From Streptomyces antimycoticus (lineage in GTDB: Bacteria > Actinomycetota > Actinomycetes > Streptomycetales > Streptomycetaceae), in contig NZ_BJHV01000001.1 of assembly GCF_005405925.1 (NCBI RefSeq), positions 3,658,001 through 3,722,000 of the forward strand: a stretch of 64,000 nucleotides of DNA, in the 5' to 3' direction. Numbering within the stretch: position 1 is the stretch's first letter; each line of letters starts with the position of its first letter. A program made the translations under genes and the position numbers. Shown here piece by piece: positions 1 to 64,000 of the stretch. The notes below the pieces were generated by a model. It saw only the letters and a program-made list of their open reading frames with translations, searched no databases and was not told the DNA's origin.

Positions 1-802
1 TGTCAGCGGTGCGCTTGGAGTAGTGGGAGAGCTTCTCCTTCGGGTGCTCGTACCACCGGATGTTCGCCTCCTGGAGACCGAGGTCCCGGTACCAGTTCCA
101 GCGCTGCTCCATCCAGTACTCGTGCCACGTCTCGTCCTCGCCCGGCTTGACGAAGAACTCCATCTCCATCTGCTCGAATTCACGCGTACGGAAGATGAAG
201 TTTCCCGGCGTGATCTCGTTGCGGAACGACTTGCCGACCTGGGCGATACCGAACGGCGGCTTCCGGCGCGACGTCTGCTGGACGGCGAGGAAGTTGGTGA
301 AGATGCCCTGGGCGGTCTCGGGGCGCAGGTATGCGATCGAGCCGGAGTCCTGGGTCGGACCGAGGTGGGTGGCGAGCAGCCCGGAGAACTGCTTGGGCTC
401 GGTGAAGCTGCCCTTGTTGCCGCAGTGCGGGCAGTTGACGTCGGCCAGGCCGTTCTCGGGGAGCCGGCCGTGCTTGGCCTCGTACGCCTCCTCCAGGTGG
501 TCCGCGCGGAACCGCTTGTGACAGGAGGTGCACTCGGTGAGCGGGTCCGTGAAGGTGGCGACGTGGCCGGACGCCTCCCACACCTCACGGGCCAGGATCA
601 CGGACGAGTCGAGTCCGACGACGTCGTCACGAGAGGTGACCATCGAACGCCACCACTGCCGCTTGATGTTCTCCTTCAGCTCCACACCGAGCGGTCCGTA
701 GTCCCAGGCGGCTCGCTGGCCGCCGTAGATCTCGCTGCACGGGTAGACGAAGCCACGGCGCTTGCTGAGGCTGACGATGGTGTCGATCTTGTCGGCGGCC
801 AC
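1..802 (-). CDS. glyS: Glycyl-tRNA synthetase, N-terminal part (runs off window)
   Basis: Charges tRNA-Gly with glycine in the cytosol (class II aaRS). The minus-strand reading frame starts at a GTG at 802 ([18 protein letters not shown]...) behind a purine-rich GAAGAGAG, and stays open for 267 codons to the window edge. Visible hallmarks are the N-terminal stretch [11 protein letters not shown], a zinc-type cysteine cluster (CTSCHKRF, later CPHCGNKG) and the motif-2-type [10 protein letters not shown]. These are typical of the alpha2 bacterial/eukaryal-type enzyme. The C-terminal catalytic and anticodon-binding parts lie outside the window. It is divergent from znuA across about 150 bases that carry the zinc operators. 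Identity is confident; only the 3' part is missing. Confidence 0.96.
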
Positions 803-916
803 GGTGCTCTCTTCATTGATGACGACATTGACGACGAAGCGAATGCTTCAGGTTACCGGCGGCGGCACCCCCCGGATCAAATCGGTAGTCGAAGCGATCA
901 ACAAGAGGACAGTTGT

Positions 917-931
917 TGACAATCGTTTCCA
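917..931 (+). promoter_or_regulatory. Candidate Zur box upstream of znuA
   Basis: TGACAATCGTTTCCA is an imperfect 7-1-7 inverted repeat of the type bound by zinc-loaded Zur in streptomycetes. It sits 22 bases before the chosen znuA start and within the glyS-znuA divergent region. The regulator gene itself lies at 3900-4325. Assignment is from motif resemblance and context. Confidence 0.6.
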
Positions 932-938
932 TCTTTGT

Positions 939-953
939 TGAAAATGAGAGTCA
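939..953 (+). promoter_or_regulatory. Second candidate Zur box, overlapping the znuA start
   Basis: TGAAAATGAGAGTCA begins with the TGAAAAT half-site typical of actinobacterial Zur boxes and overlaps the ATG of znuA by one base. Together with the box at 917-931 it would place two Zur dimers across the znuA 5' region, 22 bases apart start to start. Confidence 0.55.
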
Positions 954-1966
954 TGAACATACGTCGCCTCAGGCCCATGACCGCCCTCGTCGGAGCCGCC
1001 GCACTGGGCCTGACCACCCTCACAGCCTGCTCCTCCGACGCCGGAGACGGAAGGACGGACGGCAAGCTGGATGTGGTGGCGTCGTTCTATCCGCTGCAGT
1101 TCCTCGCCCAGCGGATCGGCGGTAGCGCCATCCATGTGTCCTCCCTGACCAAGCCCGGCGTCGAACCGCACGATCTGGAGATCAGCCCCCGGCAGACCGC
1201 CGATCTCAGCAAGGCGGGTCTGGTGGTCTATCTCAAGGGGCTCCAGCCCTCCGTCGACCGCGCCATCACCCAGGCCGAGCCGAAGCATGTCGCCGACGCC
1301 GCCTCGTACACCACGCTGGAGGACCACGGCACCGAGGTCGAGGGCGACCACGACCACGGGGGCGAGGCCGGTCACGGGGACGAGGGCGGCCATGGGGGCG
1401 AGGGCGAGGAAGGGCACGAGGGCCACGCCCACTCCGGCGACTCCGCCGCCGACCCCCACATCTGGCTGGACCCGGTGCGCTACGCCCAGGTCGCCAAGGG
1501 CGTCGGCAAGGCGCTGGAGAAGGCCGACCCCGATCACGCCACGACGTACAAGGAGAACACCACCGCCCTGGTCAAGGAGCTGACCACGCTCGATCAGGAC
1601 TTCCGGAGCGGTTTGAAGGACCGTTCTTCGGACACCTTCATCACGACCCACGCCGCCTTCGGCTATCTCGCCGAGCGCTACGGACTGCGGCAGGAGGCGA
1701 TCTCCGGGCTCGACCCCGAGTCCGAGCCCAGCCCGGCCCGGATCAAGGGCCTGCACAGCGTCGCCAAGAAGGACAAGGTCAACACCGTCTTCTTCGAAAC
1801 CCTCGTGAGCGACCGAACGGCGAAGACGCTGGCGGGCGATCTCCATCTGCGGACCGATGTGCTCGATCCCATCGAGGGCATCGGCGACAAGTCCAAGGGT
1901 GACGACTACATCCAGGTCATGCGATCCAACCTGAAGGCCCTGCAGAAGGCGCTGGGCACCAAGTGA
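953..1966 (+). CDS. znuA: Zinc ABC transporter substrate-binding lipoprotein
   Basis: Captures Zn(II) outside the membrane and delivers it to ZnuB. The 337-residue product has a lipoprotein signal (LTTLTAC, Cys26), the cluster A-I fold start VVASFYPLQFLAQRIGG, a metal ligand in EPHDLE, a His/Asp/Glu-rich loop (about residues 125-165) typical of zinc rather than manganese binders, and later ligands in DPHIWLD, TTHAAFGY and FFETLVSD. Start candidates in frame are TTG 935, ATG 944 and ATG 953; 953 is preferred because GAGAG precedes it and it gives the usual short n-region. It overlaps znuC by four bases (GTGA), so the znu genes are translationally coupled. Two Zur-type boxes precede it. Confidence 0.95.
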   Translation: MNIRRLRPMTALVGAAALGLTTLTACSSDAGDGRTDGKLDVVASFYPLQFLAQRIGGSAIHVSSLTKPGVEPHDLEISPRQTADLSKAGLVVYLKGLQPSVDRAITQAEPKHVADAASYTTLEDHGTEVEGDHDHGGEAGHGDEGGHGGEGEEGHEGHAHSGDSAADPHIWLDPVRYAQVAKGVGKALEKADPDHATTYKENTTALVKELTTLDQDFRSGLKDRSSDTFITTHAAFGYLAERYGLRQEAISGLDPESEPSPARIKGLHSVAKKDKVNTVFFETLVSDRTAKTLAGDLHLRTDVLDPIEGIGDKSKGDDYIQVMRSNLKALQKALGTK

Positions 1967-2880
1967 CGGACCACCCCACGGAGGTCGAGGAAACGATGGC
2001 GACCGAGGAACCCATGGAAGCCGAGGAGCCGGACATAGCCCCGACCGCGCCCCCGCATCCGGGACCGGCCACGGACGCGCCCACGCATCCGGCACCGGCC
2101 ACCCATCCGGCTCCCACCGCGGACCCCATATCCCTGCGCGGCGCCACCGCCACCCTCGGTGGCCGCCCCGTGCTGCGCGGCATCGATCTGACCGTCCGCC
2201 GCGGTGAGGTCGTGGCGCTGCTCGGCGCCAACGGCTCGGGCAAGTCCACCGCCGTACGGTCCATCGTCGGCCAGGTGCCGCTCAGCGGCGGCGAGCTGGT
2301 CCTCTTCGGCACGCCCCGCCGCCGCTTCCGCGACTGGGCCCGGATCGGTTACGTACCGCAGCGCACCACCGCCGCCAGCGGTGTCCCCGCGACCGTGCGC
2401 GAGGTCGTCTCGGCGGGCCGGCTGGCCCGCCGCCGGTTCGGCCCGCCGCGCAAGGCGGACCGGGCGGCCGTTCAGCGGGCCCTGGAGCTCGTCGGCATGG
2501 CCGACCGCGCCCGGGACCCGGTGAGCGCCCTCTCCGGCGGTCAGCACCAGCGCGTGCTGATCGCCCGCGCCCTCGCGGGCGAACCGGAACTGCTGATCAT
2601 GGACGAGCCGATGGCCGGGGTCGACCTCGCCAGCCAGGAGATCCTCGCGGGCACCCTCCGCGAGCAGGTCGCCGCCGGTGCCACGGTCCTCCTCGTCCTC
2701 CATGAGCTCGGCCCGCTGGAGCCGCTGATCGACCGCGCGGTGGTGCTCCGCGACGGCTGTGTGGTCCACGACGGGCCGCCGCCCAAGGCCGTGGGCCAGC
2801 ACGCGCTGCCCGGCCATGACCACGTCCATCCCCATGCGGCGCCCGACGCCGAACCGATCCGGACAGGGTTGCTGACCTGA
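1963..2880 (+). CDS. znuC: Zinc ABC transporter ATP-binding protein
   Basis: ATPase that powers the ZnuABC zinc importer at the inner face of the membrane. The sequence shows Walker A GANGSGKS (about residue 90), Q-loop YVPQR, signature LSGGQHQRV and Walker B LLIMDEP, followed by the switch His in LVLHELG. The first 45 residues are a Pro/Thr/Glu-rich extension before the ABC domain, longer than in most ZnuC; GTG 1963 fits the four-base overlap with znuA, but an internal start such as ATG 1996 would shorten this tail. The C-terminal HDHVHPHAAPD is histidine-rich. One base separates its stop from znuB. Confidence 0.94.
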   Translation: MTDHPTEVEETMATEEPMEAEEPDIAPTAPPHPGPATDAPTHPAPATHPAPTADPISLRGATATLGGRPVLRGIDLTVRRGEVVALLGANGSGKSTAVRSIVGQVPLSGGELVLFGTPRRRFRDWARIGYVPQRTTAASGVPATVREVVSAGRLARRRFGPPRKADRAAVQRALELVGMADRARDPVSALSGGQHQRVLIARALAGEPELLIMDEPMAGVDLASQEILAGTLREQVAAGATVLLVLHELGPLEPLIDRAVVLRDGCVVHDGPPPKAVGQHALPGHDHVHPHAAPDAEPIRTGLLT

Positions 2881-2881
2881 G

Positions 2882-3754
2882 ATGCTCGAGATCCTCGACT
2901 ACGCCTTCATGCAGCGGGCCCTGCTCGCCGCCGTCCTGGTGGGCATCACCGCGCCCGCCGTCGGCATCTACCTCGTCCAGCGCCGCCAGGCGATCATGGG
3001 CGACGGGATCGGCCATGTCGCCCTTACCGGCGTCGCCCTCGGCTTCCTGACCGGCGCCAACCCCGTGTGGACCGCCGTCGCCGTCTCCGCCCTCGGCGCG
3101 ATCGCAATGGAGCTGATCCGCTGGTACGGCAAGACCCGGGGCGATCTCGCCCTCGCGATGCTCTTCTACGGCGGGATGGCGGGCGGTGTGCTGCTGATCA
3201 ACCTCTCGCCGACCGGCTCCAACGCCAACCTCACCACCTATCTCTTCGGCTCGATCACCACGGTCTCCCCCGAGGACGTCGTCGCGATCTCCCTCCTCGC
3301 CGCCTTCGTCGTACTGATCACGCTGGGGCTGCGGCGCCAGCTGTTCGCGGTGTGCCAGGACGAGGAGTTCGCCCGGGTGACCGGCCTCCCGGTGCGCACG
3401 CTCAACCTGCTGCTGGCCATCACCGCGGCCGTCACGGTCACCGTCGCCATGCGCGTCGTGGGCCTGCTCCTGGTCAGCGCCCTGATGGTGGTCCCGGTCG
3501 CCGCCGCCCAGCAGGCCACCCGGGGCTTCGCGATGACGCTCGCGCTGGCGATCACCATCGGCGTCGTGGTGACCCTGTCCGGCACGGTCTTCTCCTTCTA
3601 CAAGAACGTCCCGCCCGGCGCGAGCATCGTCGTCCTCGCCATCGGCGTCTTCGCCGCGATCACGGCGCTGGCCGCGCCCCTGGCGAAAAGACGCGCTCAG
3701 CGGGCGTCCGCGGCCGGGGAAGGGTGCACGGTGAGGGACGATGTACTCGTATAG
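2882..3754 (+). CDS. znuB: Zinc ABC transporter permease
   Basis: Membrane channel of the zinc importer, ABC-3 family. The 290-residue protein has about eight hydrophobic segments, opening with MLEILDYAFMQRALLAAVLVG and the conserved VQRRQAIMGDGIGHVALTGVA loop, and later the RVVGLLLVSALMVVPVA segment. It begins one base after the znuC stop. The C-terminus is a short basic tail (AKRRAQRAS). It is the last gene of the transporter operon; 145 bases separate it from zur. Confidence 0.95.
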   Translation: MLEILDYAFMQRALLAAVLVGITAPAVGIYLVQRRQAIMGDGIGHVALTGVALGFLTGANPVWTAVAVSALGAIAMELIRWYGKTRGDLALAMLFYGGMAGGVLLINLSPTGSNANLTTYLFGSITTVSPEDVVAISLLAAFVVLITLGLRRQLFAVCQDEEFARVTGLPVRTLNLLLAITAAVTVTVAMRVVGLLLVSALMVVPVAAAQQATRGFAMTLALAITIGVVVTLSGTVFSFYKNVPPGASIVVLAIGVFAAITALAAPLAKRRAQRASAAGEGCTVRDDVLV

Positions 3755-3899
3755 TCCACAAACTCGCACACTCGACCACCCGGTCTGTCGCTCTCGTCCG
3801 TCCCCCGAGCGATAACTGGCACAATGGCCGGGCAGAAGACGCAGTGGGCACGGAGAGAGCCCCGAGAGCGACGGAGCATGTGAGGTTGAGGAGGCAGCT

Positions 3900-4325
3900 G
3901 TGGTGACCGCGGGTCCCCCAGTACGCGGCCGGTCCACCAGGCAGCGCGCCGCGGTGGCGGCAGCACTGGACGAGGTGGACGAGTTCCGCAGTGCGCAGGA
4001 GCTCCACGACATGCTCAAGCACCGCGGCGACTCGGTGGGCCTGACCACCGTCTACCGCACCCTCCAGTCCCTCGCCGACGCCGGCGAGGTCGACGTCCTC
4101 CGCACCACCGAGGGCGAGGCGGTCTACCGCCGCTGCAACAGCGAGGAGCACCACCACCACCTGGTCTGCCGCGCCTGCGGCAAGGCGGTGGAGGTGGAGG
4201 GCCCCGCCGTCGAAAAGTGGGCCGACGCGATCGCCGCCGAGCACGGCTTCGTGGACGTGGCCCACACCATCGAGATCTTCGGCACCTGCGGCGATTGCGC
4301 GGCGGCGAAGGCTGCGCAGGATTGA
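3900..4325 (+). CDS. zur: Zinc uptake regulator, Fur family
   Basis: Zinc-sensing repressor expected to shut off znuABC when zinc is sufficient. The 141-residue product has the Fur winged helix (STRQRAAVAAALDE ... GLTTVYRTLQSLADAGEV), the dimer-domain metal site HHHHLVCRACGKAVEVEG, and a second CGDC pair near the C-terminus; the two Cys pairs form the structural zinc site of the family. It starts at GTG 3900 behind GAGGTTGAGGAGG. The position right after znuABC matches the conserved Streptomyces order and argues for Zur rather than FurA. Confidence 0.93.
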   Translation: MVTAGPPVRGRSTRQRAAVAAALDEVDEFRSAQELHDMLKHRGDSVGLTTVYRTLQSLADAGEVDVLRTTEGEAVYRRCNSEEHHHHLVCRACGKAVEVEGPAVEKWADAIAAEHGFVDVAHTIEIFGTCGDCAAAKAAQD

Positions 4326-4328
4326 TCT

Positions 4329-4349
4329 CCCCTTCGCGGGGCTAGCCCC
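4329..4349 (+). terminator. Possible hairpin after zur
   Basis: Three bases after the zur stop lie two overlapping GC-rich stems: CCCC-TTCGC-GGGG and the perfect palindrome GGGGCTAGCCCC. There is no T tract, which is common for Streptomyces terminators. Confidence 0.45.
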
Positions 4350-4523
4350 CACCTCGCAGGACCACCTCCTACGGTCCGCGTTTCCCCACTTACGGTCCGC
4401 TTCCCCCAGGTCGTCACAGCCCTGTACTGAGAGCACGGCCGAACGCGCGTCGTCCCGCTTCATCGGCGGGGCGCCGGGTACGGTGCCAAGTACATGAACA
4501 TTACGGCTACTTGGGGGAGCCTG

Positions 4524-4862
4524 ATGTCCTTGTTTCCTGATCTACCGGGACCGCCGGACCTCTTCGTCGATCCGCCGTCTCCGAAGAAGAGCGCGGGCGC
4601 CTTCCACACCACCAGCGCGACGGGGCAGAACAAGACCAAGCTGGACGACCCCGAGGCCGCCGGGAAGGCCCATTCTGGGTGGGCGCTCGCGGGGCCCAAC
4701 CAGGAGTGCGTCACGGCGTGGCGCAACCGTCTGCACGAACTCGGCAAGTCGGCCAGAGCGGCGGCCTCCGCCATCACCGATGCCATGGACGACTACATGG
4801 ACACCGACCACTCCATCGAGGCGGAACTCCGCAAGGACGCCCGCTGGCTGGAGGGTGCCTGA
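4524..4862 (+). CDS. Small helical WXG100-like protein
   Basis: A 112-residue protein of unknown exact function. After a Pro-rich N-terminus (FPDLPGPPDLFVDPPSP) it is mostly alpha-helical, with a WALAGPNQE/AWRNRLHELGKSA segment and a C-terminal helix, compatible with the partner proteins of ESX/type VII substrates. ATG 4524 is chosen because GGGGGAG lies four bases upstream; an in-frame ATG at 4494 lacks a ribosome binding site. Its stop overlaps the next ATG (TGATG), so the two products are made together, as expected for an ESX-type pair. There is no canonical Trp-X-Gly, so membership is inferred from size, helicity and context. Confidence 0.7.
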   Translation: MSLFPDLPGPPDLFVDPPSPKKSAGAFHTTSATGQNKTKLDDPEAAGKAHSGWALAGPNQECVTAWRNRLHELGKSARAAASAITDAMDDYMDTDHSIEAELRKDARWLEGA

Positions 4863-6298
4863 TGGTGTCCGTACCCGATCTCCGGTCCGCGAGCCCGCAA
4901 GCCTGGCGCGACGCCGCCACCGACGCCCTCTCCGCTGCCAAGCACTGCGACGAGATCGGCACCTTCGCCCGCGATGATGTGGCCCGCACCATCGAGAAGC
5001 AGTGGGTGTCCGACGCGGGGCTCGCCGCCCGCCGCACCTTCGTCAAGCACGCCGAGGACTACGAAGCGGCGAACCTGGCATTGCGCGAGCTCTGCCGCGT
5101 CTACGACGACCTGGCCGACGAGATCGAGGCCGCCCAGCGCGATCTGAGCAGCGCGCTCGGCTACGCCAAGGACCATGGGCTGTCCGTCGACGACAGCGGT
5201 CGCGTCTCCCACTCCAAGCCGGTGGCCTCCGATCCCGGTGACGACAGTCAGTCGGAACCGGTCCGGCACGCCCAGGGCATCATCGAGGACGCCTTGTCCC
5301 GCGCGACCAAGGCCGACACCACGGCGGCGGCCGCGCTGCGGACCATCAGGGGCCTCACGGAGATCTCCGATCCGAAGCTGGTCAAGGAGGCGCTGAAGAA
5401 GAACAGCCCGCTGGCCATCGCGCTGCGCCTGACGGGAGCGCCGGACGGCCCGCATCAGATCAACGTCTCCGCCGCGCAGCTCGCCGCCGTGGAACGGGCC
5501 GCCAAGGAGACTGGAATGAGCAAGACGCTGCTGCTGTCGATCCTCTGGCAGGAGCAGCAGTGGTACCAGAACTACGACAAGGACGGCCGCGGTTTCCTGC
5601 CGAGCATCGGCAGGATGTTCAACTGGACGCTTCAGCAGACGATCAAGCCGGACAAGTCGCTCGGCATCACGCATATGAAGCTGGGAACGGCCCGCAACGT
5701 CATAGGGCAGCACCGACAGGCGTTCACCACGCCGGACGGCACCTATCTGGGAGACCTCAGCGATGCCCAACTCACCAAGTACATCGAGGAGAACCCCAAC
5801 GAGGACATCCGCCTGAGCGCGTACCACCTGCAGGAGTTGCAGAAGAATCCGTACGGCTCGGACACGGACAAGCAGTTGTTCATGCTCTACGCCGCCGACA
5901 CTCCCGACGTCCGCGAGAAGAACGAGCAGTACGGGGACGACTCGGACCACCGAGGGGGCGACATCAAGGCCCGCGGCGAGAACTGGGACAAGCTCCAGCC
6001 GCGTCTCGAGGACGCCAAGGCATGGGAGGCCCTGAGCGACGAGGAGCGCCAGAAGGCTTTGGAGCAGTTGGAGGGCGACACCCCCAAGGGGCACTCGTTC
6101 ACCATCGACCCGATCTACGGCGGCGATTCGCACGGCACCGGCACCGGCGAGCCGGAGCCCGGCACACCGTCGCCGGAGCCCGGGCCCTCCCCCACTCCGC
6201 CGTCCGATTCCTCAGGCGGCAAGGATGGCGGGGGCGGAGACAAGAAGCCGACCGAGCCCAGCCCCGGTCTCACACCGCGTCCCTCGGCGACGGGCTAG
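4862..6298 (+). CDS. Lysozyme-like protein with helical N-terminus, candidate ESX substrate
   Basis: 478 residues. Residues 1-110 are a helical, WXG/LXG-like region (QAWRDAATDALSAAKHCDE ... VYDDLADEIEAAQRDL). Residues about 200-400 resemble a lysozyme/soluble-transglycosylase fold: LLLSILWQEQQWYQ carries a candidate catalytic Glu231, followed by KSLGITHMKLGTA, which matches the usual transglycosylase layout. The last 60 residues are Pro/Ser/Gly-rich with PEPGTPSPEPGPSP. There is no signal peptide, so a helical-domain secretion route is inferred. ATG 4862 overlaps the upstream stop; a longer frame back to 4679 only overlaps that gene. A lipoprotein gene follows after 21 bases. Family assignment is by eye and moderate; peptidoglycan cleavage is an inference. 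Confidence 0.72.
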   Translation: MVSVPDLRSASPQAWRDAATDALSAAKHCDEIGTFARDDVARTIEKQWVSDAGLAARRTFVKHAEDYEAANLALRELCRVYDDLADEIEAAQRDLSSALGYAKDHGLSVDDSGRVSHSKPVASDPGDDSQSEPVRHAQGIIEDALSRATKADTTAAAALRTIRGLTEISDPKLVKEALKKNSPLAIALRLTGAPDGPHQINVSAAQLAAVERAAKETGMSKTLLLSILWQEQQWYQNYDKDGRGFLPSIGRMFNWTLQQTIKPDKSLGITHMKLGTARNVIGQHRQAFTTPDGTYLGDLSDAQLTKYIEENPNEDIRLSAYHLQELQKNPYGSDTDKQLFMLYAADTPDVREKNEQYGDDSDHRGGDIKARGENWDKLQPRLEDAKAWEALSDEERQKALEQLEGDTPKGHSFTIDPIYGGDSHGTGTGEPEPGTPSPEPGPSPTPPSDSSGGKDGGGGDKKPTEPSPGLTPRPSATG

Positions 6299-6319
6299 GC
6301 CCCCTGAAGAAGTGAGTTC

Positions 6320-7150
6320 ATGAAGCGAGTGATCAGCGTGTTCGCGGCGGGGGTGGCCATGGCCGTCCTCGCCGCGTGCGGCAACACCACGCAGAACGGC
6401 ACCGACTCGTCGCCCAGCCCGAGCGCCACGATGCCGGGCAACGTGCCCACGAAGCCCGAGTACGCGAACGCCGACGCGGTCGTGAAAGCCCTCGAAGCGG
6501 GGGGTGTCCCATGCGAGGTCACCCGCCGCTCGCAAGGCGGCAGCGCCGGAGGAAGCGGCCTCGGATGCGCCTCCGTCATCGACGGCACCAAGTTCGAGAA
6601 CGACGTCCAGGTACTGAACCCGAAGAAGTTCAGCCGCGACGAGATCGGCGAGTCCATCGCCTCCCACAGAGAGCCGCCGACCAGCCACACGTTGGTTGCC
6701 GCTGGTCACTGGTTTGTATGGGTCACCGAGCCCCGCTTCGCGAACCGGATCGCGGCCGCTCTCGGCGGTGTCGTGCTGCCGCCCGAGAAGGCCAAGATCC
6801 CCGCGTATCCGCTCCCGGACATCCCCCGCACACCCCGCTACCGGACCGTCGGTGCCCTCGCCGACGACGTCGCGGCGGCGGTGGGCTGCGACGACCGAAA
6901 GCAGCGGTCGGACATGGTGCTGACCTGCACCACCGGCAAGAGCACCGGCGCGCCCAACTGCGCCACCCTCGCCCTGCACGCCTCGGACGCCGACCGTAAT
7001 GCGGTGCTGCGCGAGGCCATCGCCTACAAGGGCGTGCCCGCGACGCTGGTCACGGCCGGCAACTGGACCGTCAACCTCTGCGACTACGACCTCGGTTCAC
7101 GCGTCGCCGACGCCCTGCACGGCACGGTCGTGTCGTACGACGGAGGCTGA
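6320..7150 (+). CDS. Lipoprotein with an internal duplication
   Basis: A 276-residue predicted lipoprotein (signal MKRVISVFAAGVAMAVLAAC, lipobox LAAC, Cys20) with no recognised family. It contains two similar halves: residues about 48-160 end in LVAAGHWFVWVTEPRFANRI then AALGGVV, and residues about 172-276 end in LVTAGNWTVNLCDYDLGSRV then ADALHGTVV. Each half keeps one or more Cys pairs. It lies 21 bases after the lysozyme-like gene and 6 bases before the GH18-like gene, so it is in the same transcription unit. One possible role is an envelope-side partner or inhibitor of the lysozyme-like protein; nothing in the sequence proves this. Confidence 0.8.
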   Translation: MKRVISVFAAGVAMAVLAACGNTTQNGTDSSPSPSATMPGNVPTKPEYANADAVVKALEAGGVPCEVTRRSQGGSAGGSGLGCASVIDGTKFENDVQVLNPKKFSRDEIGESIASHREPPTSHTLVAAGHWFVWVTEPRFANRIAAALGGVVLPPEKAKIPAYPLPDIPRTPRYRTVGALADDVAAAVGCDDRKQRSDMVLTCTTGKSTGAPNCATLALHASDADRNAVLREAIAYKGVPATLVTAGNWTVNLCDYDLGSRVADALHGTVVSYDGG

Positions 7151-7156
7151 CTGCCG

Positions 7157-8287
7157 ATGCCGCTGCCGACACCTTCAGGAAACCCCGACCGCGCTCCTGC
7201 CCGGGCGCTGCGCCGAGCGGGCTCCGCTCTCGGGCGCGGGAGGTCGGCATTCGTAGCTCACTGGTCCCATCCGTGCCTGAAGTGGCCCAAGCGCGTCGCC
7301 ACGGGCACCGCCGTGCTCCTGGTCGTGCCCTTCCTGACCGCCGGAGTGTCGCTGCGGCTGCGGTACGCGGGAGACCCCGCCCCCGGAACGCATACTCGCG
7401 AGCGGGACGCGGTGTGGCTCGGGCACGCCTGGGTGGACGGGCGCCATGGCGAGGACCAGCTCGCCGAGCTGGTCCAGCGGGTGCGCGTCACCGGCATCCG
7501 GGACTTGTATGTCCACGCGGGCCCGCTGGAGCACGACGGCACGCTGCCCGCCTCGCGCTACTCGAAAGCCCGCTGGCTGGTGGACGCGGTGCGGCGCGAA
7601 CTGCCCGGCGTGCGCGTCCAGGCGTGGCTCGGCGACGTCCTGTCCACCGAGGGCCGAACAGGGATGGACCTCGGCGAGCGGGCGACGCGCGAACGAGTCG
7701 TGCGCTCGGCCCGCCAAGTGCTGGACGCGGGGTTCGCGGGCGTCCACTTCGACCTGGAGCCCCTGCACTCCGGCGACCGGGACTACCTGTCGCTGCTGGA
7801 CGCCGTGCGCGCGATCACCCGCGCGCACGGCGCACCGCTGTCGGTGGCCGCGCACCAGATCGATCCCCTTCCCTCCCTCCACTCCGTCGCGGGTTTCGTC
7901 GCCGGTCACCCCAAGTGGTGGTCGCAGTCGTATTTCGGCGCGGTCGCTCGCCGAGTCGACCAGATCGCGGTGATGTCCTACGACACGGCGCTGCCGCTGG
8001 AGAGCCTGTACGGGGGCTATGTGGCCCAGCAGACGCGACTGGCCCTGGAGGCGACCCCACGCGGCACCGACCTGCTGATGGGCCTCCCGGCGTTCCATAC
8101 CGACGACATCGGCCACCACGAATCGGCCGAGACGGTGGCGGCGGCCGTCCGGGGCGTCCGCCTCGGCCTGAGCCACGAAGACGCGCGCCGCGAGCGGTTC
8201 GGTGTCGCGCTATATGTGGACTTCGCGGCGACGCCGGGTGACTGGTCCGCGTACCAGAGGGGCTGGGGTACGCCGAAATCGGATTGA
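7157..8287 (+). CDS. Membrane-anchored GH18-like protein, copy 1
   Basis: 376 residues: a basic cytoplasmic N-terminus, one membrane segment (VATGTAVLLVVPFLTAGVSL, about residues 48-68), then an extracytoplasmic domain. The domain looks like a TIM-barrel glycosidase of the GH18 type: GFAGVHFDLEPL (about residue 195) matches the strand carrying the catalytic DxE, with further barrel-like motifs LSVAAHQIDP, DQIAVMSYDT and LLMGLPAFHT. The chitinase DxxDxDxE is reduced to FDLE, so substrate and even activity are uncertain. GGAGG precedes the ATG by 10 bases. A close paralogue lies at 33293-34399. It is the last gene of the four-gene envelope cluster. Confidence 0.8.
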   Translation: MPLPTPSGNPDRAPARALRRAGSALGRGRSAFVAHWSHPCLKWPKRVATGTAVLLVVPFLTAGVSLRLRYAGDPAPGTHTRERDAVWLGHAWVDGRHGEDQLAELVQRVRVTGIRDLYVHAGPLEHDGTLPASRYSKARWLVDAVRRELPGVRVQAWLGDVLSTEGRTGMDLGERATRERVVRSARQVLDAGFAGVHFDLEPLHSGDRDYLSLLDAVRAITRAHGAPLSVAAHQIDPLPSLHSVAGFVAGHPKWWSQSYFGAVARRVDQIAVMSYDTALPLESLYGGYVAQQTRLALEATPRGTDLLMGLPAFHTDDIGHHESAETVAAAVRGVRLGLSHEDARRERFGVALYVDFAATPGDWSAYQRGWGTPKSD

Positions 8288-8350
8288 TCTCCGTCGGGGA
8301 TTGTGGATACGGTGCCCGATGTGACGAGCCCTGAATCAGACAGAACGGAG

Positions 8351-8368
8351 CCGCCGGTCGTCCGGCGG
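8351..8368 (+). terminator. Hairpin after the GH18-like gene
   Basis: CCGCCGG-TCGT-CCGGCGG forms a perfect 7-bp stem 63 bases after the stop at 8287. It could terminate the envelope operon or form part of the leader of the following exporter. Confidence 0.5.
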
Positions 8369-8478
8369 CGAGTTGTCTGAACCCCTGACCTGACGTTTGG
8401 GTCGATCTCGCTTCCAGCGACCGGACACGACTCCGTGTGTCTGGTCCCGTTTCGGGCTCGCCGTATCCATGGCGTCGT

Positions 8479-8572
8479 CATGGCGTATTCATGGCTCGTC
8501 ATGGCGTATTCATGGCTCGTCATGGCGTATTCATGGCTCGTCATGGCGTATTCATGGCTCGTCATGGCGTAG
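8479..8572 (+). repeat. 21-bp tandem repeat, four copies plus a partial, in the exporter leader
   Basis: Four exact 21-bp units start at 8479, 8500, 8521 and 8542, followed by a 10-base partial copy. Each unit is itself two related halves starting CATGGC (CATGGCGTATT and CATGGCTCGT). A partial, diverged copy precedes at 8468. Read in the exporter frame the units spell a seven-residue repeat HGVFMAR, but there is no ribosome binding site before them. The array ends 59 bases before the TTG start of the MFS gene, so it lies in its 5' leader. The rest of the gap 8288-8631 holds only the hairpin at 8351-8368. Confidence 0.95.
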
Positions 8573-8631
8573 TCCGACATCCAGCACGCGGCTGTTCTTG
8601 CCCGCATCCGCTCTTCGCTGGAGTCGACCTC

Positions 8632-9798
8632 TTGCCTGTTTTCCTTTACGTCCTCGCGCTCGCCGTCTTCGCGCAAGGAACGTCCGAGTTCATGCTGTCC
8701 GGTCTGGTGCCGGGCATTGCCCAAGACCTCTCCGTGTCGGTGGGAGCCGCGGCGAGCCTCACGTCCGCGTACGCGATCGGGATGATCGTCGGCGCACCGG
8801 TGATGGCCGCGCTGAGCGCGCGATGGCCGCGGCGCAGGGCGCTGGCGGGGTTCTTGGCTGCGTTCGTCGTGGTGCATGTGATCGGCGCGGTGACGACGGA
8901 CTTCGCCGTGCTCTTCGGTACTCGTATTGTCGCCGCGATCGTCAATGCCGGTTTCCTGGCGGTCGCGATGTCCGTCGCGACGGCTCTCGTCCCGGCGGCG
9001 CAGCACGCCAGGGCCACCGCCGTTCTGCTGTCCGGGGTCACGCTGTCGTGCGTCGCGGGCGTTCCCGCGGGGGCGTTGCTCGGGGAGTGGTCCGGCTGGC
9101 GCTCCGCATTCTGGGCCGTGGCGGCCCTGTGCCTGCCCGCGCTGGCTCTGGTCTTCCGCCGGGCACCCGCCGACGCGGCGGGTCGAGAGGACGTGTCGAT
9201 CAGGCGGGAAGCGCGCGTGGTGGCGGCGCGCCCGGTGCGGTGGGCCATGGTCCTCGCGGCGGTGGTCAACGGCGCGACGTTCGCGACCTTCGCCTACCTG
9301 GCCGTCATCGCCACGGACATCACCCACCTCCCCAGGACCGCCGTCCCCGCCCTTCTCGCCGCTTTCGGGGTGGGCGCCTTCGTGGGGGTGACCACGGCCG
9401 GCCGTAGAGCCGACGGCGAGTTCGGGAGGGGCCTGCTCCTGGCCGTGTGCGCCCTGCCGGTCGGCTGGGCGGTACTGGCCGCGACCAGCCCCTACGCGGC
9501 CCCGCTCTTCATCGTGACGATCCTCCAGGGCGGCCTGTCGTTCGGCATCGGCTCGACCCTCGTCACGCGTGTCATGCGTACGGCCTCCCAAGCTCCTTCG
9601 CTGGGCGGCTCGTTCGCCACGGTCGCGCTGAACGCGGGCGCCTTCCTTGGCCCGTTGATCGCGGGCGTCGTGACCGAGACGACGGGCGACTACCGGGGGG
9701 CGGTGTGGGTCAGCGTCGCGCTGGCCGCGATGGCGGTGGCTGCTGTTGCCGCTTCGCGGGGATGGGGTGCCCGCGTGGGGGTCGAGGAAGCCGGATAG
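8632..9798 (+). CDS. Cmx/CmlR-type MFS drug exporter
   Basis: A 388-residue, 12-segment major facilitator protein, close in pattern to the Cmx/CmrA/CmlR chloramphenicol exporters: it opens PVFLYVLALAVFAQGTSEFM, then LSGLVPGIAQDL, SLTSAYAIGMIVGAPVMA and the RWPRRRAL loop. TTG 8632 is chosen because GGAG lies 8 bases upstream and the protein then begins in the first membrane helix; the frame upstream to 8437 would add only repeat-encoded residues. Export of chloramphenicol-like compounds is inferred from the family. It is preceded by the 21-bp tandem array, which could affect leader translation. Confidence 0.85.
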   Translation: MPVFLYVLALAVFAQGTSEFMLSGLVPGIAQDLSVSVGAAASLTSAYAIGMIVGAPVMAALSARWPRRRALAGFLAAFVVVHVIGAVTTDFAVLFGTRIVAAIVNAGFLAVAMSVATALVPAAQHARATAVLLSGVTLSCVAGVPAGALLGEWSGWRSAFWAVAALCLPALALVFRRAPADAAGREDVSIRREARVVAARPVRWAMVLAAVVNGATFATFAYLAVIATDITHLPRTAVPALLAAFGVGAFVGVTTAGRRADGEFGRGLLLAVCALPVGWAVLAATSPYAAPLFIVTILQGGLSFGIGSTLVTRVMRTASQAPSLGGSFATVALNAGAFLGPLIAGVVTETTGDYRGAVWVSVALAAMAVAAVAASRGWGARVGVEEAG

Positions 9799-9907
9799 TG
9801 ATGTCGATCCGCGCTGCGGGAGCTGGACTTCCGCAGCGCGGATGCGGCGTGGCGGCGGGAGGGGAGCCACCGACGGACAGCCCGATCCAAGCGCGGATCT
9901 CTGTTGT

Positions 9908-10351
9908 TCAGCCGCATGCCTGATGGAAAACGATCGTTGGCCCGTCGTCGGTGGAAAGGACATGGACCTTGAAAGCACGATCTGGAAAAGTGCGAGCCAG
10001 GACGTGCTCCCAGGATCCGGCAATGGCATCGGCTATGTCGGCGAGCGCGCTGTCGTTCTCGGGAGACTCCTCGCACGGCACCACATCGGCCACGACAAAC
10101 CGATTCAACGTATTCTCGATGGCGTAAACATTCCCGTCCAGATGTTGCCACCATTCCTCGAACCTGTCCCGATTATACTTACGCTCCCAGAGGATGCAGC
10201 CATGAATCTCGATGAACTCAGGGTTCACCAGATGTGAGAAGGCGAGCCACATACCGACACTACAATTGTGCGTAAGGAAGTCGACAAAGTCAGGAGACCC
10301 CGTGAGACTTTCGATCCAGGATCGAACTTCTGGATACTCTTCAGGTTTCAC
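9908..10351 (-). CDS. Candidate immunity protein of the RHS toxin
   Basis: 147 residues, no recognised family: begins MKPEEYPEVRSWIESLTGS, contains CILWERKYNRDRFEEWWQHLDG and ends VLSTDDGPTIVFHQACG. It is acidic and apparently cytosolic, with no signal peptide or membrane segment. It starts 12 bases after the stop of the RHS gene, the usual slot for the cognate immunity gene of a polymorphic toxin. Its base composition is visibly less GC-rich than the neighbours (many AT-ending codons), as is the toxin tip beside it, suggesting the two were acquired together. The immunity role is inferred from position and composition only. Confidence 0.75.
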   Translation of the reverse strand: MKPEEYPEVRSWIESLTGSPDFVDFLTHNCSVGMWLAFSHLVNPEFIEIHGCILWERKYNRDRFEEWWQHLDGNVYAIENTLNRFVVADVVPCEESPENDSALADIADAIAGSWEHVLARTFPDRAFKVHVLSTDDGPTIVFHQACG

Positions 10352-10363
10352 GATACTCCATTT

Positions 10364-13300
10364 TCACTCCGGGAGCGGTATTTCGTCCGGCCTGGCCGGC
10401 CGCGTCGAGTTCTTGTCCCAGTTGTAATACACCTCACCAGTCTTCGGATTCACATGCTTCTTCATCTCGACCACATGTGGTGGCGGTACACCGTTGTGAG
10501 GCTTCGAGTCCGCCGATATGTCAACACGCTTCACCGGCTTGCCGTCAGCATCATAGACAGCATATGCGGTTACGCTTCCATCCTCTTTACGGCGGACCAG
10601 GACCTCGCCAGGATTTGCTGTCTGCGGGAACCGTCCTCTGTATGGAGTGGCCTGTGACAGGTCAATGCCACACTTCAAACCAAGCGCATCAAGCCACACG
10701 AAGGGATTGGCGACATAGGTGTGGTGGTTGGGGCCGGGGTCGAGGCCCAGGGGGTCCGGGGTGACGTAGCGGGCCGTTTCCGGGTCGTAGTGGCGGAAGT
10801 AGTTGTAGTGCAGGCCCGTTTCGGGGTCGGCGTACTGGCCGGGGAAGCGGAGGGGGCAGTCGACCTTAGAGGTGCTCGCCCCGGAGGGGAAGTGGGTGCC
10901 CCAGAGGGTGGTGCGGCGTTGCCAGGACAGGTCTCCGTCAGGGGTGACCAGTTCCGTGGGGGTGCCGACCAAGTCCGTGATGATGGCGTGGAAGCCGGGT
11001 GGCGTCTCGTCATCGGCGCCCGTGAACTTCTCGATGAGGGATGCGCCGGGCTCCCGGATCAGCGGGGTGTGGTCGGTCTGGGTGAGGGGACGGTGGGTGC
11101 CTGGGGCGTAGTCCCAGGTGGTGTGTTTGCCCTCGGGGGTGGATTGTTCAGCCAGGCGGGTGTCTTCCCACGTGAAGTCCACCGATTCGGTGACCGTACT
11201 GTCTTCGCCCAGGCGTTGTTTGGATATGCGGCGGCCGAGGGGGTCGTATGTGTAATGCCAGTGGTCGCCGTCCGGGGTCGTCGCGTCGGTGAGGCGGTCT
11301 TCGGCGTTCCAGGTGTAGGTCCAGGTGCGGGTCTGGCCGTTGAGGAGTTTGCGGGTGCGGCGGGTCAGGCGGCCCTGGGCGTCGTGTTCGTAGGTGGTGC
11401 GGCCCGCGCGGTGGACGATCGTCCCCGCGAACTCCCGTTCGCCGGGGGACGCGTGTGCGGGGGCCGTGGCATGGGTGAGGTTACCTGCCGTGTCGTAGGC
11501 ATACGTCTCGGTCCAGCCGTGGGCGTGGATGCCCGTCACGCGGCCTACCGGGTCCAGGTCGAAGCGGCGGGTTCCGGAGGTGAGTTCGCGGATCTCGGTC
11601 AGGTAGCCGTCCGGACGGTAGGCGTACGAACGGTGCTGGAGGATGCGGTCTGCTGCCCCCGGTTCGTGGGTGAGGGTCTGTGCGGTGAGGCGGTCTGCCT
11701 TGTCCCAGGCCTGGGTCAGGGTCACGCCCTCACCCAGGCGGCGTTCGGTTTCCCGGCCCGCCGCGTCGTACGTGAAGGAGAGGGCTCCCGAGCCGTTGTC
11801 GAGCCACGCGGGGCGGCCTGCCGCGTCGTACGTCCACTCGCTCACGATGCCGCTGGGAGTTGTGCGCCGGGTCCGGCGGCCCTCGGCGTCGTACGTGTAC
11901 GTCGTCGTGCGGCCGTTGACCGTTTCTGACAGGACGCGACCCAGCGCATCGCGTTCGATGGTCAGCTCGGCGTCCGCGTTGGTCGCCTGGGCCAGTTGGC
12001 CGACGGCGTTGTAGGCGAAGGTCGTGGTCTCGCCCGCGTCGTCCCGCTGCTCGACGGCACGGCCCAGCGCGTCCCGGGTGAACCGCATCGTTTCGCCGGC
12101 GCCGTTGGTGCGGGTCAACAGGTCGCCGGCCGCATCGTGAGTGTAGGTGAGGGTGCGGCCGTTGAAGTCGGTCTCGGTGGTGAGCCGGCCCGCCGGGTCG
12201 TAGGTGTAGGTCCAGGTCAGGCCCTGGGGGTTGGTGACCTCGGTCAGGCGCAGCTCGGTGTCGTACGAGAAGGCGTACGTCGCGCCGTCCGGCTCCGTGC
12301 GGGTGGCGGGGACGTCGAAGTGGGTGGAGGTCTGGTGGGTGGTGTGGCCCGCCGGGTCGGTGTGGGTGAGGAGGTTGCCCTCGCCGTCCCAGGTCCAGCT
12401 CTCCCGGGCGCCGTCCGGCTCCTGGCGCCACGCCGGTTTGCCCTCGGTCGTCCAGCCCATACGGGTGGTGTGGCCCAGCGGATCCGTCGCCTCGACCACC
12501 CGGCCGAAGGGGTCCCGGCGGACGCTCGTGGTGTGGCCCAGCGGGTCGGTGACCGCCACCGGCAGTCCCGCGGCGTCACACGCGATGCGGCGGGTATGGC
12601 CCAGCGCGTCCGTCACCTCGGCCAAGTGGCCCTGGCCCGTATACGTGTAGGTGGTCGTCGTGCCCGTCGGGTCGGTGGTGGCGGTCAGGTTCCCCGTGTC
12701 GTCGTACGTGTGGCGCCACGTCCCGCCGCCCGGCTCGGTGACCTCCAGCGGCAGGCACAACGCGTTGTAGGTGGCGCGAGCCTCCGCGCCGTCAGCGAGG
12801 GTGACGGTCGTGAGGTTGCCGTCCTCGTCGTACCCGTAGCGCGTCGTGCGCCCCAGGGGATCCGTCACCGCGACCTTACGGTCGCCGCGCGCGTCCCACT
12901 CCGTCCGCGTGGTGTGGCCCAGCGGATCGGTCTCCTCGATCAGCTGCCCATCGGCGGTGTACCGGTACGACGTGCGGTGGCCCAGCGAGTCCGTGTAGAC
13001 CGTCGTCCGCGCCGCGTCGTCGTACTCCAGGCCGCCGTTGAAGACACCGTCGCTGCCCTCGGTGCGCACCACCTTCCCGTCCGGCCCGTACACGTACCGG
13101 AACGACGTGCCGTTGCGGTCCGTCCAGGACGTCACCCGCCCCTCGCCGTCGTAGGCGAACCGCAGCGGCTCGCCGCTGGAGTTGATGACCTCCGTAAGGT
13201 TGCCCGCCTCGTCATAGCCGTAGCGCATCACCACCGTGCCGCCCTCGCGGCTCTGCCCGGGGGCGTAGACCGACGGCGGCTCGTCGAGGAGCCGCAGCGC

Positions 13301-14625
13301 GGTGACCCGCTGCCCCTCGGTGTCGATGGCCACGTAGTAGCCCCGGAGTGGCGGATCGCCAGCGGGTTCCCGGCCACGGCGCGTTCGATGTCGATGCGGG
13401 CGCCGTTGCGGCCCTGGAGGCTCTCCAGGGCCAGGTAGACCGCGCCCGGCTCCTCCGTGGCGGCGGGACGGACGAACGTCCGCACCACACCCGTCTCCGG
13501 ATCGGTGACCGTCATGACACCGTCCGGCTTGCCGTCCCACTCCAGCGGCCACCGCGCACCCTTCGCGGGCAGCGTCGGCACCCCCGCCTCCGGCACCGGA
13601 TACACCAACCGCATCCCGTCCGCGGCGGCGAACACCACGCCCTCCGCGTCCAACTGGACCCGCTCGTCCAGCAGGCTGGCCCAGGTCGGGCCGAACCACA
13701 CCCCGCCCCGGTACGAGGACACATGGGTGCGCTCGAAGACCAGCGGCAACGACCCGGGCAGCCTCAGGTCGGTCTGCTCCATCAACATCGCACCCGTCGC
13801 GATGTCGATCGGCTCACCCGTACAGGGGCACTTCTTGGCCGGGCGGGCGGCCGGGCCCTCCTCGATGAGGTTCGGGCGCATCGAGGGCACCTTGGGGGGC
13901 TTGAGCAGGTTCGGGACGCCGGTGAGCTTGGGCATCACACCGGGCTTGAGCACCCCCAGCCCGGCGCCGAAGATACCCCCGTCGATCATGCCGTCCCTGG
14001 CGGCCTGATTGACCTCCTCCAGGCTGAAACCCTTCTGCTGCCCCAGAGCGATCTTCACCGGCTGCGCCACCGCCGCGTCGATCGTCACCGACAGCACGCT
14101 CGTGAAAACCGCGCCGGTGAAGATCTCCGCGGCCAGCGTCGCCACCGCCTCCTCCACCGCGATGCCCAGCCCGCTGGCCATCGCGATGATCTCCGCGGCC
14201 ACCTCGTCCGAGGCGCCCCCGGTGAACGGGGTCAGCAGGAGACCGCCGACCAGCGCAGCGGCGTCGATCGCGATCTGCGCCTTCAGCGCGTCGATGGCGT
14301 CGTCGACCTTGTCGGCGAACTTCTCCAGGAACTTGGCCATGTTCCGGGCCGACTTGGCGAGATTGCTCAGCCAGCCCTCGTCCTTGCCCTTGGCGTAACG
14401 CCCCCAGAAGGTCTCGAAGGCGTCGATCGCCTCGCCCTTGTTGTGGTGGATGAGCGTCGTGGCCGCCTTGTCGGTCGCGACCCGCACATCGTCCACACTG
14501 TCGGCGAACGTCCGCCAGGCGTCGGCCGCGTGGCGCAGCGTGCCGGAGTTGGCGTCCGGCCACCACATGCCCAGCTTCATCAGCAGGGCTTTGGCCTTGT
14601 CCTCGATATCGCTGCCGAAACTCAC
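10364..14625 (-). CDS. RHS/YD-repeat polymorphic toxin (one-base frameshift)
   Basis: If the missing base is restored the product is 1420 residues. Order: a helical secretion-type domain (residues 1-210, with AWRTFADSVDDVRVATDKA and a hydrophobic Gly/Ala-rich stretch); a DUF6531-like entry domain from about residue 268 (CPCTGEPIDIATGAML); many YD repeats (YDxxGxLT...); the RHS core end (PLRFPGQYADPETGLHYNYF ... DPLGLDPGP, about 1258-1300); then a 108-residue variable tip after DALGLK. The tip (TPYRGRFPQTANPGEVLVRR ... HVVEMKKHVNPKTGEVYYNW) resembles the Ntox24-type toxin domains, a tentative match. The frame breaks at the CCCC of 13341-13344: ...AIRHSG then GYYVAIDTEG in the next frame. GTG 14625 overlaps the upstream stop. 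Confidence 0.9.
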
Positions 14626-15017
14626 CGATGGCCACCCGCGCCCGGACCCTGATCATGACCCGAGCCGTGCTTGGCCTTGGTGAACATCCCCTCGATCAGC
14701 TTGTCGTTGTCGACATGACCATCCGCCATGTCGTTCATCGCCTCATAGATGCTGGTCAGCCCGAGAACGAGAATGCCGGCCGCCGACTCGATGTGCTTCT
14801 GATTCGGCTCGTACTGCTTGCCGAAGTCCTTACCCGGCTTGTCATCCCCCCACGGCTCCCCAAAGCCGTCCAGCGTCGTGATCAGCTTGGTCAGCGCCTC
14901 GCTCAGCTTCACCGCCTGGTGGTGGAACGTCGGCGCGACCGACTTGATGTCCGCCACCTTGATGTCCAGAACCTTGCCGCCGCCGTGCCCGCTGCCACTG
15001 CCGCTGCCGCCGCCCAT
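14622..15017 (-). CDS. WXG100-like protein upstream of the RHS toxin
   Basis: 131 residues: a Gly/Ser-rich N-terminus (MGGGSGSGSGHGGGKVLDIK) followed by helices (HHQAVKLSEALTKLITTLDG, then IESAAGILVLGLTSIYEAMN), a size and layout like WXG100/ESAT-6-type secretion partners. ATG 15017 has GGGGAGG seven bases upstream; the open frame continues to 15080 without another good site. Its stop overlaps the GTG of the RHS gene by four bases, so partner and effector are coupled. It may serve as the secretion partner of the RHS protein; this is inferred from arrangement. Confidence 0.78.
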   Translation of the reverse strand: MGGGSGSGSGHGGGKVLDIKVADIKSVAPTFHHQAVKLSEALTKLITTLDGFGEPWGDDKPGKDFGKQYEPNQKHIESAAGILVLGLTSIYEAMNDMADGHVDNDKLIEGMFTKAKHGSGHDQGPGAGGHR

Positions 15018-15196
15018 GCGACGCCTCCCCCGTTGAGCGTTTGCGGTACAAAGCTCCCAGGCTAGGGCGGCGATCATCATGGACCGTTCAATGTGGTCTC
15101 TACAACGAGCAAAGAGTGCCGACCACCGCGTCGCCGCCCTGATCCGGGCTGGTGAGCTTGTGTCCTGGTCCCGCGTCAGTCCTTCGAAGGAGAGTC

Positions 15197-16134
15197 ATGT
15201 CCTTCCCCGAGCTTCCCCAGCCTGCGCCTGGTGAAGTGCTGTTGGTCTGCACCTGCTACAAGGACGGCGAGGCCCTGTGGGGCGGGCTGATCGACGGGAT
15301 CGGGGGCCGCCGGGAAGGCGACGCGCTCATCCTCGGGGCGGGGTGCGGCTCCGCCTGGTCGAAGGCCGCGGATGGGACCACCTGCACGGCGGTAACGTAC
15401 CGGCGCTTGTCCCGGGCGGCGGCCCCGTGCCGCCCGTCGTCGTCCTGGCGGACATCTCTGTGGTGTACGGCGGGGACGGGCCGTTGCTGGTGGACCTGGC
15501 GGTGATGCCCGGTCGCGGTGTCCGGGTCCCGCCGGCCCGGCTCGGCGAGATCCTGGCCGCTCTGCTGTCCGGCGCGCTCGCCTTCGAGGACCTGGTGCGC
15601 AACATGGACGTGTACGGCATGTACCAGGGCGACGGCGGGCGACCGGCCTTCCCCACGCCGACGGTGCCGCCGCTCCGGTCCTTCCCCGCACTGCCCTCCA
15701 CCGACGTGGCCCTGCTGGTCCGAACCTCCTTCGACGACGAGGACGGCTGGCGCGCTCTGCTCGACGAGCTGGGCGGGGCCGACGAGGACAGCTGGGTCGG
15801 CGCGGACCTGGACCCGGATGAGATCGATCCGGAGCACTACCCGTTGACCGCGCTGGTCGTCGACGACCGGGCCTTCGAGGGCCTTGGGCCGGGCCAGGTC
15901 CCTGTGCTGGTCCCGCCCACGGAACACACCACGCTGGTCGCGCTCGCCGACGCCAGGACCTTTGCCGAGCCCGGCCGGCCACTGACCGTCGTCGACCTGT
16001 ACGACACCCCGGGGCAGTCCGCCGTGCTTCCGTGCCGCCAGGTCGGCTCAATGGCGTGCAACCTGGAGATCAGCAACATGGACTTCCACGAGTTCGTCGC
16101 CGTGGAGGGCACAGTGCCGTGGTGGGAGGGGTGA
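15197..16134 (+). CDS. Tandem DUF6924-like protein (one-base frameshift)
   Basis: Restoring one base gives 312 residues with two related halves. The second half (about residues 165-312: LLVRTSFDDEDGWRALLDEL ... ALVVDDRAFEGLGPGQVPVL ... CNLEISNMDFHEFV) matches the DUF6924 pattern seen in actinomycetes. The first half is a diverged copy (LLVCTCYKDGEALWGGLIDG ... VPPVVVLADISVVYGGDGPL ... FEDLVRNMDVYGMY). The frame changes at the GGGG of 15335-15338: ...GDALILG continues as GGVRLRLVEGRGWDHLHGGN one frame back. ATG 15197 follows AAGGAGAG. Function of the family is not known. The break is most likely a sequence error. Confidence 0.7.
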
Positions 16135-16143
16135 TCAGCGATA

Positions 16144-16737
16144 TCAGCGGCGGGTGAGGTGGGTGAGGGTGACGCCGTTGGGGAAGGCGGTGCGTTCGGC
16201 GACGTCGAAGATGGTGGGGTCGAAGGCGCCGTCGAAGACCGGGACTCCGGCACCCGCGACGACTGGATAGTTCTTGATCACCAGCTCGTCGACCTCGGGC
16301 AGGAGGGCACCCGCCAGCTTGCCACCGCCACAGAGCCACACGTCCAGCTCCGTGTCCTCCTCCCGCTTGAGCTCGCGTACGAGGGCGAGCGGGTCGCCCG
16401 GGACGACGGTGACGGCCGGGTCGATGTCGGGCTTGAGGGTGCTGGACACCACGTACTGACGCAGATGCGCGTACGGACTGCCGACGCCCGCGTCCAGGGC
16501 GGGGCGGTAGGAGCCGAGGCCCATGACGACGGTGTCGAAGTGGCGGTTGGGCGCGTCGGCCAGGCCGACCGCGGCGCGGTAGGCGGTCGGGACCGTCTCG
16601 GGAAACAGCGTGGTGGTCCAGGCCGAGTAGGCGGCGGACTGCTGTTCGTCGCCGCCGGGGAAGAAGTCGTACTCGCCGCCGGGGCCCGCGATGCGGCCAT
16701 CGAGCGTGACGGCGACGTAGTAGACGAGCTTTCGCAT
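16144..16737 (-). CDS. Dihydrofolate reductase/RibD-C family protein
   Basis: 197-residue cytosolic oxidoreductase-like protein of the RibD C-terminal superfamily (begins MRKLVYYVAVTLDGRIAGPG; later HFDTVVMGLGSYRPALDAG, VVSSTL, DVWLCGGGKLAGALL and the C-terminal VVAGAGVPVFDG). The GGGKL motif and the VTLDG start are the NADPH-binding features of this group; many members are uncharacterised, and true dihydrofolate reduction is not implied. ATG 16737 has GGAG nine bases upstream. It is divergent from a TetR regulator with two palindromes between them, so it is probably the target of that regulator. Confidence 0.85.
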   Translation of the reverse strand: MRKLVYYVAVTLDGRIAGPGGEYDFFPGGDEQQSAAYSAWTTTLFPETVPTAYRAAVGLADAPNRHFDTVVMGLGSYRPALDAGVGSPYAHLRQYVVSSTLKPDIDPAVTVVPGDPLALVRELKREEDTELDVWLCGGGKLAGALLPEVDELVIKNYPVVAGAGVPVFDGAFDPTIFDVAERTAFPNGVTLTHLTRR

Positions 16738-16754
16738 CGTTGGCCGCTCCATTC

Positions 16755-16792
16755 GTAGTACTCTACTTGAAGTGGTGTGAACGTAGTACTAC
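16755..16792. promoter_or_regulatory. Paired palindromes in the DHFR-like/TetR divergent region
   Basis: GTAGTACTCTAC at 16755-16766 (arms GTAG/CTAC) and the perfect palindrome GTAGTACTAC at 16783-16792 share the core GTAGTACT, spaced 28 bases start to start. They lie between the divergent starts at 16737 and 16809, the expected site for autoregulation by the TetR protein. Confidence 0.7.
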
Positions 16793-16808
16793 AGATGGAG
16801 TGGTGTCA

Positions 16809-17387
16809 ATGGTGCGACGGAACGACGAGCGGCGCGCCGCACTCGTCGACGCGGCGATCGAGGTGTTGGCCAGGGAGGGCGCACGCGGCCTGACCTTCCG
16901 GGCGGTGGACACCGAGGCCGCCGTCCCCGCCGGTACGGCATCCAACTACTTCGCCAACCGCGACGATCTGCTCACCCAGGCCGGCGCCCGCGTCTATGAG
17001 CGGCTCCAGCCCGACGAGGCCACGATCGCCCGCCAGCGGGCGGCAGGCCGCGACCGGGAAACCTACGTGGAGCTGATGCGTGAACTCGTCGGCCGCGTCG
17101 CCTCGTTCCGCACCGGCTATCTGGCACTGCTGGAGCTCCGCCTCGAGGCCACCCGCCGCCCCGCGCTGCGTACGGTCCTCACCGAGCGAGTGCGGGCCGA
17201 CGTCGATGCCAACGTCGCCTACCACGAGGCGTCCGGGCTCCCCGGTGACGCCATGGCCGTCAAGCTGCTGATATTGGCTCTGAACTGGCTGATCGTCGAG
17301 CAGCTCACCTTGCCGGACGTCTTCACGGAGGCGGAGCGTGACCGGCTGGTGGCGGCAGCGGTGGAGCGCATCGTGGCGGCGGAGTAG
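16809..17387 (+). CDS. TetR-family transcriptional regulator
   Basis: 192-residue one-component regulator. The N-terminal helix-turn-helix reads RRAALVDAAIEVLAREGARG, LTFRAVDTEAAVPAGTASNY and FANRDDLL; the C-terminal helical ligand domain (about residues 60-190) has no recognised ligand signature. ATG 16809 is chosen because GGAG precedes it by eight bases and it puts the helix-turn-helix at the usual place; upstream starts to 16740 would run through the operators. It probably represses itself and the divergent reductase-like gene. Confidence 0.88.
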   Translation: MVRRNDERRAALVDAAIEVLAREGARGLTFRAVDTEAAVPAGTASNYFANRDDLLTQAGARVYERLQPDEATIARQRAAGRDRETYVELMRELVGRVASFRTGYLALLELRLEATRRPALRTVLTERVRADVDANVAYHEASGLPGDAMAVKLLILALNWLIVEQLTLPDVFTEAERDRLVAAAVERIVAAE

Positions 17388-17490
17388 GCGGGGCGGCGGA
17401 GTAGGAGTGGCGGCGGCGTAGGAGTGGCGGCGGCGTAGGAGTGGCGGCGGCGTAAGCGGGGCGGCGGCGTAAGCGGGGCGGCGGGGCGGG
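17388..17490. repeat. GC-rich degenerate tandem repeat after the TetR gene
   Basis: About six units of 14-16 bases built on GGCGGCGTAGGAGTGGC and GGCGGCGTAAGCGGGGC follow the TetR stop. They encode nothing convincing. It is a low-complexity array in the convergent gap to the XRE gene (17388-17563). Confidence 0.8.
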
Positions 17491-17563
17491 TGGGCCCCGC
17501 TCATCCCATCTACGCGCCCGCCCGCTCAGGTTCTGTGCAGGGTCTGTTGCGGACGGTTCGACA

Positions 17564-18397
17564 TCACCGTGCGCACAACCGGTCCAATGCCGACTGGCTC
17601 TCCTCGTCCGCAGGACGGAAGATCACCAACCGCTGCTCCGGATCTTCAAGCGGTATCAGCACTTCGAAATCCACCGCGATCACACCGACGTCAGGATGCC
17701 GCATCGCCTTGTGCCCGCGGCCATTGACCTTGATGTCCCGCTCGGCCCACAAGCGCGCGAATTCCTCGTCACGAGCGATGAATTCGGCAATGCGGTCGGT
17801 CAATGCCCGATCCTCCGGATGCGTGGCCCACGCGGCGCGCAGATGGGCGATCGCCTCCCGCACGACGCGTTCCCGGTCGACGTAGAACTCGCGTATTTCC
17901 GGATGCATCAGGCACAGCCACATCGCATTTCGCTGCGCCGGAGGCAGGGTGTCGAAATCCAGGAGCACCCTGGTCATTTCGTGATTCCAGGCCAGGATGT
18001 CGTAGCGGTGGTTCATCAGCATGGCCGGCAGCGGCGACAAGTCGGCGACCAGCCCGGCCAGCGGCGGCGCCGCGCTGGTGGCGGGCTTGTCGGCGTTGCG
18101 GGGGCGCTGCTGGGTCAGGTTGAAGAGGTAGGCGCGTTCGACGGGGGCCAGGCGCAGCGCCCGGGCCAGCGCCTCCACCACGTCCGCCGAGGGCCGCAGC
18201 CCGCGCCCCTGTTCCAGCCGCACGATGTAGTCGACGCTGACCCCGGCCAGCTCGGCGACCTCTTCGCGGCGCAGTCCCGGGGTCCGCCGGGCCTGCCGAC
18301 GCGACGGCAGACCGAGATCGCGCGGGTCCAGCCGTTCGCGCCGGGCCCGCAGGAACGCGGCCAGCTCCTGTGTGGTGTCCACGGTGGGGGTCGTCAT
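17564..18397 (-). CDS. XRE-family regulator with MmyB-like ligand domain
   Basis: 277 residues. Residues 10-90 form the Cro/C1-type helix-turn-helix (LGLPSRRQARRTPGLRREEV, AELAGVSVDYIVRLEQGRG). Residues about 105-265 match the MmyB-like PAS-related ligand domain (PAMLMNHRYDILAWNHEMTR, LMHPEIREFYVDRERVVREA, IAVDFEVLIPLEDPEQRLVI). Such proteins are common next to a divergent oxidoreductase gene, and here the neighbour is an aldo/keto reductase starting 118 bases away. Control of that gene is inferred. ATG 18397. Confidence 0.9.
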   Translation of the reverse strand: MTTPTVDTTQELAAFLRARRERLDPRDLGLPSRRQARRTPGLRREEVAELAGVSVDYIVRLEQGRGLRPSADVVEALARALRLAPVERAYLFNLTQQRPRNADKPATSAAPPLAGLVADLSPLPAMLMNHRYDILAWNHEMTRVLLDFDTLPPAQRNAMWLCLMHPEIREFYVDRERVVREAIAHLRAAWATHPEDRALTDRIAEFIARDEEFARLWAERDIKVNGRGHKAMRHPDVGVIAVDFEVLIPLEDPEQRLVIFRPADEESQSALDRLCAR

Positions 18398-18514
18398 GTT
18401 CGTTCCAACAGTCAGGGTAGGACTGGCCTTCCCAGGAACTTCTTTCCCTTACCTCCGGCTCGCGGCGGTCACAGGCTGGTGCTCGACAACGGATCACGAG
18501 CACAGGAGGACACC

Positions 18515-19579
18515 ATGTCGCTCACCCTCGACACCTACCGGCTGCTGGGCCGCTCCGGGCTGCGGGTCTCACCGCTGGCACTGGGCGCGGCGACCTTCGG
18601 CACCGAATCGGGCTGGGGAGCCGAGCAGGACGAGGCGCGCAAGCTGTTCGACCGCTACGTCGAGCGAGGCGGAAATTTCATCGACACCGCCAACACCTAC
18701 AGCAATGGCACTTCCGAGCGCATGCTGGGCGAATTCACCCGCGACAACCGCGAAAGCCTGGTGCTCGCGACGAAATACACGACGCTGCGCCGGCCCGGCG
18801 ACCCGAATTCCGCGGGCAGTCACCGCAAGAGCCTGTTCACCTCGGTAGAAGCGAGTCTGCGACAGCTCAATACGGACTACATCGATCTGCTCTATCTGCA
18901 CGTGTGGGATTTCACGACACCGGTCGAGGAGATTCTGCGCGGCATGGATGATCTGGTCCGGCAGGGCAAGATCTTGTACGTGGCGATCTGCAATGCCCCG
19001 GCCTGGCAGGTTTCGCGCATGCAGACGATCGCCGACCTGCGCGGCTGGTCGCCACTGGTCGCGCTCCAGATCGAATACAACCTGATCGAGCGCACCGGGG
19101 AACGCGACCTGATCCCCATGGCACACGAGATGGGGCTGGGTGTGCTCCCGTATTCACCCCTGGCCGGCGGGGTGCTCACCGGCAAGTACAGCCGCGACGA
19201 CCTGACCGCGGCGAACGTCGCATCCGACGACGGCACCCGCAAGAGCTTCAACCTCGCCCTGGGCACGCTCACCGAACGTAACCTTGCCATTGCCGATGTC
19301 GTGAAGGAGGTCGCCACGGAGCTGGGCGTCACACCCGCCCAGGTCGGGCTGGCCTGGACCCTGCGGAACCCGACCGTGACGGCACCGATCATCGGCGCCC
19401 GCACCCCCGCGCAGCTGGAGGGCAATCTGGGCGCCCTGTCGGTCGACCTCACCGCCGCCCAACTGGCCCGCCTCGACGAGGCCAGCGCGATAGGACTCGG
19501 CTTCCCGCACGACATGCTCGCCAGCGACCACATCCGCAACGTGACCGCAGGTGACCTGAGGCTCGAAACCCGCCGCTGA
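18515..19579 (+). CDS. Aldo/keto reductase
   Basis: 354-residue NAD(P)H-dependent carbonyl reductase, cytosolic, (beta/alpha)8 fold. The catalytic tetrad positions are visible: Asp and Tyr in NFIDTANTYSNG, Lys in LVLATKYTTL, His in LLYLHVWDFT. Nucleotide-binding stretches SPLAGGVLTGKY and APIIGARTPAQLEGNLGAL follow. ATG 18515 sits six bases after AGGAGG; the open frame upstream to 17696 is antisense to the XRE gene. It pairs divergently with that regulator. Substrate unknown. Confidence 0.93.
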   Translation: MSLTLDTYRLLGRSGLRVSPLALGAATFGTESGWGAEQDEARKLFDRYVERGGNFIDTANTYSNGTSERMLGEFTRDNRESLVLATKYTTLRRPGDPNSAGSHRKSLFTSVEASLRQLNTDYIDLLYLHVWDFTTPVEEILRGMDDLVRQGKILYVAICNAPAWQVSRMQTIADLRGWSPLVALQIEYNLIERTGERDLIPMAHEMGLGVLPYSPLAGGVLTGKYSRDDLTAANVASDDGTRKSFNLALGTLTERNLAIADVVKEVATELGVTPAQVGLAWTLRNPTVTAPIIGARTPAQLEGNLGALSVDLTAAQLARLDEASAIGLGFPHDMLASDHIRNVTAGDLRLETRR

Positions 19580-19590
19580 TACCTGGGCGC

Positions 19591-20424
19591 TTACGCGGAC
19601 GGCGAGTCGCCCTTCCGCTGCTCCTCGTTCGGGATCGCCCCACCGAAGCGGCGGTCCCGCGAGGCGTACTCCAGGCACGCCCGCCACAGATCGCGGCGGT
19701 CGAAGTCGGGCCACAGCACGTCCTGGTACACCATCTCGGCGTACGCGCTCTGCCAGATCAGGTAGTTGGACGTCCGCTGCTCGCCCGACGGGCGCAGGAA
19801 GAGGTCCACATCCGGCATGTCCGGGTAGTAGAGGTACTTCGCGAACGTCTTCTCGTTCACCTTCGACGGATCGAGCCGCCCCGACCGGACGTCCTCCGCC
19901 AGCGCCTTCGCCGCGTCCGCGATCTCCGCCCGGCCGCCGTAGTTCATGCAGAAGTACATCGTCATGGCGTCGTTGTCCTTGGTCTGCTCCTGAGCGACCT
20001 GGAGCTCCTGCGCCACCGACTTCCACAGCTTCGGCATCCGGCCCGCCCAGCGGATCCGTACGCCCATCGCGTCCATCTCGTCGCGACGGCGGCGGATGAC
20101 ATCGCGGTTGAAGTTCATCAGGAAGCGCACCTCGTCGGGCGAGCGCTTCCAGTTCTCGGTCGAGAAGGCGTAGAGGGAGAGGTTCTTGACGCCCATCTCG
20201 AGGCAGCCCTTGAGCACATCCAGCACGACGCCCTCGCCGACCTTGTGCCCCTCGGTGCGCGGCAGCCCGCGCTCCTTGGCCCAGCGGCCGTTGCCGTCCA
20301 TCACGCAGGCCACGTGCTGCGGCACCAGCTCACCGGGGATCTTCGGCGGCCGGGCGCCGGACGGGTGCGGCTCCGGGGTCCGGTACTCGCGCCGCTGTCG
20401 GCCCAGAAAACCGCGTCCTGCCAT
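19591..20424 (-). CDS. uppS: Isoprenyl (undecaprenyl) diphosphate synthase
   Basis: Cis-prenyltransferase that makes the C50-C55 polyprenyl diphosphate carrier for cell-wall glycans. Visible family motifs: [20 protein letters not shown] (the catalytic Asp and the Arg pocket), [22 protein letters not shown], and the C-terminal [20 protein letters not shown] and [16 protein letters not shown]. About 277 residues from ATG 20424, for which GGGAG lies 11 bases upstream; a GTG at 20433 in the same frame is the alternative. The N-terminal 30 residues are basic and variable, as usual in Streptomyces. recO is 50 bases upstream on the same strand, a conserved order. Confidence 0.96.
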
Positions 20425-20474
20425 GCCTGCCACGTCTCCCTCAGCTCTTGCTCTCTGTGCTACTGCTTGTGCTG

Positions 20475-21223
20475 CTACTTCTCTACGTACCGCAGCGACC
20501 GAAGCCCCCGCTCCAGGTGCCAGTGCAAATACGCCGCCACCAGCCCGCTGCCCTCCCGGGCGTGCCGCAGCTCACACGCGTCCGCCGTCTCCCAGTCCCC
20601 CGTCAGCAGCGCGCCCAGCAGCGTCAGCGACTCCGCCGAGGGTACGACGCTTCCGGGCACCCGGCACTCTCCGCAGATGACCCCGCCCGCGCCGACCGAG
20701 AAGAACCGGTTCGGACCGGGCATCCCGCACTTGGCGCAGTCGCTGAAACTCGGTGCGTAACCGTTGACCGCGAGCGACCGGAGCAGAAACGCGTCCAGCA
20801 CGAGATGCGGCTCGTGCTCCCCGGAGGCCAGGGTGCGCAGGGCGCCGACGAGAAGCAGATACTGCTGTACGGCGGGCTCGCCCTCATGGTCGGTGAACCG
20901 CTCGGCCGTCTCCAGCATGGCCGTACCGGCGGTGTAGCGGGCGTAATCCGTGACGATCGCCCCACCGTACGGCGCGATCGTCTCACTCTGCGTGCACAGC
21001 GGCAGCCCGCGGCCGATCAGCTCGCCACCACCGCGCGAGAAGAACTGCACGTCAACGTGGCTGAACGGTTCGAGCCGCGCCCCGAACTTCGACTTCGTCC
21101 GCCGCACCCCCGCGCGACGGCGCGGACGCGGCCGTTGTTACGGGTGAGCAGGCTGATGATCCGGTCCGCCTCACCCAGCTTCTGGGTGCGCAGCACGATG
21201 CCGTCGTCGCGGAACAGACTCAT
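20475..21223 (-). CDS. recO: DNA repair protein RecO (one-base frameshift)
   Basis: Recombination mediator that loads RecA on gapped DNA with RecF/RecR. The two reading frames together give a normal 249-residue RecO: N-terminal OB fold ([39 protein letters not shown]), then [20 protein letters not shown] in the next frame, and the zinc knuckle CAKCGMPG ... CGEC near residues 160-185. The break is the CCCCC of 21107-21111: a sixth C gives RGVRRTKSK, the family sequence. A true loss would be unusual for this conserved gene, so an error is likely. ATG 21223; an upstream in-frame start is possible. Confidence 0.93.
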
Positions 21224-21413
21224 GCCGCCCATTGTCCCCCAGCGGGACAGATGATCGAACCGCCCTGCCTTCACGGCCCGGGCAAACGCCCGGAGGGCGG
21301 CGGGGGTGGTGGCGATCACGGTATGGGGTTCGCCGCTCTCGCGGAGGAGGATCGCGGCGAGCCGGTGAACGAATGAGGGGTGGCCGGAGAGGATTCCTCC
21401 GGCCACCCCTACG

Positions 21414-24401
21414 TCATCTCAACGGCTGCGTTCCCGCGTCCGAGTTGCCGCGCAGTTTCACGTTCGCCGTGCTCGCGTTCTTGATCGCCGTCTCGATCTG
21501 GGCCATCGACGATCCGGAGTTGACCCCGGGCACGGTCGCGCTGTTCAGGGCGTAGAGCGTGAAGGTGTACGGATGGGTCGAACCGCCAGGGCAGGGGCCG
21601 AAGTACTGCTGGGCGTTGGCGCCGCTGCCCATGGCCTTCTGTTTGGCGCCGCCCTGGCCGGGGACGTTGAATCCGGATGCCAGCGCCTCGGGCAGGGAGA
21701 GCTTGGCCGCCGGGATGTCCCAGATCGCCCAGTGGAGCTTGTTGCCGCCGCCTGCGACATCGGCGAAGACGATGGCCCAGCCGCGCGCGCCGGTGGTTCC
21801 GGCGCCCCAGGCGAACGGGGGCGAGGGGTCCTGGCCCGCGGTTCCGTCGCCGGCGCAGGTGTGGCGGTCCGGGATGGTCGCGTTGTCCTTGAAGGCGCTG
21901 CTGCTCAGCTTGAACTCACCGGCGGTGCCGTCGTCCGAGTAGACGATGTCGATCCGCAGGATGCGGTCGTTGCCATCGGTGCCGTCCTTGTCGGTGGAAG
22001 TGGTGAGCCAGATGTCACCGTCGTGGTCGACCTCGACCGTGCGCAGCCGGTCGTAGGTGCCCTGGAAGTACGTCTTCTGCTCGACGAGGTTGGAGGCGGA
22101 GTCGATCCGCATCCGGTAGACGCGCTTCCCCACGGTGGTGGCGACGAAGACATGGTCATTGATGATCGTCAGGCCGCTGGGTGAGGCCGAGGAGGTCGAC
22201 CAGGTCTTCTTCGGCGCGATGTAGCTGGAGTTCGAACAGTCGCCGTCGGTGCCCTCGCAGTTGGGCCAGCCGTAGTTGCCGCCCTTCTGGATGAGGTTGA
22301 CCTCGTCCATGACGCTGTTGCCGAACTCGGACTCCCACAGCCGGCCCTTGGAGTCGAAGTCCAGGCCCTGCGGATTGCGGTGGCCCAGCGACCAGACGGC
22401 GTTGCCGAAGGGGTTGTCGGACGGGATTGAGCCGTCGGGGTTGATCCTGAGGATCTTGCCGTTGAGCGAGTTCCGGTCCTGCGCCCGCGATTCGGTCTGG
22501 GCGTCGCCCATGGAGGCGTACAGCTTGCCGTCGGGGCCGAAGCGCAGCCGTCCGCCGTTGTGGAAGCGGCTCTTCTCCATGCCCTGGAGCAGCACCTTGT
22601 AGCCGCTGAGGGTGTTGTTCTCCAGCGTCATCCGGGCGATGCGGTTGCCTTCGCTGGAGGTGTGCACGAAGTAGAGGTAGTGGTCGGTGGCGAAGGTCGG
22701 GGAGATCTCGAGGCCCAGCAGACCGCCCTCACCGCCGGTGGTCTGGGCGTTGGGCACCTTGCCGACCAGGGTCTTCGTGCCGGACTTGGTCAGCTTGTAG
22801 ACGTTGAAGGTGTTGCGCTCGGTGAAGATGCCGGTGCCGTCGGGCAGGAAGCCCAGGCCCCAGGCCACGTCCACGCCGCTGGCGATGGTGCTGACCGTGC
22901 CGGGGTCGGGGGTGCCGCCCGGCTGGGTTGCGGAGGTGGTCACCGTGATCTCGGGCGTGAAGGGGGACTTGTTGCCCTTGAGGTCGTACGCCCTGACCTT
23001 GAAGGCGTACGCGGTGTTCGGGGTCAGGCCCGCGACGCTGGTGGAGGTGGTCTCCGAGGTGCCGGACAGGGCGCCGTCGCGGTAGATCTCGTAGCCTGTG
23101 ACCTTGACGTTGTCGCTCGACGCGGACCAGCCCAGATCGACGGTCGTGGCCGTCTTCGAGGGGGAGGTCAGGTTGGCCGGGGCGGTCGGCGGCTCGGTGT
23201 CGGGCGGCGCGGGCAAGGTCGCGATGGTGACGGCGTTGGATGCCTCGGAGGCGTTCCCGGCCGCGTCCCGCGCGAAGACGGTCCAGTCGTACGAGGTCTC
23301 GGGGTCGAGGTTCTCGACGGTCGCCGCGAGGACGTCCGCGCCGACCTTCTTCATCAACTGGCCGTGCTGATAGATGTCGTAGCCGGTGACGCCCACGTTG
23401 TCGGTGGCCGCGTCCCAGGCCAGCGAGACGGTGGTGGCCGTAGGCTCCTCGTCCTTGCGCAGATTCGCCGGGGCGGTCGGCCGCTCGGTGTCGGCGGGGC
23501 CGGTCGGGGTGACGGTCAGCTTGTCGAGGTTGGGGCCGTCGGCGCCGGAGGTGGTCGCGCGGACCGTGTTGCCTCCGGCCTTGAGCGTGGCGTTCACGCT
23601 GACCGTCTTCCAGGTGGTCCAGGCGCCGGTGGCCGGGAAGGAGAGGCCGTCGGCGACGGTGCCGCCGTTGACGGCGATGTCGAGCGGGCGGTCGGCGGAG
23701 GCGCTGGCGTAGCGGAAGTCGAGCCGGGCGGGGCCGGCCTGTGCCGCGTCGACGGTGAATTCGACGTAGGCGCCCGTGACCACGTCGAAGTTGACGAATC
23801 CGGTGCCGGAGTGACCGTCGTGGTTGGACTCGACGGCGCCCTGGGAGATCTTGGCGGATTCGGCCTCGTAGTCGGTGCCGGCCGGTCCGTCGGCGGCGGT
23901 GACGTCGATGTAGTCGAGGTTGGGCCCGCCCTCGGCCGCCGCCGAGGTGGTGCGGATGGTGTTGGCACCGGGCTTGAGGGTGACCGTGGTGGTCACGGAG
24001 CCCCAGTCGGTCCAGGTGTCGGTGGACGGGAACGCCAGGTTGTCCACCGCCTGGTCGCCGCCCACGGCGATGTCCAGCGGGCGGTCGGCGGCTGTGCCGT
24101 TGGCGTAGCCGAGGGTCAGGGTGGCGCTGCCCGCGGCGGGGGCGTTCACCGTGAACTCGACGTAGGTCCCGGCCGCGTTGTCGAAGTTGACGAATCCGGA
24201 GCCGGAGTAGCCGGCGTGGTTGGACTCGGCCGCGCCCTCGGAGATGACCGCGGACTCGGCTTCGTACCGCACGGGTGCGGCGGCCTTCGCGTCGAAGGGC
24301 TGGGCCGCGCTGATGTTCGGCAGCGTGATGGTCAAGGCCGCGGTGGCCGCGGCCAGGAAGGCACCGACCGCTCGGCGCGGTCTGCGGGGGATGGGCGCCA
24401 C
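21414..24401 (-). CDS. Secreted CBM-FN3-sugar dehydrogenase-PEBP protein
   Basis: 995 residues, secreted by a Sec-type signal (RRPRRAVGAFLAAATAALTI ... AAQPF). Domains in order: two CBM6/35-like modules (about 45-170 and 175-300; each has EAES and SGFVNFD or TGFVNFD); two fibronectin type III modules (305-395, 400-495); a PQQ-type glucose/sorbosone dehydrogenase propeller (505-820; GLGFLPDGTGIFTERN, LLGLEISPTF, LGHRNPQGLDF, GGNYGWPNCEG); and a PEBP/YbhB-like domain (827-990; FKLSSSAFKDNATIPDRHTC, PPFAWGAGTTGARGWAIVFA, HWAIWDIP, YFGPCPGG). It probably oxidises aldoses on a bound polysaccharide. GTG 24401 follows GGAGG. An operator-like palindrome sits 20 bases upstream. Confidence 0.93.
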   Translation of the reverse strand: MAPIPRRPRRAVGAFLAAATAALTITLPNISAAQPFDAKAAAPVRYEAESAVISEGAAESNHAGYSGSGFVNFDNAAGTYVEFTVNAPAAGSATLTLGYANGTAADRPLDIAVGGDQAVDNLAFPSTDTWTDWGSVTTTVTLKPGANTIRTTSAAAEGGPNLDYIDVTAADGPAGTDYEAESAKISQGAVESNHDGHSGTGFVNFDVVTGAYVEFTVDAAQAGPARLDFRYASASADRPLDIAVNGGTVADGLSFPATGAWTTWKTVSVNATLKAGGNTVRATTSGADGPNLDKLTVTPTGPADTERPTAPANLRKDEEPTATTVSLAWDAATDNVGVTGYDIYQHGQLMKKVGADVLAATVENLDPETSYDWTVFARDAAGNASEASNAVTIATLPAPPDTEPPTAPANLTSPSKTATTVDLGWSASSDNVKVTGYEIYRDGALSGTSETTSTSVAGLTPNTAYAFKVRAYDLKGNKSPFTPEITVTTSATQPGGTPDPGTVSTIASGVDVAWGLGFLPDGTGIFTERNTFNVYKLTKSGTKTLVGKVPNAQTTGGEGGLLGLEISPTFATDHYLYFVHTSSEGNRIARMTLENNTLSGYKVLLQGMEKSRFHNGGRLRFGPDGKLYASMGDAQTESRAQDRNSLNGKILRINPDGSIPSDNPFGNAVWSLGHRNPQGLDFDSKGRLWESEFGNSVMDEVNLIQKGGNYGWPNCEGTDGDCSNSSYIAPKKTWSTSSASPSGLTIINDHVFVATTVGKRVYRMRIDSASNLVEQKTYFQGTYDRLRTVEVDHDGDIWLTTSTDKDGTDGNDRILRIDIVYSDDGTAGEFKLSSSAFKDNATIPDRHTCAGDGTAGQDPSPPFAWGAGTTGARGWAIVFADVAGGGNKLHWAIWDIPAAKLSLPEALASGFNVPGQGGAKQKAMGSGANAQQYFGPCPGGSTHPYTFTLYALNSATVPGVNSGSSMAQIETAIKNASTANVKLRGNSDAGTQPLR

Positions 24402-24419
24402 AGGGTTTCCTCCGGACAG

Positions 24420-24444
24420 ACTGATAGGAAAGGTTCCTATCAGT
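24420..24444. promoter_or_regulatory. Perfect palindrome upstream of the secreted dehydrogenase
   Basis: Arms CTGATAGGAA and TTCCTATCAG (11 bp including the outer A/T pair) around AGG, only 19 bases before the GTG start at 24401. The AGGAA...TTCCT core is like operators seen in front of secreted carbohydrate-active genes in Streptomyces. The regulator is not in the window. Confidence 0.75.
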
Positions 24445-24694
24445 GACGCGTAGCGACGCGTTCACGTCAAGAGGCGTACATGGTGCGGAATTTGGTGTGC
24501 ACGGCATGGATGTACGGGCGGGCCGTCCGAAGTGATCCGCGATGTCACAACTGTGTGCTGGGTGCGATCTGGGGCGGTCACAACCCGGCGGTGGGGCGGC
24601 AGTTGGCGGCCGCGCGGCGTTCTCCATTACGCACACTGGTTCTACGGAGCAGGTCAGCACGGGCACAACGGACGACGAGTGGGGGGAACACGCC

Positions 24695-24898
24695 ATGGCG
24701 GACGGTTGCCGGGATTGTGAGACGTGTACGAGGTCGTGGCTGGGGCGGCTGCTCCAGAACGCGGCGGTGGGGCTGATGCATGTGGTGACGATCGGCATCA
24801 GCTATCTGGTCAAGAAGGGGTTCAGGCGGCACTGCCCGCAGTGCAAGCACCTGCTGTCGCGGCACTCGCGCAGGGCGGACGGTTCATTCCGGGACTGA
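24695..24898 (+). CDS. Small zinc-ribbon-like membrane-associated protein
   Basis: 67 residues: MADGCRDCETCTRSWLGRLL with three Cys in a C-x2-C-x2-C pattern, a central hydrophobic segment (NAAVGLMHVVTIGISYLV), then KKGFRRHCPQCKHLLSRH with a CxxC pair. This arrangement suggests a small metal-binding protein with one membrane-associated helix. ATG 24695 follows GGGGGGAA. It is a short stand-alone gene; the function is not known to me. The 293 bases before it (24402-24694) hold the palindrome at 24420-24444 and no other recognisable feature. Confidence 0.75.
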   Translation: MADGCRDCETCTRSWLGRLLQNAAVGLMHVVTIGISYLVKKGFRRHCPQCKHLLSRHSRRADGSFRD

Positions 24899-24990
24899 GC
24901 ACTCCTCACGGCGTGAAGGTCGGTTGTCCGAGGGGCCCTTAAGGTCATCGGATCAGCTTGCTTCGACGAGTGAACGAGTGAAGAGGGACC

Positions 24991-25590
24991 ATGTTCGAAG
25001 AACGGCTCGCGGCGTTCTCCCGCGAGCGGCTGGACGGTCACCCGATCCCCGACGACCTGCGCACGATGCTGGTGGCGCAGTGGGAGAACCGCACCGAATT
25101 CCGCTCCCTTCTCGACCTCAGGTTCTTCGCATCCGATCAGCTCCATCCGCTCCTCGACACCAGCTATCTCAGCGAAGCGGAACGCGCCGACCCCGAGATG
25201 CAGGCCATCAACGCCGGAGCCGCCGAGATGGCCAAGTACGTGAAGCTCGTCGCGGAAGGCGGCAAGGGCTGGATCGGCTACTGGCTGCACCCCGACGAGC
25301 CCACGGACCGCCCTTGGCCCGTCATCGAGCTGGACACCGAGTTCTCGTACTGGAGCATGGCGGGCAGCACACTGGCCGAAGCGTGTGCCGCGGACAGAGC
25401 CCATTACGAGGATGAGCCCGACGAAGCCCGGTCCGCGTTCTCCCAACTGTCCGCCCGGCTAGCTGAGTTGGGGCTCCCCCTCAGCGGGGAGGACTATGAC
25501 GACCTCTACGATCCCGAAGGGATAGTGGATCCGGAGGAACTCATGGAAGAGCTGATCGACGCCGAGCGCGCGAAGCGGGGTATCGCCTGA
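24991..25590 (+). CDS. Hypothetical protein, possibly SUKH-like
   Basis: 199-residue acidic cytosolic protein, begins MFEERLAAFSRERLDGHPIP. The middle (GGKGWIGYWLHPDEPTDRPW, then PVIELDTEFSYWSMAGSTLA) resembles the strand pattern of SMI1/KNR4 (SUKH) proteins, many of which are immunity or scaffold proteins; the match is weak. GAGGGACC precedes the ATG. It stands alone, converging on a truncated dehalogenase remnant 13 bases away. No function can be assigned. Confidence 0.75.
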   Translation: MFEERLAAFSRERLDGHPIPDDLRTMLVAQWENRTEFRSLLDLRFFASDQLHPLLDTSYLSEAERADPEMQAINAGAAEMAKYVKLVAEGGKGWIGYWLHPDEPTDRPWPVIELDTEFSYWSMAGSTLAEACAADRAHYEDEPDEARSAFSQLSARLAELGLPLSGEDYDDLYDPEGIVDPEELMEELIDAERAKRGIA

Positions 25591-25603
25591 GCCCCGTGAT
25601 GGA

Positions 25604-25918
25604 TCAAGCGCCCTGGAGCTCGTCGAGTTGTTCGGCCAGGTCGGCCAGGCCGTCGGCGTGCAGGTCGAAGCGGTCCGAGGCGGCGGGCGGGTCGCCTACG
25701 GGGCGGGCGACGTAGGCGGTACGCAGGCCGAGGCGCTGCGCTCCGCGCAGGTCCCAGGCGTGAGCGGCGACCATCAGCAGCCGCTCCGGCGGTCGTCCGG
25801 AGCCGGTGACGGCCAACTGGTAGACGGCGGGGTCCGGCTTGTAGGTCCGGGCCTCTTCGACGGACAGGGCCTGGTGCCAGCGCAGTCCGGCGTGGGCGTT
25901 GAGTCCCAGCAGCGCCGT
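25604..25918 (-). pseudogene. 3' half of a haloacid dehalogenase (HAD) gene
   Basis: The minus-strand frame encodes only the C-terminal part of a type II haloacid dehalogenase: LNAHAGLRWHQALSVEEART, YKPDPAVYQLAVTG, PPERLLMVAAHAWDLRGAQR, LGLRTAYVARP. The N-terminal nucleophile motif (DxYGT), the cap domain and the Ser motif are missing. Upstream of about 25918 the sequence switches to a different, oppositely oriented gene remnant, so this is a deletion rather than a frameshift. Only the motif III/IV end of a HAD enzyme remains, so no activity is expected. Confidence 0.8.
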
Positions 25919-25924
25919 ACGGGA

Positions 25925-26056
<132 letters not shown>

Positions 26057-26063
26057 GCCGCCG

Positions 26064-26594
26064 CTATGGGGTGCCCGCCGGACCCGGGGTGGTTGCGCTG
26101 ATCATGCCGGTCAGGCGGTGCAGTTGCGCGGCCAGGGCGCGGCGCTCCTGCGGGGTGAACTGCGACAGCGCCTCGTACTGGCGCGCCCGTAGCTCGGTTT
26201 GCATCGCCGTAAGGCGTTCGGCGCCTTCTTCGGTGAGGCGGACGAGGACCTGGCGCTCGTCCTGCGGGGAGCGACGGCGCGTGATCACGCCCTTGGCCTC
26301 CAGCTGCTGGAGCATGCGGGTCGCGGTGGGCACGCTGACCTCGGCGCCGGCCGCCAGGCGGCCGACCGGCAGACCCTCCCCCTCGGCGTCCTGCGCCAAG
26401 GGGTCGAGCAGGGCCACCTGCGACATGGACAGGCCGACCGCGGACTGGCCGACGGTGGCGGCCCGCGAGCGCCGCATGGCGTAGAAGAGCCGGTCGGCGG
26501 CCTGGGCCAGGTCTTCCACGCCCGCTTCGGGGGCGGGGTCGGGCACGGGACCGGGCCCTGGTTCGCCCGCCTCTTGGTTGCCTGCCTCTCGCAT
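26064..26594 (-). CDS. MarR-family transcriptional regulator
   Basis: 176 residues with a Pro/Glu-rich N-terminus and a winged helix typical of MarR: MSQVALLDPLAQDAEGEGLP, VGRLAAGAEVSVPTATRMLQ, QLEAKGVITRRRSPQDERQV then LVRLTEEG. Dimer helices flank it. It is divergent from an amidohydrolase, with two TTAGC-type inverted repeats in the 59-base gap. Autoregulation and repression of the amidohydrolase/AhpD genes are the likely roles; the ligand is unknown. Confidence 0.9.
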   Translation of the reverse strand: MREAGNQEAGEPGPGPVPDPAPEAGVEDLAQAADRLFYAMRRSRAATVGQSAVGLSMSQVALLDPLAQDAEGEGLPVGRLAAGAEVSVPTATRMLQQLEAKGVITRRRSPQDERQVLVRLTEEGAERLTAMQTELRARQYEALSQFTPQERRALAAQLHRLTGMISATTPGPAGTP

Positions 26595-26599
26595 GATTG

Positions 26600-26633
26600 T
26601 TAGCTTACTAAATAAGATTGGTTAGCAAGCTAA
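26600..26633. promoter_or_regulatory. Paired TTAGC-type inverted repeats, MarR operator candidate
   Basis: TTAGCTTACTAA (26600-26611) and TTAGCAAGCTAA (26622-26633) are each imperfect palindromes with TTAG/CTAA-type ends, 22 bases (two helical turns) apart, in an AT-rich island between the divergent starts at 26594 and 26654. This is the layout of a MarR autoregulatory site. Confidence 0.72.
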
Positions 26634-26653
26634 GTACTAGGAGGCTCATCATC

Positions 26654-27598
26654 ATGACCTTCCCCGCACGTATCGACGTCCACCAGCACATCGTCCCGCC
26701 CCTCTGGGCCGAGACCCTCGCCGCGCACGGCCTCGACTCCGGCGGCTGGGCCATCCCCGCCTGGAGCCCGACCAGCGCCCTCGCGATGATGGACCAGCAG
26801 GGCATCGCCACCGGCGTGCTGTCGGTCACCTCCCCCGGCATCCACCTGGGCAGCGACGCACAGGCGCGCGACCTCGCCCGCGCGGTCAACGAGTACGGCG
26901 CCGAGGTCGTCAGGGACCACCCCGGCCGCTTCGGCCACTTCGCCAGCGTTCCGCTGCCCGACGTGGACGCCGCCCTGACCGAGACCGCGCACGCGCTGGA
27001 CACCCTGGGTGCCGACGGCGTCGTCCTGATGTCCAACACCCACGGCCGCTACCTCGGCGACCCCGACTTCGAACCGCTGTGGGCCGAAATCGACCGCCGC
27101 GGCGCCACCGTCTTCGTCCACCCCGCCCAGCCGCCGATGCCGCTGCTGCCCGGCACCCCCGCCCCGCTCGCCGACTACGTCTTCGACACCACGCGCACCG
27201 CCCTCAACCTGGTGCTGAACGGCGTCATGAGCCGCTACCCGAACATGCGCGTGATCCTCTCCCACGGCGGCGGCTTCCTGCCCTACGCCGCGTACCGCTT
27301 CTCCGGCCTGACCTCCACCGTCGTCGACCGTGAGCGCAACGCCGAGGACATCCTGCGCGACCTGAAGCGGTTCTACTTCGACACCGCCCTGTCCGCCAGC
27401 CCCAGCGCCCTGCCCGCGCTGCTGGCCTTCGCCGAGCCCGGTCACGTCCTCTACGGCAGCGACTGGCCCTTCGCGCCCCAGGACGCCGGCACCTACTACA
27501 ACCACTACCTGGAGACCTACCCCGACTACGCCCCCGGCCAGGCCGAGGCCATCGACCGCGGCAACGCCGAGGCGCTCTTCCCCCGCCTCGTCCGCTGA
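26654..27598 (+). CDS. Amidohydrolase (ACMSD-like family)
   Basis: 314-residue TIM-barrel metal hydrolase/decarboxylase. Metal ligands: HxH in RIDVHQHIVPP near the N-terminus, His in ATVFVHPAQPP, His in RVILSHGGGFLPY, and Asp in LYGSDWPFAPQ. This set matches the amidohydrolase_2 group that includes aminocarboxymuconate-semialdehyde decarboxylase. ATG 26654 follows AGGAGG. The next gene encodes an AhpD-like protein, so the two may form a small aromatic-compound or oxidant response unit under the MarR regulator. Substrate unknown. Confidence 0.9.
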   Translation: MTFPARIDVHQHIVPPLWAETLAAHGLDSGGWAIPAWSPTSALAMMDQQGIATGVLSVTSPGIHLGSDAQARDLARAVNEYGAEVVRDHPGRFGHFASVPLPDVDAALTETAHALDTLGADGVVLMSNTHGRYLGDPDFEPLWAEIDRRGATVFVHPAQPPMPLLPGTPAPLADYVFDTTRTALNLVLNGVMSRYPNMRVILSHGGGFLPYAAYRFSGLTSTVVDRERNAEDILRDLKRFYFDTALSASPSALPALLAFAEPGHVLYGSDWPFAPQDAGTYYNHYLETYPDYAPGQAEAIDRGNAEALFPRLVR

Positions 27599-27735
27599 CC
27601 CGCCGCCTTGCCGCCTTGCCGCCTCGCCGCCTCGCCGCCGGGAGGGAGACGCAGGTCACACGCGGCCCTGTCACATCTCCCCGAGCCGTTCCGTCAGGGA
27701 GGTGTCAGCACGGCAACGGCATAGGAGAGCCCATC

Positions 27736-28209
27736 ATGGAAGCTCGCTTGAACCTCTTCGGCAACCCGCTCCTCGGCACGGTCCTGAAGCACCTCAACTC
27801 CGCGGGCAAGGCGGTCACGGAATCGGCGCTGCCGACCGCGACGCAGGAGCTGGTGAAGCTCCGCGCCAGCCAGATCAACGGCTGCGGCTTCTGCACCGAC
27901 ATGCACACCAAGGAGGCCGCGAAGGCCGGCGAGACCTCGACACGCCTCCACCTGGTCGCGGTCTGGCGGGAGGCCACGGTGTTCACCGATGCCGAGCGCG
28001 CCGCCCTGGAGCTGGCGGAGCAGGGCACGCGCATCGCCGACGCGGCCGGGGGTGTCACGGACGAGGCGTGGGCGAACGCGGCCAAGCACTACGACGAGGA
28101 ACAGCTCGCCGCCCTGGTGGCCATCATCGCCATCATCAACACCTACAACCGCCTGAACGTCATCGTCCAGCAGCCCGCCGGGGACTACCAGCCCGGCCAG
28201 TTCGGCTGA
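27736..28209 (+). CDS. AhpD-like alkylhydroperoxidase/carboxymuconolactone decarboxylase family protein
   Basis: 157-residue helical protein with the redox pair in SQINGCGFCTDMHTKEAAK: the CxxC followed by the helper His, as in AhpD. It likely reduces peroxides or acts as an electron carrier; true carboxymuconolactone decarboxylation is less likely because the CxxC is intact. ATG 27736 follows AGGAGAGCC. It is 137 bases after the amidohydrolase gene; that gap begins with short CCGCCTTG/CCGCCTCG repeats (about 27600-27641). Confidence 0.9.
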   Translation: MEARLNLFGNPLLGTVLKHLNSAGKAVTESALPTATQELVKLRASQINGCGFCTDMHTKEAAKAGETSTRLHLVAVWREATVFTDAERAALELAEQGTRIADAAGGVTDEAWANAAKHYDEEQLAALVAIIAIINTYNRLNVIVQQPAGDYQPGQFG

Positions 28210-28251
28210 GACCCGGCCCTGCGTCCGCCCGGCGTCCGCCGCTGGAAACCC

Positions 28252-28617
28252 TCAAGGGCGGTCGAGCCGGAGGCGCTCGGTCTTCGGCAGCCCCGCGACC
28301 ACCAGGTCGTAGGAGTCCTCGATGAGCTCCCGGACCAGCCGGTCCGGGAGATCGCCGTCGACCGTCACCGTGTTCCAGTGGCGCTTGTTCATATGCCACC
28401 CCGGGATGATCAGCCCCGGATGCCCCTCACGGAGCCGGCCCGCGTCCGCCGGGTCGCACTTCAGGTTCACCGTGAGGGGACGCGCGTCCAGCGTCGTCAG
28501 GGCGAAGATCTTGCCGAGCACCTTGAAGGTCGAGACCTCCGGGTGACGGGAGAACGGGGACTCCTCCGCCACCGCGTTGAAGGAGAGGCAGAAGGACCGC
28601 AGTTGTTCGGGGGTCAC
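28252..28617 (-). CDS. MmcQ/YjbR family protein
   Basis: 121-residue cytosolic protein of the MmcQ/YjbR fold (LRSFCLSFNAVAEESPFSRH, STFKVLGKIFALTTL, LTVNLKCDPADAGRLREGHP, GWHMNKRHWNTVTVDGDLPD, LVRELIEDSYDLVVAGLPK). Members bind DNA weakly or are of unknown role. GTG 28617 is chosen, with GAGGAG seven bases upstream; the open frame upstream to 30435 is antisense to the subtilase and is spurious. Confidence 0.88.
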   Translation of the reverse strand: MTPEQLRSFCLSFNAVAEESPFSRHPEVSTFKVLGKIFALTTLDARPLTVNLKCDPADAGRLREGHPGLIIPGWHMNKRHWNTVTVDGDLPDRLVRELIEDSYDLVVAGLPKTERLRLDRP

Positions 28618-29130
28618 TCCGGATTCTCCTCGTACTCGACGTACTCGACCGAAAAGGCTCAAGGGGTGCGACAACGAAACCCACCGTAGCCCAGCCCTCC
28701 GACAGCCGACTGGCGAGAATCCGTGGAGGCGTCGCCCAACCTCCGCGCTTCTCAGAGTGCCCCACCTGGAGCGCAGGTGAACCGTCCCGGGTTCGGCAGG
28801 GATTCGAATACGAGTACGGATGCGAGTCACGGCCGGCTCCCGGAAATGCCGGCGCGCCCCGCTGTCCCACCGGTCGGCGATCTTGCCGTACGCGATGTGC
28901 GGGGCCGCCGGGCCCCGAGTTGCGGCCCCCCACGCGTGGGGCGACGGTGGACCTAAGGGGGACACGGGGGCGTGGGAGAACGTGGGGGGCTGAAGAAGAC
29001 GCACAGGACCGCGCCGGTACACGGGAGCACCGGACCGTCGTCCTTGGGGGCCTGGCTTTCCGCGCAGTGGCACGTGTCCGCGTTTCGGGGGACGCACTGA
29101 CCGCGACCGCGCACACGAGCGGAGAAGGCG
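28618..29130. other. 513-base gap without a recognised gene
   Basis: Divergent intergenic region between the YjbR-like gene and the subtilase. Short open frames here have no start sites or family features. A GC-rich stretch at about 28900-28960 can fold (GGGCCGCCGGGCCCC-like runs). GGAGAAGGCG directly precedes the subtilase ATG at 29131. No promoter could be named with confidence. Confidence 0.7.
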
Positions 29131-30477
29131 ATGACGAACGGACCTGGGCCCGCGGGGCCCATGGGCAGGGGCCCGAACGGGGAGCGGCCGCAGCGGGCCG
29201 GTACGCCGCTGGGGACGCAGCCGACGGAGTACACCGGGCGGTATGTGGTCCTGCTCGATCAGCAGGAACCCGAGCGCGGGATGGAAGCGCTGCGCTCGTC
29301 CGTCGGGATCGCGTCCGTGGAACGCGTCCGCGGGGCGGAACCCGGCGCGGCGGAGCTGCTGGCGCGGCCCGATGTGTCGGTGGTCTTCGACGAGCTCGGC
29401 GTCGCCGTCGTCGATGTGCAGCCGGACCAGCGCCATGCGCTGGTCACCACGGCGGAGGCGGAGCCGACGATCATCGCGACGGAGCCGGAGCGCGTGGTGT
29501 ACGCGTCGGTGATCACTGAGCCGCACCACACGCTGACCGGCTTCTTCCCGACGTACCGCAGCGACGAGGACGAAGTGACCCGGCACACCCGGGCCGAGCT
29601 CGCCACCTCGCTGGGACCGGCGTGGGACGAGCAGAACACCACCTGGGGGCTCCAGGGGATCCGCGCCAACTGGTCGCATCTGACGGGCAGCGGGGTGAAG
29701 GTCGCCGTGCTCGACACCGGTGTGGACACCGACCATCCGGATCTGACCGAATGCGTCGAGGCGACGGCCTCCTTCGTGCCCGGGGCGAGTGTCGAGGACG
29801 GCCATGGCCACGGCACCCACTGCGTCGGCACGGTGGCCGGTCCGGCCAAGCCCGGGCACGCGCCGCGGTACGGCGTGGCCAGTGAGGCCGGGGTGCTGGT
29901 GGGCAAGGTGCTCAGCGACCAGGGTGTGGGCTCCGACGGCCAGATCCTGGCGGGGATGGCCTGGGCGGTCTCCCAGGGCGCCCGGGTGATCTCCATGTCG
30001 CTCGGGGCTCCGGTGGAGCCGGGAGAGCTGTTCCCGCAGACGTACGAGAACGTGGCACGGCGCGCGCTGCGGCTCGGCGCCGTGATCGTGGCCGCGGCCG
30101 GCAACGAGAGCCGGCGGCCCGGCTTCGTGGCGCCGGTGGGGCGGCCCGCCAACTGCCCGTCCATCCTGGCGGTGGCGGCGCTCGGCAAGGACCTGGGGAC
30201 CGCGTTCTTCTCCTGCGGCGCCATCAACGGCGAGGGCGGGGAGATCAATATCGCGGCGCCCGGGGTCGACATCTTCTCGGCCGCGCCCGGCGGGACGTAC
30301 CAGACGATGAGCGGCACGAGTATGGCGGCGCCGCATGCCGCCGGTGTCGTCACGCTGCTGGCTCAGGCGCATCCGGAGGCCTCGGCGGCCGACCTCGGCA
30401 CCCGTCTGCGATCCGGGGCCCATCCGCTGGCGCAACCGGCCGCGGACGTCGGCTCGGGTCTGCTCCAGGCCCCGTGA
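29131..30477 (+). CDS. Subtilisin-like serine protease without signal peptide
   Basis: 448-residue S8 peptidase. The catalytic triad is intact: Asp in VKVAVLDTGVDTDHPDL, His in EDGHGHGTHCVGTV, Ser in TMSGTSMAAPHAAGV, with the oxyanion Asn in VAAAGNESRRPG. The first ~170 residues are a non-catalytic region starting with a Gly/Pro-rich tail and YTGRYVVLLDQQEP, reminiscent of an I9-type propeptide. No signal peptide or membrane segment is present, so a cytosolic protease or non-Sec export is implied. GGAGAAGG precedes the ATG. Its stop overlaps the start of a small inhibitor-like gene by four bases. Confidence 0.93.
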   Translation: MTNGPGPAGPMGRGPNGERPQRAGTPLGTQPTEYTGRYVVLLDQQEPERGMEALRSSVGIASVERVRGAEPGAAELLARPDVSVVFDELGVAVVDVQPDQRHALVTTAEAEPTIIATEPERVVYASVITEPHHTLTGFFPTYRSDEDEVTRHTRAELATSLGPAWDEQNTTWGLQGIRANWSHLTGSGVKVAVLDTGVDTDHPDLTECVEATASFVPGASVEDGHGHGTHCVGTVAGPAKPGHAPRYGVASEAGVLVGKVLSDQGVGSDGQILAGMAWAVSQGARVISMSLGAPVEPGELFPQTYENVARRALRLGAVIVAAAGNESRRPGFVAPVGRPANCPSILAVAALGKDLGTAFFSCGAINGEGGEINIAAPGVDIFSAAPGGTYQTMSGTSMAAPHAAGVVTLLAQAHPEASAADLGTRLRSGAHPLAQPAADVGSGLLQAP

Positions 30478-30737
30478 GCGGGGACGCGATGGGGCAGGCG
30501 GCGCGGTCCGGGCCGGTCGGGGTCATCCTCTCGGTCGACCCGGACCGGTTCGCCCAGGTCGTGGAGGCCGCGCGGCGGGTCGGGCTGACGGTCACCGGTG
30601 AGCAGCAGATCCTCGGGGCGCTGTCCGGGACCATCGCCGAGGACCGGATCCCGGTTCTGGAGGCGGTGGACGGCGTCGAGTCGGTGGACCGGGAACAGAT
30701 CGTCCGGCTGCCGCCGCCCGACGCGCCGATCCAGTGA
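30474..30737 (+). CDS. Small I9 inhibitor-like protein coupled to the subtilase
   Basis: 87 residues. The core VGVILSVDPDRFAQVVEAAR, VGLTVTGEQQILGALSGTIA, IPVLEAVDGVESVDREQIVR has the beta-alpha-beta-beta-alpha-beta rhythm and the GV-x-SV-ending strand of peptidase inhibitor I9/subtilisin-propeptide domains. GTG 30474 overlaps the protease stop (GTGA). This suggests a free inhibitor or folding chaperone for the adjacent subtilase. The fold match is by pattern only; database entries of this type sometimes carry unrelated names. Confidence 0.7.
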   Translation: MSGDAMGQAARSGPVGVILSVDPDRFAQVVEAARRVGLTVTGEQQILGALSGTIAEDRIPVLEAVDGVESVDREQIVRLPPPDAPIQ

Positions 30738-30804
30738 GCTCCGGCTCACGGCCTGGGACTCGGTGGTCCGGGGCACGGGGTCTGGGGTCCGGGGTCAGCG
30801 GTCC

Positions 30805-30846
30805 GGGCTGCGGGCTGCGGGCTGCGGGCTGCGGGCTGCGGGCTGC
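30805..30846. repeat. GGGCTGC heptanucleotide, six exact tandem copies
   Basis: Six contiguous GGGCTGC units followed by a partial GGGCT, in the gap between the inhibitor-like gene and the convergent acetyltransferase. It ends four bases before the acetyltransferase stop. Seven-base units are prone to length change by slippage. Confidence 0.95.
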
Positions 30847-30850
30847 GGGC

Positions 30851-31399
30851 TCAGACGTGGTTGAACGGCTCGGCGTACGTGAAGGCCCCCTTGAGGGTGG
30901 GCTGATAGGCGGTCAGGGTCCGGACCTGGAAGTAGTCGCCCCAGGCCGGGTCCGGGGCCGTGATGCCGTAATCGGTTGACGGGCGGAAGCCGAACCGGCC
31001 GTAATAGGCGGGGCTGCCCAGCAGGGCCACCAGCGATTCACCGAAGGCGTCCGCGGCGCCGAGCACCGCGTGGACGAGGGCCTGGCCGACGCCGCGGCGC
31101 TGATGGGCGGGGTGCACGCTGAGCGGGCCGAGACCGAGGGCGAGGGCCAGGTCGGAGCCGACATGGCCGCGGGTGCAGACGACATGTCCGATCACCTCGT
31201 CCCGGTCGCCGGTGGCGACGAACGACAGCGCGGGCAACCAGTCGTCGCTGATCCGGAGTTCGTCCAGCAGCGTGGTCTCGACCGGGACCGGGGTGTCCGG
31301 AGTACCCGTGGTATCCGAGGTGTCCGACTTCGCGAACGCGGCCGAGGTGACGGCCCGGATGGCGTCGATGTCGGAGCGGGTCTCTCGTCGGATCAACAT
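30851..31399 (-). CDS. GNAT-family N-acetyltransferase
   Basis: 182 residues from ATG 31399. Acetyl-CoA binding motif A is visible: LGPLSVHPAHQRRGVGQALV (Q/R-x-x-G-x-G/A), preceded by the strand VIGHVVCTRGHV and followed by LLGSPAYYGRFGFRPSTDYG, the usual end of YhbS-type GNATs. Substrate unknown. No strong ribosome binding site is seen before 31399; the open frame extends to 31435. It converges on the subtilase/inhibitor pair. Confidence 0.88.
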   Translation of the reverse strand: MLIRRETRSDIDAIRAVTSAAFAKSDTSDTTGTPDTPVPVETTLLDELRISDDWLPALSFVATGDRDEVIGHVVCTRGHVGSDLALALGLGPLSVHPAHQRRGVGQALVHAVLGAADAFGESLVALLGSPAYYGRFGFRPSTDYGITAPDPAWGDYFQVRTLTAYQPTLKGAFTYAEPFNHV

Positions 31400-31472
31400 C
31401 GGGTCAGGATGCGTCCCAACACGGTGCGGGAGCAAACCAATTGTGCGCCGTCGCGTGGGACGGACTCCGGGG

Positions 31473-32180
31473 TCAGCCCTTCGTGGCGCGGGCGGTGAGG
31501 GCTCGTTCGACCTGGATGTACGTCACGTCGTGATCGGCCAGGACATGCGCGGCGACACCGGGGCGGGCGGTGAGGGCGAGCAGCAGATGCTCATCGCCGA
31601 TGTACTTGTCGCCGCGGGCGAGGGCGATCCGCAGCGAGCGCTCCAGCACCGACTTGGCCTCCCGGGAGAACGGGCGGCGCGGGGGGCGCCTGCCGCGGCG
31701 GGGAGCGCGTGCGGAGGCGGATCCGGCGGTGGGGCCGGGGGTGGCTCCCGGGGTCGATCCGGCCGCGGCGAGGGCGCCCACGCCATGGGCCTCCTCCACT
31801 CGCGCGACGATCTCGTCCACATCGATGCCGAGCCCGGCCAGCGCCTCCGCATCGGCGCCGGTGATGCCCCCGCGCCGACGGACCTCGGCCAGGGCCCGCT
31901 CGATCGAGGCGCGGCGGCCGTGCGCGCCGAGGGCGGTGAGAACCTCGGCGGCGGGGCTGCCCTTACGGTCGCCGCGGGTACGGCTGCGGTCCTTACGGCC
32001 GCCGGGATCCTCCGTACGGTTGCCGCCGGTAGCGCTGCCGCCCTTACAGTCGCCGTCCGTACGGTCCAGGAGCGCGAGCAGCAGCTCGGCCTCGCCGACC
32101 GTGTCGGCCCCGGTGTCCTCCGCGTGGCGGACGGCGCCGCGTACGACCTCGCGGGCACTGGTGGTGAACCTCTCGAACAT
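31473..32180 (-). CDS. Clp N-domain protein
   Basis: 235 residues with two Clp amino-terminal (ClpA/ClpC N-domain) repeats: MFERFTTSAREVVRGAVRHA ... GEAELLLALLDR at the start and FSREAKSVLERSLRIALARG then DKYIGDEHLLLALTARP near the end. Between them lie a Gly/Arg/Ser-rich linker and a helical GADAEALAGLGIDVDEIVAR region. No AAA ATPase module follows, so this is a stand-alone adaptor-type protein that might compete with or feed ClpC. ATG 32180 overlaps the stop of the upstream HTH gene (TGATG), with GGGAGG before it. Confidence 0.88.
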   Translation of the reverse strand: MFERFTTSAREVVRGAVRHAEDTGADTVGEAELLLALLDRTDGDCKGGSATGGNRTEDPGGRKDRSRTRGDRKGSPAAEVLTALGAHGRRASIERALAEVRRRGGITGADAEALAGLGIDVDEIVARVEEAHGVGALAAAGSTPGATPGPTAGSASARAPRRGRRPPRRPFSREAKSVLERSLRIALARGDKYIGDEHLLLALTARPGVAAHVLADHDVTYIQVERALTARATKG

Positions 32181-32389
32181 CAACGCCTCCCGTGCTTCTT
32201 GTGGACCGCCTGCCTGCTGACGCCCAGTTCGGCGGCGATCTCCTGCCACGACCAGCCCTGGGCGCGGGCGCTGCGCACCTGGACGGCCTCCAGTTGCTCC
32301 AGCAGCCGGCGCAGCGCGGCGACGGCACGCAGTCCGACCCGGGGGTCCCGGTCGCCCGCGCGCTCGGCGAGATCCGTTGCTTCGGTCAT
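32180..32389 (-). CDS. Small helix-turn-helix protein coupled to the Clp N-domain gene
   Basis: 69 residues: MTEATDLAERAGDRDPRVGL, a helical dimer-like segment (AVAALRRLLEQLEAVQVRSA), then a C-terminal helix-turn-helix QGWSWQEIAAELGVSRQAVH-KKHGRR. The recognition helix SRQAVHKKH is of the homeodomain-like type common in small actinobacterial regulators. ATG 32389 lies just downstream of two inverted repeats with GTCAA/TTGAC arms. It probably controls its own operon with the Clp N-domain gene, with which it shares a one-base TGATG overlap. Confidence 0.88.
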   Translation of the reverse strand: MTEATDLAERAGDRDPRVGLRAVAALRRLLEQLEAVQVRSARAQGWSWQEIAAELGVSRQAVHKKHGRR

Positions 32390-32392
32390 GGT

Positions 32393-32435
32393 GTCAATGT
32401 AGATTGACGCCTCGCTGCCGTCAACATGGGTTGAC
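32393..32435. promoter_or_regulatory. Two GTCAAY-N4-RTTGAC inverted repeats before the HTH gene
   Basis: GTCAAT-GTAG-ATTGAC (32393-32408) and GTCAAC-ATGG-GTTGAC (32420-32435) are both perfect 6-4-6 inverted repeats, 27 bases apart start to start, and the first ends four bases from the HTH start codon. They are the best candidate operators of the HTH-ClpN operon. The divergent acetyltransferase starts at 32490 and may share the control. Confidence 0.8.
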
Positions 32436-32489
32436 GAACGGGGCGTAATTGGTTCGACGCGGTGGCCGTACGTCCGGCAGCCTCCCGTC

Positions 32490-33134
32490 ATGGACCCCCA
32501 TTACTGGCCCCTGTACGGGCTTCGCCTTCGTACGCCGCGCCTGGAACTGCGGCTTCCCGACATCCCCCTGCTCGACGAACTCGCCGCGGTCGCGGCGGAC
32601 GGGGTGCACGACCCGGCCGAGATGCCCTTCAGCATCCCCTGGACCGACGCACCCCCGGAGGAGCGCGGACGCGGCACCTTCCAACATGTGCTGGGCACGA
32701 TCGCCGAGTGGCGGCCGGAGAAGTGGGCGCTGAGCCTCGCGGTGCTGTACGAGGGCGCGGTGATCGGGCGGCAGGACCTCTTCGCGACCGAATTCGCCGT
32801 CACGCGGGAAGCCGAGACCGGCTCCTGGCTGGGCGCGACCCATCAGGGCAAGGGCTTGGGCACGGAGATGCGGGCCGCGGTGGCGCACCTGGCGTTCGAG
32901 GGCCTGGGCGCGCTGTCGCTGACCTCGGGCGCGATGGTGGAGAACGGCCGCTCGATGGGCGTCTCCCGGCGGCTCGGCTACCGCCCCGACGGGCTGTCCG
33001 TGGTCGCCGTAAGGGGCGAGGCACGCACCGTTCAGCGGCTGCGGCTGGACCGCGCGGCCTGGGAGGAACATCGCACCACCCCGGTCGAGATGGCCGGAGT
33101 GGAGCCGTGCCGCCCACTGTTCGGCGCTCCGTGA
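32490..33134 (+). CDS. GNAT-family N-acetyltransferase (RimJ/RimL-like)
   Basis: 214 residues: LRTPRLELRLPDIPLLDELA at the start is the RimJ/RimL-type opening, AVLYEGAVIGRQDLFATEFA the central strand pair, GSWLGATHQGKGLGTEMRAA the acetyl-CoA motif A (Q-x-x-G-x-G), and SLTSGAMVENGRSMGVSRRL-GY the C-terminal signature. It is divergent from the HTH-ClpN operon. Substrate unknown. The 158 bases after it hold no clear gene. Confidence 0.9.
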   Translation: MDPHYWPLYGLRLRTPRLELRLPDIPLLDELAAVAADGVHDPAEMPFSIPWTDAPPEERGRGTFQHVLGTIAEWRPEKWALSLAVLYEGAVIGRQDLFATEFAVTREAETGSWLGATHQGKGLGTEMRAAVAHLAFEGLGALSLTSGAMVENGRSMGVSRRLGYRPDGLSVVAVRGEARTVQRLRLDRAAWEEHRTTPVEMAGVEPCRPLFGAP

Positions 33135-33292
33135 TGGGCGCCCTGATGTGAGAGTAGGCCGCATCGCCCGCTCTACGGTGGTTTGAGCGGGTCGGTACGG
33201 CTCATGGAGGTGGCATCCATGGCGGGCGAGTCAGGTAGCCGTGCCCTCGTGCGGGCAACCGCGTTCGCACGGCGCTGGTTACCCTCCCTTCC

Positions 33293-34399
33293 GTGGTCAA
33301 ACCTCATATATCGAAGCCTCTGGCCAAGGGGCGCGCCTCGCTCCGGCGTCTGCGCAAGGCGTTCCTGCGCCGCTGGCGCCATCCGCGGCTGAAATGGCCC
33401 AAGCGGATCGTGGCCGCCTTCGTCGGCTGCCTGGTGCTGGCCGTACTCGCCGCCGGGATCTCCCTGCGGCTGCTGTACGCGGGCGATCCCGGGCCCGGTA
33501 CACAGACCCGGGGCCGGGACGCCGTGTGGATCGGACACGCGTGGGTGGACGGCCGCAAGGGCGAGGCCGAACTCCAAGGGCTGGTGCGGCGGGTGCGCGG
33601 CACCGGGATCCGCGATCTGTACGTCCACGCGGGCCCGTTGGAGCATGACGGCACCCTGCCCCGAGGCCGCTACCCGAGGGCGGGGTGGCTGCTGAAGGCG
33701 GTCCATCGCGAACTGCCCGGCGTCCGCGTCCAGGCGTGGCTCGGCGACGTGCTGGACACCGAGGGCCCGACCGGGCTCAGCCTCGCCGACGGCGACAACC
33801 ACACCCGGATCGTGGCCTCGGCGCGGCAGGTGCTGGACGCGGGGTTCGACGGCGTCCACTTCGACCTGGAGCCGCTGCACTCCGAGGACCGCGCCTATCT
33901 CGCCCTCCTCGACGCGCTGCACGCCCTCACCCGTCCCCGCCACGTCCCGCTGTCGGTCGCGGCCCACCAGATCGACCCGCTGCCCGCCCTGCACTCGGTC
34001 GCGGGATTCCTCACCGGCCACCCCAAGTGGTGGTCGCAGTCGTACTTCGGGCAGGTGGCACGGCGGGTCGACCAGATCGCGGTGATGTCGTATGACACCT
34101 CGATGCCGCTGGAGAGCCTCTACGGCGGCTATGTGGCCCAGCAGACGGAACTCGCGCTCGAGGTCACCCCGCCGACCACGGATCTGCTGATGGGCCTCCC
34201 CGGCTATCACACCAACAACTTCGGCCGTCACGCCTGGGCGGAAACCGTCCCGGCGGCGGTGCGCGGCGCCCGCCTCGGCCTCGGCCGCGAGGACCGGCGG
34301 CGTGAGCGCTTCGGGGTGGCGCTGTACGTGGACTACGCGGCGACGGACGACGACTGGGCGGCCTACCGGGACGGCTGGGGGCGACGCGAGGCGGACTGA
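33293..34399 (+). CDS. Membrane-anchored GH18-like protein, copy 2
   Basis: 368 residues and a close paralogue of the protein at 7157-8287. It has the same order: basic N-terminus, one membrane segment (IVAAFVGCLVLAVLAAGISL), then the barrel domain with RDAVWIGHAWVDGRKGE, GIRDLYVHAGPLEHDGTLP, GFDGVHFDLEPLHSEDRAYL and KWWSQSYFG. The catalytic-type FDLE is kept. GTG 33293 is the first start in frame; no good ribosome binding site is visible, so the exact N-terminus is uncertain. Unlike copy 1 it stands alone, without the WXG-like, lysozyme-like and lipoprotein genes. Confidence 0.8.
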   Translation: MVKPHISKPLAKGRASLRRLRKAFLRRWRHPRLKWPKRIVAAFVGCLVLAVLAAGISLRLLYAGDPGPGTQTRGRDAVWIGHAWVDGRKGEAELQGLVRRVRGTGIRDLYVHAGPLEHDGTLPRGRYPRAGWLLKAVHRELPGVRVQAWLGDVLDTEGPTGLSLADGDNHTRIVASARQVLDAGFDGVHFDLEPLHSEDRAYLALLDALHALTRPRHVPLSVAAHQIDPLPALHSVAGFLTGHPKWWSQSYFGQVARRVDQIAVMSYDTSMPLESLYGGYVAQQTELALEVTPPTTDLLMGLPGYHTNNFGRHAWAETVPAAVRGARLGLGREDRRRERFGVALYVDYAATDDDWAAYRDGWGRREAD

Positions 34400-34437
34400 C
34401 CGGGCTCTGGGCGGGGCGTCCGGCTCGGGGCGCCCGG

Positions 34438-35259
34438 TCAGGAGCGGGACGGGGTGACCAGGCCGGACTCGTAGGCCGCGATCACCAGTTGGGCGCGGTC
34501 GCGGGCGCCCAGCTTGCCCATGATGCGGCTGACATGGGTCTTGGTGGTGAGCGGTGAGAGATTGAGGGTCTGGGCGGCCTCGGCGTTGTTGAGGCCGCGG
34601 GCGACGAGGGCGAGCACCTGGCGCTCGCGCTCGGAGAGCGCGGCCAGTGCGGCGGGGGCCGGGGCGCCGGGCGGCGGGGCGTCCGGGAGCCGCAGGACGC
34701 GGGCGATGAGGCGGGCGGTGGGGCCGGGCGAGAGCAGGGACTCCCCCGCCGCCACCGTCCGTATGGCGTCCAGGAGTTCGGCGGGCCGGGTGTCCTTCAC
34801 CAGGAAGCCGGACGCGCCCGCGCGCAGCGCCTCGACGATGTGCTCGTCGGTGTCGTAGGTCGTCAGGACGAGGACCCTGACACCGGCGAGGTCCTCGTCG
34901 GCGGCGATGCGGCGGGTCGCTTCGATGCCGTCGAGGTCGGGCATCCGGATGTCCATGACCACGAGGTCGGCGCGGGCGGTGCGGGCCAGTTCGACGGCCT
35001 CGCGGCCGGTGCCCGCCTGCCCGACCACGTCCATGTCGCGGGCCGAGGAGACCAGCATGGCGAAGGCGGAACGGACCAGCCTCTGGTCGTCGGCGAGCAG
35101 CACTCTGATCGGCGCGGCGGTGCCGGACGCCGGATCCACGAGGGCAGTACCTGACGCCGGACCCGTTGCGGCGGTCCCGGAGGCGGGGTCCACGGGGGCA
35201 GTACCTGACGCCGGGTCCACTGGGCTGGTCCCCGGTGCCGGGTCCGGTGCGGTCGTCAT
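34438..35259 (-). CDS. LuxR-type (NarL) response regulator with repeat N-terminus
   Basis: 273 residues. Receiver domain about residues 50-165 (IRVLLADDQRLVRSAFAMLV, phospho-acceptor Asp in LVVMDIRMPDLDG, Thr in VLVLTTYDTDEH, Lys in SGFLVKDTRPAEL); LuxR helix-turn-helix at the C-terminus (LSERERQVLALVARGLNNAE, NLSPLTTKTHVSRIMGKLGA). The first 48 residues are an unusual extension made of five 9-residue repeats around DPASGTA (27-bp DNA repeat, 35110-35245), not part of the family. The ATG overlaps the kinase stop by four bases when the kinase frameshift is repaired; an internal start at the receiver domain is possible. Confidence 0.92.
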   Translation of the reverse strand: MTTAPDPAPGTSPVDPASGTAPVDPASGTAATGPASGTALVDPASGTAAPIRVLLADDQRLVRSAFAMLVSSARDMDVVGQAGTGREAVELARTARADLVVMDIRMPDLDGIEATRRIAADEDLAGVRVLVLTTYDTDEHIVEALRAGASGFLVKDTRPAELLDAIRTVAAGESLLSPGPTARLIARVLRLPDAPPPGAPAPAALAALSERERQVLALVARGLNNAEAAQTLNLSPLTTKTHVSRIMGKLGARDRAQLVIAAYESGLVTPSRS

Positions 35260-36661
35260 GCGGTGGCCTCCCTGGGCGCTGCGACGGTCTGTCCGGTGCC
35301 CGTACGGCCGCCGGGCGCGCCGCCCGGCCCCACGGCAGCGCGGCCCTGATCGCGAAGCCTGGGCCGTCCTCGCGCGGTCCGGCGGTCAGGCTGCCTGCGA
35401 CGCTGCGGGCCCGCTCGCGCATGCCGACGATGCCATAGCCCGGTTCGGCGGGCGCGGTAAGGGGCTCACCGTCGCCGTGGGGGCCGTCGTCCACGGCGGC
35501 GACACACAGCTCCCCCTCGTCCCGTACGAGCGTGATCCGCACCCGTGTGCCGGGTGCGTGGCGGACGGCGTTGGTCAGGGCCTCCTGCACGATCCGGTAC
35601 GCGGCCGCGCCCACGGCCGGCGACAGTTCGGCCGCCTCCACGCCGACCGTAAGGTCCACGCGTACGCCCGCCGCCTCCGCCGCCGCGGCCAGGTCGGAGA
35701 GCCCGGCGAGCCCCGGCAGCGGGCCGATGTCCTCCTCGTCCACGTCACCGGCCTCGCCGTCCGCGCCCCCGCGGAGCACCTGGAGGGTGGCCCGCAGCTC
35801 CGCGCGGGCGTCCCGGCAGGTGTCGGCCATCGCGTCGAGCGCCTTGGCCATCGCCTCGCGGTCCAGCCGCTCGGGATCGGCGATCAGGACATGGGCCGCG
35901 ACGGAGGTCTGGACGCCGATGAGGGTGATGCTGTGCGCGAGCAGATCGTGCAGATCGCGCGCGATGCGCAACCGTTCCTCGGCGACCCGCCGGGCCGCCT
36001 CCTCCTCGCGGGTCCGCTCGGCACGATCGGCCCGCTCCAGGATCGCGGCGATGTACTTACGGTGGATACGGACCGCCTCGCCGATCACCACGACCGACAG
36101 CACCCAGCCGGAGCTGCGCAGCATGTTGGCGCCGGCCTGCACATTGCTCCCCAGGGTCATCATCGTCACCATGCCCGCGAGCAGGATGCCGACCGTAAGG
36201 AAGGACCGCAGCGGCGGGCCGGTCACGGCGAGGGTGTAGACGGCGAGGAGCCCTGCCGGGACGACCGCGATATGGACGTTGTCCATGGCGTGGTAGGGCC
36301 CGACCATGAGCACCACGGCCGCGGTGACCACCATCGGGCTATGCCGCCGCCCCACGAGCGCCACGGCGCTGACGGTGAGCAGCGCCCAGCCGAACGCGTC
36401 GGGGCGATGGCCGTTCCGGTCGAGGTTGAGCAGGGCCAGTGTGATCTGCAGGACCAGCACCGCACCGGCGACCCCGGCGTCCACCCGCCGCCGCCTGCGG
36501 GCGTCGTCCCGGGTCTCCGCGGGGCGGGGGCCGCTGTGCAGGGCGCGCAGCACGGAGGCGAGCGCGCGGTGGGCGGTGAAATGCGCCGTGGAGCGCGCGG
36601 CGGGGTGCGCCGGTGGGGTGGTCGCGGAGTGGGTCGCGGAAGGTGCGGGCACGGGCTCCAT
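35256..36661 (-). CDS. NarL-type sensor histidine kinase (one-base frameshift)
   Basis: 468 residues after repair. Several membrane segments (about residues 55-190) and a short cytoplasmic linker precede the HisKA_3 dimer helix with the phospho-acceptor in ARDLHDLLAHSITLIGVQTS, then the HATPase region (YRIVQEALTNAVRHAPGT, AAVDDGPHGDGEPL, GYGIVGMRERA). Membrane-bound partner of the response regulator. As given, the frame misses its stop because of the CCCC at 35328-35331; a fifth C yields ALPWGPGGAPGGRTGTGQTV-AAPREATA and a TGA overlapping the regulator ATG, the expected end. ATG 36661 is the best visible start but has only a weak ribosome binding site. Confidence 0.9.
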
Positions 36662-36690
36662 CCTCGGGGATCCGCCTCGGGCCGATCCAT

Positions 36691-36750
36691 AGGGCGGCAC
36701 GAAAGGGGCGGTACGAAGGGGCGATGCGAGGGCGGTACGAAGGGGGTTCC
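36691..36750. repeat. Short direct repeats between MMPL and kinase genes
   Basis: The unit GGGCGGTACGAAGGGG occurs twice with a diverged third copy (GGGCGGCACGAAAGGGG) in the 134-base gap between the MMPL stop (36796) and the kinase start (36661). No coding content. It could be a regulatory spacer; no more can be said. Confidence 0.6.
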
Positions 36751-36795
36751 GGACCGGCCGTCCCCTGTGCGGCCGGTCCGGGCTCAGGGGCGGCC

Positions 36796-39029
36796 TCAGC
36801 CGCCCCGTACGGCCGGTTCGGGACGGGCCTCGGGGCCGGAGGGCCCGCCCTGGCCTCCCGACGCCGAGGAGGCCGACGACGGCGATGAGACCGACGAGGC
36901 GGGTGTACGGCGGAAGAGGGCACCCGGCCACCACACCCATCGCTTCAGCAGCAGGCTCGCCGAGGTCACCAGATACGTCCGTACGAGGAAGGTGTCGAGC
37001 AGCACGCCGACCGCCACCACGAACCCCATCTCGACCAGCATCACCATCGGCAGCGTGGCCAGCACCGCGAAGGTCGCCGCCAGCACCAGACCGGCCGAGG
37101 CGATCACCCCGCCCGTAGTGCGCAGTGCGGTCACGGCCGCGTCCGGGACGTCCGCCCCGCGCAGCGACTCCTCCCGCATCCGGTGCATCAGGAAGATGCC
37201 GTAGTCGACGCCGAGGGCGACCAGGAAGACGAAGGAGAGCAGCGGCAGCCCGGGGTCCACTCCGGCGAAGCCGAAGACCGGGTCGAAGAAGAGCCCGCCG
37301 ACTCCCATCGCGGCGCCCCATACGGCGACCACGGCGACGACCAGGACCAGCGGCGCGACGAGACTGCGCAGCAGGGCCGCGAGGATCAGCAGCACGGCGA
37401 TCAGCACCAGCGGGATGACCAGCATCCGGTCGCGGGCGTTGGTGTCCTTCAGATCGAGCTGCTGGGCGCTGGGCCCGCCGACCACCGCGTCGGCGTCCTC
37501 GACCCGTACGAGACCCGAGCGCAGGGCGTGCAGGGTGGCGGTCTCCCCCGCCGACTGCGGGGCGCCCCGGGGGAAGACGTCGATCTCCGTCCAGCCGCCG
37601 CCGCTGCGTCCGCGGTCCGCCCGCGCGACCCCCTCCGTGTCGCGCGCCCGCCGCAGCACCTCGTCCGCCCCCGTGGTGCGCGTCATCACGCTGATGGGCT
37701 GGCTGCTGCTGTCCGGATAGGCGTGGGCGAGGGTCTGGGCCGCGGCCACCGACTCGGGCTTGTCGGTGAAGGTGTCGTCCTGTTTGAGGTCGCCGGGCAG
37801 ATTGAGCACGCCGATGGCCAGGGCGCCCAGCAGCGCGGCGCCGGCGAGCAGGACGGCTCCGGGCCGGTGGCGGGCCGAGGCACCCATGGCCTCGAAGAAC
37901 CCGCGCCGGGTCGCCCGCGGCTCACTGCCGTAGGTCGGGATCAGCGGCCAGAACACCCGCCGTCCCAGCAGCACCAGCACCGCGGGCAGCAGCGTCATCA
38001 TGGTCGCCAGCGCGCAGACGACCCCGACCGCGCCGACCGGGCCCAGTCCGCTGCTGCTGTTGAGGTCGGCGGCGAGCAGGCACAGCAGCCCGGCGGCGAC
38101 GGTGCCGCTGGAGGCGAGCACGGCCGGACCGCAGCCGCGCAGGGCCTCGCGCATCGCGTCGTACGGGGCGCGGTGGCGGCGGAGCTCCTCGCGGTAGCGG
38201 GAGACGATCAGCAGGGCGTAGTCGGTGCCCGCGCCGAAGACCAGCACCGTCATGATCGAGGAGCTCATGCTGGTGACGACGAGGTCGAAGCCCTGGACGA
38301 GGCCGTAGACGATCGCCATCGCGGCCATGGCGGCGACCCCGACCACCCCCAGCGGAACCAGCCACAGCAGGGGGCTGCGATAGGTGATGATCAGCAGCAG
38401 GGCGACCACCCCGGCAGTGGCGAACATCAGCGTGCCGTCGGTGGAGGCGAAGACCTCCTGCGAGTCGGCACTGAGCGCCCCTGGACCGCCGACCTGGACG
38501 CTCAGGCCCTCAGGGTGTGAGGCGAGCTCGGCGCGGACGTCCTTGACGGCGTCGGCCCGCTCCTTCTCGTCCGTCACGCCGGTGAGCGCCATGGCGTACA
38601 TCAGGGTCGTGCCGTCCTTGGACGGTATGGCGCGCGGCGCCTGCCCCCGACGATGTCGTGGCGCCCCGCCACCTCGGCGACCTTCCCGCCGGCCGCCTTA
38701 CGGTCGGCGTCGGTCAGCCCGCCGTCGCGGTGGTAGACGAGGACGAGGTCGATGGTGTCGCCACCGGGCAGCCGCTCCTGGAGCCGGGCCACCTGGGTGG
38801 AGTCGGCGCCCGCCGGGAGGTAGTCGACGGCCGTGTCCCGCTTGACGCCCTCGAGCTTGCCCGCGAACGGGACGGCGACGAGGAGCAGCAGCACCCAGCC
38901 CGCGATGAGCGCCCAAGGCAGTGAGCGGCGTCGCTTGCCGCCGGGCCCGGAGGGCGGCCCGGCCGCGGAGGGCGGCGCCGCGTCCGATTGATGGGGATCG
39001 CTCGGGATCCCTGACGATGTCGTCTGCAT
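36796..39029 (-). CDS. MMPL/RND-family exporter (one-base frameshift)
   Basis: 744 residues when repaired; MMPL-type transporter with two sets of membrane segments: first helix LPWALIAGWVLLLLVAVPFA, a periplasmic-type loop (AVDYLPAGADSTQVARLQER), a five-helix bundle with GAGTDYALLIVSRYREELRR, a second loop, and the second bundle with ALGVDYGIFLMHRMREE. The two GxxxDY motifs are the family hallmarks. The N-terminal 140 residues are in another frame; a sixth C at 38644-38648 gives VGGQAPRAIPSKDGTTLMYA, joining them. Exports lipid-like or drug substrates in relatives. It precedes the kinase/regulator pair on the same strand, so the two-component system may sense the same stress. Confidence 0.92.
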
Positions 39030-39183
39030 GCCCCCAGGCTTCCGGCGCGGGGGCGCCGATACGTCGCGCCGGCGACGGAGATGGCGGCTACTGCGCCGGG
39101 GGCGGGACGGGGCCGATTACTCCCTGGGGAGTACGGAGGCGAACCGGAATTTCCGTTTCAGGACGCCTGGCCTTGTGGCGGCT

Positions 39184-39855
39184 TCAGAACGCCGCCCGCG
39201 TCGCCGCCAGCAGCCGGGCCGTGTCGTCCGGGCAGATCATCAGGGCCCGGCCGACGGTTTCCAGGACCGCGCGCTCGGCCGGGCGGTACGGCCCGTCGGC
39301 CACGGCGATCCGGGCGCCCTGGAGGAGGATGGCCTCCCGGCCGGTGGGGGCCAGATGCGGGGCCAGCGGCTCCAGGGCCTCATGCAGCTCGATGGCCAGC
39401 GCCGTACCGCACGGGTCCAGGCCGTCGCGCTCGCCGCACGCGCCCGGGAGCCGCCCGGTGTCGGCGGCGAGCGCCTCGATGAGGGCGAGGAGCTGGTCCT
39501 CGCTGCAGTCGGCGAACCCGGCGGCGCGCACCGCGCCGACCGCGACCTGCCGGACCGCCGTCGCCTCGGTGCCGCCCGCGGCGAGGACCGCGAGGGCCAC
39601 GGTGTGCACCGCGTCGCGGAGCATCGCGGAGAAGCGGATGGTCGTGGGGTGGTCGAGCACCTCCGTGCCGTAGCGGCTGCCGCAGGCCGCGCATTCCACG
39701 ATGGGCGCGACCGGTCCGCGCGGCAGCACGGGCAGGCCGAGCACCACGATGCGACGGCGGCCGGTACGGCGGCGGAAGTTGCGGTCACCTCCGCATTCAG
39801 GGCAGAAGAACTCACCATCGCCGACGGTCCGCCACAGAGTGCGCACACCTACCAC
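39184..39855 (-). CDS. TerB-like protein with N-terminal zinc ribbon
   Basis: About 223 residues. An N-terminal zinc ribbon (FFCPECGGDRNFRRRTG ... VECAACGSRYG) is followed by a helical domain resembling TerB tellurite-resistance proteins (LRDAVHTVALAVLAAGGTEA, ADCSEDQLLALIEALAADTG, ILLQGARIAVADGPYRPAER). These proteins occur in envelope-stress and tellurite clusters; function here is unknown. GTG 39855 is the start that fits the family; the frame is open to 39951. No Ter partner genes are nearby. Confidence 0.75.
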   Translation of the reverse strand: MVGVRTLWRTVGDGEFFCPECGGDRNFRRRTGRRRIVVLGLPVLPRGPVAPIVECAACGSRYGTEVLDHPTTIRFSAMLRDAVHTVALAVLAAGGTEATAVRQVAVGAVRAAGFADCSEDQLLALIEALAADTGRLPGACGERDGLDPCGTALAIELHEALEPLAPHLAPTGREAILLQGARIAVADGPYRPAERAVLETVGRALMICPDDTARLLAATRAAF

Positions 39856-40109
39856 ACACAGGTCCCGGTCACGGCGGGCTCGCCGGTGCACCACGTCACA
39901 CCTCCATAACGCTTCGGCCACGTTGCCGCGTTGACGTGATGCTAGCCACATCCATGATGTGACGTCAGTACCCCGAACGGAGACAACAGGCCAAACCCGA
40001 GGCCCCGCCCACCTCGCATGGTGAACGGGGCCCGTGTGGGTGACAAGGTCAACGGGGTGATGAGCCCGTCGGATCCGTCGGTCGAGAGATCATCTACGCG
40101 CCGAAAAAA

Positions 40110-41990
<1,881 letters not shown>

Positions 41991-42033
41991 TCACTGCAAC
42001 GCCGAACTCCGCGGGGAGGGGGTCGGCCTTCGA

Positions 42034-42081
42034 CTACAGGCCCTCGCCGCGGCAGCTAAGAAGAAGCAGCCCGAAACGCAT
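42034..42081 (-). CDS. leuL: leuA leader peptide (attenuator)
   Basis: A 15-codon minus-strand open frame encodes MRFGLLLLSCRGEGL, with four consecutive Leu codons (CTG CTT CTT CTT) at positions 5-8, and ends in TAG 127 bases before leuA. Leucine-rich leaders before leuA are established in actinomycetes. Ribosome stalling at the Leu codons when charged tRNA-Leu is scarce would change the downstream RNA fold and allow leuA transcription. No strong ribosome binding site is visible. The rest of the 335-base gap (41907-42241) holds only the hairpin at 41948-41967. Confidence 0.85.
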   Translation of the reverse strand: MRFGLLLLSCRGEGL

Positions 42082-42241
42082 GATGCGGAGCAGCCTAACC
42101 GAGACACATCCACGCGGCGGAACCCGTATCACCATGCGGACAGAAACATGGTCTGCGGAGGAATACACATCTTCCACTCGATTTCAGCAATCATGACCGC
42201 AAGGCGTGACACGAACATCACGTGGTGCGACATTGCCAGCC

Positions 42242-43351
42242 ATGGACGCCAACGCCAATGCCCCCGCGCGGGCCCGCAGTCACCGCCGTGGCACCTTCTG
42301 CACGATCGTGCCGCCGCATGTCCTCGACAAGCTGTCCCATGCCGAGGACGCCTCGCTGGCCGATCTCGCCCGCCGCACCCTGGAGCACGACGCCCTGCAG
42401 CGCACCCGCCGCCGGATCACCACCGTGCGCGGGGTCCCCGCCGCGCGGGCCGCCGCGCCCTCCGACAAGCCCGAGCGCACCATCTACGACGCCCACCGCA
42501 AGACCTCGCTACCGGGGAAGAAGGTGCGCGGCGAGGGCGACCAGGCGAGCGGGGACGACTCGGTGAACCGCGCCTACGACGGGCTCGGCGCGACCTTCGA
42601 GCTCTTCCTCAAGGCGTACGGCAGGCGCTCGATCGACGACTCCGGCCTGCCGCTGAACGCGAGCGTCCACTACAGCGAGGACTACAACAACGCCTTCTGG
42701 GACGGCGAGCAGATGGTCTTCGGCGACGGGGACGGCGAGGTCTTCCTGGACTTCACCATCCCGGTCGACGTCATGGCCCATGAGCTCACCCACGGCGTCA
42801 CGCAGTACACCGCCAACCTCGAGTACTTCGGCCAGTCCGGGGCGCTCAACGAGTCGATGTCCGACGTCTTCGGCTCACTGGTCAAGCAGCATGTGCTCGG
42901 CCACAGCGCCGAGGAGGCCGACTGGCTGATCGGCGCGGGGCTGCTGACGGACCGGGTCACCGGGGTGGCCCTGCGCTCGATGAAGGCCCCTGGCACCGCG
43001 TACGACGACGATGTGCTGGGCAAGGACCCGCAGCCGGGCACGATGGACGACTACGTCCGCACCTCACGCGACAACGGCGGCGTCCACATCAACTCCGGCA
43101 TCCCCAACCACGCCTTCTACCTCGCCGCCACCGCCCTGGGCGGCAACGCCTGGGAGCGCGCCGGGCAGATCTGGTTCGACGTGCTGACCGGCGGCGATCT
43201 GGCCTCCGACGCGGAGTTCGCCGACTTCGCCCACCTTACGGTCGCCGCGGCGCACGCCCGCTACGGCGAGGGCGAGGAGCAGACGGCGGTGCAGGAGGCG
43301 TGGGCCGGGGTGGGCATCACCGATCTGCGGGCCCGCGTGGGCGCGCGGTAG
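42242..43351 (+). CDS. M4-family metalloprotease (protealysin-like) without signal peptide
   Basis: 369 residues. Zinc site HELTH in DVMAHELTHGVTQYTANLEY, third ligand Glu in SGALNESMSDVFGSL, catalytic-type His in DNGGVHINSGIPNHAFYLAA. The short N-terminus (RGTFCTIVPPHVLDKL ... RTLEHDALQRTRR) resembles the protealysin-type propeptide, not a secretion signal; none is visible. ATG 42242 is chosen from context; the frame is open to 42206. A small gene 27 bases downstream matches emfourin, the protein inhibitor of protealysin-like proteases. Confidence 0.93.
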   Translation: MDANANAPARARSHRRGTFCTIVPPHVLDKLSHAEDASLADLARRTLEHDALQRTRRRITTVRGVPAARAAAPSDKPERTIYDAHRKTSLPGKKVRGEGDQASGDDSVNRAYDGLGATFELFLKAYGRRSIDDSGLPLNASVHYSEDYNNAFWDGEQMVFGDGDGEVFLDFTIPVDVMAHELTHGVTQYTANLEYFGQSGALNESMSDVFGSLVKQHVLGHSAEEADWLIGAGLLTDRVTGVALRSMKAPGTAYDDDVLGKDPQPGTMDDYVRTSRDNGGVHINSGIPNHAFYLAATALGGNAWERAGQIWFDVLTGGDLASDAEFADFAHLTVAAAHARYGEGEEQTAVQEAWAGVGITDLRARVGAR

Positions 43352-43378
43352 AGCACGCCATCGGGTAGTGATGGAGCC

Positions 43379-43645
43379 ATGCGCATCTCCGTCACCCGCA
43401 CCGGCGGTTTCGCCGGAATCGAGCGCCGGGCCGAGCTGGACACGACCGGCCGGCCCGACGCCACGCATCTGGACGCCCTGGCCCATCAGGCCGTCGAGAC
43501 CGGCCACATCACGGCCGCCCGCGGCGTCCCCGACGGCTTCCAGTACGAGATCACCGTCGACGGCCGCACCGTCCACGCCGCGGACCCCCATCTGAGCGAC
43601 GCCCAGCGGGAACTGATCCGCACGGTGCTGAAGGAAGGCGCGTAG
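43379..43645 (+). CDS. Emfourin-type protealysin inhibitor
   Basis: 88 residues, begins MRISVTRTGGFAGIERRAEL and continues DTTGRPDATHLDALAHQAVE ... FQYEITVDGRTVHAADPHLS. The RISVTRTGGFAGI opening and the small beta-rich size match the emfourin (M4-protease inhibitor) family, found in bicistronic operons with protealysin-like enzymes. It starts 27 bases after the M4 protease stop on the same strand. It should bind and block the neighbouring enzyme in the cytosol. The assignment rests on recall of the family pattern. Confidence 0.8.
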   Translation: MRISVTRTGGFAGIERRAELDTTGRPDATHLDALAHQAVETGHITAARGVPDGFQYEITVDGRTVHAADPHLSDAQRELIRTVLKEGA

Positions 43646-43659
43646 GGGCGCTCAACGGG

Positions 43660-43720
43660 GGCTCAGAACCCCAGCTTCCGCAGCGGTGTGGGCCCGGCTC
43701 AGAACCCCAGCTTCCGCAGC
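43660..43720. repeat. 25-bp direct repeat duplicating the 3' end of era
   Basis: The same 25 bases (GGCTCAGAACCCCAGC... CGCAGC) occur at 43660-43684 and 43696-43720, 36 bases apart. The second copy is the real end of era (encoding LRKLGF and the stop); the first is an exact duplicate downstream of that stop. It fits a small tandem duplication event. Confidence 0.95.
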
Positions 43721-44664
43721 TGCCTCGGGTCACGCTGCCAGTCCTTGGCCACCTTGACGTGAAGGTCGAGGAAGACCGGCGTGCCCAGCAGTGCCTCGAT
43801 GTGCTTGCGGGACTTGGTGCCGACCTCCTTGAGGCGGCGTCCCTTGGGGCCGATGATGATGCCCTTCTGGCTGGGCCGCTCGATGTAGAGGTTGGCGTGG
43901 ATGTCGAGGAGCGGCCGGTCCGCGGGGCGGTCCTCGCGGGGCAGCATCTCCTCCACGACCACCGCGATGGAGTGCGGCAGTTCGTCCCGTACGCCCTCCA
44001 GCGCGGCCTCCCGGATCAGCTCGGCGACCATGACCTGCTCGGGCTCATCGGTAAGGTCGCCCTCGGGGTAGAGCGCCGGGCCCTCGGGCAGCAGCGGGAC
44101 CAGCAGATCCGCCAGCAGGCCCACCTGCTTGTCGCCCACAGCCGACACCGGGACGATCTCGGCCCATTCGATGCCCAGCTCCGTGCCGAGCCGGTCGATG
44201 GCGATCAATTGCTCGGCGAGCTGCTTGGACTCGACCAGATCGGTCTTGGTGACGATCGCGACCTTGGGGGTCTTCTTGATCCCCGCGAGTTCGGTGGCGA
44301 TATAGCGGTCGCCGGGGCCCAGCTTCTGGTCGGCGGGCAGGCAGAAGCCGATGACGTCGACCTCGGCCCAGGTGGTGCGCACGACATCGTTGAGCCGCTC
44401 GCCGAGCAGGGTCCGCGGCTTGTGCAGACCGGGGGTGTCGACGAGCACCAGCTGGGCCTCGGGGCGGTGCACGATGCCGCGGACGGTGTGGCGGGTGGTC
44501 TGCGGGCGGTTCGAGGTGATCGCGACCTTCGTCCCCACCAGCGCATTGGTCAGGGTCGACTTGCCCGCGTTGGGGCGGCCGACGAAGCAGGCGAAGCCCG
44601 AGCGGTGCGGGGTCTCCCGCTGCTCGGTCGGGGACGGGGAGGTACCGGCAGTCATGGACCCCAT
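43699..44664 (-). CDS. era: GTPase Era
   Basis: Essential GTPase that binds the 3' end of 16S rRNA and helps assemble the 30S subunit. 321 residues: G1 FVGRPNAGKSTLTNAL, G2/G3 region NRPQTTRHTVRG and VLVDTPGLHKPRTLLGERLN, G4 VTKTD, G5-like PVSAVGDKQVG, and the C-terminal KH domain KGIIIGPKGRRLKEVGTKSR. ATG 44664 and ATG 44655 are both plausible starts. Its 3' end is duplicated just downstream. A cytidine deaminase-like gene lies upstream, as in other Streptomyces. Confidence 0.96.
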   Translation of the reverse strand: MGSMTAGTSPSPTEQRETPHRSGFACFVGRPNAGKSTLTNALVGTKVAITSNRPQTTRHTVRGIVHRPEAQLVLVDTPGLHKPRTLLGERLNDVVRTTWAEVDVIGFCLPADQKLGPGDRYIATELAGIKKTPKVAIVTKTDLVESKQLAEQLIAIDRLGTELGIEWAEIVPVSAVGDKQVGLLADLLVPLLPEGPALYPEGDLTDEPEQVMVAELIREAALEGVRDELPHSIAVVVEEMLPREDRPADRPLLDIHANLYIERPSQKGIIIGPKGRRLKEVGTKSRKHIEALLGTPVFLDLHVKVAKDWQRDPRQLRKLGF

Positions 44665-44806
44665 TCTCCCCGATGCCCCGGCCCGCTCGGACCAGTCGTC
44701 CCGGGCCTCTTACGGCCGGCGGTCCCGGCCCCGCACGGCACGTGGCCCCGCGCCCCGTACAACCAGCCGTCCCGGCCCCGTACGACCGCCGTGGCCAGTG
44801 GGTCGG

Positions 44807-45157
44807 TCAGGCCGGCAGCGTGGCCCGCAGGGTGCCGTCGAGGCCCGCCAGCAGCACCGGCGTCCCGGCCCCGCCGAGGTCCCGGACGGCCGCGCGGTCC
44901 TCGTCCGACGCGCTCTCCGCCTCGGTCACCACGGCCGCGGCCTCCAGGGACGTGGCACCGCTCGCCACCGCCATGGCGACGGCGGTCCGCAGGGCGCTCA
45001 GCTTCAGCGAGTCGAGGGCCACGGTCCCGGCGACATACGTACGCCCCGTCTCATCGCGGACAGCGGCGCCCTCCGCCACGGAGTTACGGGCCCGCACGGA
45101 GCGGGCCAGCGTGATGATCTTGCGGTCTTCGGGGTCCAGCTGCGCTGCTTCGCTCAT
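44807..45157 (-). CDS. Degenerate cytidine deaminase-like protein
   Basis: 116 residues with the fold pattern of cytidine deaminase (EDRKIITLARSVRARNSVAE, AAVRDETGRTYVAGTVALDS, KLSALRTAVAMAVASGATSL). The active-site HAE/CAE and PCxxC zinc motifs are absent, so catalysis is unlikely. Genes of this type sit next to era in many actinobacteria, often labelled cytidine deaminase. ATG 45157. Confidence 0.78.
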   Translation of the reverse strand: MSEAAQLDPEDRKIITLARSVRARNSVAEGAAVRDETGRTYVAGTVALDSLKLSALRTAVAMAVASGATSLEAAAVVTEAESASDEDRAAVRDLGGAGTPVLLAGLDGTLRATLPA

Positions 45158-45350
45158 GCGGATGAGCATATGCGGGGCGTTGACCGGCGGCGACGCCGGT
45201 GGGGGGACGGGGAGCCGGTCCCGGCCCGCCTCCGGGCACACGGCGGCCCGCGCCGGGCCACTGTGCGGCGGCCCGGCGCGGGCTACTTGCGCGGTGTGCT
45301 GTGTGCTGTGCGGGTGTGCGGGTGTGCTCAGGGCCTTACGGTCAAGGCCC

Positions 45351-48335
45351 TTACGGGAGGATCGGCGTCGGCTGGAAGGTCAGCGAGGCCGAGCCCGACG
45401 ACGGGCTCAGGCCCGGGGCGCCGCCGAAGGAGGCGGTGTAGGTCGAAGCGGTGAGGATGGTCGGCGGGACGGTCACATTGCTGAGCGTCGCCGTGCCGCT
45501 GGCGTTGGTGACCGCGCTGCCCAGCGCGATCGGGCCCAGCAGCGAGTTGGCGACGAAGGTGAGGGTCTGGCCGGAGACCGGGTTGTTCGACGCGTCCCTC
45601 AGCGTCGCGCTCAGGGTCGGGATGACCAGCGTGCCGTTGAACCGCAGACGGATGGTGGCCGGAGTGGCGGTCACGGTGGTCCCGGACGGCGCCGCGCCCA
45701 CGTTCTGGGTGATCGTCGGCGAGGTCGAAGGGCCGAAGCAGCCGTCGCCGCTGTAGGTGGCGGTGACCGTGTGCGCTCCGGTGGTGAGGGCGTTGGTGCT
45801 GGCCGTCGCCACGCCGGAGGCGTTGAGCGTGCCGGTGAGGGTGGGCCCGCCGCTGATCACGAAGGTGACGGTCCCGGTCGGTGTGCCCGTCGCAGGCGGC
45901 ACCGCGGCCACGGTGGCCGTGAAGGTCACGTTCTGACCGGGCGCGGACGGGTTCGGCGAGGAGGTGAGCGTGGTCGTGGTGGCCGCCTGGCCGATGGTGA
46001 CGGTGCCGGTGGCCGACGAGCCCGCGACGCCGGTGTTCCCCGCGTACGAAGCCGACACCGCATGCGCGCCGGCCGGGATGGCACTGGTCGTCACACACGC
46101 CTGACCATTTGCGTCGAGCGTCCCGGTCAGCGTCGGACCACCCGCGATCGTGAACGTCACCGTCCCGGTCGCGGTGCAGGTGCCGGGCGACGTCGGGGTC
46201 ACCTGCGCGCACAGGGTCACCGGCTGGCCGCACACCGGCGAGGCGGGCGTGATGGTCAGCGTGGTCGTGGACGCGGCCTGGCCGACGGTGATGGAACCGG
46301 TGGCCGACGAGCCCGCGACGCCGGTGTTCCCCGCGTACGAGACCGTCACCGCATGCGTGCCCACCGGAATGGCACTGGTCGTCACACACGCCTGACCATT
46401 TGCGTCGAGCGTCCCGGTCAGCGTCGGACCACCCGCGATCGTGAACGTCACCGTCCCGGTCGCGGTGCAGGTGCTGGGCGGCGTGACCGTCACCTGAGCA
46501 CACAAGGTCACCTGCTGGCCGCACACCGGTGAGGTGGGCAGGAAGGACAGCGTCGTGGTCGAGACGCCTTGGTTGACCGTGACGGACCCGGTGTCGGACG
46601 AGCCCGCGACGCCGGTGTCACCGGAGTAGGTGGCCGTCACCGCGTGGGGGCCGACCGGGATGCTGGTGGCCGTCACGCATGCCTGGCCGGTCGCGTCGAG
46701 GGGCGCGGTCAGGGTCGGACCACCCGCGATCGTGAAGGTGACCGTTCCGGTCGGGGTGCAGGTGCCGGGCGGTGTCGTGGTGACCTGGGCGCACAGGCTG
46801 ACCGTCTCGCCGCATGACACCGTGCTGGGCGTGATGGTCAGCACGGTCGTCGAGAACGCCTGGTTCACCGTGACGGAGCCGGTCCCCGTCGAGCCCGTGA
46901 CGCCCCCGTCGCCCGCATAGGTGGCGGTCACGGTGTTGGTGCCGACCGGGATGGCATTGGTGGTCACGCATGCCTGGCCGGTCGCGTCCAGCATGCCCGT
47001 CAGGGTCGGACCACCCGCGATCGTGAAGGTGACCGTGCCCGTCGGGATACAGGTGCTCGGCGGTGCGACGGTCACGTCCGCGCAGATGGTCACGGGCTCA
47101 CCGCAGACGGTCGGGCTGGGCGAGACGCTCACCGTGGTGGTCGACATGCCCTGACCCACGGTGAACGACGCCGAGCCGGTGGAGCTCCCGACACCCGTGT
47201 CGCCCGCATACGTGGCCGTCACGGTGTACGACCCCGCGGTCAGGTCGCTGGTGGTCACGCATGCCTGGCCGGTCGCGTCCAGCATGCCCGTCAGGACCGG
47301 ACCGCCGGTAATCGTGAAGGTGACCGTGCCCGTCGGGATACAGGTGCTCGGCGGCGTCGTGGTGACCTGGGCGCACAGGGTCACCTCCTCACCGCAGACC
47401 GGCGCGGCCGGGGACACCGTGACCGTCGTGGTCGAGGCTCCCTGGCCGACCGTGACCGTTCCGGTGCCGGTCGAGCCCGCGACATCCCCGTTGCCGTTGT
47501 AGGTGGCCGTCACGGTGTGCGTCCCCGCCGGGATGTCGCCGGCCGACACGCACGCCTGGCCAGTCGCGTCGATCGCGGCGACGACCGTCGGAACACCGTC
47601 GACGGCGAACGTCACCGTGCCCGTCGGGGTACAGGTGCCGGGCGGCGTCGTGGTGACCTGGGCGCACAGGGTCACCTCCTCACCGCAGACCGGCGCGGCC
47701 GGGGACACGGTGAGGGTCGTGGTCGAGTCGGCCGGGTTGACGGTGAGCGGCGTCAAGGGCGAGTTGGAAGCGGCGAAGTTGGTGTCGCCGTTGTAGAACG
47801 CGGCGACCTGGTGCGTGCCGACGCTCAGGGCGGGGACGGTGACGGAGGCGTTCCCGGCGGCGTCGAGGGCCCCGGTCATCGTGGGCCCGTCCGCGCTGAC
47901 GATGAAGGTGACCGTACCGGTGGGTGTGCCGTCGCCCGGGGACACCGCCGCCACATTGACGGTCAGTGTCACGCTCTCCCCGCAGACGGGCGCGGGTGGA
48001 ACGAAGGTGACGGTGGTGGTGGTCGCCGACTGGTTGACCAGCTGGATGGTCGTGCCGGACGAATTGTCGCTCGGGTCGGTGGAGTTGACGAAGGTCGCCG
48101 TGACCACATGGGGGCCGGCGGCCAGTGGTGTGGAGTCGGTCACGCTGGCCATACCGGAATCGGTCCCGGTGGCGGCGAGCGTCACGGGGCCGATGGTCGG
48201 GCCACCGGCGATGGTGAAGGTCACGTCTCCGAACGGAGGAGTCCCGGCGGTGATGCCGGTGACGGTGGCGGTGTAGGTGACGGTTTGACCGAAGACGGAG
48301 GGATTCGGCGTGGAGGTCACCACAGTGGTGGACAT
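45351..48335 (-). CDS. Large Ig-like repeat protein without signal peptide
   Basis: 994 residues made of about ten Ig-like (bacterial Big/BID-type) domains of ~95 residues. Domains 3-8 are near-copies, each with PVCGEEVTLCAQVTTTPP, TCTPTGTVTFTIAGGP and GQACVTTSAIPVGTHAVTAT-type strands and four conserved Cys, a pattern pointing to an oxidising environment. The first and last two domains lack these Cys. ATG 48335 (MSTTVVTSTPNPSVFGQTVT) has no signal peptide, membrane segment or sorting motif; the frame upstream to 48434 adds none. DNA repeats are nearly identical between domains, so copy number may vary. Adhesin- or matrix-like role inferred. Confidence 0.87.
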   Translation of the reverse strand: MSTTVVTSTPNPSVFGQTVTYTATVTGITAGTPPFGDVTFTIAGGPTIGPVTLAATGTDSGMASVTDSTPLAAGPHVVTATFVNSTDPSDNSSGTTIQLVNQSATTTTVTFVPPAPVCGESVTLTVNVAAVSPGDGTPTGTVTFIVSADGPTMTGALDAAGNASVTVPALSVGTHQVAAFYNGDTNFAASNSPLTPLTVNPADSTTTLTVSPAAPVCGEEVTLCAQVTTTPPGTCTPTGTVTFAVDGVPTVVAAIDATGQACVSAGDIPAGTHTVTATYNGNGDVAGSTGTGTVTVGQGASTTTVTVSPAAPVCGEEVTLCAQVTTTPPSTCIPTGTVTFTITGGPVLTGMLDATGQACVTTSDLTAGSYTVTATYAGDTGVGSSTGSASFTVGQGMSTTTVSVSPSPTVCGEPVTICADVTVAPPSTCIPTGTVTFTIAGGPTLTGMLDATGQACVTTNAIPVGTNTVTATYAGDGGVTGSTGTGSVTVNQAFSTTVLTITPSTVSCGETVSLCAQVTTTPPGTCTPTGTVTFTIAGGPTLTAPLDATGQACVTATSIPVGPHAVTATYSGDTGVAGSSDTGSVTVNQGVSTTTLSFLPTSPVCGQQVTLCAQVTVTPPSTCTATGTVTFTIAGGPTLTGTLDANGQACVTTSAIPVGTHAVTVSYAGNTGVAGSSATGSITVGQAASTTTLTITPASPVCGQPVTLCAQVTPTSPGTCTATGTVTFTIAGGPTLTGTLDANGQACVTTSAIPAGAHAVSASYAGNTGVAGSSATGTVTIGQAATTTTLTSSPNPSAPGQNVTFTATVAAVPPATGTPTGTVTFVISGGPTLTGTLNASGVATASTNALTTGAHTVTATYSGDGCFGPSTSPTITQNVGAAPSGTTVTATPATIRLRFNGTLVIPTLSATLRDASNNPVSGQTLTFVANSLLGPIALGSAVTNASGTATLSNVTVPPTILTASTYTASFGGAPGLSPSSGSASLTFQPTPILP

Positions 48336-48689
48336 GGAAGCGGCCCGCCCTTTCCTGATCTCAGGGGGATGAGCCGCCCGGCTCCGCGCTGCGCATGCCA
48401 CGCGGAGCCATGGCCTCTGCGCGGGGGTGCCCATACGGCCGACCTGTCTACGTCAGGCAAGACAAGTCGACTGTCCCCCGACAGAGGTATGGGCGACCCA
48501 CCAGTCGGTATCTGCAAGTAAGCGGGTGCCTACGCCAGATGGGCCAGGGAGCGGACGGCTATTCCACTCGTATGGCGCAGCGCGGCCCGCGCGTTGCCGA
48601 TGCGCTGGCGCGGCGGCCCGCTGTCGCACAGGCGGTGCCGCACCCCGGCGCGTGCCGCGGGAGCGCGGCGCTGCGGGCTGCGGGCTGCG

Positions 48690-48770
48690 CGGCATGACCG
48701 CGCGGCCCCGGTTTCGCGGCATGACGGCACGAACCCGGTTTCACGGCAGGACGGCGCGGCCCCGCCCACG
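48690..48770. repeat. 27-bp repeat, three diverged copies
   Basis: Units starting CGGCATGACCGCGCGGCCCC, CGGCATGACGGCACGAACCC and CGGCAGGACGGCGCGGCCCC at 48690, 48717 and 48744, each 27 bases long, in the gap between the Ig-repeat gene and the CNNM/CBS gene (48336-48817). The rest of that 482-base gap shows nothing recognisable except the hairpin at 48757-48787. Confidence 0.8.
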
Positions 48771-48787
48771 GGGTGTGGACGGGGCCG
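48757..48787 (-). terminator. Hairpin after the CNNM/CBS gene
   Basis: CGGCCCCG (48757-48764) pairs with CGGGGCCG (48780-48787) across a 15-base loop, 30 bases beyond the stop at 48818 on the minus strand. A plausible terminator for the ybeY operon; no T tract. Confidence 0.55.
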
Positions 48788-48817
48788 TATCACGGGCGCG
48801 CGAGGGCTGTTGCCGGG

Positions 48818-50128
48818 CTACTCCGGCTCGGCCGCGGCGGTCTCGCGGACCGGCTCGACCAGCACCGTGACAATGCGGTTGCGGCGGCCCGCCGGGGACT
48901 CGGCGGTCAGCCGCAGCGCCTTGAGCGCGGGGTCGATGCCGCCCTCGGGGACGTCGACCTGGGCCGTGGCGCCCGCGATCGGCACCCGGCCCAGCGCCTT
49001 GGCGAGCAGCCCGCCCACCGTCTCGACGTCCTCGTCCTCCAGATCCGTGCCGTACAGCTCGCCCAGGTCGCCGAGGGCGAGCCGGGCGGTCACCCGGTGG
49101 GTGCCGTCGCCGAGGTCCTCGATGGGCGGCAGCTCGCGGTCGTACTCATCGGTGATCTCGCCGACGATCTCCTCGAGGATGTCCTCGATGGTGACGATGC
49201 CGGCCGTGCCGCCGTACTCGTCGATCACGACGGCGACGTGGTTGCGCTCCTGCTGCATCTCGCGCAGCAGATCGCCCGCGTTCTTGGTGTCCGGGACGAA
49301 GGTGGCGGGCCGCATCGCGGTGGAGACCAGCTCGGTCTCGGCCTCGCGGTTGATATGCGTCTTACGGACAAGATCCTTGAGGTAGACGACCCCCACGATG
49401 TCGTCCTCGTTCTCCCCGGTGACCGGGATCCGGGAGAAGCCGGAGCGCAGGGCGAGGGTGAGGGCCTGCCGGATGGTCTTGAAGCGCTCGATGACCACCA
49501 GGTCGGTGCGCGGCACCATCACCTCGCGCACGAGGGTGTCGCCGAGCTCGAAGACGGAGTGGACCATGCGCCGCTCCTCGTCCTCGATCAGCGACTCCTG
49601 CTCGGCGAGGTCCACCAGGGCGCGCAGCTCGGCCTCGGAGGCGAACGGGCCCTTACGGAATCCCTTGCCGGGCGTGAGCGCGTTACCGAGGAGGATCAGC
49701 AGCGGCGGGATGGGGCCCATGACCCGGGCCAGCGGGATCAGCACATAGGCGGCGACGGTCGCGGTGTTGAGCGGATGCTGGGCGCCGATGGTGCGCGGGG
49801 AGACGCCGACGGCCACATATGACACCAGGACCATCACGCCGATCGCGACGGTCAGCGCCTTCCACGTCTCGTCGAACTCGCGCAGACTCGCGAACGTGAC
49901 GACCGCGCCCGCCGCGACCTCGCAGGCGACCCTGACCAGCAGCGCCACATTGAGATAGCGGGTGGGGTCCTCGGCGACGAGCATCAGCTTGGCGCTGCCC
50001 CGGCGCCCGGAGCGCACGGCCTCCTCGGCCCGGAACCGGGTGGTGCGGGCGAGACCGGCCTCCGCGCAGGCCGCCAACCAGGCCACCACGACCAGCAGGA
50101 CGGTCGCGGTGACGAGCTGGGCGCTCAT
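48818..50128 (-). CDS. CNNM/CorC-type membrane protein with CBS pair
   Basis: 436 residues (hemolysin-family label). N-terminal DUF21/CNNM membrane domain with helices at about 5-20, 60-80, 90-110 and 125-150 (ending [20 protein letters not shown]), then two CBS domains ([60 protein letters not shown]) and a C-terminal transporter-associated domain ([20 protein letters not shown]). Relatives move Mg or other divalent cations. The ATG overlaps the ybeY stop by four bases; phoH and ybeY precede it, the conserved rRNA-maturation neighbourhood. Confidence 0.94.
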
Positions 50129-50622
50129 CGGACGGTGGGGGCCGGGGAGGGGCCGGTCACGCCCTGCTCCGCGCGCCAGCCGTCGATGATGGCGGCCTGC
50201 AGGCCGAACATCTCGGCGCGCTCGTCCGCCTCCTCGTGGTCATAGCCGAGGAGGTGGAGGACGCCGTGGACGGTGAGCAGCTGCAGCTCCTCGTCCATGG
50301 AGTGCCCGGTCGGCGCCTCCTCCCCCTGCTTCCTGGCCACTTCGGGGCAGAGCACGATGTCCCCGAGGAGGCCCTGCGGGGGCTCCTCGTCGTCCTTGGC
50401 CGGCGGGCGCAGCTCGTCCATCGGGAAGGACATGACATCGGTCGGCCCCGGCAGGTCCATCCACTGGATGTGCAGCTGCTCCATGGCGTCGGCGTCGACG
50501 ACGATCACCGAGAGCTCGGAGAGCGGGTGGATACGCATCCGGGCCAGCGCGTAGCGGGCGACGTCGAGCACAGCCCGCTCGTCGATATCGGTCCCGGACT
50601 CGTTGTTGACGTCGATCGCCAT
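50125..50622 (-). CDS. ybeY: Endoribonuclease YbeY
   Basis: Zinc-dependent RNase that matures the 3' end of 16S rRNA and takes part in ribosome quality control. 165 residues with the signature [20 protein letters not shown] (three His metal ligands), and [31 protein letters not shown]. phoH is 12 bases upstream and the CNNM/CBS gene overlaps the end. ATG 50622. Confidence 0.96.
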
Positions 50623-50634
50623 GGGGGTTCGTGG

Positions 50635-51638
<1,004 letters not shown>

Positions 51639-51820
51639 GGGCCGGCTCTCTGGCCTGCTTCTACCTCCTGGCACAAGGGTTCTCGCCGCTCGACAACCTT
51701 GGCTACAAGGGTACGACGGAGCACCGACAAGACCCGAGCACTTTTACTCCTCATCCACTCATCACCTCACCCACCTGGGGCTCCCGCGCCCCGGCCGCCC
51801 CAGGGCCCGGGGCCTCGGTG

Positions 51821-52933
51821 CTACGCCTGGCGGAAACCGATCGTCGGAACGGCCCGGCGCAGCGGCCAGGGGCGGGCGGCGGCCGGGAGCAGACGGTCGA
51901 GGAAGGCGTAGCGGCGCAGCGCGCGGCCGGGCTGGTCGTCGTAGGAGCGGGCGTGCTGCCACCAGGCGGCGATCTCGACCCAGCCGGGCGCGGACAGCGA
52001 GCCGCCGAACTCCTGCACCGACAGGGCAGCGGTCAGCCCGGCGAAGGCCAGCCGGTCGGCGAGCGGCCAGTCGGCGAGCGTGCCGGTGACGAAACCGGCG
52101 ACGAACACGTCCCCGGCGCCGGTCGGGTCCAGCGCCTCCACGGAGATCGCGGGCACCTCGGCGGTCTCGCCGGTGCGGCCGTCGACCGCGTACGCCCCCT
52201 CGGAGCCGAGCGTGACGACGGCGAGCGGGACCAGGTCGGCGAGGGCCCGGGCGGCGGCGCGCGGGCAGTCGGTGCGGGTGTAGCGCATCGCCTCCTCGGC
52301 ATTGGGCAGGAACGCCTCGCAGTGCTCCAGCTCGGCGAGGTCGGCCGGATCCCAGCGGCCGGTGTCGTCCCAGCCGACGTCGGCGAAGACCCTGCTGCCG
52401 CGGCGGGCGGCCTCGGCGACCCACTCCTGGCCGCGGCCGGGCACCAGGGAGGCCACGGCGGCCCGGGCCGGAGGCGGGCAGCTGGGCGCGGGCTCCTCGG
52501 GCGGCGGGGCCTCATGGCCGTGGGAGACCATGGTCCGCTCGCCCTCGTAGGCCATCGAGACGGTCACCGGGGAGTGCCAGCCGGGGATCGTGCGGGAGAG
52601 CGAGAGATCGATGCCCTCGCCTCGGTCCAGGGCGTCCTGGCAGTAGTCCCCGTAGTGGTCGTCGCCGAAGGCGGCGGCGAGCGAGGTGCGCAGGCCGAGC
52701 CGGGCCAGGGCGGTGGCCATATTGGCGACGCCGCCGGGGCTCGACCCCATGCCGCGGGCCCAGGACTCGGTGCCGCGGACGGGGGCGGTGTCCAGACCGG
52801 TGAAGATGATGTCGAGGAAGACGGTGCCGGTGAGATAGACGTCGCACGCCGGGTCACCGGGCCGGCGAACGGCCTCGAGCGGGTCGAGCAGGGGGTAACC
52901 CGCTGTGAGCTTGTCGCCGTTGTGTGTCGTCAC
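51821..52933 (-). CDS. PfkB-family carbohydrate kinase
   Basis: 370-residue ribokinase-like sugar kinase. N-terminal VYLTGTVFLDIIFTGLDTAP, the Gly-rich GMGSSPGGVANMATALARLG substrate-side motif, and the C-terminal LDPTGAGDVFVAGFVTGTLA with the catalytic Asp. Substrate cannot be told from sequence. GTG 52933 is chosen, with GGGAG six bases upstream; the frame runs open to 53035. It lies between phoH and rnz on the same strand; the 182-base gap to phoH and the 186-base gap to rnz hold no gene. Confidence 0.92.
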   Translation of the reverse strand: MTTHNGDKLTAGYPLLDPLEAVRRPGDPACDVYLTGTVFLDIIFTGLDTAPVRGTESWARGMGSSPGGVANMATALARLGLRTSLAAAFGDDHYGDYCQDALDRGEGIDLSLSRTIPGWHSPVTVSMAYEGERTMVSHGHEAPPPEEPAPSCPPPARAAVASLVPGRGQEWVAEAARRGSRVFADVGWDDTGRWDPADLAELEHCEAFLPNAEEAMRYTRTDCPRAAARALADLVPLAVVTLGSEGAYAVDGRTGETAEVPAISVEALDPTGAGDVFVAGFVTGTLADWPLADRLAFAGLTAALSVQEFGGSLSAPGWVEIAAWWQHARSYDDQPGRALRRYAFLDRLLPAAARPWPLRRAVPTIGFRQA

Positions 52934-53119
52934 CGCGCTCTCCCAGGTCTGACCGGTCCGCCTCCGTCGTCGGATGCGGGTGCGGACAGTGTGCACGATG
53001 GGACGGACAACGGGCCGGGGACCGGCAGGCGTCACCCCTTCGGGGCGACCGCCGTCTCCACGAGCCGCGGCGCGGGAATCATCGTCCCCGCGGGGCCCGT
53101 ACGCCCCGTTGCGGGGCCC

Positions 53120-54039
53120 TCAGCGCCGTTTGGGCAGCGCCACCGTCATCAGGTCCTCGGCGACCGTGAGCTCCCCTCGAACCCCGCCGCCCGCGCCTGG
53201 CGCTCGAAGTCGGACGGATCGCCGTAACGCTGCGAGAAGTGCGTCAGCACCAGATGCCGCACCCCCGCCCCGGCCGCGACCCGGGCCGCCTGCCCGGCGG
53301 TCAGATGCCCGTACTCGACGGCCAGCGCCTCCTCCTCGTCCAGGAAGGTCGACTCGATGACCAGCAGATCGCACCCCTGCGCCAGCGCGAAGACGCCGTC
53401 GCACAGCCGGGTGTCCATGATGAACGCGAAGCGCTGCCCCCGGCGCACCTCGCTGACCTCTTCGAGCGTGACCGTACGCCCCCCGATCTCCAGCGCCCGC
53501 TCCCGCTGCAGCCGACCGATGTCCGGGCCGCGGACGCCGAGCGCGGCGAGCCGCTCGGGCAGCATCCTGCGGCCGTCCGCTCCGATCAGGCGATAGCCGT
53601 AGGACTCGACGGGGTGCGAGAGCCGGGCCGCCTCCAGGGTGTACGCGGGGGTGCGGGCCAGCACCGCGCCGTCACCGGCGACCGGCTCCTCGGTCAGCGC
53701 CACCGTCTCGCGGTAGGCGGTCGCGTACCGCAGCCGCTCGAAGAACCGCTGTCCGCTCGCCGGGTAGTGGGCGGTCACCCGGTGCGGCACCCGGTCGAGG
53801 TTGATCCGCTGGATCACCCCCGCCAGGCCCAGCGAGTGATCCCCGTGGAAGTGCGTGACGCAGATCCGGTCGATGTCATGGGCGGCGACCCCGGCCCGCA
53901 GCATCTGGCGCTGGGTGCCCTCGCCGGGGTCGAACAGCAGGCCCTCGCCGTCCCAGCGCAGCAGATAGCCGTTGTGGTTGCGGTGCCGGGTCGGCACCTG
54001 GCTGGCGGTGCCGAGGACGATCAGTTCCCGTGCGGACAA
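53120..54039 (-). CDS. rnz: Ribonuclease Z (one-base frameshift)
   Basis: tRNA 3'-end processing endonuclease of the metallo-beta-lactamase fold; 306 residues when repaired. Metal motif [20 protein letters not shown], later His/Asp sites in [29 protein letters not shown] and [20 protein letters not shown]. The frame as given ends in junk after [10 protein letters not shown]; one more C in 53173-53176 gives [20 protein letters not shown] then KRR and a stop at 53120. ATG 54039, three bases after the HIT gene stop. Confidence 0.93.
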
Positions 54040-54042
54040 GGG

Positions 54043-54402
54043 TTATCCGGGGGGCCAGTTGAGCCCGCGGCCGCCCAGGACGTGGGCATGGGCGTGGAAG
54101 ACGGTCTGACCCGCGCCGGAGCCGGTGTTGAACACCACGCGGTAGCCCGTCTCGACGAGCTTCTCATCGACGGCTACCGCGCCCGTCTCGCCCAGCACAT
54201 CCGCGGCGACCTGCGGTTCGGCCGCCGCGAGGGAGGCCGCGTCCGGGTAGTGCACCTTGGGGATCACCAGGATGTGCGTGGGTGCCTGGGGGTTTATGTC
54301 GCGGAAGGCGACGGTGGTGTCCGTCTCGCGGACGACGGTGGCCGGCACCTCCCCCGAGACAATCTTGCAGAACAGGCAGTCGGCCTGCGGTTCTCCCGCC
54401 AC
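54043..54402 (-). CDS. HIT-family protein (HinT-like)
   Basis: 119-residue purine nucleoside phosphoramidase-type protein. Features: CLFCKIVSGEVPATVVRETD at the start, PQAPTHILVIPKVHYPDAAS, and the His triad GQTVFHAHAHVLGGRGLNWP near the end. GTG 54402 is preferred because AAGGAG lies six bases upstream and related proteins begin AGEP; the frame is open to 54429. rnz follows after 3 bases. Confidence 0.94.
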   Translation of the reverse strand: MAGEPQADCLFCKIVSGEVPATVVRETDTTVAFRDINPQAPTHILVIPKVHYPDAASLAAAEPQVAADVLGETGAVAVDEKLVETGYRVVFNTGSGAGQTVFHAHAHVLGGRGLNWPPG

Positions 54403-54479
54403 CGGTGGCTCCTTACGGATCGTCGGCACATACGGTCCGGATGGTACCGGGAGCCCCTGCCGGCGGGAGAGATCGCGGC

Positions 54480-55190
54480 CTATTCGCCCTGACCGCCGCC
54501 CTCGGTATCGCCCTTACCGGCGCTTTCCCCGGTGTCGGCCTGCCCGGCGCCGCCCTCGGTGGTCGGGTGGTCCCAGGAGTGGCTACGGGTCGGCTGGGGG
54601 TTCTCGGTGCTCGGGCGGTCCCACGGGTGACTACGGGTCGGCTGGGGGGCCTCGGTGGTCCGGTGGTCCCACGGGTGACTACGCGTCGGCTGCGGGCTGT
54701 CCGTGCTCGGGCGGTCCCTCGAGTGACTGAAGGTCGGCCGGGGGCTGTCGGTGTCCGGGCCGCCGCCCTGGCACTCCCCGATCACCTGCGCCTCGAAGAC
54801 CTTCCGGCCGTCCACCTCGCCGGTCACATCGCCCCGCACGCAGTGGTCCGCCCGTACGTAGGTCACCCGGCCCTTGATCCTGATGTCCTTGTCGTTGTCG
54901 GTCCTGCCGTGGCAGTCCACCCGTGCGTCGGTCTCCCCGGACCGCTCGCTCCGCGAGGGCGGAGCACCGGCCGTATGGCCGTTCTTGAACTCGGCGTTGC
55001 AGCTCATCCAGCGGACGCCGACACCGCCCCGCTCCAGCGCCTCCGTGACGACCTGGTCCGTGGTGATCGCGACCGTCACGGAGCTGATGCCGCCGCCCGT
55101 CGGCTCACACGCCGTCACCGCGACCGCCGCGCCGACCGCCGCGACGGACAAGAGCGCCCGTCCCCGTCTTGCCTGACTCAAAACCCCCAT
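54480..55190 (-). CDS. Lipoprotein with C-terminal 16-residue repeats
   Basis: 236-residue predicted lipoprotein: signal ARRGRALLSVAAVGAAVAVT-AC with the lipid-carrying Cys in VTACEPTGGG. The mature domain has a Cys pattern (SCNAEF, DCHGRT, HCVRGD, GECQGG) suggesting disulphides. The tail has three to four repeats of about 16 residues around PQPTRSHPWDHRTTE, encoded by near-identical 48-bp DNA units (about 54560-54740), then a Gly/Glu-rich end. No family recognised. ATG 55190. It sits between rsmE and the HIT gene on the same strand. Confidence 0.82.
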   Translation of the reverse strand: MGVLSQARRGRALLSVAAVGAAVAVTACEPTGGGISSVTVAITTDQVVTEALERGGVGVRWMSCNAEFKNGHTAGAPPSRSERSGETDARVDCHGRTDNDKDIRIKGRVTYVRADHCVRGDVTGEVDGRKVFEAQVIGECQGGGPDTDSPRPTFSHSRDRPSTDSPQPTRSHPWDHRTTEAPQPTRSHPWDRPSTENPQPTRSHSWDHPTTEGGAGQADTGESAGKGDTEGGGQGE

Positions 55191-55289
55191 AGGGGATAGG
55201 TTCCCATCGGCCGACGCGTATCGGAAGGCCGTCCTCGGCCAGGTACGGGCGCACGGAAGCGCGAAGAGGCCCCAGAGGGTTCTCATCCC

Positions 55290-55312
55290 AGAGGGCCTCA
55301 GATGGGCCCTCT
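55290..55312 (-). terminator. Hairpin at the rsmE stop
   Basis: AGAGGGCC (55290-55297) pairs with GGCCCTCT (55305-55312) over a 7-base loop, overlapping the rsmE TGA. It fits a terminator between rsmE and the lipoprotein gene downstream on the minus strand. Confidence 0.65.
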
Positions 55313-56055
55313 CATCCCCAGCGGCCGGTGCGGCCGAGCAGCAGCGCGGCGGCCGCCGTTCCGGCCGTGGAGGTGCGCAGCACACTCGGGCCCAGCCGGT
55401 ACGGCCGCGCGCCCGCCTCGGCGAAGGCCGCCAACTCCTCGGGGGACACGCCCCCTTCGGGCCCGACGACCAGCACGATCTCGCCACTCGCGGGCAGTTG
55501 GGCCGTCGCGAGCGGTTCGCCCCCCTCCTCGTGGAGCACGGCCGCGAACGCGGCTTCGGCGAGAAGCCGCGCCACCTGTTTGGTCGTCATCGCGTCCGTG
55601 ACCTCGGGGAAGGTCAGCCGACGGGACTGCTTGCCCGCCTCGCGCGCGGTCGACCGCCACTTGCCGAGCGCCTTGAGGCCGCGCTCGCCCTTCCACTGGG
55701 TGATGCAGCGGGACGCCGACCACGGAACGACGGCGTCCACGCCGGTCTCCGTCATGGTCTCCACCGCCAGCTCGCCCCGGTCGCCCTTGGGCAGCGCCTG
55801 GACGACGGTGATCCTCGGGTCCGGGGCCGCCTCCTGGCGCACCTCGTCCACCGCGATCTGCAGCCGGTCCTTGCCCTCGACGGCCGCCACGGTGCCCTGG
55901 ACGCCCATGCCGTGGCCGTCCGTCAGCACCACGGGCTCACCGACGCGCAGCCGCCTTACGGACACCGCGTGGCGCCCCTCCGGGCCCTCCAGCCAGACCC
56001 GGGCCCCCGCGGCCGCACCCGCCAGGGAGTCGGCCACGAACACCGGGGCGGTCAC
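55312..56055 (-). CDS. rsmE: 16S rRNA m3U1498 methyltransferase
   Basis: SPOUT-class methyltransferase that modifies U1498 of 16S rRNA. 247 residues: N-terminal PUA-like part (VFVADSLAGAAAGARVWLEG, EGRHAVSVRRLRVGEPVVLT), then the knot with LPKGDRGELAVETMTETGVD, WSASRCITQWKGERGLKALG, and the SAM-binding LVVGPEGGVSPEELAAFAEA then YRLGPSVLRTSTAGTAAAAL. GTG 56055 overlaps the stop of the upstream monooxygenase gene by four bases. Confidence 0.95.
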   Translation of the reverse strand: MTAPVFVADSLAGAAAGARVWLEGPEGRHAVSVRRLRVGEPVVLTDGHGMGVQGTVAAVEGKDRLQIAVDEVRQEAAPDPRITVVQALPKGDRGELAVETMTETGVDAVVPWSASRCITQWKGERGLKALGKWRSTAREAGKQSRRLTFPEVTDAMTTKQVARLLAEAAFAAVLHEEGGEPLATAQLPASGEIVLVVGPEGGVSPEELAAFAEAGARPYRLGPSVLRTSTAGTAAAALLLGRTGRWG

Positions 56056-57143
56056 GACACCGCACCCCGCTGCGACTGACGGCCCAACTCGGACCGGGCG
56101 GCGTCGAGTTCCACCGCGAGCGTCTCCACCAGCCGCGCGGCGGGCAGTTCGCGCGCCAGCCGGTGCCCCTGCCCGGCCCACAGCGCCATCCCCTGCGGAT
56201 CGCCCGCCTTGGCGGCCGCCTTACGGAGGCCGGACGTCATGTGGTGCAGCTGGGGGTAGGCGGCGGGCGCGTGCGGGCCGTGCTCGCGCATGAAGCGGTT
56301 GACCAGGCCCCGGGCCGGGCGGCCGGAGAAGGCGCGGGTCAGCTCGGTCCGGCCGAACAGCGGATCCGTCATCGCCTGCTTGTGCAGGGCGTTCGCCCCG
56401 GACTCGGGGCACACCAGGAACGCGGTCCCCATCTGGGCCGCGACCGCGCCCGCGGCCAGCGCCGAGGCGATCTGCGAACCACGCATGATCCCGCCCGCCG
56501 CGATGATCGGGATCTGGACGTACTCACGGACCAGCGTGATCAGCGACAGCAGACCGAGTCCGGCGCCCATTCCGTCGACGGCCGGGTCATTGCTGTACGT
56601 GCCCTGGTGGCCACCGGCCTCCACGCCCTGCACACAGACGGCGTCGGCGCCCGCCCACTGGGCGGTCTGCGCCTCGACGGGCGAGGTCACGGTCACGATC
56701 GTGCGGGTGCCGGCCTGGGCGAAGGCGTCGAGGACGGCACGGGTCGGGCAGCCGAAGGTGAACGAGACGACCGGAACCGGGTTGTCGAGGAGCACGGCGA
56801 GCTTCGCGTCGTACGCGTCGTCCGTGCCCGCGTCCGGGTCGCCCAGCGGAGTCTCGTACCAGGCCGCCTCGCCCGTGAGCCGCGCCCGGTAGGCCCCGAC
56901 GGCGGCCGTGTCGGCATTGGACGGCTGCGGCATGAACAGATTGACGCCGAAGTGCCGTCCGGTCAGCCCTCGCAGCTGTTTGATCTCCTCATACATCGCT
57001 TCCGGCGTCTTGTAGCCGGCAGCGAGGAAACCGAGGCCACCGGCCTCGGAGACAGTGGCGGCGAGCTGCGGGCAGGAGGCTCCACCCGCCATCGGCGCCT
57101 GCACGATCGGGTACCGGTAAAGATCGGTCAGCGCGGAGGACAT
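56052..57143 (-). CDS. Nitronate monooxygenase (NMO/2-nitropropane dioxygenase family)
   Basis: 363-residue FMN-dependent TIM-barrel oxidase that detoxifies nitronates. Family features: YPIVQAPMAGGASCPQLAAT, GGLGFLAAGYKTPEAMYEEI, GADAVCVQGVEAGGHQGTYS, PIIAAGGIMRGSQIASALAA then GAVAAQMGTAFLVCPES. ATG 57143 is the start that leads into the barrel; the frame is open to 57170. Four-base overlap with rsmE. dnaJ ends 98 bases upstream on the same strand. Confidence 0.93.
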   Translation of the reverse strand: MSSALTDLYRYPIVQAPMAGGASCPQLAATVSEAGGLGFLAAGYKTPEAMYEEIKQLRGLTGRHFGVNLFMPQPSNADTAAVGAYRARLTGEAAWYETPLGDPDAGTDDAYDAKLAVLLDNPVPVVSFTFGCPTRAVLDAFAQAGTRTIVTVTSPVEAQTAQWAGADAVCVQGVEAGGHQGTYSNDPAVDGMGAGLGLLSLITLVREYVQIPIIAAGGIMRGSQIASALAAGAVAAQMGTAFLVCPESGANALHKQAMTDPLFGRTELTRAFSGRPARGLVNRFMREHGPHAPAAYPQLHHMTSGLRKAAAKAGDPQGMALWAGQGHRLARELPAARLVETLAVELDAARSELGRQSQRGAVS

Positions 57144-57241
57144 GGCCACATCGTGCCATGCCCTCCACACGGGCTCACCACCGGATCAGCGGTGCTGCGG
57201 GCGTCGGCGGCGCTACGGGCCGTATCCCGTCCCGGAAGCGC

Positions 57242-58375
57242 CTACCGCCCGTTGAACGCGTCCTTCAGCCGCGAGAACAGCCCCTGCTGTCCAGGCTTGA
57301 ATTCGCCGACCGGGCGCTCCTCGCCGCGCAGCTTGGACAGCCGCCGCAGCAGCTCCTCCTGCTCCGGGTCAAGCTTGGTCGGGGTGGTCACCTCGACATG
57401 CACGATCAGGTCGCCCCGGCCGCCGCCCCGCAGATGGGTGACGCCGCGCTGGTGCAGCGGGATCGACTGGCCGGACTGGGTGCCGGGCCGGATGTCGACC
57501 TCCTCCAGGCCGTCCAGCGTCTCCAGCGGCACCTTGGTGCCCAGCGACGCCGCCGTCATCGGGATGGTCACCGTGCAGTGCATATCGTCGCCGCGCCGCT
57601 GGAAGACCGGGTGCGGGACCTCGTGGATCTCCACATACAGGTCGCCCGCCGGGCCGCCGCCCGGTCCGACCTCGCCCTCACCGGCCAGCTGGATCCTGGT
57701 GCCGTTGTCCACACCGGCGGGGATCTTCACGGTCAGGGTGCGCCGCGAGCGGATCCGGCCGTCGCCCGCGCACTCCGGGCACGGGGTGGGCACCACGGTG
57801 CCGAAGCCCTGGCACTGGGGGCACGGCCGCGAGGTCATGACCTGGCCCAGGAAGGACCGCGTCACCTGGGAGACCTCACCGCGGCCACGGCACATGTCAC
57901 AGGTCTGCGCCGAGGTGCCCGGCGCCGCGCCCTCGCCGCTGCACGTGGTGCAGACGACCGCGGTGTCGACCTGGATGTCCTTGGTCGTCCCGAACGCGGC
58001 CTCGTTGAGCTCCACGTCCAGACGGATCATCGCGTCCTGACCGCGCCGGGTCCTGGAACGCGGACCGCGCTGCGAGGCGGTGCCGAAGAACGCGTCCATG
58101 ATGTCGGAGAAGTTGCCGAAGCCACCGCCGAAGCCTCCGGCGCCACCGCCGCCGGCCCCGGACATCGGGTCCCCGCCCAGGTCGTAGACCTGCTTCTTCT
58201 GTGGGTCCGACAAGACCTCGTAAGCGGCGTTGATCTCCTTGAACCGCTCCTGGGTCTTCGGATCCGGGTTCACATCCGGATGCAGCTCGCGTGCGAGCCG
58301 GCGGAATGCCTTCTTGATCTGGTCCTGCGAGGCATCACGCGGCACGCCCAGGACTGCGTAGTAGTCCGTCGCCAC
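57242..58375 (-). CDS. dnaJ: Chaperone DnaJ
   Basis: Hsp40 co-chaperone that stimulates DnaK. 377 residues: J domain with YAVLGVPRDASQDQIKKAFR and the HPD loop in ARELHPDVNPD; a Gly/Phe region; four zinc repeats CTTCSGEG, CDMCRGRG, CPQCQGFG, CPECAGDG; then the client-binding C-terminal domains. GTG 58375 directly follows the hrcA stop with no gap, so the two are co-translated. This is the dnaJ2/hrcA locus of Streptomyces, distinct from dnaJ1 of the dnaK operon. Confidence 0.96.
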   Translation of the reverse strand: MATDYYAVLGVPRDASQDQIKKAFRRLARELHPDVNPDPKTQERFKEINAAYEVLSDPQKKQVYDLGGDPMSGAGGGGAGGFGGGFGNFSDIMDAFFGTASQRGPRSRTRRGQDAMIRLDVELNEAAFGTTKDIQVDTAVVCTTCSGEGAAPGTSAQTCDMCRGRGEVSQVTRSFLGQVMTSRPCPQCQGFGTVVPTPCPECAGDGRIRSRRTLTVKIPAGVDNGTRIQLAGEGEVGPGGGPAGDLYVEIHEVPHPVFQRRGDDMHCTVTIPMTAASLGTKVPLETLDGLEEVDIRPGTQSGQSIPLHQRGVTHLRGGGRGDLIVHVEVTTPTKLDPEQEELLRRLSKLRGEERPVGEFKPGQQGLFSRLKDAFNGR

Positions 58376-59392
58376 TTACGACTCCGCCAGGATCTGTCCG
58401 ACGTAACGTGCCACTGCGCGTACCGCTCCCATCGTTCCGGGGTAGTCCATGCGGGTCGGTCCGACCACGCCGAGTTTGGCGACCGCCTCGTCGCCGGAAC
58501 CGTAGCCGACCGCGACGACCGAGGTGGCGTTGAGCCCCTCGTGAGCATTCTCATGCCCGATCCGCACGGTCATACCCGAGTCCTTGGCCTCGCCCAGCAA
58601 CTTGAGGAGGACGACATGCTCCTCGAGTGCCTCCAGGACGGGCCGGATCGTCAGGGGGAAATCATGCACGAAACGCGTGAGGTTCGCGGTGCCGCCGATC
58701 ATCAGCCGCTCCTCGGTCTCCTCCACCAGCGTCTCGAGCAAGGTCGACAGCACGATCGAGACGGTCCCCCGGTCCTCCTGTTCGAAGGACTCCGGAAGAT
58801 CCTGCACCAACTGCGGCACATCCGCGAAACGCCGACCCACGACCCGGCTGTTGAGCCGGGCGCGCAGATCGGCCAGCGAGTCCTCGGTGATCGGAGTGGG
58901 GCAGTCCACCATGCGCTGCTCCACCCGGCCGGTGTCCGTGATCAGCACCAGCATCACCCGGGCCGTGGCCAGCGGCAGCAGCTCCACATGGCGCACCGTC
59001 GAGCGGGTCAGCGACGGATACTGCACCACCGCCACCTGCCGGGTCAGCTGTGCCAGCAGCCGGACCGTGCGGCCCACCACGTCATCGAGGTCGACCGCGC
59101 CGTCCAGGAAGTTCTGAATGGCCCGCCGCTCCGGGCTGGACAGCGGCTTCACTCCGGCCAGCTTGTCCACGAAGAGGCGATAGCCCTTGTCGGTGGGGAT
59201 CCGCCCGGCGCTCGTATGCGGCTGGGCGATGAACCCCTCGTCCTCCAGAGCGGCCATGTCGTTACGCACCGTGGCCGGGGAGACCCCCAGCCGGTGCCGC
59301 TCGGTGAGCGCCTTGGAGCCGACCGGCTCCTCCGTCCCCACATAGTCCTGGACAATGGCACGCAGCACCTCGAGTCTGCGTTCGCTGAGCAC
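58376..59392 (-). CDS. hrcA: Heat-inducible repressor HrcA
   Basis: Repressor of class I heat-shock genes that binds CIRCE, aided by GroEL. 338 residues: winged helix [60 protein letters not shown]; then a GAF-like domain and the inserted helical part ([20 protein letters not shown] ... [20 protein letters not shown]). GTG 59392 has GGAGG eight bases upstream; the frame upstream to 60241 is antisense to the MBL gene. A CIRCE element lies 43 bases upstream, so hrcA represses itself and dnaJ. Confidence 0.97.
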
Positions 59393-59434
59393 CCCGCGCA
59401 CCTCCAGTCCAGCGGTCTCATCAGGTCGTCCGCC

Positions 59435-59461
59435 CTGGCACTCACCGGGCACGAGTGCCAG
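59435..59461. promoter_or_regulatory. CIRCE operator upstream of hrcA
   Basis: CTGGCACTC - nine bases - GAGTGCCAG is a perfect 9-9-9 inverted repeat matching the CIRCE consensus (TTAGCACTC-N9-GAGTGCTAA) with the outer bases changed. It lies 43 bases before the hrcA start and 97 bases before the divergent MBL gene. Confidence 0.92.
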
Positions 59462-59557
59462 AACCCCTCCGCCAGTGTACGGCGGGGTGCGGTGGCATGG
59501 GCAAGAGCCGCCGCTGGCAGCAACTCTCCCCCATCCCCGTTGAGCTAGCGTCGCGGT

Positions 59558-60280
59558 ATGGAGACGTGTTGGGAAGAGGCAGGCTGGGAGCGGCTCGCGC
59601 CCGGTGTGGCCCGCCGTCGGTTGCCGGAGTGGGACGAGACGGTCGGCGTGGTCGTCGGCCGGACCGACATCCTCGTCGTGGACACCGGCGCGACCCTGCG
59701 CGCCGGGGCCGAGCTGCGCGCCCTGATCACCCGGCTGACCGGCCGCCGCCCCACCCGGATCGCGCTCACCCATCCGCACTTCGACCACGTCCTGGGCTCG
59801 GCCGCCTTCGCGGGCTGCGAGGTGTACGGGGCCACGGGCATGGACGAGCTGCTGCGCCGGGAGCGGGAGACGCTGCGCGAGGACGCGATCCGCCACGGGG
59901 TGGAACGGAACGCCGCCACCGAGGCCGTGGACCATCTGGTCGGCCCGCACCACCTGGTCTCCGGGGAGCTCACCCTGGACCTGGGCGAGCGGCAGGTGCT
60001 GCTGGCCAATGTGGGGCCCGGCCACACCGCCCATGACCTGGCCGTTCTGGTGCCCGGCCGGCCCGAGGTGGTCTTCTGCGGCGATCTGGTGGAGGAGTCC
60101 GGCACGCCGCAGGCCGGGCCCGACGCGATCCCCGGCCGCTGGCCCGCCGCCCTCGACCGGCTGCTCGCCCTCGGCGGCCCGGACGCGCGGTATGTCCCGG
60201 GGCACGGCTCGGTCGTGGACGCCGGGTTCGTCCGGGCCCAACGTGACGAATTGGCGGCCCGCTTCGGCGTGTCCCTCTAG
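59558..60280 (+). CDS. MBL-fold metallohydrolase
   Basis: 240-residue metallo-beta-lactamase-fold hydrolase. Metal motif [20 protein letters not shown] (HxHxDH variant HPHFDH), His in [18 protein letters not shown], Asp in [12 protein letters not shown], and His in [13 protein letters not shown]. It is a general hydrolase of unknown substrate. Divergent from hrcA with CIRCE between them, although CIRCE faces hrcA. Confidence 0.9.
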
Positions 60281-60365
60281 GCGTCCGCCCAGCCGCCCAA
60301 CTAGGCGTCCACCTAGTTGTCCGCACTACAGGAGCGGGCGGTCGTCGCGCGCTATCGTCATCCGG

Positions 60366-61187
60366 ATGCGACAGTACGACCCGGACCTGACCCCGCCCTG
60401 GAAGCGGCAGCGGCCCGCCCCCGAGGTCCCCGCCGAACCGGACCTCGTCGTGGAGGAGGTCACCACCGGCTTCTGCGGCGCCGTGATCCGCTGCGAGAAG
60501 ACGGCCCAGGGCCCCACGGTCACTCTGGAGGACCGCTTCGGCAAACATCGCGTCTTCCCCATGGAGCCGCGCGGTTTTCTGCTCGAGGGGCGTGTCGTCA
60601 CCCTCGTACGCCCGCGCGCGGCGGCCCCCAGCGCGCCCCAGCGCACGGCCTCGGGGTCGATCGCCGTTCCGGGAGCGCGCGCGAGGGTCGCCCGTGCCGG
60701 GCGCATCTATGTCGAGGGGCGCCATGACGCGGAGCTGGTGGAGCGGGTCTGGGGCGACGATCTGCGCATCGAAGGCGTCGTCGTGGAGTACCTGGAGGGC
60801 GTCGACGACCTGCCCGCCATCGTCGATGACTTCTCCCCCGGCCCGGACGCCCGGCTCGGCGTCCTCGTCGACCATCTGGTGACGGGCTCCAAGGAGTCCC
60901 GTATCGCCGGGCAGGTCACCGGCGAGCATGTGCTGGTCCTCGGCCACCCCTATATCGACATCTGGGAGGCCGTGAAGCCGTCCTCCGTCGGCATCCCGGC
61001 CTGGCCGACGGTGCCGCACGGCCAGGACTGGAAGAAGGGCGTCTGCCGCGCCCTGGGCTGGCCGGAGAACACCGGGGCCGCCTGGCAGCGGATCCTGTCC
61101 TCGGTCCACTCCTACAAGGACCTCCAGCCGGAGCTCCTGGGCCGGGTGGAGGAATTGATCGACTTCGTGACGGCCCCGCAGGGCTGA
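60366..61187 (+). CDS. DUF3097 protein
   Basis: 273 residues, a conserved actinobacterial family of unknown function. It begins MRQYDPDLTPPWKRQRPAPE; the centre GRIYVEGRHDAELVERVWGD, DLRIEGVVVEYLEGVDDLPA has the Glu-then-acidic layout of a Toprim-like nucleotidyl-transfer domain (VEGxHD ... EGVDD), and HVLVLGHPYIDIWEAVKPSS follows. A role in DNA or RNA handling is inferred from that pattern. ATG 60366. Confidence 0.88.
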   Translation: MRQYDPDLTPPWKRQRPAPEVPAEPDLVVEEVTTGFCGAVIRCEKTAQGPTVTLEDRFGKHRVFPMEPRGFLLEGRVVTLVRPRAAAPSAPQRTASGSIAVPGARARVARAGRIYVEGRHDAELVERVWGDDLRIEGVVVEYLEGVDDLPAIVDDFSPGPDARLGVLVDHLVTGSKESRIAGQVTGEHVLVLGHPYIDIWEAVKPSSVGIPAWPTVPHGQDWKKGVCRALGWPENTGAAWQRILSSVHSYKDLQPELLGRVEELIDFVTAPQG

Positions 61188-61198
61188 CGGGTTCCGTC

Positions 61199-62430
61199 TC
61201 AGTCCACCAGGTCCCGCACCACCGCGTCCGCCAGCAGCCGCCCGCGCAGCGTGAGCACGGCCCGCCCCCGTCCGTACGGCTCCGGGTCCAGCAGACCGTC
61301 CTCCAGCGCCCGGGCCGCGGCCGCCGCCCCGGCCGGGCGCAGCAGCTCCAGCGGGCAGCCCTCGACCAGCCGCAGCTCCAGCAGGATCCGCTCCACCCGG
61401 CGCTCCTCGGCGGTCAGCAGCTCCCGGCCCGCGCCGGGCGACCTGCCCTCGCCCAGGGCCTGTGCGTACGCCCCGGGGTGCTTCACGTTCCACCACCGCA
61501 CGCCGCCCACATGGCTGTGCGCGCCGGGGCCGGCGCCCCACCAGTCGGCGCCGCGCCAGTACAGCTCGTTGTGCCGGCAGCGCCCGGCGGGCGAGGTGGC
61601 CCAGTTGGAGACCTCGTACCAGGCGAACCCGGCGGCCGACAGGATCTCCTCGGCGATCAGATAGCGGTCCGCGTGCACATCGTCGTCGGTCATCGGGACC
61701 TCGCCGCGCCGGATCCGCCGCGCCAGCTGGGTGCCCTCCTCCACGATCAGCGCATACGCCGACACATGGTCCGGCCCCGCCCGAGGGCCGCCTCCAGGGA
61801 GGCCCGCCAGTCCGCGTCACTCTCCCCCGGCGTCCCGTAGATCAGGTCCAGGTTCACATGGTCGAACCCGGCTGCCCGGGCCTCGGCCACGCACGCCTCC
61901 GGCCGCCCGGGGGTATGCGTACGGTCCAGCACCTTCAGGACGTGCTGCCGGGCGCTCTGCATCCCGAAGGAGATCCGGTTGAACCCCGCCTCCCGCAGCT
62001 CCGCCAGATAGCGCGGATCGACCGACTCCGGATTCGCCTCGGTCGTGACCTCGACCCCCTCGGCCAGCCCGAACTCCTCCCGGATCGCGCCGAGCATCCG
62101 CCCGAGATCCGCCGCGGCGAGCAGGGTCGGGGTCCCGCCGCCGACGAAGACGGTCTCCACGGGCCGCGGGTCGTCGCCCAGCACCTTCCGCGCCAGCCGC
62201 ACCTCCTCGACGACCTGCTCGGCGTAGTTGTCCCGCGAGGCGAGCACACCGCCGGAGCCGCGCAGCTCACTGGCGGTGTAGGTGTTGAAGTCGCAGTAGC
62301 CGCAGCGGGTGGCGCAGTACGGCACATGCAGATAGAACCCCAGCGGCCGCCGCTCCGCCCCCGCCAAAGCGGTCGCGGGCAGTGCGCCGTCCTCGGGCAT
62401 GGGCTCACCATCTGGCAGTACGGAAGGCAT
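61199..62430 (-). CDS. hemW: Radical SAM protein HemW (one-base frameshift)
   Basis: Heme-chaperone-type radical SAM protein of the coproporphyrinogen oxidase-like family; 410 residues when repaired. The iron-sulphur motif is CATRCGYCDFNTYTASEL near residue 40, then ETVFVGGGTPTLLAAADLGR, EVTTEANPESVDPRYLAELR, NRISFGMQSARQHVLKVLDR. The frame breaks at CCCC 61775-61778: a fifth C gives GRGPDHVSAYALIVEEGTQL, which the second frame continues to HSHVGGVRWWNVKHPGAYAQ and the C-terminal HemW winged domain. ATG 62430. It lies next to hrcA/dnaJ as in many actinomycetes. Confidence 0.93.
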
Positions 62431-62540
62431 GCCCCCATTGTCCGTCACGGCCCGCGTCGCCCGGGACACGAGGTGCGGGCCCCGGAGCCCCGCGGCCCGC
62501 CGGGCAAGGTCTCGCCGGAGCAGGCCTCGCCGGACGGCGC

Positions 62541-64000
62541 CTAGACCACCTTCAGGACCAGCATCGCCAGGTCGTCGTCCGGCGGCTCCGCCGCGAACTC
62601 GTCCACCGCCTGCCGCACCCGCTCCGCGACCTCCCGCGCGCTCAGCCCCGCGCACAGCCCGAACGCCGCCGCCAGGCCGTCCTCGTCGTCGAACTGCCGG
62701 TCGCCGGATCGGTGCTCCGTCACCCCGTCCGTCACACAGAGCAGTGTTTCCCCGGGCGCCAGATCGAACGATTCACTCTCGTACGTCACATCGTCCACAA
62801 CGCCCAGCAGTATCTGCGGCGCCGCGACGGTCCGCACCTCGCCTTCGGGTCGCAGCACCAGCGGCAGTGGATGCCCCGCGCTGGCCAGCGTGCAGCGCAC
62901 CCCTTCGCCCTCGCCCAGCGGCTCCAGCTCCCCGTACAGCAGCGACAGGAACCGCGCGACCCCGCCGCCCGCCGGGAGCCCCGTGCCGACCAGGCCGCCG
63001 TCCATCAGCTCCACGACCCCGACGGGGCCTCCCACGGCCTCCACACCGGCCGCCACGGCCTCCGCCGCGCCTTCGACCGCCTGTTCCACCGCCTCCTCGC
63101 CCAGAAGCTGGTTGAGCCGGTCCAGGACCTCTCCCACGCCGTATCCCTCGCGGGCGAGCAGCCGCAGCCAGGGCCGGACGAGGCCGGTCACCACGGCCGC
63201 CTCCGGGCCGTTTCCGCAGACGTCGCCCAGGACGAAGCACCAGCGGCCGTCACCGGCCGGGAAGACGTCGTAGAAGTCGCCCCCGGCCGTGATGTCGCCG
63301 GTCGGCTCGTACACGACCGCCGACTCGACGCCGGGGATGCGCGGGATGACGGACGGCAGCAGGCCGCGCTGCAGCACCCGGCTGATGGTCGCCTGCCGGG
63401 TGTAGCGGCGGGCGGAGGCGAGCGCCAGGGCGACGCGGCGGGCGAAGTCCTCGATCAGGCCGACCGCTTCGTCCGGCATCCGCACCAGCCCGGCCCGCCC
63501 GAGCAGCAGCGTGCCGAGCGCGCGGCCGCCCGCGACCAGCCGGCAGGCCAGGGCCGCGCCGCCGGGTCCGTACGCGGCGGGGTCGGCCGGCCAGGGCCAC
63601 TCCACGGCGCTGCCGCGGACGGCGGCGGGCACCTGGGGCGGCTCCTTCTCCAGCACCCGCCGCAGGCCCTCGATGCGCCCCTCGCTGGCGTGCCAGACGC
63701 GGGCCAGCCGCGGCGGGCCGCTCGTGGAGTCGAGCCAGATCGCGCACCAGTCGGCGAGCCGGGGCACCAGCAGCTGGCCGGCCAGCGAGGTCACCATGTC
63801 CTCGTCGAACTGCCCGGCCAGCAGGTCGGACGCCTCGGCGAGGAAGGAGAGCGCGCCGCGCTGGATCCAGTCGGGGTCCAGCCGGACGGGGGCGCGGCCC
63901 GGCGCGGGCGCGACGATCTCGACGGCCTCCTTACGGCCTTCACGGACGACTCCCGCGCCCTCGGGGACGGGGCCCAGTCCCTCGCGGACGGTCCCCGCGC
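62541..64000 (-). CDS. SpoIIE-type PP2C phosphatase, C-terminal part (runs off window)
   Basis: The minus-strand frame is open from 62541 to the window edge (486 codons). A GAF-like domain (about 63400-63900; FLAEASDLLAGQFDEDMVTS, LVAGGRALGTLLLGRAGLVR) is followed by the SpoIIE/RsbU phosphatase domain with metal-binding Asp residues in DITAGGDFYDVFPAGDGRWC, VLGDVCGNGPEAAVVTGLVR and LLCVTDGVTEHRSGDRQFDD. Such proteins dephosphorylate anti-anti-sigma factors. The N-terminus lies outside the window; an ATG at 63797 is internal to the open frame. 110 bases separate it from hemW. Confidence 0.92.
   Translation of the reverse strand, partial: AGTVREGLGPVPEGAGVVREGRKEAVEIVAPAPGRAPVRLDPDWIQRGALSFLAEASDLLAGQFDEDMVTSLAGQLLVPRLADWCAIWLDSTSGPPRLARVWHASEGRIEGLRRVLEKEPPQVPAAVRGSAVEWPWPADPAAYGPGGAALACRLVAGGRALGTLLLGRAGLVRMPDEAVGLIEDFARRVALALASARRYTRQATISRVLQRGLLPSVIPRIPGVESAVVYEPTGDITAGGDFYDVFPAGDGRWCFVLGDVCGNGPEAAVVTGLVRPWLRLLAREGYGVGEVLDRLNQLLGEEAVEQAVEGAAEAVAAGVEAVGGPVGVVELMDGGLVGTGLPAGGGVARFLSLLYGELEPLGEGEGVRCTLASAGHPLPLVLRPEGEVRTVAAPQILLGVVDDVTYESESFDLAPGETLLCVTDGVTEHRSGDRQFDDEDGLAAAFGLCAGLSAREVAERVRQAVDEFAAEPPDDDLAMLVLKVV

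What the first reader, a model, noticed from the sequence alone, without database searches (positions are those of the whole stretch)
13341..61778. Eight genes broken by one missing base in short G/C runs: systematic sequence error
RHS toxin (13341-13344), tandem DUF6924 gene (15335-15338), recO (21107-21111), histidine kinase (35328-35331), MMPL exporter (38644-38648), phoH (51090-51093), rnz (53173-53176) and hemW (61775-61778) each switch frame at a run of four or five G/C. In all eight, adding exactly one base of the run restores the family sequence and a total length divisible by three. Four are widely conserved genes that are rarely lost, and no insertion-type break was found. This points to homopolymer under-calling rather than biology, at about one per 8 kb.
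Basis: partly seen in the sequence, partly recalled or inferred. Interest (0 to 1): 0.75.

Follow-up and report, generated by a model that had tools for sequence, protein, structure and literature searches.

The report
Sequencing errors in G/C runs
The split genes in this soil-bacterium genome are almost certainly reading mistakes in short runs of G or C made while the genome was sequenced, not real mutations, because the same one-sided error also splits the only copy found of a gene the cell cannot live without.

Summary
The window lies in an 11.17 Mb Streptomyces genome close to S. niphimycinicus and S. endocoffeicus. All eight sites sit at the stated G/C runs. Relatives support seven of the frame switches; the histidine kinase one is weaker. 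The rnz and kinase switches touch only the C-terminal end.

The pattern reaches beyond the window. Against S. endocoffeicus (G021), 40 of 40 isolated frameshifting gaps, in 505,687 aligned bases that are coding in G021, are one base missing here. The control pair G021/G023 has two such gaps in about 174 kb, one each way. The rate rises with called G/C run length, from 0.05% of 3-runs to 2.6% of 6-runs. Nonsense changes are rare (2 in 144,687 codons). The only secY found in the genome is split, while three of three relatives have it intact. SecY is essential, so the assembled sequence cannot be that of the living strain.

This fits the known residual homopolymer error of long-read assemblies without full short-read correction, reported for Streptomyces. 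The platform and reads could not be seen. Interest is low; the value is a warning about this record.

The parts
13341..13344 (-). Frame switch in the RHS-repeat gene (pieces at about 10697-13343 and 13344-14628); described only
   Evidence: Runs; gene-model; an open frame spans the site in 1 of 1 aligned relative
15335..15338 (+). Frame switch in the tandem DUF6924 gene (about 15197-16134)
   Evidence: Pfam PF21962 in two stretches of the main part; 107 of 119 homologous proteins match across two frames
21107..21111 (-). Frame switch in recO (about 20475-21319)
   Evidence: RecO_C and part of RecO_N in one piece, start of RecO_N in the other; 2 of 2 relatives differ in length; G021 copy whole
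35328..35331 (-). Probable frame switch in the last residues of a histidine kinase (35291-36661 holds the domains)
   Evidence: HisKA_3 and HATPase_c complete; tail of the G021 kinase matches another frame, E 1e-5; 1 of 3 relatives differs by one base; weakest of the eight
38644..38648 (-).
   Evidence: an open frame spans the site in 4 of 4 aligned relatives
51090..51093 (-). Frame switch in phoH (50635-51575)
   Evidence: Family search finds two adjoining pieces; both pieces hit PF02562; 3 of 3 relatives
53173..53176 (-). Frame switch near the C-terminal end of rnz (53149-54039)
   Evidence: RNase Z profile NF000805 matched to position 287 of 307; 3 of 3 relatives differ in length
61775..61778 (-). 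Frame switch in hemW (61199-62400)
   Evidence: Both pieces hit TIGR00539 in consecutive parts; 3 of 3 relatives

Best explanation
The frame switches are sequence errors in the assembly. Runs of about four to six G or C, common in this roughly 70% G+C genome, were called one base too short. Shown here: the losses are one-sided, depend on run length, occur in several sampled parts of the chromosome, are absent from relatives, and hit the only copy found of an essential gene. Inferred: that the assembly rests on long single-molecule reads without full short-read correction.
For: 40 of 40 isolated 1-2 base gaps in sequence coding in G021 are one base missing in own, none missing in G021 (two-sided sign test 1.8e-12); the stricter count, coding in both by the gene model, is 25 of 25. 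Control G021/G023: one each way. 12 of 15 own/G023 losses lie within 12 bases of an own/G021 loss. Rate by called G/C run length 3, 4, 5, 6: 9/17,751, 17/4,342, 10/1,051, 2/76. Nonsense: 2 in own, 1 in G021, among 144,687 codons. secY split in own, whole in 3 of 3 relatives. Outside coding sequence, gaps at G/C runs of 4 or more are 17 missing against 6 extra in own. The same error kind is in print for Streptomyces (PMC6923854 and PMC4832174, passages).
Against: No reads and no platform information. rpoB, gyrB, one dnaE and the ftsZ domain are intact, and the gyrB region has no event; with about 11 kb in those genes, zero is not unlikely at the measured rate (inference). Events cluster: variance 3.7 against mean 1.5 in 25 kb bins not corrected for aligned length. 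Not every event is in a long run: by called length 11 of 40 are in runs of two or three, and in 3 of the 25 strict events the relative's extra base is T. Gaps outside coding sequence are less one-sided, 51 missing against 36 extra. Six-base runs are rarer in own (18.1 per 100 kb against 23.5 and 28.0), but five-base runs are not (204.6 against 197.3 and 227.0). One of 34 gaps inside G021 reading frames runs the other way, near a gene start.
Confidence: 0.97

Rival explanations
1. The genes are really broken: decay, or a mutator strain prone to lose bases in G/C runs.
For: Losses are specific to this genome and some hit dispensable genes; several genes are hit two or three times, as free drift would allow.
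Against: No base gained in 40 events, 2 nonsense changes in 144,687 codons, and the only secY found is split. Cytochrome oxidase subunit I (two sites) and a citrate synthase are hit too, though other copies of these were not looked for.
Confidence: 0.02
2. Programmed ribosomal frameshifting at G/C runs.
For: The switches lie at short runs.
Against: Open frames span the RHS, exporter, phoH and hemW sites in the aligned relatives (such frames alone are weak evidence in G+C-rich DNA, but lengths differ too), secY is whole in 3 of 3 relatives, and the affected genes share no function.
Confidence: 0.005
3. Mixed case: most switches are errors, but one or two of the eight (the RHS gene, or the kinase tail) are real differences of this strain.
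For: RHS was compared with one relative only and the kinase tail varies among relatives.
Against: Both have the same form as the other events.
Confidence: 0.1

Closest known systems
PacBio-only Streptomyces assemblies before short-read correction (PMC6923854, passages read)
   Same: [quoted passage not shown] the authors tie them to the G and C runs of Streptomyces.
   Different: There the reads were at hand; here platform and reads are unknown.
Streptomyces albus SM254 (PMC4832174, passages read)
   Same: 205 indels left after long-read polishing, nearly all in G or C homopolymers.
   Different: 205 in 7.17 Mb is one per about 35 kb; here one per about 12.6 kb of aligned coding sequence.
Gene-fragmenting errors treated by Kastor (PMC12007338, passages read)
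   Same: Deletion errors tied to homopolymers, most after four to five equal bases; relatives are used to find them.
   Different: In that MinION assembly at 59% G+C, A/T runs dominated; here G/C runs, in a genome with few long A/T runs.

Membership tests
Homopolymer under-calling in an assembly | Indels one-sided (bases missing) | tested here: met
   40 of 40 coding gaps against G021; outside coding sequence only 51 against 36
Homopolymer under-calling in an assembly | Rate rises with run length | tested here: met
   0.05%, 0.39%, 0.95%, 2.6% for called G/C runs of 3, 4, 5, 6
Homopolymer under-calling in an assembly | Hits genes regardless of need | tested here: met
   Only secY found is split; rpoB, gyrB, one dnaE and ftsZ domain intact
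Homopolymer under-calling in an assembly | Independently sequenced relatives lack the breaks | tested here: met
   Control G021/G023 has one gap each way in about 174 kb
Homopolymer under-calling in an assembly | Reads show the longer run | not testable with these tools
   No reads held
Real pseudogenes | Nonsense changes and gains beside losses | tested here: not met
   2 nonsense changes in 144,687 codons, 0 gains among 40 events
Programmed frameshift sites | Split frames conserved in relatives | tested here: not met
   secY whole in 3 of 3 relatives; aligned relatives of different length at the sites

The most novel reading that the evidence does not exclude
The lost bases cluster: six within 6.5 kb at chromosome 3865137-3871603 and three in one gene about 17 kb before. 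The caller's failure may depend on something local, such as read depth or modified bases, so the error map might carry a trace of DNA modification in this strain.
Probability: 0.1. Interest if true: 0.25.

Novelty: not a real feature. Interest (0 to 1): 0.12.

Why it matters
If the sampled density holds across the genome, this record carries roughly 800 false frame switches (7.9 per 100 kb, times about 9.9 Mb of coding sequence by the coding share; inference, and the sampled regions were not chosen at random). Pseudogene counts, lost-gene claims and biosynthetic-gene models from it should not be trusted, and a completeness of 99.98 does not reveal the problem.

Tried and rejected
Gene decay, a mutator and programmed frameshifting were weighed and rejected (see rivals). 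The frameshift-aware gene model alone is not enough: it calls switches at gene overlaps and gives 30 missing/13 extra in 480 kb of G021 and 40/13 in 400 kb of G023, against 68/17 in 504 kb of own. I therefore relied on pairwise DNA comparison. Model calls at 14628, 25926, 30473 and 32191 were not confirmed and are not claimed. A first sample of relatives was too distant to compare. Trying to name the strain by its two small contigs gave no record covering 80% of the query (the tool may leave out the genome's own records). A paper search for clade genomes (listing) did not identify it; one paper from it (PMC9206652, passages) does not bear on the question. Before the counts I dropped gaps over 2 bases, gaps within 60 columns of another gap or of an alignment end, flanks under 85% identity, and alignments under 75% identity or 300 columns. 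About 16.6 kb of the window had no G021 alignment under the thresholds, so further breaks there could be missed.

Full report
What was checked. The window is G000:C1:3658001-3722000 of an 11.17 Mb, three-contig genome. A gene of the window has its best relatives in Streptomyces endocoffeicus, S. milbemycinicus, Streptomyces sp. NBS 14/10 and S. niphimycinicus, here called G021, G022, G023 and G024. The longest window alignments run at about 90% identity to G021 and 94-96% to G024.

The eight sites. Relatives that aligned across the site are one base longer at RHS (1 of 1), recO (2 of 2), exporter (4 of 4), phoH (3 of 3), rnz (3 of 3) and hemW (3 of 3). For the DUF6924 gene, 107 of 119 homologous proteins match across two frames. 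Pieces of recO and phoH hit consecutive parts of one profile, as do those of hemW. The kinase is the weakest case: its domains are complete, and the tail of the G021 kinase continues in another frame of the window, but the two more distant relatives have shorter tails and differ by 0 and 5 bases. rnz is affected only in about its last 20 profile positions.

Is it local? No. Own was aligned with G021 over a 504 kb own stretch around the window (416,845 bases aligned) and over regions around rpoB-secY, ftsZ-mur and gyrB. Counting isolated 1-2 base gaps with flanks of at least 85% identity, placed in the coding sequence of the genome that has the extra base, 31, 2, 7 and 0 are missing in own, and 0 are missing in G021 in each of the four. 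That is 40 of 40 in 505,687 bases coding in G021, or 7.9 per 100 kb. Own against G023 gives 15 missing in own (one of two bases) and 1 in G023; the control, G021 against G023, gives one each way in about 174 kb. Twelve of the 15 own/G023 events lie within 12 bases of an own/G021 event. Raw gene-model calls in 22 further 20 kb samples, from the chromosome and both small contigs, sum to 68 missing and 13 extra; the model's background applies, and one sample overlaps the rpoB region.

Run length. By the called run length in own, events fall at 2 of 77,338 G/C runs of two, 9 of 17,751 of three, 17 of 4,342 of four, 10 of 1,051 of five and 2 of 76 of six in coding sequence. In 3 of the 25 strict events the base that only the relative has is T, next to a G/C run. 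Run spectra agree only in part: six-base G/C runs are 18.1 per 100 kb in own against 23.5 and 28.0, five-base runs 204.6 against 197.3 and 227.0. Outside coding sequence all isolated gaps are 51 missing against 36 extra, and those at G/C runs of four or more 17 against 6.

Biology or error? Decaying genes would also show gained bases and nonsense changes. There are no gained bases among the 40 events, and among 144,687 compared codons own has 2 nonsense changes and G021 has 1 (four regions summed). The split genes include ctaD (two sites), a citrate synthase, a GH84 NAGidase-type gene (three sites), and PknG-like kinase and PP2C phosphatase genes, and secY, rpsD, ftsW, murF and the ftsZ tail. 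A second intact rpsD and a second murF-like gene exist in the genome, so these two do not decide. secY does: the family search finds only the two halves of one locus in G000, and one intact gene in each of G021, G023 and G024. SecY is needed for protein export in bacteria (established knowledge), so the assembled sequence cannot be that of the living strain.

Against this reading: rpoB, gyrB, one dnaE and the ftsZ domain are intact and the gyrB region has no event; with about 11 kb in those genes, zero is not unlikely at the measured rate (inference). Events cluster: variance 3.7 against mean 1.5 over 25 kb bins not corrected for aligned length, with six in 6.5 kb. Uneven read depth is the simplest cause, not tested.

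What is known. PacBio-only Streptomyces assemblies differed from their short-read-corrected versions at 70, 295 and 335 places, the vast majority single-base insertions in homopolymers (PMC6923854, passages); another had 205 indels left after polishing, nearly all in G or C homopolymers (PMC4832174, passages). A general treatment finds deletion errors most often after four to five equal bases (PMC12007338, passages). The present case is of that kind. The platform here is inferred.

Verdict. Its main use is as a quality warning about this record.

Noticed in passing
G000:C1:3865137-3871603: Six one-base losses in 6.5 kb, in a run of genes that includes PknG-like kinase and PP2C phosphatase genes: a local hot spot of the error.
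   Followed up: partly
G000:C3:26119-27393: An intact second murF-like gene on a 126 kb contig; G024 has a similar second one.
   Followed up: no
G000:C1:8445457-8446053: A second intact gene for ribosomal protein S4 (rpsD), also present in the three relatives searched.
   Followed up: no
G000:C1:2743836-2747023: A further DnaE-like gene appears in two pieces, perhaps another victim of the same error.
   Followed up: no
window 45351-48434: A long minus-strand frame whose DNA aligns with itself at many offsets in relatives: an internally repetitive protein gene.
   Followed up: no
window 21414-24401: A 995-residue protein with whole-length relatives in Lentzea and Amycolatopsis at 55-67% identity in the best segment, beside the close Streptomyces ones.
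   Followed up: no
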